The position numbers were made by a program, and so were the translations under genes. Of a stretch of DNA of 64,000 nt, positions 1-64,000 are shown piece after piece. The stretch is from Golubevia sp. BC0850 (lineage: Eukaryota > Basidiomycota > Exobasidiomycetes > Golubeviales > Golubeviaceae). Numbering within the stretch: the first letter of the stretch is position 1; the number at the start of each line of letters is the position of its first letter. The stretch is taken from contig JAAVVG010000004.1 of the NCBI GenBank assembly GCA_012976225.1, positions 806,001-870,000 of the forward strand, in the 5' to 3' direction. The notes under the pieces were generated by a model. The model saw only the letters and a list, made by a program, of their open reading frames with translations, searched no databases and was not told the DNA's origin.

Positions 1-3000
1 CCCAACCCATTTCTGAGATTCATCGACAGTCTGATCAATCAAAGGTGAAACTTGAGGTTGAATTCTAACAATTTCATCGTGTCCGTTAAAAGGATCAGAC
101 CTTTGATTGCTAGAGGTTTCTTCTTTTCCTTTTCCCTTACCCCCAATCCTTCTCAAACTTCCCAACCCAGATAAAGAACCAACAGAAAATCTTGATTGAT
201 TGTTAGGTCCACTTCCTTTGTTTTGATTTGAATCTTCTTCTTCTTTATCACTGAGAATAGTAGGAGAGGCATTATTTGAACTATTCGAATTCGGGTTCTT
301 GATTTTCAAGCTCAAAGCAGCTCTTTGATCTTCCATTCTACCTCTTTTACCCATTCTCATCACTAATTCTTCGATATTGATATCCATGACTTGTTGTTGA
401 GATTGAGAAGAAGAGGAAGCTTGAGTATTCCCAAGTTGAGAATTCTGAATTGCAGCTGCTAACTTAGGGGGCGCAGAAACTCTCTGATCTGCAAGTTGAG
501 GAACAGCACTATAGAGCCTTTCAATTGAAGATTGAACCAGACTCAGATCAGCAGAAGTTCTAGCTGCATACTCGGATCTTCCAGAAGGCGATCTCGCTCT
601 TTCTCCTTCCTCCTTGCTCTGAGAGGTCGATTGTTGAGCCAGAGGATTTCTGAGAATACCTGGAGGAGTTTGAAGCGCAGCACTTGATCCGTTTGGAGAT
701 CTGAGAGAACTTGAAACTGAGTTTCTGTCTCTATCCTTCTCCTTTTCTTTGTAAGCCGCTCCTTCTTTATCCGACGAAGCGATTCCGAGCCCAGCATATG
801 CGGGTAGAGTAGTAGATTGACTTCCAATGAGACTAGATCGCAAACTACCTCCATGAGTATCTACGCTTCTTGATTCCACTCCATCTTCTTCCTCGTACCT
901 GGGTGGGGCCGGACTTCTTGTAGCATTGGCAGGTGAAGACGGATTGACATATTGAGCTGTAGTAGCTCCGGCCCTGTTGGCTAGAGTAGTTGTCGAAGTC
1001 TCAACAGATCCGACAGCTCCTCTGTCACTTCGAGCTGAGAGACTGGAAGTTCTTGAAAGTCTACCAAGGCTGTTGAGATCCCCTTTCAGACTCTGCTGAT
1101 CCATTTCCTGCGATTGATGTTGAACTTGAGGTCCTGGGGTGATTCCAGCGATGTCTCGTAGCGAAGGCGTCTGACTGGCTACCGACGCAGAACTCGCTCC
1201 TGCACTCCTGCTCCTCAGACTCGAACCGACAGCCCCGTATCCATATCCAAATCTTGAGGGGCTAGGTGAATAAATGGCTCTTCTAGCTGCTACTAACTCT
1301 CGAGTGATTGCTAGAAGATGGGAAGCTTGAGAAATTGGACCTAGCGAAGCAGAAGCGTTATCTAGATTGGAATTGATCCTGCTGTCTGCGAAAGGTTCTG
1401 AGAGAGAAGGGAACCTCGGAAACAGCTCCGAATCCGTTGATACCACCTCGTTAGAGCACTCAGAGCCAAGTGAGATCCTGTCTTCCCCAACCTTTCCATT
1501 CTCGCTTCCCAAAGTTCCATGAGGAAGGTTCCTGCCACTGAGATTGGCCATCAACTTGTGAAGAGTTGAGAAGACATCTGGTTCCTGTTGATGGTGTTCT
1601 GTCGTTTCTGCGAATGGGTCTCTAAGCTGTTCTTCTATGAGATTGAATTGAGGGGCGGTAGTAGTTGGAAAAGAGCCTCGTCGCTGATGTGGTTGAGAAT
1701 CAAACGCAGGAGTGGCTAGAGGTAGGGAGGAGCTAGAAGCGGAAGGTTGATTTGGATCTGAGATTTGAAGATGTTGAGCTTGACGATGTTCTTGAGAAGA
1801 AGACCCGGAAGGACTGTCTAGAGATGGAGGAGACATTGGAGAGGTAGGGTCCAATCCTTCGGATCCCAAGACAGAGAAAGATCCGGATCCACTATCTTCT
1901 CCTTCGGATTCTTCAGCTTCTCCAGTTGTGGTCCTATGATGATGAGAGCTTTGATTGTTCTCCTTTCGAACTTGATTCAGAGACTTGACCAACGCACCTA
2001 GAGTTGAGGAGAGTTGAATGTCGGAGGGTGAGGCTAGAAGTTGAGATGTTGAGGACGTTGAAGAGTTGAGAGTTGGGAGAGCATCTAACAGACTAATGAG
2101 CTTTGAAAGAGAGGCTTCCGTTCGTATTCCAAGTCCTGAGGATTCTCGAGAAAGCTCCGGGTGTGCCGAAGATGCAGCCGGGGTAGTCCCTGATGCTTGA
2201 GGAGGTTGAACTCGTTCTGGTACCAAGCTGCTTGAAATCTCTTCCACGGTATCTAGCAGAGATGTCAAGAGCTCCTTGGTCGTGAAAGCGGGTTGAGCAG
2301 AGGTTGAAATTGAAGGCGAGGTTGAGACGGCATTGACCTCAGGGGTGGAGCCGACCTCAGGGGTGGAGCCGGCCTCAGTTGTGATGGAGGATAAGAAGTT
2401 GAACAGCAAAGAGTGTAGAGCTTTGAGAGCTGCTAATTGGACTGCCAGTAGAGTCAAACTCAAGTCGGCCTGAGATGGAGAAGAGGACTTTCGGTCAGAG
2501 CACTGACTCCCGATCTCTACCTGATCTTATCCTCTGCGTCCCTACTCCCCCTCTTATTCAATTAATAGACTCACCTGAAATTGATTTCCTTTGACATCCC
2601 TCTTCTGCAAAGCAACCGGATCGAAGGGAGGCAAGGTGGCTTCCCTGGCCAAGTCATCTTCATCCGCCAGTTCCTCCAATTCCTCCTCCTCATCTGCACC
2701 TTGATTCTCATTCTTCCTCTCTGAAATGACACCAGTTGGTAGTGGACTATCAATGAAAGAAGTTGGTGAAGCAGGAAGACTGAGAGAAGAGGTAGAAGTG
2801 GTTGCTGAGGTGTTGATGAGGCTTTGAAATGGAGATGGTGCTCTTTCTCTGCTGATTCCCTCTTGACTTGTCGCCTCTAATCTTCTCGAGACTAAAAGAT
2901 CCTCAGGTTCATGAGTTGGAGGAGAAGGTAGAATGACTGAACCATCTTTACTTCTTTGAAGTGCGCTTGCGATTGGAGATGGTGGAGGAGGTGGTAATGG

Positions 3001-3105
3001 ATTGCTTCGAATGGATGGAGAAGATGGATTGGATCGAGATCTAGAGGGCACGATTGGATCAATGATCGTTACTGAAGGCGTTCTTTTCTTCTCCAACGTT
3101 GCCAT
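1..3105 (-). CDS. Ser/Pro/Gln-rich protein of unknown function, 3' end beyond window
   Basis: I do not recognise this protein. Translation begins at 3105 (MATLEKKRTPSVTIIDP). Exon 1 is 3105-2575 and a 105-bp intron (2574-2470) has a GTGAGT donor and CAG acceptor. Exon 2 runs from 2469 to base 1 in one open frame, phase 0 on both sides, giving at least 1,000 residues with no stop reached. It is mostly low complexity: Ser, Pro, Gln and Asn tracts, an acidic stretch near residues 140-160, and short helical leucine-rich segments just after the intron (AALKALHSLLFNFLSS). A PPRYEEED segment near residue 710 is a PPxY-type motif that could bind WW domains such as those of Rsp5-class ubiquitin ligases; this is inference only. 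A regulatory or scaffold protein is plausible. I am confident that it is coding but have no call for its function. Confidence 0.75.
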
Positions 3106-3240
3106 GCTTCAGAATTGAGTGGGAGTTGGGGTTGGGGGAGAAGAAAGGAAGCATGATCGATCCGGCGTCGATTGAGAAGAGATTGGCGCACAAGCCATGA
3201 CAGACATTTGACGTTTGACATGATACTGAAGACATGCTAC

Positions 3241-3246
3241 ATATAA
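3241..3246 (-). promoter_or_regulatory. TATA-like sequence upstream of the Ser/Pro-rich gene
   Basis: Read on the minus strand this is TTATAT inside GCTTATATGT, about 136 bp upstream of the ATG at 3105. It lies in the gap between that gene and the stop of the SIMPL gene. This is a motif match only. Confidence 0.25.
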
Positions 3247-3420
3247 GCAGCTGAAATTTCTATCAGGGAATGGACTTCAGTCTGTCTGGAGTTATGCCCT
3301 TCAATCGGTGGCAGCGAGCCCAAAGAGCTGTCAATCCCGTCCATTCCACACAACGACCTTCAAAGCATTAAAATTACATTGCCCTTCCAAAAGATCAGAT
3401 TTTTCCTTCATAAAATCCTT

Positions 3421-4424
3421 CTACGTAGCTTCAAACTTAGTGTCCAAACAGCAACTAATCTCTACATCCTCAGGTTTAAGATCCAGTCCTTCTTCTTCCC
3501 CGTTGCCTCCTCCCCCCATTCTCCTCGACATCATAGCCATGGGAGCTCCAGGACCGCCATAGTTGCCACCACTACTTCCAGCTTGGATCTCTAAGCATCT
3601 GAGGCTCTTTAAGCCGAGAGCGTTGGCGTAATCTTTAGCTTGAGATTGAGCTGATTGAACTGCTTCTACCCTGAGTTTTGTCTGTAGAGAGGCTCGTGTA
3701 ATTTCGGTGATGGACCATTCTATGGAACTGATTTCACATGATGGAATTGGTGTTAAAAGAGCGATGACATTTGATAGCTGTAGGAGGAGGGAGAGCGGGA
3801 AGGGGAAGAAGGTGAGAGGCTGCGGTTTTTTTTGCAGTCCAAAGTCTCTTCTAGTCAGGTCTGCCCCGAAAAGACCTGATATGTTCTACGCTTTTTCCCC
3901 CCTTCTTCTCAAGCCTGCGTTCGCTCCTCCCATGTTGACGGTCTGCCCTCCGAGCCTGCTTTTACCTCCGGGTTTCTCATTCTCAACTCACTTCCTCAAA
4001 GTCCCTGAACTTAGCCTTGAGCCCTACGTTTGAATTACATCTCTCTTCTTTCTTTTCTCCCTCAGAGAAGTAGTGATTGTAGAATGAGACTGTCAAGGAA
4101 CTCATACTCCACCAGGTGATAGCAGAGCTCTCGGAAACTTGGCCATCTGATGAGGTTCGAAACTTGCTCTTGAAGATAGCAGAGACTTGATTGGCTGATT
4201 GGCGAGCTAGCTTCGTGGCCTATCCAAGAAGAATCCGGAGAGAGAGAGAAAGGAATAGAGGATGAGAAGATAAATCGGATAAGATGGAAGAATTCTTGAG
4301 GATTTCACCTGAAGCTCACCTGTTCCTTATCTTTCCTTTCAACCTTGATGTTGACTTTAAGAGTAGCTCTCTCTGGTGGTTGATGATGTTCTGCTTTAGA
4401 TGAAACGTTAATAATCGTACTCAT
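3421..4424 (-). CDS. SIMPL-domain (DUF541) protein
   Basis: Three exons: 4424-4320, 4219-3992 and 3777-3421, all joined in phase 0 with GTGAGC and GTGAGT donors, giving 229 residues. The product starts MSTIINVSSKAEHHQPPERA, followed by a strand-rich TLKVNIKVE segment. A helical part reads ATKLARQSANQVSAIFKS, and the C-terminal half contains VEAVQSAQSQAKDYANALGL. That last segment matches the family signature in which the second helix ends in the A..YA..LGL motif. SIMPL proteins are known from bacteria and as the animal IRAK1-binding protein; their biochemical role is poorly defined. No signal peptide is visible, so a cytosolic location is inferred. The C-terminus has a Gly/Met-rich linker (residues about 185-205). 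The gene starts 75 bp from the start of F-box-like copy A on the other strand. Confidence 0.7.
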
Positions 4425-4499
4425 TACTCATGTACCCACGTTCGTGGATAAGGGAAGTCAAAAACACCTTGCTTCTCGACCACTCGATCCTTTCGCAAA

Positions 4500-6390
4500 A
4501 TGAACGACATCCAAATCAAGCCTTCCAAAGACGAAACTAAGATTGCTCCAAACTTGGACTCCGTTCTGCAAGATGTCACAGAGGCAATCGTAGAACAAGT
4601 GAGAAGTTGAACAAACCAAGACGAAAGCGTAGAGGAGAGAGAGGCAAGCAGAAGATGAGTGTCATATACCCTCTTCTACAAGGAGCGGACTGAAGGAATG
4701 AGAGAAATGCTGATTCTTGAGTTGTCTAATCCATCGCAGATTGAGAGACTCTACTCTCAAGAGCGTCACTCTCCTTTGCACCAAGACTCATCCGATCTGG
4801 CAACGCAGCCTTCTAACTGAGGTCACCGTATCGCTAAAAGCCCTTCTATCTCTCTACGAATGTTTGGAACGAAACAGCGAAGGCTATGCTAAACTAGTCA
4901 AGTTGCTCAAATATACAGAATACTCAAGTATAAATGAAGAACTAGCAGGGTTCTTGTCCTTCTCTATTCTTCCAGCAGAAAACGGTGTTTCTATCCGAGT
5001 CAAAGATGGCATCAGCTTGGCAAACCAGTCATTTCTCCGAAAATTGTTCAATCTTCAATCACTGGTCATGCTGCATCCAGGTTTCATTCCTCTGTTACAA
5101 CACTGGGTCGGAGGCAAGTCGATTCCACTTCCTTTCTTCACTGGCTCTCTCAAGAGAATCTTCATTTCAGGAGAAAGCCCTGATTATTGGAATCACCTAT
5201 CAGCTAGAAATGTTATCTGGATCAGGACTAGCTGTTCAACGTCTGGCCGCTTTTGGTTTCACGATGAGTTCCGTTGAAGATTTCAACTTCCTATCAGAAT
5301 TTAAATCCTACTTCAAGGGTTTCTCAAACGTTACCCGATTAGCTCTCAGCGTTAGATTTGATTATGCTATTTCAGATAAGAGAACTTGGTGGGGTTTACC
5401 TAGAGAACAGGAAAAGGAGTGGATTGGTGGAAATAAGAAAACGGAGGCGATCTGGAATTTATTGCAAGTCACAAAAGAACTATCATCTTTGGAACTCTCA
5501 ATTAATAAGAACCAATTTCGTAATGTAGGAGATAACACAGAACTTCATCCAAGCTGTTTGTCCAGTCTCCATCAAAGCTTCAATTCTGCACCTTCGAACA
5601 TTTCCCATCATTCCTGATTATAGAGATTCCAATCTACCAATAAGTACCTTTTCCGTCTTGACAGGGTTGAAGCTCTGGTCACTGGATCTGTCAACTCTCG
5701 AAAGTCTCGACCCTCGTCGCCAAATCAAAATACCACCGAACGTAGATGATTTACGTCCCTTTTTATAATGCTCGATGTGTTAATGACCATCCTGCTTGTA
5801 CTTTCGAAGAGGAATATTACCTGCAGAATCTGCTTGAGTCTAGACCTTTCCCGAAGCTGTAAGTTGTTGGGGTACCGAAAGAGCCGGTGGCTAAAAATGG
5901 AGAGATCCATGACTCCGTAGGCGAGTTGGAGGATTGGGAGGGTCACAGACCAGATTTGGAGCAGTCAGAGATCTTCAAGAGTGGAAGGCTTACCCTGAGG
6001 GAGCTCGAACGAAGGGAGATGGGTGAGTGGCGATGTGTTGAAGGTTGCTTTTTCTTTCGCTGGATTCTTAATCTTTCTCCTCCCATGTAAATTCTCTCTT
6101 CCCTCTCTCAGTCGGGGATGTCTCGAAAGGAGAAGATTGCGTATCATCGTTCGAATTGATGTACCATTGGTGATCTAGACCAGTGTTCATGTGAGTTAGC
6201 CGATGAAGGTGGGCAACTGAAACAAGAACTCAATCAACTGACTGTTTTCAACACTTCACATGATTCTGCCGGTTTCCTTTTTAGGTTCATTTCAATCGGT
6301 CTCTGCTGCAACGAGTTCTCAATCACAAACGTCAGGCTAAGGTTCTTCTCCTCAGTGTTTTATTGCAGAACTGAATTTCGTCTCAGTCAC
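4500..6390 (+). pseudogene. Broken F-box-like gene, copy A
   Basis: This is one of three dispersed copies of the same gene. It opens with an ATG at 4500 and the PNLDSVLQDVTEAI segment, followed after an intron by LRDSTLKSVTLLCTKTHPIWQRSLL from 4735. Together these resemble an F-box-like helix set followed by a leucine-rich tail. The copy is decayed. The first-exon donor, AAG|GTGAGTG in copies B and C, reads AAGATGAGTG here near 4652. A stop falls in the first-exon frame, a frameshift lies near 5225, and a short deletion near 5590 shifts the frame again. Conserved pieces continue to the segment ending ERREMG near 6024, then an intron-like gap, then a shared tail with TAAGGTTCTTCT near 6342. 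F-box proteins normally recruit substrates to SCF ubiquitin ligases. A functional product is unlikely unless unusual splicing rescues it. Confidence 0.65.
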
Positions 6391-6785
6391 TCTCTTCGTG
6401 GGTCGTGGGAGCGTTTTGGTCCTGGAGAAGTTGAAATGAACTCGAGCTTACCGAGACTTGAGGCTTGAGGGATGAAGAGAACCGACAATCTGAGCAAATT
6501 TGGCAGCTGGCTGACTGCGAGTGATAGAAGATGTCAATCACCAGATCGAATCAAATTTCAGGTTTCAAAGGGGCTCGGTTCAACATTCGAGTGAGCTCAT
6601 CAATCTTTCCCTCAGATCTCATCGTTGCTTTCAAGCTCAAGTTGCACAAAGACAAACGAAACGGACTATAAATTCACGGGAGATACAAATCAATGTTAGC
6701 ACGTAATGATACAAGCAAAAATGTAGAGAGAGAGGAAAGCTTTGTAACAGAGGTATTAGGAGAAAACGTATTGTAAGCCACCAGC
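6391..6785. other. Gap between copy A and the XMAP215 gene, nothing recognised
   Basis: 395 bp with no convincing open frame. It probably holds the 3' untranslated region of the minus-strand XMAP215 gene and the eroded end of copy A. No transposon or RNA gene is visible. Confidence 0.5.
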
Positions 6786-9700
6786 TCAACTGACGAACTT
6801 GGCTTTCAGAGCAGCCAACCTTTCGTCGTTGGCAGAGTTGCGGATGCGACTTCCAGAGGGAGAGGGAGTTCCTTGAACGTCACCATTCGACATTAGAGAA
6901 TATCTGTTGGGAGGAGGAGAGGTCGGTACTTCCCCAGTTCCACCGACAGGAGGAGAAGTCAAACCAGCAGAGATGACGGAAGCCCTTGGAGGAGGACCTT
7001 CCGTCAGCATACTTGATCTAGTGGAATCGAGTACTCTTGATTCGCGAATGCTGGCACGTTCTGGTAAAGGGGAAGGGAAGAGAAGAAAAAGAAAAGATCA
7101 GCACTTGTAGAGTCAACAAACCGTCTACAACATGTCGCCACTCACTGTCGTCAGCAGCAGAAGCGTCTGGCACAGCATCTGGATCTTCTCTTTCGAGATT
7201 GGCCAGAGCCCGTTTGATATATCTCTGGAAGATTGGTCCGGTCTCTGCCAAAGCTCTAGAGACGCTGGCTTCCTTGTGAGGATACTTCTTCTGAAATTCG
7301 TAAAGATCCTTGATAGCAGGACGACTCTCTTCCTTGTGAGAGATACGCTGAAAGATGTTTTTAAGTTCAGCTCCAGTGTTGTCAGAATCGTCCGCAGAAT
7401 TAGAAGAGGGGGGAGACTTTGGAGACGAGATTGGCGCTCGTGTTGGATTTGAAGATCTTGTCTCAGTAAGCTTTTCTGCGGGCTGCTGTACTTCAACTTC
7501 GTCGTTATCTAGAGTATCGGCGAGATCCTCTCCAGCAACTGAAGTAGTGGTAGACTTAGAACGAGCGTGACCTTTGTCGGCATTCAATTGACGTAGAAGC
7601 TGATTGTAGACATGACTTTCGACTGGTTTCTCGATCAAGTCCAACAAGTTCAAAGCCTCCTCCCCATAGAATTCCGTGAATTTCTGCAGGAGAGCTTTGA
7701 GAGTTCTGAAAGGGTAGTCGGCCAACTGAGTCTTGTCCACCGCCCTCTGTTTCCATTCAGAGGGAGGGATGACTAGAAGGAAGTTTTCGATGTCGAGAAG
7801 GAGCTGCTGTGCATCAACCAGGTTGTCTTTAAAGGAATTGTCGAGACGCTTAGCGATCTTCCAAAGACACTTGATGATGAGCTCGGCGAACTTGGTGCGC
7901 TTCACCAGCAATTCTCCCTCTAGCTCGCGAAGGTCCTCGGTAGCCTCTGCCAGGATCGACAGGAAGACGCTGCGACGATGAGAAGAAAACAAAAAAAATG
8001 GTCAGCTGAGGAATAACTTGAAGGATCAGGGAGTCAAGAGAGCTGAAATACTCACGCGAAGAGAGCGTTCAAATTGCACGAACTGAAAGCCCTAAGAAGA
8101 AGGGTGTTGATGTTCTTGGCATAGGCTTGAGAATCTCGATTGTCTGTCTTTCCAGTAACGTGAATGAGACGCTGGAGGAGTTCCGTCATCAGAGGAACCA
8201 GAGCGGATCTGCTGATGAAGCTTGCCAACGTTCTTTCATCGTCGAAGACAGGCCTGCCGTCGAACATCATGTTGATCAGAATCAAGATGTGTTTTCTCAA
8301 CCTGTCAGCCTCAGGGCTACGGGCTTGATCTCCTTCAGCGAACGCTCTCCTGAGCTGCTTTGTACTGGCGCTTGCTAGTCTGTCAGCATGTCGAGCGAGA
8401 GAAGGAGCCGCTTCTTGAACGTCTTCCTCGAGAGTCTTGATGGCTGCGATACTCCTCTGCAAATCACTGCTGAGGATCTCGTTGATGGACTGCTCGATAG
8501 CAACATCGTCACTTTCGTCTCTGTAGGATTGAGACTGATCGGCCAAAGCTTCCTCATCTTTGTATTCCTCGTCGAGGTGGCTTCCGTTTCCGTTGGCTCT
8601 TCCATTTGGATCTTCATGAGCGTCTACCTCGAACTCTGAGTCACGTTTCAAAGCCTGAGCAGGTTCTGAAGGTCTAGAAGAAGGAGGTCGAAGACCGCTA
8701 GGAGCCGCTAACCTGCTCTTTGGAGGCTGAATTCCCGAAGCTGCGACAGAAGGTCTGGCCAGACGAGATGGCAACTTACTACCAGTAGTGGGGGAGGAAG
8801 AAGCGGCTGCGTTTGTCTTGATTCCACCAGGCGGCGAGAAGGTGCTTCCAGGTCTAGCAATGCTTGAGGCTCTACTTGCCGAAGCTGCAGGACCGGACGA
8901 AGGTCCACCAGTGGTTCTCTTGAGACGTTCTTCCAATAGAGACTTGTCCTTAGCAGGCAGAGTTCCGACCAATTTCCAGACGTCTTCTCCGACGATCTTG
9001 TAAGCCTCTCCTAGAGTCATCAAAGCGGCCGTTCGAACGTTGGTGTCCCTATCAGCGATCTGCTTTCCTATGATGGGCAGAGTCTTGGCTGGAACGCAGA
9101 CTTGAAGACCATTCTTAGCGAAGAGGTAACCGAGCTCGCTCAGACATTCCGTCCTTGTACGGGCGTTCTTTGAAGGTAGACCAGACTCGATGTAGTAGGT
9201 GAGGAGCTTGCTAGGTGGGAAGATGAAGGTGAGGTGACGGAAGATCTCTCTGATTCGGTCACGGAACTGAGTCTTCGCGTCACCGAACTGTTAGAGAAGG
9301 AGAAGTAAGAGAAGAGAGAGATCAGAATCGGCGGCGGGGGAAGATGCTCTGAACCTTCTAAAGGGACTGACTCACCTTCGCTACGAGACATGGCAGAATG
9401 CAATTGGCCTCGTAATCGCTCATGTGATACTGCTGAGACCTAAGCAGTTCGACTAGATGATCCAACACGTCTAGAGACTTGATAGTGATACTAGTGTTGT
9501 TATCAGTCAATCGGATAGCGACATACTTGAAGACCAGATCCGAGTTAGCCACAGTCCTAGCGATAGCGTCTTCAGGATCCAATCCATACTCTTCTTCAGC
9601 AAAACTAGGAGTTCCGATGAAGTTCGTCAACAGACCCAGAGCAGACAAGAAGTCTCTCTCGGCGTTGTGATCTTTCGAGAACATAGAATCGGTGAGGCTT

Positions 9701-12700
9701 TGACTCAGATGAGGTTCAGCTTGAGAGCGAAGGGTCTCCATGAGCTCTGGTCTTGGAGTTCCTTCGCTGCTGATCCAATGTTGACCACGAGCTTCTTTAC
9801 GCTCTCTTCCAGCTTTAGCTTTGCCTTCTGCTGTGATGAAAGGTGGAGTCTTGTCGACTGGAGTTGAAGATGAAGCAGCGGAGCTTGAGACTCCCACTCC
9901 AGGCTTCTTCAGTCCACCAAGCTTCGATTTGAATCCAGGAGCTGGGAGTCCTCGACTGTCCAGGTCATCAGAATCCAGTCTAGAGATCGGTCTCGATCCT
10001 GGAGCTTTGAGAGATCGCATAGCTGCACTGGCCAAAGGCTGCTTGCCGGCAGGTTTGGCGATGCTGCTATGACGAGGCGAAGATGGAGCAGGGGAGGACG
10101 AGCGAGAAGAATCATCGGCGGCTATCGCTGCTGCTATGGCAGGCTTCTTGATCGTAGCCGTTTTGACTGGCGCAGGAGCAGGAGCAGGAGCGGCGGGAGC
10201 TGGAGCAGAGGCTTTTGCCATTGCTTGAGCTTGAGTCCTTGCCGCGTCGATGAGAGGAGTGACTGAAGTTCTGGAGGCGGCTTTGAGCTGACCAGTCTGA
10301 TCGTTGACGAGCTTGAAACCAGCTCTGAGGATAATGTAAGGGAGAACAGCTTGAGCGGCCTTGCGTACTGCAGCTAGCTTGTCATCTAAGCACTGGACCG
10401 CTGAAGGAGCTAGAGGAGCTAGATCCATCGGCTTCTCTGGAGGATGAGCTGAAAACCAATCTCCCATCCAAGTGTAGAGCTCTTGACGAAGCATCGGATT
10501 GGCAGTCTTGGCATCCAATTGAGTTGCGAATCCAGAGATCATTGGACCTGCTCCTACTTGTTCTGCGATGGCAGTCAAAGCCGCAGAGGCGGAGGCTCTG
10601 ATTGGTGCTTTCGCGTCAGCTAGAACTTGAGCGATGGGACCTGCGAAAGCACGAGCGTGTTGATCGAATCCTTTGTTCATGGCAGATGCGATACGAGATA
10701 TGACGTCCAGAGCCAGATTCCTGACTGCCACGTTGCTGTCTGCGTATCTGAGCTTGAGAGGAGTGACCAGCTCTGTCATGCTCGGTTTGAGCCTCTGGTT
10801 AGCTTCCAGAATTCCTTGAAGCTCTTCCAAAGCCTCCTTTCTCTCTTTCCAGTTGGCATCTCCGAGTCTAGTTAGGATAGAAGAGGGGACCAACTTGTCC
10901 AGATCCACTCGAGGGATCAGATCGTCCAGAGCGTCTTCCTCTGCAGCAGCGGCAGCAGCAGCTGCAGCTCCTCCACCACCGGATCCTTTGCCTCCAGCGA
11001 CAGGTGGAGCTTTGTGCTCAGCTCCGAACTTGGTAGGCTCAGGACGATCGAGACCTGAAGCCTTCTCGATCTCAGCTTCTACAGAGGTCTTCAGCTGAGA
11101 GTTGAGATCTCCCAAGAAGGTGTTGATGGCTGGACCGATGAAACGACTGATAGTTCCGATGACCTTGGTAGCATTCGTCCTGACTCCAGCGTTGGCCGAC
11201 TTGAGACAGGCGATGAGATGATCGATGATTCCACGCATGTCTACTCCAGTAGTTCCAAAGTCGAGAAGAGATTGATCCACCCAAAGGAGAGAATCGGCGA
11301 TGGCTTTTGGTGCCTTCAGAGAAGCTAGAGGTCCCAGAGCCTGAGCCAGAACGAATCCGTAGGAGGTCTTCTCGGAGTAGACGTTGAGAGTCTCTCCAGC
11401 CGGTCCTTTGAGCTTGATGTCTCCTAGCTTGTCGCAGAGAGGTTGTACTGAAAGAGCGATCGAAGACCTGCCAAAGGTTGGGCATTCTTCGGCGAGAAGT
11501 TGAAGGACCTTGTAGACCTCCGATAGGACTTGGAAATTGCTCTCCTTCCAGCCAGGTTTCTTCGCTAAAGATCGTAGAATGACTTCTGACTCAATCGTCT
11601 CCACCTCTCCTTTCAACCAAGTCAGAAGTTCAGTCATTCCACCGAGACGTTCCTTCCAGACTCCACTAGCGATTTGAGTACTGATAGCCACAGGGATGAG
11701 TTCAGCTGCTCTGGCTTCGGCGTCTTCTGAGCTGAATCGATATTTGACAGGTTCGGTGGCAGCGGCAGCCTTTCCACTGGCAGCACGAGGAGCTGAACCA
11801 CCAGCAGCTGCTGGCTTCTTGGCTGTGGAAGTAGAGGCAGCAGCAGGGGCTGGCTTCTTCGCCTGAAGAAGGAGAGAAGGAAGAAGTCAGCAGGCGCTCG
11901 ATCTCCATGTAAAGAGTTTCTCCGACCCTCTCGTCACTCACCATCAACCTAGCTGGAGGCTTTGCTGCAGCAGGCGGAGCAGCTGCCCGAGGAGCTGGAG
12001 ATTCATTCTCCTTATCACCCATCACCGGCTTCTTCGGAGCTGGAGCAGCAGCTTTGGGTTTGGCAGATGAAGGAGCAGGTTTCTTTGGAGCAGCAGTCGC
12101 AGACGGAGCCGCTGAAGCTGGACCTCCCATCTTTGCCTTGACAGTAGCTACCTTGAATTCTTCCTGAATCTTCCCTTTCTTGATATCGTCCATTCCATCC
12201 AAGAATTGATTCATCGGTCTTTCTCCAACCAACTTCATCAGCGTTCCCATCCCTTGCCAACCTGCTTCTCTCACATCTCCACTCGCATCATTTGAAGCGA
12301 TTACTAAAGCGTCGGCGATAGGTTTGATATCTACTTTGGCAGGAGCAGTTCTCGTCGTCCTGAGACATCTAACCAAGAACCTGATAGCTTCTGTCTTGAC
12401 GTTTGGATTCTTGTGTTTGGTAGCTGCGAAGATATCTTCTAGAACTTCCGAGAATGTGACAGTCTGAAAAATGGCATCTAGAGTCTTGGCTAGAACTTCT
12501 ACTGTAGAAGCTTTCTTCTCTTTCAACTTCTCTAGAATGGGAGGTAGAACTTTCTCTTTGTATTTGGAGAAACCAGTCCTTAAACCCTTAGCCATAGATT
12601 CGATACATCTACAACATTCCAGAACAACGTTGATATTTGAGTCCTTGGCGATCTTGGTCGTCAATTGATCGACAACAGAATCATAACCATTATTCATTAG

Positions 12701-14509
12701 AAGTTTGGGTGAAGAATTGAGAGCTTTCCCTAAAGCTATTAAAGCTTCTTGCCTCTCTTGCCATTTTTTCGAAGCGAGAAGTTCATCGAAATTTGAAGGG
12801 AACTCTTTTGACTTGAAGGGATCGATCGGTTCAGCTAAATCGAAAGCATCGATTTCACCTCCTCCTTCTTCCTCTCCTCCATCTTCACTTGCTTCTCCGG
12901 AACCTCCCTCTCCAGAAGCTGCTGCAGCTGCTTCTTCAGCTTTGAGCTTCTCCGATAAAATGAACCTCTCAGGAACTGGTTTGCCTTCTCCTTTCTTGTC
13001 TAGTTCTTCGAATTGAGCTCTTAGTTCTTTGGCTTGAATGTCCTTGAGGGTATCTATCGTCGGTTCCAAAGCTGCACCAATATATCGATGAAGTTCTTGA
13101 GCTAGTAGAGAGCCTTCAGCTCTAACTGTCTTATCTGAGTGAGCGAAGATGGTCGGTAGAATCTTGAGAATCGGTTTGGGTGAGACTTGTCTTGGACCGA
13201 AAGCTTTGACCATATCCTTCAGAGCTGTAACACAACTTGCGACTAGCTTTGGCTGCTTGGCTTTTAATCCAGCACATACGTCTTCCTGGAAGTGGTTTGA
13301 AGGAGATGGAAGAGCGGGTTGAGCTTCGCTTGCAAGACAAGAGGTTGCCTTTCACTCCTTTGCAAATTACTCACTACTGGACCTTCACTGGTCATAATAT
13401 CTTCCATCTCGACGTACAGAAGTACGATCTCCAAAGCAGTCTTCTTGGTTCCAGCACGAGTTGAACCTAGACATTTTTCGACTATCGAGGGTAGGACAAC
13501 TTCTCTCGTCCTGATTGGAGAGGAAATGAATAGAAGACAGGGGTTAGATGAATACTAGAAAGAGAAATTCCCATTACTTAATGAACCTCAGAAGTTTGAA
13601 ACAAAGTTCCAAAGCAGTCGGAAGGGATCAAGAAGCTCAAGCGAAGTAGCTCCTCCTCCCTCCCTCCTGAGCTGCCTCATCTGTTCCTCCCGATCCTCCT
13701 TCTTTTTGCCTGTTCCATAAACGAGTTCCAAAAGTCCCACTTGGACCTATCCACCTCCTCCCTTCCTATATGCCTCGATCTCAACTCACTTTCCAGCAGC
13801 CTTCCCACCAAATTCCACAAAAGCCTTCAAACATTCTGCAGCCTTCTCCTGAGCCACCGCGTTGGCATCCAATACCATAGCTTTCAACAGGTCCGGGTTC
13901 CTAGTGTAGGTCTTGAAGATTGGATCTTGCTCTGAAGAGGAACGAGAGAAAAGAGAGGAGAGCTCTGTGTAGGCCGAGAGTCTGGCTTTCCACACCTGAG
14001 TGACGCGGGGGAAACAAGGAAGAGGGGTTAATAAGATTTTGTGAACCTAGATACGTGGCGATGAGAGGTTCAAAGCTAGAGTTGGCCTCGTTGGGAGGGA
14101 GATAAGACAAGTGAGTAGAGATGAGAGTCTCAAACTCCCTCGCTTCCTGCCCTATCGACAACGAGGCATTTCTCTGATGATACCAATCATGTGAAATTCA
14201 GATATCACGATCCAGATCTCTCTGGGGAGAGAGGGTTATCTAGGGATAGGTATCGGAGGCTTTTCTTGCAAGTTGCCCCTTCCACTTCCTTCTGATCAGC
14301 TGCTCCCTCTTCCATTGTCCATCTCTGTCGCTCCCTGATGCATGGACTTATTGATCGAATATCTCCAAGTGAGCAGAAAGGTCGGTGAACAGGTTGGGGA
14401 GACTGACCTTTGAGCTTAACCTCTGTTCTATTGGCATTTTACTGAAATCCTCCTCACTCGGTGGTGCTCCAGTCATTCCACCAGATCCAGAAGATGGGAA
14501 CTCATCCAT
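6786..14509 (-). CDS. XMAP215/Dis1/Stu2-family microtubule polymerase
   Basis: Eight exons: 14509-14408, 13995-13790, 13510-13375, 13285-11942, 11862-9376, 9287-8056, 7969-7122 and 7060-6786. All phases agree and give about 2,209 residues. TOG-type HEAT arrays open with recognisable motifs: VWKARLSAYTELSSLF near residue 35, KKWQERQEALIALGKAL near 290, SGVWKERLGGMTELLTWL near 640, ANWKERKEALEELQGIL near 915 and the RERKEARGQHWI region near 1250. These correspond to TOG1 to TOG5. A C-terminal helical region contains AIKDLYEFQKKYPHKEASVS. Ala/Pro/Lys-rich linkers separate domains, as in the microtubule-binding linkers of the family. Family members bind tubulin through TOG domains and speed plus-end growth in the spindle and at cytoplasmic arrays. 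The ascomycete yeast members have only two TOGs and 800-900 residues, so this is a long, animal-like form. The donor of the seventh intron (GTTTGT) is the least certain. Confidence 0.93.
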
Positions 14510-15028
14510 GACGATTGATTCAGGTTAGATTGTTGTACCTTGCTGATCTTGTTCGGTTTTTGGGGTTGAGGTTGGATTAGAGGAAGAGAGGGTGAAGGAT
14601 TGAAGGAAGTGGGTGGCTTGTTTGCTTCAAGTCTATGATTCCTGCCTTGATTTGAAGAGCGAATTGAGTTTCGGTAAGTAAAGACTGTCTTGAAGGATGC
14701 TGAGAAGGTTGTAATGTACAATCACTTAAAATCTTGAAATGGTGTTGTTGTTGAATAACATCACATGAAGAGAACGTCCACGCGTCTTCTTTCTAGAATA
14801 TTCTGGCCCTCAGCTCCAACGATCAGGCAAAAGAACCGTATGGCGTCTAGCCTTGATTGAGAGAATACGAACAACTTTCTGAACAAATGACACGGCCCTG
14901 GAATTTGCTAGAAGAACATCGATTTGGATAAAACATGAGCTGACTGATGAGGCTCCTTCCTTCCTCTCAATTTTTCTGTTTCCTGTTCCTACAGTGTTTA
15001 CTTATGAGAAGGGGATCTAACTTCAACT
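14510..15028. other. Gap upstream of the XMAP215 gene, nothing recognised
   Basis: About 520 bp between the XMAP215 start codon and the module downstream of copy B. The part near 14510-14720 is likely promoter and 5' leader of the XMAP215 gene. No other gene or repeat is apparent. Confidence 0.5.
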
Positions 15029-15388
15029 AGGATTGCTTTTGAGAGCGAGACTCGAGAGAGGCGAGTTCATGTCCTTGACGAGATGAAGCTCCTCACTTTC
15101 AGGGATGACACCACGAGTCTTAATATCGAGACTCGCCTCTGTTCTGAAATCTCAGATCAAAGAGCAAAAAGAACCAGAAGTCAAATCCGTCCTTCTGGTC
15201 AAAAGTGGCTTCAAGCGTTCGGAGATGAGAGAAAATCTTCAAAGCTCGTCGTCCAAAGTTTCATGATCTCTAGAAAGAAGCAAGATCCAATCCTCGCATT
15301 CTTTGTCAATGTCACCTCCTTTGGGTTTTCAAAAGATTCAAACCATCTTACAGCCAATCTAAGGATAACATTGAGACAAATTGCAACT
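15029..15388 (-). repeat. Shared downstream module of the F-box-like family, copy next to B
   Basis: This block is closely similar to 53569-53921 and lies in the same orientation relative to its F-box-like neighbour. It starts after an acceptor-like CTTACAG and ends at the same point, GCAATCCTAG, in both copies. Shared text includes GGTGTCATCCCTGAAAGTGA and GAGTCTCGCTCTCAAA. Open frames exist on both strands. The antisense one (plus strand, 15083-15394) reads KLLTFRDDTTS and SSKLVVQSF, and its counterpart reads KLLTFRDDTTG and PSELVVQCF. Whether it is a last exon or 3' region of the F-box-like gene or a separate element is unresolved. Confidence 0.6.
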
Positions 15389-16954
15389 CTGTAAGAAGGA
15401 ATGAAAGAACCTTAGACCGCTTTCGTCTTCGGAGTAAGAGGCTGAGAAGCGATGTAGCAGTACCACTCTTGAAGATTTCTGACCTCTCGAGCTCTTTCCT
15501 GCGTGTCTCCCAATCTTTTCTGTCTTCCTCAGAATCATGCACCTCTCCATCGAAGCTCATCGATTCCTTTGGTACTCCAACCACTTGCAGTCTAGGAAAA
15601 GGTCTAGGAGTGCGAACTGAGGATAGATAGCACTCTCCCATAAAACTTGACCAGATGCTGCCCTCAGTCACTTCATCAGCCCCGTAGCCAGGGATGTACA
15701 TCATCGCTAGATTTGGGGGCGTACACATTTGCTTGTAACGATGAAAACAGGCCAAGATATTGATTTCTAACGAACAAACCTTAAGCGATTGAAGGAGACC
15801 GTAATTAGTGGAAGATAAATCTGTAAGATCTGAAATAATGCTCATGATTCGAATGTGCTTCAGAGTATTGAAACTTTGACGAAGAGCCAACAAGCAGCTT
15901 GAGTGAAGAGGAGATGAATCTTCTGGATTACAATCCTGGTCTCGGAAGCAAAGCTCTAATGATGACAATTGCTTTGTAGTTTGAAATAAATTCCAGATCA
16001 ACGCTGTCTTTTTATTCCCTCCGATCCATTTCTTATTCTGCTCTCTAGGTATACCCCGCCAAATCTTTTGATCCGACTCTTGAAAGACACATCTAAACCT
16101 CAGAGCCAATTGAGTATCGTTAGACAAGCCTTTGAAGCTAGATCTAAATTCTGATAAAAAGTTGAAGTCTTCAATAGAGCTAATGCCGAACACGAATGCG
16201 GCTTGTCGGACAAAACGTCATAATCCAAACTACATTCCTCGCTGATAGGCAGTTGGAAAGGTCACCTCCCATCGAAATGAACTTTTTTAAGAGACTTAGT
16301 GAACAAGGTTGGGGGGACTGACTTTCCGTCCACTCGGTGTTGAACTTGAGGAATAAGATTCGGAAGGAAGATGATGAGTGATTGAAGACTTCGAAGCTTC
16401 ACAACTATAAATTGATTCACTACTTGCGCACCGTCTCTCAACCTTCCTACTGATCCTGGATTAAGGCTCGAGAAGGTTGTGAACCTTTCAGCGGCTGCCC
16501 GTACTTCTGGATCTGTACCCGCCGAGTACTCCTTGTGCTTGTATGTGAGCGATTTGATGAGTCCGCCATAACCTTCGCCATTTCGCTCTAAGCACTCATA
16601 AAGAGATAACAAGGTCTTTTGAACAATGGTGAAGTCCGACAGAAGGCTGCGTTGCCAGATCAGATGAGTCTTGGTGCAAAGCAGGGCGACGCTCCTGAGA
16701 GTAGAGTCTCTCAATCTGCAGAAGAGGAGAAAGACAAATCTGTCAACCACTCTTTGTGTGTCTGACTGTGATCAGCGGAAAAGCTATGCTAGCACTCACC
16801 TTCTCCTTTCCTCTCTTTCTCCTACGCTTTCACTCAAATCCGCCCAATCTCTAACATGCTTCGCGATTGCCATCGCTACATCTTCTGGAATAGTTTCCAG
16901 GTTAGGAGAGACCTTGTCTTCTAGCTTTGATTGATTGACTTGAAGATGATCCAT
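15389..16954 (-). pseudogene. Broken F-box-like gene, copy B
   Basis: Exon 1 (16954-16800) starts MDHLQVNQSKLEDKVSPNL and contains IPEDVAMAIAKHVRDW. A GTGAGT donor joins it in phase to an exon from 16715 reading LRDSTLRSVALLCTKTHLIW. The combination looks like an F-box-like domain: a short IPEDV..AI helix, then the CTKTHxIW element. The first two exons are intact, but the frame breaks near 16262. A second lesion of about 8 bases near 16210, relative to copy C, removes part of the CPTLRQAAF motif. The next open part carries FGISSIEDFNFLSEF and a leucine-rich tail to ERSEIFKSG. Relative to copy C, about 330 bp is missing after that point (near 15450). It is most likely a pseudogene; a truncated N-terminal protein remains possible. 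Confidence 0.65.
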
Positions 16955-17203
16955 TCTTTGAGAGAGATAAGTGAATGTTCGGAAGGAACAAGCAGAGCAG
17001 AAGAATTCCTCTCCTTCAAAAGGTCAGTGAAAATTCAACTACCTAAAAATGCCAGATCATGGCAACAAGCTGAAAGAAATACTTCTACACTTCTATCAAG
17101 ATCGTCAAGGCGATGTAAAGTTCATTCAAATTGTAATGTATATTATCATGCTCAAATCCCCCTCTCTCCTCCTTGAATTTTCTTTCTATAATTCCAACCT
17201 CTC

Positions 17204-19530
17204 CTAAAACACCCCAACGATCAGAAGCCAACTCAGGGCGATCTGAGCGACACTGATAGAGAACAAGAATTGAATTCTCCTAGCTCTTTGAGCGTGAGTG
17301 ATAGTGACTGATGAAGGATTGGATGGATCTGGAAGAACTACGTAACGAAGTGAACGGAGCTGGGAATAGAAAGACAAAGAAAGTGAGGAAAAAACGAAGA
17401 GAGGGAGAGGGAAGGGGAAAGGAAGAGGAACAAGGTTGAACAAGGTCAGAATTAGAACTCTTCTCCTTCTCTGAACCTCCTTCCCCCGCCCTTTCCTTTG
17501 GCTTTCATCTCCTCTGACCAACAACTCACCAAAAAGAACCCATTAGCAGCCCCGGTATACAAAAACACACCCCAATAGATCCATCTACCAGTTTCCATCA
17601 AACCAACAGCCAAAGTCAAAGTGGTTCCAACGAATTTATAACCACCATAAGCAAGTAAATCCACAACAGTATGATCTCCTTGAATGTTCAAAAGATAACT
17701 TCCCAATTTCAGAGCCACGAATTCCAAAAGCACCACCGCAGCAGCTCTTGAAGCTGTGAGTCCTAAAACTTCAGGATGGAATCTAGATTGAATTCCAGAG
17801 ATGACTGAAGCCAGTAGGATGTAGGTTACGAAGGACATGACTGTGAAGAAAGAGAGAGAGAGAGATCAAACAAATATTAGGTCCAGTCAAAGGAACAAAT
17901 ACCTCTGTCCAGAAACCTCATTTTGAATCCTATCCCAATTTGAAAATTGAGTTCATCATCTTCCTTTTGAAAAGTCAAAGACCCACCAGGAATATATAGA
18001 TCAGGACTATTGACATCTTCCCTAGGAGGAGCATATGCATATCCATTCCCAATCGCACTTCCATTTCCATTCCCACCTACAAACCCACTTCCACCAGATC
18101 CAGGATTGACACCTGGAGTAGAAGGGGTTTGACGTTGAGCTCTAGACCATGGTTTATGTCTCCATGGAAATAAGACCAATCTTAATTTATGAAGGACGTA
18201 GGAATTGGAAACGTTGAAATAATGTTTTAGGAGTGGGAGAGGTAGGAGAGTGCCGAACTGAGATTAAATGAGGGAGGGGAAGGGAGGAGGGAGAAGAAAG
18301 GGTGGAGAAGAGAGCGGGAATGATTAGGTGGGAAAGATCTTGGATTGAGATACGAAAGGTGAAGTTCCAATCGAGGAGACAAATAAATGGTGGAACTGAG
18401 AGATGAAAGTTTCCTTGAGTTCTTTTTTTCCTTTTGAAGTTAGTGAATCAATCTCGCTTTCTCATTTCATCGCTTCTATGAAGTTTCTCTTGAGAAAATC
18501 AAAGGGGAGAAGGGGGGGGGGAAGTCCCTGCTTCTTCTGTCTTCAGACTCCCAAGTCAGAACCTTCCTGGATCCTCTTTCCTTCCCTCGAATATTTCCGT
18601 CGAGCTAATCGAACTTCTCAAAATCCGATCCCAATTCATCTTTCATAGTTGTGACCTACTCTCCTCCCCACGGTCTCTCTTCTAATCTCTACCTCCCTCC
18701 TAATCTTTATTTCTCAAACTCCCTTTCCAACTCTCCTCTCTTCTCCATTCAAAAAAACGACTCACATTTCTATTAACATAATCCCCACCTACTTGAGCCA
18801 TCTGTTTTCCAAATTGAACGCCCATTTGAGCTGTAGCGTCATTCATGACATTCCCAGTTCCAGACCAAGGAATGTTGAATCCTCCTCCTCCTCCTCCCCC
18901 TCCCTGTCCTCCTCCCCCTGGTTGATTACTATCCTGTCCTCCCATATTTCCACTCATTCCCATGTTGCCAGATCCCTGCTGTTGATATGAATATTGATCT
19001 TGAGCATAAGAATGATTGGAATATCCACCCATTTGCTGAAAGCCAGATTGGCCTTGAGAATTTGAATTCTGGATGGGTGGACTTGAATACCTTAGATAAC
19101 CATTATCGGAATTTGAGATTTGAGAACCTTGCTGTTGTTGTTGTTGAGGATGAGGATTGGGTGTGACTGGTGGATCTGGAACTTGAAAAGGTGGGTGAGT
19201 CGGAATTGGATGTTGAAGTGGTGGCTGTGAGAGGGGGAGGTTGAAGGAAGAGAAATGAGTGAGAGGTAGAAAAAGTAGGAGAGATGAGCTTCGAAGCAAG
19301 CGAGAGAAATGATAAGGTAGAATGGGAGTAGAAGATGAAGACTACTGACAGGTGAACGAGAGGACCAACCTCCTGATTGCTGTCCTTGTCCTTGACCTTG
19401 TGACTGAGAGTAGAAAGTAGATAGTGAAAGATTAGTAATCGAAGCGAATGGAAAGCTTAGAGTAGTCAATAGCGTTTAGCTGTCCTGTCCTTCTGATCCG
19501 TTGAGTGAGTACGATACGAACCTGATACAT
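17204..19530 (-). CDS. YIF1: YIF1-family ER-Golgi membrane protein
   Basis: Six exons: 19530-19522 (MYQ only), 19403-19350, 19224-18766, 18257-17987, 17840-17530 and 17359-17204. Phases agree and the product is about 419 residues. The cytosolic N-terminus (residues 1-175) is rich in Gln, Gly and Pro, with a run of glycines near 135. The family core follows: AQMGVQFGKQMAQVGGDYVN, then LLKHYFNVSNSYVLHKLRLV and LFPWRHKPWSR, then DLYIP joined across an intron to VMSFVTYILLASVISG. About five hydrophobic segments fill the C-terminal half, ending FSISVAQIALSWLLIVGVF. YIF1 pairs with YIP1/YPT-interacting proteins in COPII vesicle traffic between ER and Golgi. The DLYIP-V join uses a GTGGGT donor; the alternative of reading through adds residues absent from the family. 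The nine-base first exon is the least certain part. Confidence 0.88.
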
Positions 19531-19741
19531 CGTCCTTCTTGGTACGTCTCTCTCTCTGTTCTTGGACGTTGGTAGTTCTACTTGAGGTTGAATGAGTTCA
19601 GTTGAACCACTAATGTTAAGAAGATTGAATCAAAGAGGAGTAGGAGGAGGGTAGGTAAACGCTGGTGCTGTCATCTCAAGAAGAACATTGCGAACCTCTT
19701 AATTGTCTCTCTCACACCAACACCTTCAAATTCAACTCAAG
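19531..19741. promoter_or_regulatory. Shared upstream region of YIF1 and eIF1A
   Basis: 211 bp separates the two divergent start codons, so the genes probably share a bidirectional promoter. No TATA box was seen. This is inferred from layout. Confidence 0.45.
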
Positions 19742-21906
19742 ATGCCAAAGGTAAGTTGATTAATTGACATCAGCAAAACCAGAAGCCAACCTCAACAGAA
19801 TGTTCTCTACATGTGCCCCCCCCCCCTTTGCGTCAAGGTTTTCAACCCGTCCTCCAACCTCAGTCTGTTTCTAACGTTGCCTCTACCTTCCCACCCATCC
19901 TACTATTCCCTTTCCCATCTCCATTCCTAACTGCCATCGAACCCTGTCGATCAACTTTCAATCTCTCCTTGATTCTGCCACCCAACTCTGTGGAATCCAA
20001 CTGAATGGACCTCCCTCCCTCCCTCTTCAATCTGCTGTCTAATCCAAACCTCATAGAACAAAGGTAAAGGAGGTAAAAATCGCAGAAGAGGTAAAAATGA
20101 GAATGAATCTGAAAAGAGAGAATTGGTTTTCAAGGAGGAAGGTCAAGGTTAGTAGGATCGGATAGTGTGGTTTGAGTAAGAGAAGGGATCATAGGCCAAT
20201 GCTCAGTATCACAACGGTGTTGGTTCCTTTCCGCTTGCGAAGAGGAACAAAACCGGGTTGAGGTTTGATTCTTTGAAAGAGAAGGGGAGGGGGAGCGAAT
20301 GACGAAGAGGAAAGTTGGTGCTGAGTTCCTGCTTTGAAGGAAGAGCCTTGAAGAGGGAGGTGATCTTCGAAAAAGGAGTGGGGATACTTTCCTTCTCTTT
20401 GGTTGACTCGGTCGTTTAAATTAGAAGGTTCTTAGAATGATAACTCACTCGTTCTTAGGAGGTGTTTTCCCTTACTGATCCTGACTTCCTCCTCCACCTA
20501 CCCTTCCTTTCTTCTTCAAACAAACCCCTTTCAATCTCTATCTTAATCCTCTAATCTTCTTCCTTTGAACTCTTTGGAACAATCAATCTTTCCTCCAATC
20601 CCTATTCAATTCTCACTCTCACTTTCAATCTCACCCAAAACACCTTCAATTCTCAAATTCCTCGACCCCCCTTCCTCTCCTTTCAACATCGCAATACCTG
20701 TTTTCGACTTCAAAAATCTTCTCTCTTCCATTCATTCATTCTTTCAATCCTTTCCGTCTCTCATCAACCTCTTCCAATGATTCGTCTTCCTCTCAACCCA
20801 TCAACCCTCAACTCCTCAAACCTCGATTCTCTCAATTCCCCTCAACCCTTCATTTCTTCATCATCCTTCTACACTCCAATCTCCTTCAAAAGAATACGCC
20901 CAAGTCTTGAAGATGTTAGGAAACGGAAGGCTAGAAGCTCAATGTTTCGATGGGGAAAAGAGGTTGGCTCATATCAGAGGGAAATTGAGGAAGAAGGTGA
21001 GTTTTCTCTGTAGGAAGGTTTTGTTTTGTTTGTTTCTGAGAGTTGTGGGGGAGTGGAGCTATTGATGTTGAGATGAGGAAGGACAGAGAGCGGAAAGGCA
21101 AATGTTGGGGAAATGAAAAACCTTGATCAAGAGATGAACAGGATCATGGAAACAGTCGGAAAGTGGAAGGTTCATAGATTAATGGAGGATTGAGAATTCT
21201 TGAGGTAGAAGAGATAGGAATAGGCTGAAGGCTTTTGAAGTTCTTTCTATGAAAGGAGATGGCCCCCCTTGAGAAAGAGAATGGAGAATCGTAATTAGAA
21301 ACAAGAGTCAGAGCCAGAGCATTCAAAGGGGAGGAAATCTGGGTTTCGATAGATTTGGGGCTTTGAGAAGTGAAAGAAGGTCTGGAGGGCCGGATCTTGA
21401 TTCTCAGAAACTCGAATGAAGCTCTCCCTTTGACCTGGATAGAGCCAAGGCGGGGCGTTTCCTGAGGAGCGAGGGACCGGCAGATTTGGATTCAGGCAGA
21501 GTTTTAGGGAGATACGATACTCGCAGAGAAGCGTGAACCAGACTTTCAAAAGTTCTCAGAGAGAGATGGAGCCTTTGTTCTTAATTCAGTTCTCTTGTCA
21601 CCTTATTTCTTCTTTCGGCTTCCTGTTCTACCATTCTGATGCTCCCTTATCTTCTTCTTCTTCCTATAGGTGTGGATCAACCAAGGAGATATCATTCTTC
21701 TATCCCTACGTGATTTCCAAGACGACAAAGCAGACGTCATTCAAAAATACACTTCGGATGAAGCTAGAAATCTGAAACATTATGGTGAATTACCTGAAAG
21801 TGCAAAGATTAATGAGACTGATACGTTTGGAGAAGAAGATGGTGGAGAAGTTGAATTCGAGGAAGGTAGTGAAGAAGAAGATGATGAAGATTTGGACGAT
21901 TTATAA
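19742..21906 (+). CDS. TIF11: Translation initiation factor eIF1A
   Basis: Four exons: 19742-19750 (MPK), 20057-20147, 20893-20996 and 21670-21906, giving 146 residues, the usual family length. The sequence starts [19 protein letters not shown], the highly conserved basic N-terminal tail. The OB fold follows, with [33 protein letters not shown], and [20 protein letters not shown] split from it by an intron. The acidic C-terminal tail ends [10 protein letters not shown]. eIF1A binds the A site of the 40S subunit, promotes scanning and start-codon choice, and its two tails act in opposite ways on recognition. The introns are 306, 745 and 673 bp, much longer than elsewhere in the window, so most of the gene is intron. 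Confidence 0.95.
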
Positions 21907-22673
21907 AAAACCCGACTTCTTCTTTCAAAATCCTTTCCACAAGCACTCGTTCAAGCCTCTTCAGTTCGAAACTCTTTCAGACCACGACTTTTTTTAAGAT
22001 TTCAGATCATAGCTGGTTTCGATCTTTTCTTCAAGTTAGGGAAAACCTTTTCTGTTCACCTATCTCTTCCGTCCCTATCCTTTGATCCGGTTTTCCTCTG
22101 TTCTTTCCCTTTTGCCTCCTATTCCTAGTTTCTGAACTTTTCGTCTATTGTACCCCTAGTCTTCGACAAAATCCACTTTGGCTTCGCCCCCCATTTCTCT
22201 CTCCTCTCTCCCAAAATTTTAGTATAGACTTTAGAACAAAGAGGTTTAGCGAAATCAACCCAAAACCCATGCCTCACAGAAATTCGTTTGAGGGGGCATC
22301 TGATTGAAGTTTGTCTTTGAAGACATTAGAGTTGGATTTCCACTGGTTCGGAGAGTATCCTCCTCAAGATTCTCAAACCTTTGCTCTCAAAAGTCGATTT
22401 TTAAAGGGAGTTCTATTTCAAGAGGGCTACTTTTGAACGTGACCCAAAACACTAGTCATGCCAATTTTCCAACGGGAGTGACCAGGTCACTAGGTCACCA
22501 GGTGTGATCAAAAAAAAATGCCTCGGAACTTCTTCTAAACTTCTTCCTTCCCAACCACCACATCTTTCGCCTTCTCTCTTTCTCTTTATCTCTCTTTTCT
22601 TATCGGTTCTACCCCACACTTTCCTTTACACCCACTCTCATTTTCTCAAAAACCTTCCAAACACTTCTTTACG
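21907..22673. other. Gap between eIF1A and the amino-acid transporter
   Basis: 767 bp. The first part is pyrimidine-rich and likely eIF1A 3' untranslated region. The second part is the transporter promoter and leader, with the GTGACC-type repeats noted separately and a C/T-rich stretch just before the start codon. No gene seen. Confidence 0.5.
22439..22498. promoter_or_regulatory. Cluster of GTGACC/GGTCAC half-sites
   Basis: GTGACC occurs at 22439-22444 and 22478-22483, and its reverse complement GGTCAC at 22485-22490 and 22493-22498. The middle two form a perfect inverted repeat with a one-base centre. The cluster lies about 175-235 bp upstream of the transporter start, a reasonable place for a transcription-factor site. 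The factor is unknown. Confidence 0.4.
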
Positions 22674-25183
22674 ATGCCACTCGAGGAGAACGCGTCCAAC
22701 GAAGTTGAAGCAACATCTCAAGATCGAAAGTCGAGGTCGAGGTCTAGGTCAAGATCCAGAAGAACTTCTCTAACGGAAGTATCATCCCTAAAAGGTGAAT
22801 CAAACTCAAAGTCCGAAGAAGATGGAAACAAGAAAGACGAGGAAGAGTCTAGGATGACTTCAGCCTTTGGAATGGTTCAGTCCTCTAAGAAGGATTCGAT
22901 CAAATCAACTGAAAATGATGTTGAGGTTACTAATACCAATCTGAATGAGAAGAAGAAGGAGAAGAGCCCTGAGACTGAGGTCGCCATACGTGAATTCAAC
23001 GCTCTGCCGGAAGGAGCAGAGAAGTTCCATAAGCTCTCTTGGCCTCGTCTTGGATTGATGTTAATGGTGAGTTGGGCTTGATATAGGTCCGTCGATCTGA
23101 TGGAGACATTTCAAAGTCTCTCGAATCCCACTGTAGACGTCATGCAAGATTTGTTCGCCCCCTTTTTTCACTGACTCCAATCTTCTACAACACTTTACTT
23201 AAAAGGTGGAATCAGTTGCACTCGGTACCTTGTCTATTCCTGGGTAAGTCAGGTACCCTGATCATCTTGGGCGATGTCATTGAAAGCTGGCCTTTCATTA
23301 AATCTCAGTTTACCAACACCTCTCCCCTAATCCCCATTTCAGCGCTTATGCTACTTTGGGTCTAGTTCCAGGATTGATCATCACCTTTGCTATCGCTCTG
23401 ATTTCTTTGCTCTGCTCTTACTGGGTTGGCCAAGGTGAGAAAGTGGTGAATAAGTCACCTGACCATCGAAACCATTTTCTCATTCATCCCTCTCTCCTCC
23501 CCTCTCCTCTTACCTTCTCTTCTCTAATACCTCTATCTCTCTCTTCTGATCTGTTCTTTATTTCCTCGTGCTCAACCAGTCAAACTCAGATATCCCTTCG
23601 TATCGCACTTCGGTGACATCGGAACTTTGCTTTACGGAAGGATCGGATTCATCTTCACCTCCATCATGCTGGTCGCTCTTCTCACTCTGACCACTGCTTC
23701 GCACGTAGTTACCGGAACCATTATGTGAGTCTTCAAGAGAAGGTTGGAATTCACTCTCTGACTTGTCAACGTCGACCTCTCCTTGAGCTTACTCCTTACC
23801 TTTTTCAACTCCTCTTCGCTCAGGTTCAACACTCTGACTTCTCATGCTACGTGCAGCGTCGCTTGGGGTATCATCACAGCGCTGATCCTCTTCGTAGTCG
23901 CACTGCCCAAGAGCTTTCACGAGTTCTCCTTCTTGGCCTTCATCGATTTCGCTAGTATCGTAGGAGCAGTCTTGATCACTATCATCGCAACTGGAGTTTC
24001 AAGAGAATCAAACGTCGAATGGCATGCTTTCTTACCGGAGGGACAGAGACCTGATCTTCAAGGAGCTTTCTTGGCCGTCACAGTGAGTAGATGTCACCTC
24101 CTTTCGCGTTTCCAGGACTTTACTGACTTGTCTCCTTACCTATCCGAATTTGTAGAATATTGTGTTGGTATTTCTTTGGTCTCGAATTTTTGTCTTCATG
24201 CCTTCTCACTGACCATTCACTTCCCTACCTCCAAATCAACCAGTTTCGCCTTCGCCTACATTCAGGTCCTTCCGTCTTTCGTCGCGGAACTCAAGGATCC
24301 GAACGAGTACATGAAAGCGATCACCCTGACCGTTTCTATGGAGACCGTTGTGTATGCATTGACTGGAAGTCTTATCTATGTGAGTATCGGATTCCCCTTG
24401 TACGGTTAATTCGATTGAAGTCGACTGACTTCCCATCTCGGATATTTTCTCGACAGGTCTTTGTCGGATCTGGCGTACAGTCGCCAGCTCTACTCAGCGC
24501 TTCTCCAACGATTTCCAAGATCGCTTTTGGAGTTGCACTTCCTGTCATCATGATCTCAGGTTCCATCAATACTACCACTGCTGCTAGGTGAGTACATTCT
24601 GGAGGTCAGCCTCTCTCGTCTTTTCTGAGCTGTTCTCCTCTCGCTGTTTTCAGATACGTATGGGAAAGACTATATGCTGGAACTCCTCACGAATACTTTA
24701 TGACTCGAAAGTCAAAGTACATGTGGATCGTAGTCACAGCCGTCATCACATTCGTCGCTTGGTTGGTCGCCAGCTTGATTCCTTTCTTTAGCGCTCTTTT
24801 GGGAATCATCGCGGCTCTCTTCATCAGTTCTTTCACTTTAATCTTCCCTGGATTCATGTACTTCGTCCTACTAAGAGAGGGAGCTCGTCCATCTCCCTAC
24901 GTAGTGGAGGAAGATGCCACGGAAACTTGTCAAGATGAGAAGAAACGTTCGAGCAAATTAGAGAAGGCAACTTTGGACGTCTGCGCTGGGGCATGCATTC
25001 TCATCGGCTTTGCTGTACTAGGACTAGGGACTTGGGCTTCAGCTGAAGATAGTGAGTATTTGATTGAATAGCGATTTTGTCGTCGAGCTTGTTGGCTGAC
25101 TGACATCTCCCCCTGTTTCGCTATACAAAGTCAAGAACAGCTTCGCCGAGGATCAAGTTGGAAGACCTTTCTCTTGCAATTAA
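22674..25183 (+). CDS. AAAP-family amino-acid transporter
   Basis: Ten exons: 22674-23066, 23206-23243, 23343-23434, 23580-23724, 23824-24082, 24156-24163, 24244-24379, 24457-24587, 24654-25051 and 25131-25183, giving about 550 residues. A hydrophilic N-terminus with an Arg/Ser repeat (SRSRSRSRSRR, residues 21-31) precedes about 11 membrane segments starting near residue 125. Family landmarks are SVALGTLSIPGAYATLGLVPG in the first helices, YIQVLPSFVAELKDPNEYMKA in the middle and SGSINTTTAARYVWERLYAGT later. This is the pattern of fungal neutral amino-acid permeases like the Neurospora Mtr type, which import amino acids with protons. Exon 6 is only 8 bases and is required to give NIVFAFAYIQV in frame; the donor GTTGGT there is weak. 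Substrate cannot be told from sequence. Confidence 0.9.
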
Positions 25184-25516
25184 AAGCAACTTCTACTCAA
25201 AACATCTAGCAGATATGTCTTGTAATTTGGTTATTCATCATCATACTTCCCTTCTCATTAATTTACATTCCATTCCACCACCAAAATCGTTTTCTTTCTA
25301 TTGAAATTTAGATTTCGAAACACCATCTGTATCCCAGTAAATAAAAATGACAAATCTCATCAAATGCGCAAAGTCGAGAAGAGAAGGGACCTCGCAACTT
25401 GGCGACCGCGTGGGGACAAAGCGAGTCATCCTCAGAAACTGAGCCTGAGCTTCGACCAAAGTTTAAACCATCTCACCTTTTCCCAAATCTTCTTCTCCTC
25501 CTCCAATCTTTCTCAA
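25184..25516. other. Gap upstream of the HEAT-like gene
   Basis: 333 bp, AT-rich at first, likely the transporter 3' end and the promoter of the next gene. An in-frame ATG at 25301 could extend the next protein by 72 residues, but that stretch is not protein-like. Confidence 0.45.
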
Positions 25517-28500
25517 ATGTTTACAATCGACTTTGATCAGTTCCGTCAAGGGCTAGAACTGTCCCACTTATCGTCTCTACGCAACAACGAGAAAGGACCT
25601 TACCTTTCCAAGCTTTTACGCTCCTACAACCCAAACCCTTCAACTCTAGATCCTGCTTCTCGAGAAGTGCAATATCTAGAAACCAAGCTACACTCTTCAA
25701 CATCGCCAATACTATCAGTAGATTACGCCTTACTTCTATCTTCTTCTCAAAGTATTCCGTGGATCTTAAACATTCTGGACCCTAAAGAGGAACCTCTGAA
25801 AGCATCTCAAGACTACACCATAATCAAGGTAGCTTTGATAAGTTTAGGTAGACTGTGGAATAAGAATCAGAAGTCACTGGGGGAGTTGATAGATGGTTTA
25901 GGCGGCAGGGGCGAAGCAGTCTCGACTTTGGTTTCAATCCTACAAAGGTTAAGTTACAATCGCTCTACTGATCTACTATCAATGCTATCAAGATTTAGTA
26001 TCCATGAAGACAGGGTTAGAACCGGGATTATCGATGGAGTCTTGAGGCAAGCAAGTTCCCTGCCAAAAAACACTTTCAAGAAGCTAATCTCCGCAGCCTC
26101 TACCCCTTTCCTCACTAGTCTCCTGAAAGATGAATCAAGTAGCGTTAGATTAATGGGTATGGAATCAAAGTGGTGGAAAAGGTTAGCAGAATCTCGACCA
26201 GAAGTCATGTCTAATTTCGTCTTGACCCTTTTCAAAGTCAGAGCTTCAACAGAGACCTCAATTTACCACAATAATCAAGAATTTGAGAAGCTGATTCGAG
26301 AAGATGTGATTCCAACTTTATCCAAAGGCAGTACATTAATCCAGTCTACAGACGAATCTATTCCCACTTTGACTTCAGGACAAGCTCTGATGATTCATCT
26401 TCTAAAGTTATCTCGAGATGGAGAAAACTCCGTTCATGCCACCTCAACTGGAAGACTAGATTCGGTGTTAGAGCAAGTTGGGTTAGTAGCTTCTGAGGGA
26501 TCTAAGGAGTTTCCACCCGTAATGACTCAGCCAGGTTTCTTGAATAAAGAGGTGGGAAAGAATTCAACTGCTTCCGCCAAAGCTCGCCTGGACTCTATAC
26601 TGGTCCTGGCTACTCAAGCTTTCTCTCAAGTCGGACTGGTAGTCAGAAGTCAAGGTTTAGATCAAAAGTCTCAAATGGAGGAAACGGTTAGATTGAGGAT
26701 TTATCTCTTTAATGAAGTTCTTCTAGGAATCGAAGCTGCATCTCAAGGCTTTGACCTTAGAGAATTTCACTTTTCTCTGAATCAAGCATCTCACTCAACC
26801 TTCGTCAGATCAGCAGTCAGGCTATGGGGATCTCAGAGGATCGAAGAGACTGGAATGGAAAAGGAAGCCGCTTCGTTACTTCAAAGAATAGCTAAGTTTC
26901 TACCTCGAGAAGCCTTTTGCCTTTCGCCAAGAGTAGACGACAATAGAGTCGAGATCCTACTTCCGGTGTTACTTCGGGTACTTCCAGTTTCAAAGAGATG
27001 GGAGCTAGTGGTCATCTTGAATCAAGCTCATCTAGTTGATTCGGATGCTTCAAAAGCTGGTCTTTTGAAGCATCTAGCAAATGATTCTGGTTCTAAACTT
27101 CCTCTGTTCATTCAACCTCTGATGCTTCTTCCTAGAAACATAGCAAAGCAGATTCTTTCAGAAGCGCAAAATTCTCTAGGAGAAGGGAAGACGATCTTTC
27201 CTGAGGAAAATGCCTATGGGACGGCCTCACTGATCTCAGACTGCTCGATGCGTGGGGGTTCTGATCAGCCAGACTATTGGTCACGTCGATCCATGGTCAA
27301 AGATGAAAGTGACTCATCCCAGAGAACAAACCTCATCCAAGAAGAGATGCTTCAAACTTACTGGGAAGGACTAGAAATAAAGTCGCGGATTCTGGGCGGG
27401 AAGACGGAAGAGTCTATCGAGGCTATCGCCAATCCAACTCGAGCTAGAATCGAAGATCTTCTCAAGAAGAGGTCAAGATCTCCTGAGATTAGATATCACT
27501 ATCTCCTCACTATCATGAATTTTGTCAAGCTGCTGGACTTTGGAAAGGTCACCGAGGAGACCTGGCCGAAGCTGTTAGAAAAGACGCTGAGAGACGTAAC
27601 TGTTCAGGAGTTGAGCTTCGAAGAGAGCCTTTTCAGTGGAGAAACCGCTTGGAACCAGTGCTACTTTTCGGAAGGCCCTTCTCAACGGCTGGTTCTGGTG
27701 GAGAGCGCTGCCAAAGCCGGAGATGCTTGTTTGAGAGCGGAGATCAAGAACTTGGAGAACAGAAGTAAAGAGCCTGACTTCAATTGTTCTTCTGAGGTGA
27801 GTTTTTTGATTCAGGCTGGAAATCAATGTTCTTTCGACGATCCGATCATTTCCCTTTTCCAACTTCACAGACTGGGAACTTCCTTTCGTCTTGGGGAGAG
27901 GTCTTCACTCTCCGAACTGAATTGGTCGAAGGTCTCTCCGCTAGCGCATCTCGCAAGGGAGAAGACATAATGGAAGGACTAATCCAGCTACTACTTCATC
28001 CTTTGCTCGAGATTAGGATGGAATTTGTCAAGACGATGGCGAAAAAAGGAGTTGAAATCGATTCACCCGTGGGTCATTCCTTCTCTTGGTATTCCTTTCA
28101 GTACATAAAATACTGACATTATCTCCGTTCTTTCCCTTCTTCTGAACAGGACGACATTAGACTTGTTTACGACACCCGTGTCATGGGAGATCGCTCTGCC
28201 CTCAAAGAACCAAACGCCAGAGCCGAGGAACTGCTGGTCAATTCGAACAATATCTCATCCTTCGGAAGATATCTCGATCACTCCGCTCTCAGAATGGAGG
28301 AGACTATTCGAGAAATCCGGAGCAAAGCCCAAAAGCTTCCTCAATGGATCTCGAAAAGTGGACTAGGATCAAGCTCTGGGCTGCTCCTTCCCTTCCACGA
28401 GAGAGTTGTGGTTGTTCGACATCTTTCTTCAAAGCTGGAGAGACTGGGAATCACTGGCGTTGATCTGGTAGACTTTGCTCCTGAGCTGTCCAAAAGAGTC

Positions 28501-31245
28501 GAGTCCAGTCTTTTCGGCAGAGCAGTCAGTCTGCTGGATCCTTCGAAGGTCTCTCAGTGGGAAAGGGCTTGGAGACTCTATCTCAGATGGTCAAGAAATC
28601 TAGAAGAAATGCTCAGGAAGTTGGAAGCCCTAGCCCAGACTTATGGAATCGAGTCAGACACCTCAAAGAGGTTTCTGCGAATCGTGGGCTCGCAGTAAGT
28701 AGGAAGCTTTTGTATGTCTTAGACTCTATTCTGATTCCGAGACGCTAACTTTCTGCTTCTTTATCTTTCCATTTCTTCGATCTTCTCAGGTCTTCACCGG
28801 ACATCAAGTCTCTGATCATCAAATCGAGATCTTCACTTTTCAATCGGTTCTTGGGTCTAAGCCCGAAGGCGGATGGACTTCCTTTCGACATCACCTCTAG
28901 ATGGAACGGACTTTTAAGCAGTGACAAGAACGAAGAAGAAGTCCAGAGCTTCATCCCATCAAGGTATCGACTCCAGAAGCCTCATGGAGCAGTTCAAGAA
29001 ACGTCTTCGCCGTTCACGATTCTCACGAGCCTCCTCCACAAAGCTTGCTCCAGTAGAGAGATGCTACGCTACGTATCGAGAGATCATCTTCTTGGTTTCA
29101 TCCAATTAGTTCGATCGAACTCGGTCGTCAACGGTGAAACTGCCATCGGAGGCTCTCCTCTCCTGGATTCGAACTGTACGAGCAAGACCTTCGAGGAGCT
29201 CACGAAGCTACAAGAGAAAGGTTCGGAAGTGTCCTGGGAAAACTGGATCCAACATATTCGCCTTGGTGTCAAAACGGGACTCTTCACTTCAAACGACATC
29301 CTCAATGTTCGCGCTGCAATCCAGAAAGCGGAGGAGACGGTGCAAGAGAAAAAGCTTACGAAAAGTCGAGCCTCTCAGCAGGATCTTCCTCTTCAACTAG
29401 CCAAACTGATCACGGAAAGCGAAAAGCCAATTTTCGCTCTGCCCTTTGCGCAAGAGCTCCTTCAAGATACCGATGCCTCTGCTTGGCACCGAAGATTTCC
29501 ATTCTTCCGTCCTTTGATCTCTCACCTATCCAGAGATGATCTAAGTTACTGGTTAAGTGGAATCAGAAAAGAAGTCCTAAAACTAGGAAAGAAGCAGAAT
29601 ACACGTACCTCAGAGCAAGCAACCGCTCCTCTCGTCAAGGTCAGCACTGCCAAAGCTTTGATCGAGTTCTCGGATATGATGAAGATCAAAAATCAGAGTT
29701 CGGAAGTGATCTCAAGCATCCTAGAAGCGACTCGTGTCTTTCCAAATCGAGACGTCAGATATGTAGCCTTGGATTCACTTCTGGATTCCATTCGCTCGCT
29801 GGAGCTGACGTCGGATCTACTGTGGAACTCCATCGGCGCTTTCTGCGGCGACTCTCAAAAAGCTGAAGAGCTTGGACTCGAGTTCGAGGAGACCGAGAAA
29901 GAACAAAATCGAGAGCACATCCTTCGCTCTTCGTTTTCGGATGAGTTCCTTCAGCGTAACCAAGTCTTCGCTCACAACTATGGAGAGAAGATCGTCCTTC
30001 CTTGCATCAAGCTGAAGATGGAAGAGAATAGGAGAAGCATTCGGAAGTTCCTGGCAGAAATGAGAGTCAATCCGACACTTCTGGAAGATTCGATCGAGCT
30101 CATCGTCAAGCATGCCACCTTCTTCACTTACAGCGTTCTACCTGACAACATTGAGGCTCTGAAGAGATTCTTGCCCTATCTGCTGGGATCTCAAGGCTCT
30201 GAAGTCGACTCTTTGGGAATCAAGGATGCTCTAATCACTGATCAAGTCTTCATCGCTTATGAAGCAGTGTTTTCAGCTTTGAACGAATCGGTTCCAGAAT
30301 GGAGAAAGAAGAACAAATCTACTTCTGGTGGTTCCATCATCTCAACTGAAAAAATCGACGACTTCTGGCTCGGATCGCGGATCCTCAAACGCCTCTGCAG
30401 CTGTATAAGTCTAGTGGCAGGGATGCCGGGAGACTTGGTTGAGAACGATAATAGGATCAGATGGCTTCAGTCGACCATTACTTCTCTAACGACAGCTTTG
30501 CTCTCTCGAGAGACGCCAGAGAGTCCACGTTGGAAGGAAACGAGAGCGTGTGAGATTCCCGGGCCTTTCCGCAGCATCTTCCAGATCTTGATTGAGCTAG
30601 GGAGATATCAATATGAAGGTGGAGCTCAAGGAGCAGAGGTCTGGCTGCTTTTCTACAGACCTGTGAGTCCAGATGCTTTGGTGGAATTTATGATGGTTTC
30701 TCGATTCTCATCTGTTCCTTCTTCTTTCTCCCCTTTCCCGCTCTCAGGTTTTGGAGCAGATTCACAAGTCTTTGGTTGTCTTCGTTTCTAAGTCATCAAT
30801 GTCATCAAAAGCCACGCTTTTAAGTCTTATTTCCTTTGCTTCCTACCAGCTTCTACCTCTCTCCGTTCTTTTGCCAGCTCATTCAGCTTCCTTGGACCTT
30901 CCCTCTCGGATTTCAAAAGTGACGGCACTCATCTTAGAGTTTCTCTCGAATATTGCTGCAAGCTTCAAAGGATTGGGAAGCGCTCTAATCTTCCTTCAGG
31001 ATCCGAGGTACGACTTTGAACGCCTCCAAGTCAGTGACAATCACTTGATCATGATCTGTGAAGATCTGTTGGATAAGGGCTCAAGTCAGAACTCAGATCT
31101 AAGGTTGCTGTGTCACCTCTCTGTCAAGAAATGGATCTGGAAAATTTCTAGACCAAGTGAAGAAGTTCGGGACCTCAAAGATCGACTGTTAGAGAACGGA
31201 AGAAAAGATTCAGACCTGGCCGTCTCTCTCGTTTGGCAAGGATGA
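25517..31245 (+). CDS. Very large helical-repeat protein of unknown function
   Basis: Five exons: 25517-27796, 27871-28068, 28150-28694, 28790-30662 and 30748-31245. All phases agree and give about 1,797 residues. I do not recognise the family. The start chosen is MFTIDFDQFRQGLELSHL; an upstream in-frame ATG at 25301 is less likely. The protein is soluble, with no membrane segments or signal. It is built of leucine-rich amphipathic helices, for example LISAASTPFLTSLLKDESSSVRLM near residue 195 and MNFVKLLDFGKV near 675. These have the look of HEAT/ARM solenoids, with occasional Asp-Val-Arg turns such as RDVRYVALDSLLDSI near residue 1330. Such proteins are usually scaffolds for complexes or transport. 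It converges with the coiled-coil gene, 280 bp apart. Confidence 0.85.
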
Positions 31246-31479
31246 GTAGAAGCTAGTGTCACTAGTGAAGAGATTTTTTTCATAGCAAAGGGAAGTTTCG
31301 TTTCACAACAACAGGAAGTTTCGAAAACCTACAGAGGAAATCGGATTTAGAAGAAGTCAACCTGTCTTGGTGATTGCATTCTTTGACTAACAGGGAATGG
31401 GACAGGGGAAGTCGTTGCTCTGATTCTTTATTCTCATTCATACACTTCGATTCTTGCAATCAAAACTTTAGGAACTGTG

Positions 31480-31517
31480 TTTCTCTCTCTCTCTCTCTCC
31501 CCCCCTCCCTCCCCCTT
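31480..31517. repeat. CT microsatellite and C-rich tract
   Basis: A (TC)n run of about 19 bases followed by a C-rich stretch, in the 280-bp gap between two converging genes. Simple repeat. Confidence 0.8.
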
Positions 31518-31525
31518 CTGTCTGT

Positions 31526-34500
31526 TCAGCGACGAGCGTGAGTTCTAGTAGCATTAGCTTGCATTTGAACACGAGCACCTTTGGGTTTTGGTGGACCTTG
31601 AGGTTTGGCTCCTTGAGTACGGAGGATGGAAGGTCCTGGACCGGCGTTGTTACGACGTTGGTTGTTTGAAACGATTTGATCCCCATGGTTTTCCAAGTCG
31701 GCTGAGCAGATAGAATCGGTCTCGTCGTTGGTAGGAGCTCCAGGCTCAGCATCGCGAGCACTGCCTGAACCAGACTGAGAGGATAGAACAAGATAGAAGA
31801 GAAGGCAACTGTGATTAGCCAAAGTTGCAATCAAGCTTATGTAAGGGGAAAGGCAAACAGACTCACAGTGCGTCCAGACTTGGTGGAACCTTCAGAGAGA
31901 GAGAAGGGAAAGAGAGAAGAAGTTGTTTACCAAGCGCTTCTCGCTCGACGGAGAAGGAGGAACGATCGGGTAGAAGGTAAAAAACCCAGGCAAGAACCTA
32001 CCAGCTCTCTCTTGTGAACGAACACGTTGAACTGAAGGACTTTCCTCTCCAGGTCCTTCTTCATTCTCACCCTCACCCTCACGATCTTCAGCAGGTTCAG
32101 AAGGATCTAAGGAAGGCAGCTCGATGTGAGGACGTGGTTTCTTTCCACCGACTCCAAGGGTTCTGAGTTTGGTGTCACGTTGTTCTATGCATTTCTGAGC
32201 CTTTGACTGGAGGTCGGAAAAGATGGAGAAAGTGAGAATCAGAAGAAATCGAGTGTCAGGTTTCTATTCTTTCTGTCGATCCGACCGAAGAAGATTTCCA
32301 GACTCACCAGCTTCTCTTCAATATTCTTACGCTCGCTTTGGAGCTGAAGAGACGAGAAGTAAAGAAGATCAGTTGTGTAAATTAATCGTCTCAGACCTCT
32401 CGCGTCCCGCTCACAGCCAGAGTGCTTACCTTCTTGACGATGTTGTACAACTTTGAACACTCCTTTCTCAAAGGTTCAGTATGAGTGGTCTAGAGAAGAA
32501 GAAAGAAAAGCAGGGAGAAGATTAGCGACGAGGTCCACGTTCAGTAAGATTAGACCTCAAACCGTTTTCTCTCTCGACTCACGGCCAGAGTGTTGTAGAT
32601 CTCGAGCTCGATACCAGAAAGCATAATTCCCTTCAAAACTCTTTCACAGAAAGAGTCACGAGCCTCCAAGACTTCTTGTAATTCTTGAGCGCTCTGTTCA
32701 CCTCTCTGCCCAGCTTTTTCTCTCTCCAACTCAGAAGCTCTAGAAGCTGCTTCTGCTTCGTTGAGCTTCGATTTCAAGAGAGAAATCTCTAATGAATTAC
32801 CTCCTCTAGAAGCTTCTCCAGCAGACTTGGTCTTCTCAACTTCAGAGATGAGCTCTTTGATACGATCTTGATCGGCTTGACGACGATTCTTCTCGGTTTC
32901 CTTCTCCTTCTCATAGCGAGAGTTGGCAGCGTTCTTTTCGTTCTTGAGATTTTGAATTTCTTGAGCGAGCAGATCTTTGGTCTTGTCATTCTTGAGAGTT
33001 TGAAGCTCTACTTGGAGATTGCTCATTTGGTCTTCACGTTTGTCAGCCTGGAGAAAGGAAAGAAGAAAGTAAGACATCAGACCATCAGAATCGGCGGCAA
33101 ATTGTGCTTCACTTTTCTCGTCTCCCCAAACAACAAACTCACCTCGCTTTTTGAAGCTGCCAATTTGGACTCAAAGTTTCTGCAGTCTTCTTCGATCTTA
33201 GCTCTACTAGCTTCTTTCTCCTTTTCGAAGGACTGACGAGTAGAATTGAGTTCTTGTTGAACTAATTGAGAAGAAGTTTGAAGTGAAGCAAACTTCTCCT
33301 TCTCTTTACCCAAGAGAGCTTCGATACGACCATTTTCGGCACGAAGAGATTCGGATTTCTCGGTAGCTTTGTCCAAGAGAGGTTGAGTAGCCTAGAAAGA
33401 GAATGGAAACAAGAAAACGAGCTAGTCAGAGTCCAGCTCTCGCATTCAAATCAACTATGGAATTGAATCGAACTTACAACAAGTCTTTCAGAAGTCAAAA
33501 TGAATTGACTGTCAGCTTCTAATTTAGCTTTCTCTGAGTCCGAAAGTTGTTTGCGAAGATCATCAATGAGAGTAGAAAGCTGTCCAATTTGACAGATAGC
33601 AGATTCCTTCTCCTTTTGAAGAAAATTGTTAGAGTCGGTTGCATCCTTGTGATTCTGAGCAGCACCAGCTGCTTTCTCTTCGACGTGAGAGAGTTGGAGT
33701 TTGAGCTCGTTCTTTTGATTCTCCAAAGCAGCGATCTCGGTCTTCTTTGACTCCAGAGTTGCAGCCGAAAGACTTTTCTCTTTAGAGATCTGCTCTTTCT
33801 CTTCCTTGAGGCTCGAGAGTCTAGAAATGTAAGCAGATAGGTTGGGCAGCGAGTCAGAAAAAAGAGGGGGAAAGGATGAACGGATAATTGAAAGAACAAT
33901 GGACTCACTCTTTTTCTTTTACTGCAAGACCAGTTTCGATGAATCCGAGCTGGACCAAGACTTTGTCGATCTCAGAGCGAAGGTTCTTCAAAGCCTCACG
34001 AGACTCGGTAGCGGTAGTTTGAGCCTCGAAAAGTAGGGAACTCTTTCCATCGAGTGAACGTTGTTGAAGGATCAGACGAGAATCTAGTTCTTTGATCTTG
34101 TCCTTGGCCTCAGCTAGATCAAATCTTGCTTGATCGGCAGCGTCGCGACTGGAGATTGACTTCTCGAGAGCAGCTTCAAGTTTGCTTTTTAGCTCGTGAG
34201 TGGTTTGAGAAAACTCGTCACGAATTCTATTCACTTTCGAAACCAAGCCATAGTTGTCTGAGAGAAGTGGAGAACAAAAGGTTGTGGTCAGATGCGAAGG
34301 ACAGAAAGAAGCAGTCGCTGGTTCTTGGACGACACTTACCTTTCCCAATCTCTGGCAGTTGCTGATGACGAACCTTCTTGAGTGCCACGAGCTGGTTCTG
34401 GAAGACTCGCTCGGCGAGAACAGCGCTCGAAGCTCTTCCATCTGAAGCCATCTTAGCTTTCTGAGCACTAAAGAGAGCGGAAAGGCGAAGGGGAGAGAGA

Positions 34501-35957
34501 GATCAGTCCATGAATTGCAGAGAAAGTCAAGAGAGTGGTGTCGCAAGACCCTCAGGCCTCGACAACTCACTTCTCGTTGAAATCCTTGGAAACCTTTGAG
34601 AGTTGATGCCACTCTTTCTTCCACAAAACAACCTTACTAGCATTGTCAGCATTTGAGAGACGAGCTTCTTTGACATCACGAGACTGGGAGATGAAAAAGG
34701 GTAAAAACTTTCAGAATGTATGCCATCTAATCCCAACGAGGAAGACTTCGAGCTTCGGGAGCGTTCAGGCTTAGTTTCACTCACTAGTTTAGCATTTCTT
34801 TGACGAAGATCTTGATTCTCAGCATAACCTGCAGCGAGTAATTCGGCCAATTCTCCATTCTTTCTGATTCCGATGGTATGCCAATCTTCTTTCTTCTCTC
34901 TAAGGTGAACCATTTCTCTAGAGGTACTAACTTCGGATTGTTGAGCTGTGACTTTGGAATGTCTAGAGGAAGGTCTGTTGTTATAAAGAGAGTCGTTTCT
35001 GTTGATTCCTGAAAGTGCACCTTTGTCGAAAGAAGAGTTCTGGTGACGAGATAGGTTTTCTCCCAATTCATCGTCTTCTTTGGAGTGATGGGAGAATCCA
35101 GGTTCAGATCCAACGACCTCTACTTCTCCATCCACAGAAGAAGAATCTCTGAAAGCGTCTTCAGCAGTTCCTCTGATACCATTTTGCTTTTGACGTTTGG
35201 CTGAAGACTTGTGTTGTTCCAAGTTTTGAGGTACTTCTTGAAGAGAAGAGATCTTGGCGTTGCTCTGATCGGAGAGAGTAGAGACAGGTTCCTGATCACG
35301 TAGACGTTTGTTCAAAGCGGGATGAGGTTGAGCTGAGTTAGAAGGCATGCCCTTTCTTGGAGGAACGGTTGGAGAGGATGCGTTGGCGGATCCTTCTCTG
35401 GCTCTAACCACAGGCTTTGGCTTTGCTTGGACTAGAGGACTTCCAGAGTTGTCGTTGTTGTTGTTGACAGGTTCTGGAGCTGGAGTTGAAGTCTTAACCT
35501 TGTTGGAACCTTCCGAAAGAGTTCTAGGTCCTAATTGCTGCGCAGCAACTTGAGCTCCTAACTTGGAAGCTGCGATTTCAGCACTATTCATATTACTAGT
35601 GAATGGACGAAATTGAGTTCCAGGACTTCCATGAGAGTTTAGAATTCCATTTCCGAAGTGAGTGTTTGCTGAGCTGTAAGAGAAACGCTGGGCGGAAGGA
35701 CTAGAGGTGGAAACAGCAGAGCTTGGAACAGTTGAAGAAGGTTTCTTGAAATCAGAAGTCCTTTTGTCATTGTAAAAAGGTCTTGAAGTCTTTGAGGAAT
35801 CGGAATTGAAGTGTGAAGGGCCGACTAGGTTGGATGGAGTGGATGGATTGGGAGCTGCTTTCTTGTAGGAGAAGTTTTCAATGGCAGCTGCGGCATCTTG
35901 GTCCATGCCTTCGTTTGCTGATTGAGACCATTTGGATTTATGATTAGATTCAGTCAT
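31526..35957 (-). CDS. Long coiled-coil protein of unknown function
   Basis: Twelve coding exons with consistent phases: 35957-34785, 34683-34571, 34467-34340, 34257-33909, 33820-33478, 33391-33143, 33047-32583, 32489-32430, 32343-32308, 32206-32002, 31889-31867 and 31774-31526. The product is about 1,130 residues. Residues 1-370 are disordered and Ser/Asn/Pro-rich. A long heptad-type coiled coil covers roughly 375-990, for example LAEAKDKIKELDSRLILQQ and EIQNLKNEKNAANSRYEKEK. A basic, Pro-rich tail ends ANATRTHARR. No named domain is seen. The architecture resembles spindle-pole, septation or meiotic scaffold proteins, but nothing specific supports any of these. A 5' untranslated intron (36136-35959) is likely, because a TTTTCTCAG acceptor ends one base before the ATG and a CAAGTGAGT donor lies upstream. 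Confidence 0.82.
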
Positions 35958-36383
35958 CCTGAGAAAATCAGGAGAGAAGGAAGAGAGGGCAGAGAGAGAA
36001 GAGTAGGTAAGCAAGCGAACCGTGCGCTTCGAGGACGAAGTAGGTTTTCTATCTGTGATTGAGTTTCCCTTTAAGTTGGATGTTCCAGCTTTGCTTTCTT
36101 GATGGGAATGAACGAAATTAGAAAACGAAAACTCACTTGACAGATGGATCTTCTGAAGGAAAGAATGTGTGGGAAGAAGAGAAAAAGTTAAATTGGATTT
36201 CTCACCAAGCAGTCACGTCAAACGACGGCTTATTTTGAATTTTTGATTGGATTGCAGAGCGCATTTGTTTGATTAGATTACAAAGAAAAAATTGAATTTA
36301 TAGAGATGACTTTTTGATTGACATTGTAAAGAGACGAGAGAACAAGAATGGAGAGGAGCGGATCGAGGAGTGACGTAAAACTT
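35958..36383. other. 5' region of the coiled-coil gene next to the RPC1 3' end
   Basis: 426 bp between the coiled-coil start codon and the RPC1 stop codon, both genes on the minus strand. It holds the probable 5' untranslated intron of the coiled-coil gene and an AT-rich promoter stretch near 36220-36320. No extra gene seen. Confidence 0.5.
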
Positions 36384-41768
<5,385 letters not shown>

Positions 41769-41925
41769 CTTCCTGATTCTATTCCACTCAACTCTATTTC
41801 TGGTTTCACTCCTCAATAGAAGGTGTTGACGATTCGAATGATTGCTATCGAGGCTTGGTCTCTTCTCTTCTCTTCCAACTTTCGCTCTATAGCCTTATAG
41901 CCTCTTCCCACTCATCCATCCACTC
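41769..41925. promoter_or_regulatory. Shared upstream region of RPC1 and the METTL4-like gene
   Basis: 157 bp between divergent start codons. It is pyrimidine-rich toward the plus-strand gene. A bidirectional promoter is inferred from layout only. Confidence 0.45.
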
Positions 41926-43814
41926 ATGTCCAAATTCGATTTCCAAATCTTAAACGGATTCGATTCATTTCTAGATTGGATTCCAACCGAGTGCGGAATT
42001 CAATTTGAATCTCATCCGGCGACTCAACCATTCACTCAATCCACTGCTTCATCGACTTGCAACCCAAAGAAGAAGAGGAAATTCGACTCAAACGCACAAT
42101 CGGAAGATCCAATCGAACAGGATTGGTTTCAAACATGCTTGGATCGTTTAAAACTAGAAATTGGCAAATTAGATGACAAAGAAGGAGAGAAGAGTTGTCC
42201 TCCTTGGTGGGATCAAAGAGTTCAAAGGTTCAGGTTCGGCACTTCGACGGATGAATCCAATTCTAAAGCCCAACAAAACTCCTCAGATAGCAAACTAAGT
42301 TCGAGAACTTCGATTTGGGCTTCAGAAACCGATGCCAAATCTAGAGAAGTGGAGGAAGAGAGGAAGATTAGAGCTCGATTTGGTAGCAACATTGAGCCTC
42401 CTCCACCGATTTATTTGCCAGTCAAATCTTCCGAGAATAGTGAGTGAATTTGTAATGCATCTGTTTTCAGGGATTTCTTCCATTCATTTCAATCGCAACC
42501 TTCCTTCTTGAAGCCTCGCTGACCTCGATCTCTCTCTTCTCGCCACCTTTCTTTTTAGAGCAATCTTCATCTCTCAATCCGAGTTCTAATTCCCAAAGTT
42601 TGGATCTCAAACAAGATGTAATTCATACTCCGATCATCAACCAAACACAAGAGTCTCAACTTCTAAACCTCTCAACCTCACAGAATCCAATCAATTTACT
42701 ACTCCCTCCAAAAAGTATCTTCCTCTTGACTGATTTATTAAGGGAACGGGATCAAAAAATTCTTCCGACGGGACTTGACCAAGTCCTTCAATCCTGTTAG
42801 TCAAACTGTTCTCTCTCAATAAATCTCTCAACAGCTCTTCTCTCCCTCTCTCCGGTCGCCCATTCTCACTTCTCTTTCTCTTTCTTCTACCTCAATTCGG
42901 CCGCCCGAATCTTTCTAGTAAGCTCCTCAACCTCAAATCCAGAAATAGATCTCCTCCTTCTAGATCCACCATTTCCCAATTTCTCCGCCAATCGACTTTC
43001 CAAATCCACCTCAAAGTCTTCCAATTCTTATTCCACAGTTTCTGACGTCTATGATCTCTGGCGATTGAAACTTTCGATAAACCATATTCTCAACTCTGGT
43101 GGGAGGAGGGGAACTTTAGTTGGTTGTTGGGTTACTAATTCGGCGAGTTTTAACGAATCTTGCCTTCAATCTTTTTGGCGACACGAATAACTCTTTTCTT
43201 ATCTTTTCGCAGCCTAAATGCAAGAAATTCATCCTAGAGAAACTTTTCCCAGCTTGTAATCTTAGGTTCTTGAAAGAATGGAGATGGTTGAAGATTACTG
43301 CTCCTTCTGAAAATGGGAAAGGAGGAGAACCGATTTTGGGGATTGGAGGAAAGGATGGGAGGAAACCTTATGAATTACTGTTGGTTGCTAGGTATGAAGC
43401 TTCAATCAAATCTCAGACGGGGACGAAAAATGAAGAAGAAGAAGGTGGAGTTGGAAATGATGATAGAGAAGAAATGGCTCAGAAGTGGAATGACGATCTG
43501 CCAGATTCAACTTTCGCAAGTGTCGGATTAGGTCACTCCAGGAAACCTGATGTAGTTGGTGAGTTCTGAATTCCCCAAGAGTTGTTTCCAGCTCTGACCA
43601 GACGTGGATTTCCTCCTCAGATCTGCTGAGACCTTATTTACCTTACTCTGGAAAAGGAGAACAACTTGGTCCAAACGTACTGGAACTTTTCAGTAGACAT
43701 GTTAGAGCCGGAATCAAATCTTTGAGCGGAGAGGAGGAGAAAAGAGGTTGGTACTTGTCGGTTGGAAATGAAAGTTGCTTGTTTAATGATTCAAATGGAT
43801 ATTTTCGTGTGTGA
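41926..43814 (+). CDS. METTL4-like MT-A70 family adenine N6-methyltransferase
   Basis: Five exons: 41926-42439, 42559-42795, 42919-43142, 43213-43558 and 43621-43814, giving 504 residues. Residues 1-240 are poorly conserved and partly disordered, with a KKKRK basic patch near 50 that may direct nuclear import. The catalytic half follows METTL4: a DPPW-position motif, here DPPFPNFSANRL at 266-277, then GTLVGCWVTNS. After an intron come KCKKFILEKLFP, FLKEWRWLKIT, GRKPYELLLVARYE, HSRKPDVVDLLRPYLP and VLELFSRHVRAG, ending GWYLSVGNE. METTL4 enzymes methylate adenine at N6 in U2 snRNA or DNA. The expected Trp of DPPW is Phe here. The intron after VTNS uses a GCGAGT donor, the only choice that keeps the family alignment in frame. 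The family call is firm; the substrate is unknown. Confidence 0.85.
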
Positions 43815-44124
43815 AATCGAATATTCATTTTCAGGGGATACAAATGAAATCAAGGGCTTAGTTTGAGAGAAGGTATGGTTTTGGCGACCACAGCAAAATT
43901 CTGGGCTTGGAAAAGAGAAAATGGTTTGTCTGTGATGCTGATTTGGACATGAACGAGCTTTTTGGACTATACGAGAAAACTGGAACACTGAAAGGGTCGA
44001 AAAAGACCAATTTGAGATCTGCAGACATTAGAAAGGAAAGATCGAGATTGAGATCGATCAGCGTTCTGTCTGGGTCCAGAGTCTCGGCTAGCCTACGTGT
44101 GTGTAACTCACCCTTCTTTTGAAA
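43815..44124. other. Gap between the METTL4-like gene and the next minus-strand locus
   Basis: 310 bp containing the 3' end of the METTL4-like transcript. No open frame with gene-like features was seen. Confidence 0.45.
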
Positions 44125-44744
44125 CTAGAACCAAGTCCGGTAGTGACGGAAAGAAGATAGCGAGTTTTTGAGGATCGAATGATGACCAGGTTCCCATATG
44201 ATTGCAGTAACAATCCCCAAGACTTGGACCCTACTACAACTCTCAGAGAATCTAGAAGCATGTTCGTCCGACCCGACGACTTCACTTGGTTGCAGTGCAC
44301 AATTTACGATACGATAGATTTCATTGACTGACGCTCCATTGAACACCCTATGCCTTGATCCTATGAAACTCAAAAGATGATGAGAAGCGATCGGAGAAAG
44401 AGCTCTTTTGGAGTTTCCCATGCTGAGGGTCACAGAAGTCAACTTCGGAAAAAGGATCTCGTTCTGCATTCCAGCCTGCTTGCCCTCAGTCGACACAGGT
44501 GTGAGTAAACGAAGGAGGTTGGTTCAGTACCCTCCCGATTCTTCGCGAATCAGATCTCCTCTCCCTCAAAGTCTTCTGGACTACTTACTTGGGTACAGAT
44601 CTGTTCCGTAGTCTTAAAATCCATTCGATCCAAAGCATTCTGAACTTGAAGAGGAGAGAGCTGTTCTGGAATGCCTCCTTCCTTCCGCTGCTGTTTCGAT
44701 GGTCCCCCTTCAGTTTGAGAGTCGTCGTTTGACCTCTTTGACAT
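44125..44744 (-). CDS. Small F-box-like protein or remnant
   Basis: A possible two-exon gene. Exon 1 (44744-44589) starts MSKRSNDDSQTEGGPSKQQR and contains LSPLQVQNALDRMDFKTTEQ, which has the spacing of an F-box first half. A CAA|GTAAGT donor follows. The second exon to 44125 reads NEILFPKLTSVTLSMG, then leucine- and serine-rich sequence ending HYRTWF, like the start of a leucine-rich tail. The acceptor (after ACTGAG near 44480) is not a strong one, and the product, about 170 residues, is short for an F-box protein. It may be a truncated family member. Low certainty. Confidence 0.35.
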
Positions 44745-44811
44745 TTGAAAAGATTGAAAGCGTAGTTGGATAGTCCGATAGATAGTAGTAGTAAGGTCCG
44801 ACCCTTTTCAA

Positions 44812-44818
44812 TATAAGG
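44812..44818 (+). promoter_or_regulatory. TATA-like box upstream of the PLP enzyme
   Basis: TATAAGG lies 77 bp before the ATG at 44895, in the 150-bp gap between divergent start codons. Motif match only. Confidence 0.35.
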
Positions 44819-44894
44819 AGGGAAAGTTTTGAATTTTGATCGCAAGAGAATTTTCAAATGCTCATCCCAAGTCCAACTTCATCAAGCCGAAAGG

Positions 44895-46655
<1,761 letters not shown>

Positions 46656-47093
46656 TGTGGAAAGAACAGATGAATTGGCAGAACGAGAAAAATGTAAGCG
46701 TTATAGAAATACTCTAGAATCATAGATGTGTTTATTTAGAATTCAGAAGCTGCTTTTTTGGTCGAAAGGTTTCCCATTTGTGAATGATGAAAATAAAGGT
46801 ATACGAAGTGAAGTCTGAGAAGGTTTAGAAAGCAAGCAACATGATAGCAGAGATGAATTCCAGATGAGAAGGTGGATGAGAGGGAGGGAGAGAGACAGAG
46901 AGACAAGGCAGATGAAAGAGAGAGAGAGAAAGGGGGAATGTAGTGACTTTAGGCAGAGAGCTTCAAAAGCTCAACGTCCCTGGACTTGCTGTCGACACCA
47001 AGTGAAAACTACTCAAACAAAAAATAAGGAATTGTAAAAGGAGAACAAGGTCAGAAATATAACTAAAGGAGGTCACTCTGCCAGAATCGATTC
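46656..47093. other. Gap with purine-rich (GA) tract
   Basis: 438 bp between two converging genes. 46865-46940 is dominated by GA repeats. The rest is probably 3' untranslated sequence of both genes. No gene seen. Confidence 0.5.
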
Positions 47094-48476
47094 TCAACGA
47101 AACTCACGATCGTCCTGTGCCTTCAAGTCATTTGCTTCCTTTGGAGCTTGACCAGGTTGAGCCCAAGGAATCCTGTATTTACCTCCAAAATCAGCTCCTT
47201 CCGGAGATGTTCCAGCGTGAAGTTGAGTAATAGCACCAAATGGAGCGGGATATAAAATGAAGGGCCCTAGATACTTCATGATGTAGTATGAGAATCCAAA
47301 GATATTACGAGTGATTTCAGTTTTGATTCCTCCAGGATCTACTGAGCAGCTGCAGAGATGATAGAGAAGAAGATGAGGGTGTCAAAGTCGACAAGACCCC
47401 ACAGGAGACCTGCCCCTGCTAACTGACGACATGATCAACACTCACCAAACAATCCCATCTTTTCCAAGCTCCCTATCGAATTTGTTTGAGAGAATAATAT
47501 CGCAAAGCTTGGAATGAGCATATCGCCTAATGACAGTCCATTCTTCCCATCGATTCATTAACCAAGCATTTTCCCTTTTCAAAGTCGGATCTTTCAGATC
47601 GAAACCTCCCATTTGAACAGCCATCATTGACATGCTACTAGATGTGTAAATTACTCTAACTGAATTCTTGGCAGTTAGAGGGACGGTTTTCTTCAGAATT
47701 GGGACCAGTAGTTGGGTGAGATAGAAATGGCCTAGAACGTTGGTAGCCATGTGAATCTCGATCCCTTCGGTACTTTTCATGTCGGCCTGTGGTAGGTAAA
47801 AGATCTTTCAGGTCAACGATGCGAATCTAGCCCAAAGGGAAAGCAGATCGGAGAGCCAAAGATAGAGAGCTTCATCCCAGAGAAATTGGCTTACAGTTGG
47901 CGCGCTGATTCCACCTGAACAAAATAGCAAGTCCAACCTTTCAGAATTTCTGTTAGAGAAATTTGAGATCGAGAACAAAGTTAGCGAGACTCTTTGCGCA
48001 AAGCAATGTTGCTTGTTCAGCCACTCACTCTGAGAACTCTTCAGCCGCTTCCTTGACGCTTTGCAGTGAAGCAAGGTCACATTTCAAAAAGACCAATTCA
48101 TACCCTTTGATACCTTCTTGATCCAAAGAGCTTCTTAACCGAACGATAGCTTCTGCTGCTCTCTCTGAAGAACGACAGGCTAGGAAGACCTTGCAACGTT
48201 TTCTGGCCAGAGCGAAGGCTGTTTCGTAACCTGTGAAGAGATGGTCGAAGCGTCGATGTTCACACGTTCACTCATTCAGAGTTCAGAAAAGGTGGAACTG
48301 CTCACCGATTCCAGCATTGGCTCCTGTCACGATGGCCACCTTGGTATGAAGGTCGGGAATATCGTTCGAAGTCCACTTAGGGGCAGATCTGGAAAGGGAA
48401 GAGGCGCTGGTCTTAGCTGCAAGTGAACGATTGGAAAACGATTTGAAGTAACTTACGGGAATAGCGAGGCAATCAT
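47094..48476 (-). CDS. Short-chain dehydrogenase/reductase
   Basis: Six exons: 48476-48457, 48388-48306, 48230-48029, 47949-47895, 47786-47446 and 47349-47094, giving 318 residues. A classical-type Rossmann fold is seen: VAIVTGANAGIG (residues 24-35) binds NAD(P), and CDLASLQSVKEAAEEF follows the third strand. The strand-4 motif is LDLLFCSGGISAPT, where most members have NNAG. NVLGHFYLTQLL, the catalytic serine strand RVIYTSSS, and Tyr209-x3-Lys213 in YAHSK follow, then VDPGGIKTEI. The pattern is closest to retinol dehydrogenase or WWOX-like reductases. The substrate is unknown. Its start codon is only 55 bp from that of the UCS gene on the other strand. Confidence 0.85.
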
Positions 48477-48531
48477 TTGTGATTGGAGCGAGAGAGCTAG
48501 TCAGGATGGAAGAGGCGAGAACGAAAGGAGA
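48477..48531. promoter_or_regulatory. Very short gap between divergent SDR and UCS genes
   Basis: 55 bp separates the two start codons as annotated, or 121 bp if the UCS protein starts at the next Met (48598). A shared promoter and overlapping leaders are inferred. Confidence 0.4.
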
Positions 48532-51504
48532 ATGAAGATCGAAGCTTTTGACAAGTCACCTCTCCTCTTCCCAACCACAACAGCCACGTTTCAAAGAATG
48601 ACTGTAACCGACCAAAGTATATCGTCAGTGGATCAGATGCAGAACAGCGATTCTCTGGTAGAGTCACTGACTCTTCAAATCCAATCTCCGCCTCAGCAAG
48701 TTTCATCAAATTTGATTTCTTCTCCTTCCAACCTGAACCTTTATCTTCAAGCTCTTTCTCCAACAGCTCCAACCAAAGCCAGACCTCTAGCTCTACTTTC
48801 ACTTTCTCAATTAATAGCTTCAACTGCCAGCGTAACAGATGACTCTTCCACTTCTTCCATTTCTTCGCTCTTTGGTCCTTTCCTGATTCAAGCCTTGAAA
48901 CAAGAGCCAGAAAATCAAGACTGCCTTCAATCATTATCAACTAGGATTTCAATCATTTCACTACTCACTGCTATCTCCGCTTTGGATCCCAAAACTTCAA
49001 CAAATCTGCTCTCAGATCCAACTTCTTCTATCCCGAACGAATCTGCAAAATTCCAAGAGATCTCTGATGAGCAGCCAATACCTTCTGGCGGATTCGGACT
49101 ACTGTCGGAACTTCTCTTTTTATCTACGACTTTGGATGAAAACACGGGGGTGAAAGAGGAACGGCCCTTACGAGATCTCTCCAACTTCTGCTTGACAGAA
49201 CTCATCTCCACTTTGGCTTCTTCCAGCTCTACCAGGAAACTTCTAGTCGATTCCAAAGTACAAGATTTCCTTCAATCCCAAGTCAAGAGCTCTGATAGTG
49301 ACATTCAGTCTAAGACTTCTTTACTGGCATCATTAGCAGAACTAAAGATTAAGAGAGGATCCAAGAGCTCAGATTTACCTCAGCCTCAATCTAAGATCGA
49401 TCCGATGAAGGAGAAAGCTAACGAATTATCAATTCTGGAAAATTTGTTTAAATTGTCGAGGACGGAGATCATCCAGGTCGCAGAGAACAACCCTTCTGCA
49501 ACTTCAATTCCTCCTTCTATCTGCTCTGAAGAGTTCTTATTTGAGGTCTCTAGAACTTCGACCCTAACCTCTTTGGAATCGCTTTCTCATCTCTCTTTAC
49601 TTAGGAGAAGCTTCAGAGAGAAAATAGCAGGCGATCAAATCTTAGTCACAGCGGTACTAAAGATCAGTGGTAACAAAACTAGATCTAAAGTCTTTCCAAC
49701 TAGAGTGGAAGGTGAATCAAAGGCTTCTACCTCCTCCTCATCTTATGATTTAGATTCAAGGTTATCGAAATTAGAATTAAATGATGATGAACGTAAAGAC
49801 ATCTCCATTCAATATGGAATAGTTTCATTAATTTCAAATTTAGTGACTTATTCCCACACAAGACTAGGAGCTGAACACTCCAAAGAACAGGCTCAAATGA
49901 GAAAGCTAAAAGAGATGGCAAATGGGAAGTCTAAGTCAGAAGGAGTTGATGAAGATGAAACCGAAGACGATCCAAATCAATTGGTAGATAAGAGATCCAC
50001 TTCTTTAATCCAATCAGGAGCAATTCAAACTCTAGTTGGAATCTTGTTCACCCCGGATCTGAATGGGAAAACTTCAATCAGTCCATCAGCTGCAATCAGG
50101 AAAGAAACTTCGAAGGCGATTTATGGATTATGTGTCAAACAAGACAGGATGAACAGAGGGAAGATCATTCAAGAAGGCGGAGCTAGAGCTTTGTTATCTC
50201 TTGGAGCTTTGGATTTAGCCACTAACAATCAAGCCATCGAACAGGGATCGAAGGATGGAAGTCAATCCATGGAAGTAGCTGATCTAGATCTCACAGCCTG
50301 TTCTGCTTTATCTTTACTGCTGATATCTCATCCTCCTCAAATGGTGTTAGGAGTTCAATCTTCAATCACTTCAGTCTTACCTTTAATTACTGCTCTTTAT
50401 CTATATCCTACTGCAACTGATTTACAAAGATTTGAAGCTGCTTTGGCTCTGACCAATCTCTCTTCTTTGGATGAAAGCGCTGCTACTAAGGTTGCTACTT
50501 GTAAAGCTCCTCCAAGGAAAAAGGAACCCGGATTTCTAGATTCCAAAAATAGAGAAGAGTCAAATGAGAGAGTGATAACGATAGGAGATTCTTTAGAAGC
50601 TTTGATATTGTTGGAGAATAATTTGATGTTAAGGAGAGCTAATGTCGAACTGCTTTGCAACTTAGTAGCTGGAGATGAACAGTTAAGGAAGCTTTGGTCC
50701 GGTGAGAAAGAACACGAAGCTTCTAAGTCAAATACAGAGCCTATCCCTGAAGGGCCTACCAGAAGCAGGACGAGAATTCACGCTCTCATTGCATTCTGCT
50801 CCCCAGCCTCTTCGAAGTTCAGTTCTTTAAACGAGAAAGAAACGGCCAATAACGTCTCTCTACCTCTAAGGTTAGCTGCTTCTGGTTCTTTAGCTGCTTT
50901 AAGTGAATCTCAAGTCGCCTGCTCTCATCTACTAGCTTTAGGTCCAAGAACTTTGAACCACATAGTTAGATTGATCGATTTAACAGTAAAGGAAGATCTA
51001 GAAGGTTTCAAATTGGAAGAAGAAGCTAAAATCAAAGAAATCAAAGAAGAAGAAGATCAATCAACTCCAGAAAAAGATGATGAAGAATCAGAAGACCTAG
51101 ATGAATCTGAAGAACTTCAACTACATCTCAAAGAATTGAATTCCTGGCCTTTAGGGTCTTCCCATGCACTTTCCTCTCTGAACCTTCGAGGATTAGCTAT
51201 TTCTGCTTCTCTAGCTTCATACCTTTCTTGGAGATCTTCAAAGAACAAGAATGGTAAATCTTCTCAGGGGATCGGGTTTGGAAAGGAGAAGGAAATCTTT
51301 GTAAGAGCTGGATTTGAGAAAGCTGTGAATGGGTTGGTGAATAAAGGGATTTCGGATTTACAACAAGAGAAAGGAAGGATCGAAGCTGGGAATGGGAAAG
51401 CAAAAAATCCGATTGAAAATCAGATTGATGCGATGAAGAAGCAAGGTGTTAAGATGGGGATTAAGATTTTGAAGGTTTTGAAGGAGGTTGGGGTCAATTC
51501 TTGA
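48532..51504 (+). CDS. UCS-domain myosin chaperone (UNC-45/Cro1/She4 type)
   Basis: A single uninterrupted frame of 990 residues, the only clearly intronless long gene in the window. Residue 1 is at 48532; Met23 at 48598 is an equally good start. The protein is a helical ARM-repeat solenoid. Diagnostic parts are ISIQYGIVSLISNL near residue 420, AAIRKETSKAIYGLCVKQDR near 520, IIQEGGARALLSLGAL near 545, RFEAALALTNLSSLDESAAT near 630 and LMLRRANVELLCNLVAGDEQ near 700. These match the UCS domain, which folds and stabilises myosin motor heads and links them to actin-based processes such as cytokinesis and endocytosis. The N-terminal TPR domain of animal UNC-45 is absent, as in other fungi. An acidic insertion (EEDQSTPEKDDEESEDLDES) lies near 845. 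The protein is somewhat longer than the yeast forms. Confidence 0.85.
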   Translation: MKIEAFDKSPLLFPTTTATFQRMTVTDQSISSVDQMQNSDSLVESLTLQIQSPPQQVSSNLISSPSNLNLYLQALSPTAPTKARPLALLSLSQLIASTASVTDDSSTSSISSLFGPFLIQALKQEPENQDCLQSLSTRISIISLLTAISALDPKTSTNLLSDPTSSIPNESAKFQEISDEQPIPSGGFGLLSELLFLSTTLDENTGVKEERPLRDLSNFCLTELISTLASSSSTRKLLVDSKVQDFLQSQVKSSDSDIQSKTSLLASLAELKIKRGSKSSDLPQPQSKIDPMKEKANELSILENLFKLSRTEIIQVAENNPSATSIPPSICSEEFLFEVSRTSTLTSLESLSHLSLLRRSFREKIAGDQILVTAVLKISGNKTRSKVFPTRVEGESKASTSSSSYDLDSRLSKLELNDDERKDISIQYGIVSLISNLVTYSHTRLGAEHSKEQAQMRKLKEMANGKSKSEGVDEDETEDDPNQLVDKRSTSLIQSGAIQTLVGILFTPDLNGKTSISPSAAIRKETSKAIYGLCVKQDRMNRGKIIQEGGARALLSLGALDLATNNQAIEQGSKDGSQSMEVADLDLTACSALSLLLISHPPQMVLGVQSSITSVLPLITALYLYPTATDLQRFEAALALTNLSSLDESAATKVATCKAPPRKKEPGFLDSKNREESNERVITIGDSLEALILLENNLMLRRANVELLCNLVAGDEQLRKLWSGEKEHEASKSNTEPIPEGPTRSRTRIHALIAFCSPASSKFSSLNEKETANNVSLPLRLAASGSLAALSESQVACSHLLALGPRTLNHIVRLIDLTVKEDLEGFKLEEEAKIKEIKEEEDQSTPEKDDEESEDLDESEELQLHLKELNSWPLGSSHALSSLNLRGLAISASLASYLSWRSSKNKNGKSSQGIGFGKEKEIFVRAGFEKAVNGLVNKGISDLQQEKGRIEAGNGKAKNPIENQIDAMKKQGVKMGIKILKVLKEVGVNS

Positions 51505-51799
51505 AGAACGGGGAGTTGTCGTTATTTTTTGTTGTTTGGTTTTGTCTTAGTTTGATTCCCTCAATTGAATGAGAATCAGAAGCGATGATACTTCCTCAGC
51601 GTCTTCATCGGTTCCGAACGCCATCCCCTCTGCACTCTCTGCACAGTAGTGACTTTCTCCACGATGAGGGGGAGGCTTGAGATCTGCTCCATCATTTAGG
51701 GCTCGCGTTTGGGAGAATTCCTCAAAGAGCAGATTTTTGACTTTGCTTCTTTCTTCTCGAACATTCAGTCCTTTTCTACTTCAAAACCTTGATACCAAG
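51505..51799. other. Gap between the UCS gene and copy C
   Basis: 295 bp. Likely the UCS 3' untranslated region and the old upstream part of copy C. No direct or inverted terminal repeats were seen at the edge of copy C. Confidence 0.45.
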
Positions 51800-53568
51800 A
51801 TGAAGGTTAAGATTTCTTCTAATCTGGATTCCATTCCAGAGGATGTCACAGCAGTCATCGTCAAGTTCGTAAAGGCCTGGTTAGATTTGGATGGAAACTA
51901 AAAGGAAAGGGTGATAAAGAGAAGGTGAGTGACTGAGGATCAGCACATATCTTCGAATCATGCTCGGTCGATCAGAAAGTAATTGAAGGTCATTATTCCA
52001 TTTTCCTCTCGGATTGAGAGACTCGACTCTCAGAAGCATTGCTCTGACTTGCACCAAGACTCGTCCGTTCTGGCAACGCAGCCTTCTAACTGAGGTCAAC
52101 GTATCACTAAAATTTTTTAATTTTTTTTTTGAATGCCTGGAAAGGAATGGAGAAGATTATGTCGTTATTGCCCTTCTCTCGCCTTCAGTCTGAATCAGCC
52201 GACCTTACATCTCAATTCGAAGATGGTCTTCAGACAGTGAATAAATCAATCCTCGGAAGGCTTCTCAATCTTCAATCACTCATAATCATGAATCCGTTTG
52301 TCGTTCCTCAACTTCAACACCGAGTCGGTGGAAAGTTAGCTCCCCTCCCATTCTTCACAAAATCTCTCAAGAGAATTTTCATTCCAGTGGAAGTTGGTGA
52401 TCATGATTCCTCAAGGTTTTCGTCAGCTAGGGACATCGTTTGGATTCTTGTCTTCTGTCCAACTCTTCGCCAAGCCGCTTTTGGCCTCTCCATCAGTTCC
52501 CTGGAAGACTTCAACTTTTCATCCGAATTGAAATCTATCTGATCAAAAGACTTCGTGGGGTTTACCTAGAGAGCAGATTAAGAAATGGATCGGAGGGAAT
52601 AAAAAGACGGAATCAGTTTCGAACCTACTTCAGATTACCAAAAAGTTATCCTCGTGAGAACATTCCTTTTTGAACACGAGTCGTAGTAATCCTGGAGATG
52701 AATCTCTTCTTCACTCAAGCTGCCTGTCGGCTCTTCATCAAAGTCAAAGCAGTTTGAAGCACCTTCGCCAACTGGGTTTGTTTCCAGAGCGTGAAAAAGC
52801 ATCTTCTACCAATATTACTCTCTTCCAATCCCTCAAAAACTGGTCCTTGGATTTGACATCTCTGTTCCGTTTTCGCACCCACATCCAGAAGAGCCTACCT
52901 CCAAACTTAGAGACCATTTACATCCCTAACTATAGTGCCGGCGATCTAACTTAGGGCCATATTACGTCGAGATTCATAGAGTAAAATATTATCTATCTTC
53001 GGTGCTTGGTTCTAGATTCTTTCCTAGATTGAAAGTAGTTGGAGTGCCAAAACAACGAGTGGACCAGGCGGAAGGAGACCGGCATGATCCTGAGAAAGAC
53101 AGAAAGAAAGGATTGGAAGAGACGCAGGAAAGAGCTCGAGAGGTCAGAAATCTTCAAGAGTGGCAGAGTCACCTTGAGAAAGTTCGAACGAGGAGAGATG
53201 GGTGAGAGGCGATGTGTTTGAAGATTGCTCTTTCTTTCGCTCAACTCCTCATCTTTCCCCTTCCATGTTTTTCTCTCTTCTCTCTCCCTCTCTCAGTCGG
53301 CGACCCTTTGAAAAGTGAAGATTGTGTATCGATGGTCGAATGGATGTACCCTTGGTAGTCTCTGGTAGTGCCTAGTGAGTGAGCCAATCAATTCAAGGTG
53401 AAGAGTTTGAATTGACTGAAAAGAGTTCCAACTCGTGTTCAATCTGTCTAAGGATTCTCTCGCGTTCTTTCGCTTCACCCCTACTAGTCTCTGATACGTC
53501 GCTCCTCAGCCTCTTACTTTGAAGACGAAAGCGGTCTAAGGTTCTTCTGTTCTCATTACTTCTTGCAG
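51800..53568 (+). pseudogene. Broken F-box-like gene, copy C
   Basis: The start at 51800 reads MKVKISSNLDSIPEDVTAVI, homologous to the first exon of copy B, but a stop (GGAAACTAA) falls in frame at 51901, before the GTGAGT donor. The second exon starts with LRDSTLRSIALTCTKTRPFW. It contains a T-rich replacement at 52111-52130, where copies A and B read a leucine-rich helix, and then breaks. A third open stretch covers 52140-52542 with NLQSLIIMNPFVVPQLQHRV and CPTLRQAAFGLSISSLEDF, ending early. Further pieces keep the SLKNWSLDLTSLF, PNLETIYIPNYSAG and RLKVVGVPK parts of the leucine-rich tail. The intron-like gap after ERGEMG and the shared tail up to the acceptor TTCTTGCAG at 53568 match copy A. 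Several independent lesions make it a clear pseudogene. Confidence 0.75.
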
Positions 53569-53921
53569 AAATGCAACTCGTCTCAACGTGATCATTGATT
53601 TGGCTGTGATGAAATTTGGCTTTTTAGAGAAATTCAAGGAGGTGACATTGACAATCGGGATTGGAACTTGCTTCTTTCTAATAGAGACTACGAAACATTG
53701 GACGACGAGCTCTGAAGGTCTTCCCTTCTCTTCGAGCGCTTGGAGCAAATTTCCGCCCAACTTTGACTTCTGTTCTTTTTTGCTCTTTGGTTGCGAGTTT
53801 CAGAACATAGGCGAGTCGTCTCGATAAGACCCGTGGTGTCATCCCTGAAAGTGAGGAGCTTCTCCTCGTCAAGGACAAGGACTCGCCACTCTCGAGTCTC
53901 GCTCTCAAAGGCAATCCTAGG
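53569..53921 (+). repeat. Shared downstream module of the F-box-like family, copy next to C
   Basis: Closely similar to 15029-15388 on the other strand, and in the same order and orientation after its F-box-like gene. It opens after TTCTTGCAG, contains GAGGTGACATTGACAA and TGGACGACGAGCT, and ends at GCAATCCTAG as in the other copy. The sense frame is open from 53588 to 53827 (IIDLAVMKFGFLEKFKEVTL). The antisense frame reads KLLTFRDDTTG. Confidence 0.6.
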
Positions 53922-54156
53922 CGACCTTGCTTTCCCTTCCAACAAGTCAGAAGGTAGAAATAGGATACAAAAAGATTGAGAGGAAGGAAGGAGGGGTGAT
54001 CGGGTGATGTCATCGTCATCGGACTCAACACCGATGACGAATTCATCGAGCTTCGGGAATAACTGATAAGGATAAAAAGGAATAAGGATTCTTCTTCTTC
54101 TTCTTTCCTCCCTCCCTTTCTCATATCCCCATTCGTTCAGTCCTACTTCACTCATC

Positions 54157-56624
54157 ATGTCATCAACTGAACCATCTTCAACCTCAAAGCGAGCAGCGTT
54201 CGATTGGAGTAAGGTTCATCCTTCCACCACCTCCCACTTCTCTCAATACCCCTCTCGACGTTCACCAGTTTTCGGTACTAAAGGAATGGTGGCCTCATCT
54301 CAACCTTTAGCTTCATCCTGTGGAATTAAAATCTTAGACATGGGTGGGAATGCAGCAGACGCAGCAGTTGCAGTAGCAGCAGCTCTAAACGTTACAGAAC
54401 CTTGTTCTACTGGAATCGGTGGAGATGCCTTCTGCCTATTCTACAACAATAAGACAAAGACTGTAGAAGCTTTAAATGGAAGTGGTAGAACTCCTATGGC
54501 TTTAACTCTGGAGAAATGTAGACAATTAGGTTTCGAGGGAACTGAATTCCCTTTAACTGATATCAATACTGCAACCGTTCCGGGAGCTCCGGGAGCTTGG
54601 GTTGATACTGTAAAGAGGTTTGGAAGCGGGAAGGTTGACTTGCAGGCTATTCTGAATCCCGCTATCGAGTTGGCTGAGAAAGGGTGAGTGCCTAGAATCG
54701 TCATGAGGACAAGAGGAGTGAGAGTGGGGGAGGAGCAGATTCTTGGGAAGTAGAGATACATGAGGATGGGAACAAAGGGACATGCTCAGATCTTTCAATG
54801 GGGAAAACGTAAAATCCTGGTGCTGAGTTGTACAACTGCTAGGGAGAGAAGGTGCTGAATCTCTTTCTCGAAACCTATCTTTTACCCTACCTCACCTCCT
54901 CTTCTTTCCTTATCCACACCTCTCTTCTCACTCCAGATTCCCAGTAAATACGACTGTCGCCCACTCAGTGAGTCTGAACCTATTGTTCCTAGCCTTCTCG
55001 TCCCTACTTCTAACCCTCTCTCTCATCTTCCTACCCTCTTCAGTGGGAACGATCCGAAGCTCTCCTCAAGAAAGCGTCTCCAAACTCTTCAGAAATGTTA
55101 AAGAATGGAAAAGCACCTTCAACTGGAGAGATCATGTACAACCCAACTTTAGGATCCACCTTCAGATCACTAGCCAAGTCCGGTAAAGAAGGTTTCTACA
55201 AGGGAGGTATCGCAGAATCAATTGTCAAACTACACAAATCTTTAGGAGGAGTTATGGAACTATCAGATTTAGAATCTCACATTTCAAAGGAAACGAAAGT
55301 TGAGCCCATCAAGTACACCTACAACGGTGTTCACGAAGAAGGAGTAACAATTTGGGAATGTCCACCTGCTGGACAAGGTTTGGTTGCTCTACTCGCTTTT
55401 GGTTTATTGGATTCTATGCAGAACTTAGGTCTCATTGGAGATTTAAAGGAAATGAAACATAACTCTGCTGAATATTTACATCCGATTATCGAAGCTCTTA
55501 GATTGGCTTTTGCTGATGCTAGATACCATGTCGCTGATCCAGAACACATCGACGTTCCAGTTGAGAAATTGCTCTCGAAAAAGTACTTGGATGATAGGGT
55601 CAAGACGAAGTTCAGTAAGGAAAAAGCAGGGAATGAAGGTGGACATGGAAATCCTGATAAGACTTGTGACACGGTTTATTTCTCGGTCACTGATCAAGAG
55701 GGAAATGCTTGTTCTTTCATCAATTCTAATTGTGAGTCTTTCTTCAGATCCGTCTTCTTATGAGGTATGAAGAGAAAGAAGATCGAAACCCAAGAGAACA
55801 GGTTCAAAGTACACTCTACTCTCTCTTTGCTGCCCTTTCTGACTTGATTCCTCTCGACCTTCCTACCCTAATCTACTTCCTACCGATTTCTCATCTACAT
55901 CTTCACTCTCCCAACAGACGCTGGTTTCGGTACTGGTGCCATTCCAGAAGGCTGCGGGTTCACTCTTCAAAACCGAGGTGCTGGATTCGTTTTAGTCGAT
56001 GGACATCCTAATTGTGTAGCTCCTGGAAAGAGACCTTACCACACCATCATTCCTGCTATGGCTACCAAAGGAGATGAGCTCTACTTGAGTTACGGGGTCA
56101 TGGGTGAGCAGAACTCGAGGCACGGGATAGCCTCGTCTTCGAGGTCGAGACGGGATGTTTGAAAGCCTCGTCCTCTCTTGATAGCTCGACCTCTTTCTGT
56201 TAAATCAAGTTCGCTAACTCTACCTTTCTTGTCCTATTCTCATCTCTCAGGAGGATTCATGCAACCTCAAGGACACGTCCAAGTACTTCTCTCACTTCTT
56301 CATCATCACCACACAGTTCAATCTTCTCTAGATGCTCCACGTTTCTGTATCGGTTCTGGAATGCCAGATGCTGGACCTATCAACTCGGACGTTTTCTTGG
56401 AGGAAGGAATGCAAGAGGAAGAAGTCGAAAAGTTGAGGAGATTAGGTCACAAAGTCGAAGTACTTTCTGGTTGGCAGAGAGGTCAATTCGGTAGAGGCCA
56501 AGTCATTCAGAAAGTTTGGGAGAAAGAAGGAAGTGCCAAACGAGAGAGCGAAGGTGGTAGAAATTGGAGTTGGGCTGCTGGAAGTGATATGAGAGCTGAC
56601 GGACAGGCAGTTGCTCAGGTATAA
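54157..56624 (+). CDS. Gamma-glutamyltransferase-family protein (YwrD-like)
   Basis: Five exons: 54157-54683, 54937-54967, 55044-55731, 55918-56103 and 56251-56624, giving 601 residues. It has the Ntn-hydrolase family layout. [14 protein letters not shown] and [20 protein letters not shown] open the large part, with [17 protein letters not shown] (residues about 88-104) and [11 protein letters not shown]. The processing and nucleophile threonine sits in [14 protein letters not shown] (about Thr396), followed by SFINSNYAGFGTG. The C-terminal part has [36 protein letters not shown] and [10 protein letters not shown]. Such enzymes transfer or hydrolyse gamma-glutamyl groups, for example from glutathione. 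No signal peptide or membrane anchor is present, unlike classical GGT, so an intracellular enzyme of the bacterial YwrD kind is likely. Confidence 0.9.
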
Positions 56625-57430
56625 GGCGGCCGGCAGATTGGGAGCTCATGAGATGAGGTGAAACAAGGCGGAGAGCAAGAAAGGGAAAGGGTGGTAGAAG
56701 GCAAGGAATGGAATTGTAAGGATAGGAAAGACTGAATTGGAGAGACTGAATACCAATTCGCAACAATCGCTTTTGCCACTGAAAACCGACTGTCTCGACC
56801 TGAAAATAACAGGGCTGCTTGGTTTGTCGTGACTTTAGAGATTGAATGATCTTGAACTACATGAAAGAGTGGGAACAAGGGGAAAGGGTAGAGAGACGAG
56901 AACAAACGAAATTGGGTGGAAGAAAAAGTGGTGACAACTTTGAAGGGAAGGGGCAGGAAGCATGCTCGTGAAAAGATGGCGATGTTGGAATGACGTGAAG
57001 AAAGATTGGAAAACAAACGAACGAAAAAAGGTGCGAGAAGAAGAAACAGGAAACGAGTCAGAGAAGCTGGAAGAGTTTTGCATTGGAGCCGCAAAGAGAC
57101 GGCTTGAAGCATTGAGAATGAGAAAAGATTCATGTTTGTGGTTTTGTTCAATCTTAAAGTAGAAAGTTGAGTCTGGAAGGGAAGTCAGGGTTAGGGTTTG
57201 AAATGTTGTGTGGTCTTGAAACACATCTTATTTGACTTGAATACTTTCAGAAACCGGTGCTGAGAGAAGAGAACTTGTGGTCGGTTTGCTTAAGCGAAAC
57301 ATCTATTGACCATATCTAACAAATCTTCCAATCAGCTTGTTTATAATCCGCCCCACTGCTATCATCACCTCCCCTCCTCCTCTATCAGACCTGAGGTCAA
57401 GATCTCCATCTTCTAAAAGATTGATTCCTT
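56625..57430. other. Gap downstream of the GGT-family gene
   Basis: 806 bp. The first part is likely 3' untranslated region. A minus-strand open stretch near 56615-57224 is Ser/Phe-rich and has the look of the reverse complement of purine-rich sequence rather than a gene. Nothing else recognised. Confidence 0.45.
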
Positions 57431-59062
57431 TCAGTAGTGCGTTACCAAATGAGGAGAATGTCTTTTAAATTCCGACTTCCACTCTTCGGCGCCTTCAAGA
57501 GAAAAGAGCTTTGGATACTTGAAGGTCGACAACCATCTGACGAGATTGTCAGGAGCTTCGATCAACGAGATGAGCGGTAGCTCGGATAAAGTCAACACTA
57601 CTCCCACCTTTATTGGCTTGACCTCCTCTGGCTTGTAGTCGGAAAACCTTAAAGAATACAAAGTTGAACTACAGTTGTAAAAAAGTGAATCTAGGAGATC
57701 AGAAGCGGCTTGAGATTTTTTGGAAGAGGTCATGACTAGACGAGAAACCTTTAGAAGGTCAAGATTGAACAGAAGGGGGTGAAACGATTGATCGATTGAG
57801 TCTAGGGTTAGCTCGAGGAGATTGGGGAGAAGTAGACGAGAGTTGAAGCCTTAGATCTCCTCATTAGATTCCCCTAAACTTCCGAGATTGATGGAATTGA
57901 GAGTATTTGCTGACTTGATTAAGACCGAGTTGAGTTCAGAAAGGTTGATGAAGTTGAAACCTGAACCGTAGTGACGACCAAGAGTAAGCATCTTCAAGTT
58001 GCCTCCGATGAAATTTGAAAACTTGCTCCATGGAATCAGATAGCTTTCCAGATTCAAATTCTACCGCTTTAATCTTTTGAGTTGTTGTAGACCTGCTGGA
58101 ATCTTTAGGGTTTGGGTTTGATTCTCCTCCTCCTTTGCCAAAATTGCCCGCTTCATCTTGATAGAGAGAGTATTCAGATTAGGACAGTTAATTGAAAAAT
58201 TCCAGATCGCTCTACAGGAATCTTGATCTTGCCCTACGACCTTTCTTCAAGGAGAGTCTGGAAGCTTCAATCTCAGTGACAATATTGATGTAATCTGCAT
58301 CTCCTCCCTCAATCCCACGAATACTTCCAAGTGACTCTCCACCTAGGCCAAATCCTTGAATTGACTTGATCAGCATATATAAAAAATCTACCTTCTCCTT
58401 CGTTTGTAGAGGCAAAGAAGTAGGACGATGGGTTGATAAGGTGAATCTCTTTGAACCTGGCTGATCATTCCCAGCCTTGATCGCGATGCTTGAAGGGCCC
58501 TTGGCACGGAATTCTCTAACGTTGAGGTTTGACTGAGCATAATCGAAGAGAGTTGCGATTATTGGAGTTAGGAGCTTCTATGATTTCATGTTGAGTGAGA
58601 GATAGGAAAGAGTTTCTTTTGAGTCCGAGAGAAATGAGGAGATCCTTGAGGAGCACAGACGCATTGACCTCTAGCTCTCCTTGATCATAGTCGACCATGA
58701 AAGCTGATAAGTTGAGAGACACCTTGACGAGTCTATTGAGAGAAAGAGAGAGCTGAGACGCGTTGGAAGGTTTGAATGATCTCCATTCGAGATTCTGCTC
58801 CCAGTCTTGATAGGTCCATCTCTTTATGAAGACTTGAGTTTGGCAAAACGAGATTTCTCCAAGACTTTGATACTGCATTTGATGTTGCCAATTCTTTAGG
58901 TGGAAGAGAGGAGAGAAGCTGAGAGAACAGTTCTGGAGGTAGAGCGAAGATAGGATCTCTGAGGGGACCTTTAAGAACAAAATATTGGATCTTGGATCTT
59001 CTCTTGCGCAAACTTTTCACGTGAGCGGCTATTTCGGATAGTTTCTCAAGGAGGTCAGACAT
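57431..59062 (-). pseudogene. Broken F-box/leucine-rich protein gene
   Basis: The ATG at 59062 opens MSDLLEKLSEIAAHVKSLRK and then a textbook F-box: IFALPPELFSQLLSSLPPKE, then LATSNAVSKSWRNLVLPNSS (residues about 38-78). After that the reading frame is broken. LVKVSLNLSAFMVDYDQGEL continues in another frame. LFDYAQSNLNVREFRAKGPS follows in a third, preceded by a stop. IWNFSINCPNLNTLSIKMKR follows another shift. Two in-frame stops (near 58064 and 57853) then interrupt LNLESYLIPWSKFSNFIGG and LLPNLLELTLDSIDQS, before the last part ending at 57431. Few GTGAGT donors are available to remove these as introns. It is therefore most likely a recently decayed F-box protein, not closely similar to copies A-C. 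A complicated real intron pattern is the alternative. Confidence 0.6.
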
Positions 59063-59482
59063 CGTAAAGGAGAAGAGGAAGAAGGTCAATTGGGAGGAAG
59101 CAAGAGAAGGAAGGAACAAGGATCTCTTTCTCCAGCAAGCAGCCCAATGCAACAGCGCTCAGAGCAGCCCCCCCCCCCAATTCCTGTATTCCACAAGGAT
59201 TTTTAAACTTTACGAAAAATCGAGAGAGAGGGTCCTGGAGCCGCAGAGCGACAGCAACATAGGCTCTCTCGGTCAAATGATTTGTCATTTAGATTAGTAA
59301 AAAATAGAGAAAGTGTGAGGGGTGGAACGTGGAGCGATTGAATAGAGAGAAATGGAGATTAAGATGGGGAAGAGAGCGGTGAAGTTGATTGTTCTTGAAT
59401 GCCTGATTGGTGTTCTAGTGTAGAAAGATTTGCGACGAGAGGAGTGTTCTAGAGGGGACGAAACGTTTCTTTTCAATGTTTA
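59063..59482. other. Gap upstream of the broken F-box gene, with an 11-base C run
   Basis: 420 bp. It includes a C homopolymer at 59168-59178 and purine-rich sequence. It contains the upstream region of the broken F-box gene and the 3' end of the LETM1 gene. No gene seen. Confidence 0.45.
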
Positions 59483-62400
59483 TCATTCAACAATATCCTC
59501 CTTCCTAAGTTTTTCTTCTCTCTTCTTTTCTTCTTTCTCCTTCTTCTCCTCCTTCTTCCCATCAATCTCTCCGATACTTTTTTCAGTAGATCCAGCCATT
59601 TCCTTTTCTCTCTCCTTCTGTCCCTCTTGTTTGCCCACATTCTTCTCTTTCAATTGTTTTCCCTTTTCTCTAATGTCCTTCACGCCATCGTCTCTTAAGA
59701 TCCCCAATCCAGATTCCTGTCTAGCAAGTTCTAGAACATCGGTAAGAGGAACTAGACCATCATTATCCACATCTAATTTGTCAACAATCTTTTCCAAAAT
59801 TTCATCTTCAGGCCTATGTTTGATTAACCTTAGAGCTTGTTCTAAATCATCGACAGAGATCTTTCCAGATGGAGAAGCTTCAATAATATGCATTCTTGAA
59901 CCAACATCTCGATCGTATTCTTCCAATTGAGAGTCGATCTTCTCTAACATTGAACGAACTTTCTTAGCAAGAGACCTTGAGCTTGAAGAAGAAACAGGTT
60001 GCGGAGTAGCTTCTGGTTCTTTCCTTTGTTCAGATTTCTCCTTAGCCATGTCTTTAGTTCCATCCGAAACGTTTTCTTTCTCCATAACAGGTGTCTCCTC
60101 TACCAATTTCCCATCGACTTGATCGACTTCTCTAATCAACTCAGCCAATTCCTCTCTTTCCTTAAGAACACTAGACTTAGCAGACAACAAACTTAAAGCT
60201 TCACCAAGTTCATAAAGTTGTTCATTAGTCATTCTAGGATCCATTTCCTCGTCCAACTTGATTTCGTTCTCAGGCAAAAGAGATCTAGCATCTTCTTCTT
60301 CCTTAGCCAATCTTCTTTTCTCCCTGCTTTTCTTTTCTTTCTCCTCAGCTCTTGCAGCTGCTTCTTCTTCTTCCTGTTCAGCTTCGTCTTCAATTAATTC
60401 TTCCTGTTGTTGTAAAACTTCCAATCTTTGTTTATTAGTAGCTTGTTCTTTAGAAACATTCAATTCGGCTTCGTTCAACAAAGTATCGGGTAGAGAACTC
60501 AAAGTCAGTTCCAGAGATTTCAATTGAGATTGATCAGTTCCTTCACTTCCAGGAGCTCTAGCAACATAATTGAAAGCTTTACTCAGAACCAACAAAGTTC
60601 CAGAAATCTTTTGATGTAAATGTAAATCAATCCATTGTTTCATTTCTTCTTTTAACTGATCTTCTTCCAAATTGAGAGTTTGAATCCCTCTACTTTGACA
60701 AGCCGACTGTAATTCGTGTCTACTAAGAGTCTCAACTCCTTCCGCATTAATCACAATATCATCTTGTTTGATCCCATTCAACTTGTGTCTAATTTGATAT
60801 CTCAGATAGTTGTCTGTTCCAAATGCATTGATTTGCATATATCTACACATACTGACCAGTTGAGGTCTAGTCAAATTATCTAGAGTTAAATCGTCTTCGA
60901 AGAGTTTGGCTACTGAGATGATGTCAACGTCCGAAGGACTTTCTCCAGTGGATCGAACTTTTCTGAAAAATTCTTTGAATTCATCTGAAGTTTGGACTTT
61001 GGAAGTTGGTTGGATACCGCCATCTCGAACAGTTTCTTGGAGGAATTTGGCCATCTCTAAACGAACTTTGATTAATCCTCTACGTTTCTCTTCGACTGAG
61101 AATTTAGATTCGAAAGTTGATGGTAACATGTTTGGAAAGATCTTGATGGCAACTGGCAAAAGCAATTCTCCAGCTGGAATGATGATAAAAGGAACGAATG
61201 GGATTAAACGAAGTAAATCTGCAGTTGTACGTTTGAGCTGTGAGAGAATGAAGAGTAAACGTTTGAAGGTTTAAGTTACACTTTCACTTCCACTGACTGT
61301 AATCTTTTTCCAATTTCTTCCCTCATCAGATATTGTTTTACTCACCTGTCTCCTCTCCCTCCTAGTCAACCCGTAACCCATCATCAACCTCCTAACCAAC
61401 CTCGCACTAATCCTAACTTCCTTCCCCAAAAGTTTGCTTCCATGCCAATAGTGAGCAGCCTCCTCTTTGACTTTCTTCCAAATCCTAGTTCTTAGAGGTT
61501 GAGACTTCCTTTCTTCTTCAGCTTGTTTCAGAGTGGCTTGTTTCTGTTCCGCTAGATGGGCTAAATAAGCTGATGAAGATGAGGTCTGATTGGAAGGAGA
61601 CCCTAAGGCTGAACCTGATTGAGAAGGTAGAGGTGGGGTTACTCGAGAGATGTCGGAAGTTGAAGGTGGTTTGGGGGAGGAGGAATTGAGACGACTTTGA
61701 GTTTGGAAGGAGAAAGTTGAGGTGAGAGGGGTGGAGTGGGAGAAGAGGGAGAGGATTTGAAGTTGCGAAGGAGGAGACGAGACTGAGAGATAGAAAAACA
61801 GTTCGATAGAGGAATAGAAAGTAGAAGTCAGCGTGAGAGGCAAAGGGCAGTGCTGATAGCGAGAAGAAATGTGAGATGCTCTATCCAAGCTCCCAGGAGC
61901 CAACAATCTCTTCTCCAGGCAACTCAATGGACTGAACAATTTCAGTTCACAGATCCAATAAATCAAAAGGGGAATCCTTGGCACCTCTGAGCCGACAAGG
62001 CTAGCTAGGTCGAGGGACAGAAGAGCTTCTTGCCTTCTGATCTCTGACTTCCCCAGGGCCTTCCAGAGCTCTCAAGACCTCAGCCTCAGTTTCTCCATCC
62101 TTCTGGAAGAGAAAGACAGAGAGCAAACTCAAGGGAAGAGGAACTAAGAGGTGGGTAGATGAGACTTTGAAATGTACTCATACATGGAGTTGCTATTCTA
62201 CAACCACCCAGACCACAGTAGAATCTAGCAATATATGGAAGAAGTATAAGTGAAACATCTGAAGTCTAGAAAGACGTAGATGCAGGTTGCTACTATAGTA
62301 TCCATGCTGGTCGTTGCTGAGCTTTCTTCTAATTCCCAAACCCACTTGACTTGTCCATCTCATCTCATCTGATCTCTTCCATCTTTCGGTTCGCAACTCA

Positions 62401-62504
62401 CGATTTGAATTTCTGAGCCCCAGCCTTGCAGTTGCAGACAATTGCCTTAAGGCCATTGACCTGGCGCCTACTGCGACTCTTGCTGATGCTCTAGTTGAGT
62501 GCAT
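59483..62504 (-). CDS. LETM1/Mdm38-family mitochondrial inner-membrane protein
   Basis: Three exons: 62504-62402, 61782-61346 and 61237-59483, giving about 764 residues. The N-terminus MHSTRASARVAVGARSMALR is Arg-rich, without acidic residues, and looks like a mitochondrial presequence. The family core follows: YWHGSKLLGKEVRISARLV, then LKRTTADLLRLIPFVPFIII with a single membrane segment near residues 185-205, PFVPFIIIPAGELLLPVAIK and IFPNMLPSTFE. A ribosome-binding-like domain has TRPQLVSMCRYMQINAFGTD and LRYQIRHKLNGIKQDD. Two long charged coiled coils and an EF-hand-like DVDNDGLVPL loop are near the C-terminus. Family members balance K+/H+ or Ca2+ across the inner membrane and help insert mitochondrially made proteins. 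The 619-bp first intron and so the exact N-terminus are inferred from phase and the presequence. Confidence 0.87.
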
Positions 62505-62744
62505 TTACAATTCTTGCGGAACGTTTAGGAATAAAGATTGAGAATTGAGAGTTGAGATGGAGAGATGAGGAAGTGAATCCCTCCCTGTTGGCTTAATGAA
62601 GAAATTCCTGAATGGAAATCAAGAGGTAAATCTGAAGAAAGACTACCAAAGATTGTCGATTGTCGATTCTAGATTAGGTGCTGGTGGGTTCGGTTGAGGA
62701 AGAAAGTGATTGGCTTCCGTCTCACGACTTCAACTTCAACAAAG
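62505..62744. promoter_or_regulatory. Shared upstream region of LETM1 and the NDUFAF2-like gene
   Basis: 240 bp between two divergent start codons, both for mitochondrial proteins. A tandem GTCGATT-type motif (ttgtcgattgtcgattc) lies near 62653-62669. A bidirectional promoter is inferred. Confidence 0.45.
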
Positions 62745-64000
62745 ATGACAACTTTATTCAGATCTTTAACACGAGTCCTAAGAATTGGAAAGGAGAAATA
62801 TTTAGTTGGACACGATTTGAACAACAACGCGTATTATGAATTACCTTCAAGGAGTGGAAGTAATGGTAAGTGTAAGCCACCATTGATAAATGTCACTCAA
62901 CTCTCTCTCCATCCTTGCTTATCATCTTCCTCTATTCTTCTGGCTCAGATCCTCGGCATACTCGAAGGACAATATTCTGGAGAGAGAAGTTGGACTTTTC
63001 GGAGTACGATCAGTCAAGTTTACCTGTTCAATGGAAAATGTGGCTGAGGCATACAAGGAGATCTCCTCCTACTATACAGGTTAGTGCCATCAGAGACAGT
63101 TCTTGTACTTCTACCTTATTGATAGGACATGTCGAGTGGGGGGAGAGGAGATTGTTTGGGAGTCAAAGGGACTGACACAGATGCAAGGCGGAGAGGCATC
63201 AGGACGGACTTCTGCAGCTCTGATTCAGTAGCTGGCTTCTAAGATTTTGGAACAAAGTTCCCAGATTCAGACCTGCTCAGACTTATTCGATTCATGGCTC
63301 TACGGGAAAGGATACTCAAGGTCGCAGCGGAGCTCAACTTCCAAGAATTCTTATAGTCGTCTTGTTCAAAAGCCTCGAAGTCGACTGGCTGAATCTCTAG
63401 AGTCAGATCTTAGCTTCTCCTATCACCTAGAAAGCGGGCTCCATTCAGCTTCCAAGCCATCCAGGGAAGGTCAACTTTCCACGGCCTCTCACCCTCTCTT
63501 ACCCAACCAACCTTCTTTCTTTCTTGCTTCCTCTCCCTATCATTCACCTTTTACCCGCATTCACCCCGTTCCTTCAGGAACTTCAACAAGACCTCCAAAG
63601 AATCCGTCTCACACAACATAATGCCTCAATCCTAGCTGCCAGAGATGAAGAATCTCGAAAACGATTCGCCGCTTCCAATTCCCCACCCTCTCTTTCTTCC
63701 CCCCAAGACTACTCCAATCAGGATCCTTCCTCATCTCCTTCCGACGTATGGCAAGCCTCAAAAGCAAGAATCCAAGCTCAAGATTCAGCAGCTTATTCAG
63801 CGGGAGTTCAACCTCAACCTACAACTGAGAATCCAAGCTTCGCAACTGAATCAGGAATGGGAATAGATGGAAAACTCTTAGAAAGGAATTCAGAGTTCTC
63901 CTCTGCCCTGTTTAGAAGAGAAATTGCTAGGAGAGAGAAAGAAAGAAAGGGAGAATATGAAACTAAAGAGAGGGAGAGAAGAGAGTGGTTGTTGAGGAAG
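62745..64000 (+). CDS. NDUFAF2-like complex I assembly factor, 3' end beyond window
   Basis: Exons 62745-62865, 62949-63079 and 63578 to the window edge; phases agree. It starts MTTLFRSLTRVLRIGKEKYL, then VGHDLNNNAYYELPS, then across an intron DPRHTRRTIFWREKLDFSEY and LPVQWKMWLRHTRRSPPTIQ. This is the NDUFA12/NDUFAF2 fold signature (G.D..GN.YYE, then R.R R, then P..W..WL...R..PP). ELQQDLQRIRLTQHNASILA continues, with a disordered tail rich in Arg/Glu. The presence of the ELQ.D extension and long tail favours the assembly factor NDUFAF2 (mimitin) over the NDUFA12 subunit. It acts in the mitochondrial matrix on a late complex I intermediate. The 498-bp second intron is long for this window. At least 225 residues lie inside the window. 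Confidence 0.85.

Follow-up and report, generated by a model that had tools for sequence, protein, structure and literature searches.

A large F-box-like leucine-rich-repeat gene family with probably recently broken copies in Golubevia sp. BC0850

The F-box (FBX) superfamily of plants is described as subject to genomic drift, with lineage-specific members and many pseudogenes, which are known by their frameshifts and premature stops and are under relaxed selection (PMC3030570). The F-box genes of Caenorhabditis elegans and C. remanei are reported to show species-specific expansion and regional clustering, the clusters being defined by a spacing of <10 kb, and many pseudogenes are described for C. 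elegans (PMC5041008). For basidiomycetes, a PF00646 row in PMC4469406, taken here without its column names, gives ten values that range between 3 and 43.

The family described here resembles the plant FBX superfamily of PMC3030570 in being very large and in its many broken copies, recognised likewise by frameshifts and premature stops. It differs in its 25.8-Mb genome, in the broken copies that dominate the sample read, in an F-box that is unrecognisable by profile, and in a clade that is dispersed within one contig. Regional grouping is shared with the nematode genes of PMC5041008, as are many pseudogenes with those of C. elegans. In contrast to the closely spaced nematode clusters, the members of this clade on contig C44 are spaced at about 8 to 108 kb, other genes intervening within the window, and two dead copies of the family are linked by a conversion-like tract. 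Set against the PF00646 values in PMC4469406, the PF12937 cut-off is exceeded at no fewer than 150 places in this genome, the leucine-rich-repeat (LRR) family studied being counted apart. A literature search with a limited library and set of terms, covering titles and the starts of abstracts, found no report of a family of such a kind in a fungus.

The window is the 64,000-nucleotide stretch of contig JAAVVG010000004.1 from 806,001 to 870,000. It holds three copies of one gene which, in our judgement, are probably pseudogenes of a large F-box-like LRR family, broken recently and mostly independently under relaxed selection.

Three copies in the window

The original prediction had placed three dispersed copies of one F-box-like gene in the window, all broken and in both orientations. 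Comparison of the window with itself recovers them in those orientations, as piecewise pairwise matches at 65-87% identity, and a frame- and intron-aware aligner finds lesions in each: three frameshifts and three in-frame stops in copy 1, two frameshifts in copy 2, and four frameshifts and three stops in copy 3. The starts first given for the copies are kept, whereas the ends at 6390 and 53568 run into the 3' flank; the refined genes lie at about 4500-6173 (+), 16954-15462 (-) and 51800-53358 (+). The motifs by which the copies had been recognised are present on reading, although the CPTLRQAAF segment is only partial in copy 1 and partly lost in copy 2. The features are as follows.

4500..4660, + strand: copy 1, exon 1, covering the first half of the F-box-like region; two in-frame stops (4608, 4656)
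4661..4739, + strand: copy 1, intron 1, phase 2, GT-AG, from the aligner
4740..6022, + strand: copy 1, exon 2, covering the LRR part; three frameshifts (near 5243, 5585, 5745) and one stop (5860); exon end by eye
6112..6173, + strand: copy 1, exon 3 (VGD..KGED.. tail, TGA end), bounds by eye
16800..16954, - strand: copy 2, exon 1, open, ATG start
16716..16799, - strand: copy 2, intron 1, 84 nt, phase 2, from the aligner
15462..16715, - strand: copy 2, exon 2, two frameshifts (near 16282, 16206); exon 2 end absent relative to copy 3
14953..15460, - strand: 3' flank behind copy 2, common to copies 2 and 3, 78% identical
51800..51924, + strand: copy 3, exon 1, one in-frame stop (51899)
51925..52012, + strand: copy 3, intron 1, placed by eye from relatives (the aligner instead took an upstream AG, ending at 51988)
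52013..53201, + strand: copy 3, exon 2, four frameshifts (near 52161, 52537, 52984, 53108) and two stops (52655, 52952); end by eye
53297..53358, + strand: copy 3, exon 3, open, TAG end, bounds by eye
53491..53993, + strand: 3' flank behind copy 3, common to copies 2 and 3, found at these two genome places only

Intron 1 is kept in all three copies, with an AG acceptor in copy 2 and, by eye, GG in copy 3 (52011-52012). Relative to copy 3, copy 2 is without the end of exon 2, intron 2 and exon 3. No identical lesion is common to any of the three. One stretch is shortened by deletion in both copy 1 and copy 2 (profile columns 227 and 229); there the spacing of two common landmarks (33, 30 and 38 bases in copies 1, 2 and 3) indicates deletions of different length relative to copy 3. 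The proposal that the copies decayed separately thus holds for the trio, whereas two pairs elsewhere in the family do share lesions.

Family size and lesion census

The genome holds at least about 170 loci of this LRR family, and the trio are therefore not its only members; the count consists of 165 loci on 36 of the 64 contigs after row merging, plus five more, with one copy counted twice. The trio belong to a clade of 14, of which 13 members are found at 811-1249 kb of C44, a span of about 440 kb, and one (L019) on C61. Intron 1 is modelled in every member of this clade, and the family genes appear to have three to four exons, some members carrying an extra intron inside exon 2. With introns kept and pieces of flank carried along, the copies evidently spread by duplication at the DNA level.

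Fifty loci were read as DNA. This sample is not random, since 43 were taken from the window, from its neighbourhood on C44 or from the best matches to copy 2, and a further seven, two of which are complete, were added at the end as the most intact-looking. It comprises 46 lesioned loci, two complete genes (L050 and L055), one 5'-truncated locus and one fragment. The lesioned loci carry 96 frameshifts and 75 stops, or 171 lesions, which cover the whole length of the gene; broken loci are also found in clades far from that of the window. Six of the 171 are counted twice because they are common to two locus pairs: L033 and L040 have all four lesions in common, and L026 and L028 have two, inside a converted tract. 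The stops of L017 and L019 at column 312 are TGA and TAA, respectively, and were not counted as common. Programmed frameshifting is ruled out, as lesion positions vary among loci and cover the whole gene.

Lesions are reported from the family profile only; with one sequence as the query, L050 showed two frameshifts that proved false. With the profile, the aligner finds no lesion in the complete natural genes L050, which is in the profile, and L055, which is outside it. It rarely invents lesions, since 115 of 120 simulated intact genes came out clean and the other five with one lesion each. L051 is a doubtful member of the lesioned set, followed in weakness by L047, L042 and L048. As to a changed stop codon, stops of all three kinds are found inside family matches, frameshifts being equally common. 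A kinase control was left out as a rate, because introns also place stops in kinase matches.

These data support the reading as a birth-and-death family, at a larger scale than the trio. The original prediction had suggested fast turnover with live members elsewhere, and the genome indeed has many paralogues, both intact and dead and with mostly their own lesions (two complete and 46 lesioned among the 50), no lesion common to the trio, and near-neutral change in some of the youngest copies. Further live genes may be present among the roughly 120 loci left unread, since 25 of the 66 long C-terminal matches in a single frame are without a stop.

F-box identity and predicted fold

The F-box label, which the original prediction had attached to the copies, failed every sequence test run and is based instead on fold and layout. 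The complete L050 protein gave no match to Pfam PF00646 or PF12937 at E up to 10. No F-box was matched in any of 16 N-terminal pieces, which were all of the 17 lesion-free ones but that of L051, in a search where HMMER filters drop most weak matches. Aligned by hhalign to an F-box profile of five sequences, the N-terminal profile scored a probability of 1.3%, in a single stretch of 16 columns that corresponds to the LPxE part. A search of the PDB with the same N-terminal profile returned five weak matches, none of them to an F-box protein.

The AlphaFold2 model of L050 exon 2, which leaves the N-terminal half of the F-box-like region outside, has a pLDDT of 84.8 and a pTM of 0.86. Foldseek against the PDB returned 17 matches at E<=0.001, all to LRR proteins and ten of them to F-box/LRR ligase subunits, with TM-scores of 0.17-0.47; among the matches, 6wcq and 4i6j are presumably FBXL17 and FBXL3. 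Despite these low scores, the model shows a short N-terminal domain followed by an LRR solenoid, and the predicted fold resembles F-box/LRR proteins. The likeness to COI1, TIR1, FBXL17, SKP2 and MAX2 lies in a predicted LRR-type solenoid behind a short helical N-terminal part; the difference lies in an identity of 10-14%, the low TM-scores and a detectable F-box signature that is lacking. F-box identity is therefore unproven. On fold and layout, the family proteins would most likely be F-box-like LRR adaptors of SCF ubiquitin ligases, in which Skp1 would be bound by the short N-terminal region, and the ubiquitylation target by the solenoid.

Timing of loss and competing explanations

The death of the copies appears recent, because 32 of the 50 loci contain 51 stops, against 268 expected if they had been dead since the split from their nearest relative. 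Differences between L050 and L055 at codon positions 1, 2 and 3 (0.52, 0.36 and 0.66) show past constraint. Change in the young pair W2-L016 is close to neutral (91, 75 and 101 differences; p=0.07), and 11 of 16 young pairs have a small third-position excess (p 0.0003-0.04). Ka/Ks, proposed as a check between members, gives dN/dS of about 0.4-0.6 for close family pairs, whereas the 0.18-0.32 of the trio is uninformative taken alone, with dS near saturation (1.1-2.0). At the sampled loci, frames were kept for most of the time apart and lost recently, mostly independently; most likely, selection on much of the family would have become relaxed recently in this lineage.

Only this last step is disputed by steady birth and death, in which dead copies are common and soon deleted while selection is unchanged. 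The many pseudogenes described in plant and nematode F-box families (PMC3030570, PMC5041008) agree with it, as does a sample biased to one local clade and its near relatives. However, if copies have been dead for roughly a fifth of the terminal branch (51/268), most should be alive, yet 46 of 50 are broken, and this excess of recently broken copies among the loci read is more than steady turnover predicts. Conversion between copies and the sampling weaken the argument, and we regard steady turnover as somewhat unlikely.

That unrecognised introns restore the frames, most copies being working genes, is improbable. Some members do have the extra exon 2 intron, and a forced lesion-free model costs L051, L047, L042 and L048 only 19, 51, 53 and 66 half-bits. 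In the other 42 lesioned loci it costs at least 65 half-bits, mostly >100, and with GT-AG introns only it scores 334 half-bits worse for copy 1, 125 for copy 2 and 323 for copy 3; within the trio, a rescuing intron is least excluded for copy 2. The aligner preferred lesions although a GT-AG intron is cheaper than a frameshift (14 against 18), and the introns needed would probably excise stretches that are coding in other members.

The many dispersed copies in both orientations, with L019 on another contig, could suggest parts of a gene-carrying transposable element. This is very improbable, as the ends of homology vary by pair among the C44 loci, without common element ends, and the 3' flank of copies 2 and 3 was found at two genome places only.

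Copies appear to exchange tracts, the one clear case being L026 and L028, both dead, which are identical over 586 bp while flanking 50-base windows are mostly 50-80% identical; gene conversion best explains this tract. In antigenic-variation systems, pseudogene archives supply variants. By analogy, over a hundred broken relatives could act here as donors, a silent archive that feeds variant tracts by conversion to the few intact F-box-like LRR genes. The tract between two dead copies indicates that such exchange can happen, whereas the 50 loci read gave no example that pairs a dead copy with an intact one, and an archive role is even less probable than a transposable element.

Assembly or base-calling errors in intact genes are extremely unlikely. 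One systematic error could account for nearly all sampled copies being affected, but 75 of the 171 lesions are in-frame stops, only 4 of 96 frameshifts are homopolymer-adjacent (background 4.9%), a 3' segment is absent from copy 2, and two complete family members exist. The window also has open frames of 842, 902 and 1025 codons, and RPC1 is unbroken where matched, three open reading frames matching 5fj8_A at 107-707, 706-967 and 1056-1308, in order. Retroposition, which would account for dispersed dead copies, is contradicted by intron 1 in all 14 clade members and has next to no likelihood.

The reading of the trio as recently broken pseudogenes carries a warning for annotation, since such copies may be broken up or cut short in gene prediction and still be called genes, and Pfam is blind to the family members tested. 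Large gene families are usually met thriving or long gone. Here one seems to be caught dying, because nearly all copies read are broken, mostly by few recent mutations: frames are mostly readable, lesions are few, recent and mostly independent, and a few complete genes remain. This raises a testable question, namely whether a whole adaptor family may be losing its purpose at once, for example through loss of a partner or a lifestyle, or is subject to random drift.

Three broken copies and their protein

The genome of Golubevia sp. BC0850 comprises 25.77 Mb in 64 contigs, and its conserved genes are rich in introns, in keeping with a basidiomycete. The window (C44:806001-870000), with a GC content of 44.8%, holds three related loci of one F-box-like LRR gene. 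Their neighbors in the window are an XMAP215/Stu2-like gene, the gene for RNA polymerase III RPC1 and a gamma-glutamyltransferase gene (identified by eye). A comparison of the window with itself matches the three copies piecewise, at 65-87% pairwise identity and in orientations +, - and +. All three are organized like other family members, with exon 1, an intron in phase 2 and a long exon 2; copies 1 and 3 also have a short exon 3. The lesions, here meaning frameshifts or in-frame stops called with a frame- and intron-aware aligner and a family profile, are as follows:

Copy 1, window ~4500-6173 (+): three frameshifts and three stops.
Copy 2, window 16954-15462 (-): two frameshifts; the 3' part is missing.
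Copy 3, window 51800-53358 (+): four frameshifts and three stops; GG at the site of the AG acceptor of intron 1 in copy 2.

Models forced to be lesion-free, with GT-AG introns only, were worse by 334, 125 and 323 half-bits for copies 1, 2 and 3, respectively. No identical lesion common to any of the three was found; copies 1 and 2 both have deletions in one stretch, but these are unequal in length. The original prediction of three related broken copies in both orientations, each decaying separately, thus agrees with these results.

The same prediction called the gene F-box-like, which stands as far as layout and fold are concerned. The predicted model of exon 2 from L050, a family member on contig C10, is confident (pLDDT 84.8, pTM 0.86), and at E<=0.001 it matches 17 PDB entries, all LRR proteins, of which 10 belong to the F-box/LRR subunits. 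The TM-scores are low. Read by eye, exon 1 together with the beginning of exon 2 resembles an F-box split by a charged loop and the intron, but an F-box in this N-terminal region found no support from Pfam, from hhalign or from a profile search of the PDB. The family is therefore named F-box-like only, a designation that the predicted fold and the layout would justify short of a proven F-box family, and its protein would most likely have been an SCF substrate adaptor. A clear F-box (PF12937, E=4e-8; PF00646, E=2.4e-6) does occur in a piece of a separate gene at window 58736-59158 (-), some 5 kb downstream from copy 3.

Family size

Further family members were found elsewhere in the genome in large numbers. 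As a DNA query, copy 3 has 45 matches, 42 of them within positions 810-1250 kb of C44, the contig of the window (JAAVVG010000004.1). For protein queries, the count is at least 147 matches for the C-terminal portion of copy 2 (scoring covered 147 of 228 candidates), at least 118 for L050 exon 2 (99 of 393) and at least 128 for L054, another family locus (111 of 327). When rows of the copy 3, copy 2 and L050 searches that lie on the same strand within less than 1500 bases are merged, with the copy 3 DNA matches entered as eight ranges, at least 165 places on 36 contigs result. The L054 search adds five loci, making at least 170 places in all, among which L018 is counted twice since part of it is inverted.

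Large F-box families with many dead members are known from other organisms: a passage in PMC3030570 describes plant families as very large, rich in pseudogenes and subject to "genomic drift", and one in PMC5041008 describes about 260 F-box genes in C. elegans, many of them pseudogenes. Places above the Pfam cut-off for PF12937 (F-box-like) number at least 150 genome-wide (150 of 390 candidates scored) and may overlap with the LRR family loci. One table row in PMC4469406 gives ten values of 3 to 43, in contrast, although for a different Pfam entry, PF00646.

Broken and intact members

Fifty loci, not a random sample, were read as DNA: the trio in the window; 20 regions, all on C44 except one on C61; the 20 best matches on other contigs; and seven picked as most intact-looking. 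Of these, 46 carry one or more frameshifts or in-frame stops, with totals of 96 frameshifts and 75 stops in which six lesions are double-counted (four common to L033 and L040, two to L026 and L028). Breakage is doubtful in L051, whose lesion-free model is only 19 half-bits worse. Among the four lesion-free loci, the L054 match does not include the F-box-like part, and L020 amounts to a fragment of some 87 residues. The other two, L050 (C10:15035-17496) and L055 (C63:95350-97350), read as complete genes, with exon ends and exon 3 judged by eye, in keeping with the suggestion that live members may exist elsewhere.

Among the matches listed for L050 exon 2, only L050 itself covers all 422 residues in one stop-free frame, the other near-full-span matches having at least one stop each. 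Such stops would not prove breakage alone, since exon 2 of some members contains an additional intron, as L055 exemplifies. An additional intron is seen in members of one subgroup (L051, L052, L053 and L055, the last with a different site), apparently because introns were gained or lost as the family evolved. Against a general claim of breakage, 25 of 66 single-frame matches covering at least 200 of the 260 C-terminal residues are stop-free, among the matches listed for copy 2.

Several controls bear on the lesion calls. Of 120 intact genes simulated from the profile, 115 gave no lesion and five gave one each; these share 31% identity with the profile majority letters, compared with 46% for the real loci, most of which were built into the profile. 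Four of the 96 frameshifts lie near homopolymers (background 4.9%). The three RPC1 ORFs of the window match chain 5fj8_A in order at 107-707, 706-967 and 1056-1308; against chain 7a6h_A, again in order, they match at 109-691, 691-989 and 1005-1240. This control covers the interior of RPC1.

Spread, exchange and time of death

By its topology, the tree places the three window copies (W1-W3) in one clade of 14 loci with L014, L016-L019, L021, L023-L026 and L028. Thirteen lie at C44:811-1249 kb, spaced about 8 to 108 kb apart, and L019 lies on C61. Homology at times extends into the flanks with ends that vary from pair to pair, which points to segmental duplication as the probable mode of spread. 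L020 and L024 have upstream DNA in common, and copies 2 and 3 a 3' flank of about 500 bases (window 14953-15460 and 53491-53993) for which the genome search gave no third place. Despite this flank, copy 2 groups with L016/L024 and copy 3 with L023 in the tree, and copy 2 may be of mosaic origin. L018 (C44:965500-973500) is internally rearranged, its 3' part inverted beside the remainder.

L026 and L028 are 100% identical over 586 bases (C44:1215558-1216143 and C44:1248435-1249020), and adjoining 50-base windows are mostly 50-80% identical. Between the two, codon positions differ by 0.000-0.005 within columns 54-245 and by 0.23-0.44 elsewhere. Both common lesions fall within the tract, for which ectopic gene conversion from one dead gene to another is the best reading. 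All four lesions of L033 and L040 are common to both, with 98% identity over 2.1 kb, which marks a duplication after death.

Stop counts could date the 32 loci whose nearest relative was close enough; the other 18 had a nearest relative too distant, a match of insufficient strength or length or, for L040, duplicated L033. The dated loci hold 65 frameshifts and 51 stops, compared with 268 stops expected had they been dead since the split from the relative, and therefore kept their reading frames for most of the interval. In deep pairs, codon position 2 is constrained (L050-L055: 0.52/0.36/0.66 at positions 1/2/3), and the close pairs W2-L016 (91/75/101, p=0.07) and L033-L040 (5/5/7) approach equality. 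A modest third-position excess in 11 of 16 tested close pairs (p 0.0003-0.04) is expected if copies were alive part of the time.

With about one fifth of the terminal branch spent dead, a family at steady state would have most of its copies alive. The 46 broken loci among 50 suggest instead a recent change, a step of moderate confidence given the bias of the sample and the possible distortion of the count by conversion. The unusual features are the scale of the family in a compact genome and the proportion of recently dead copies in the set of loci read.
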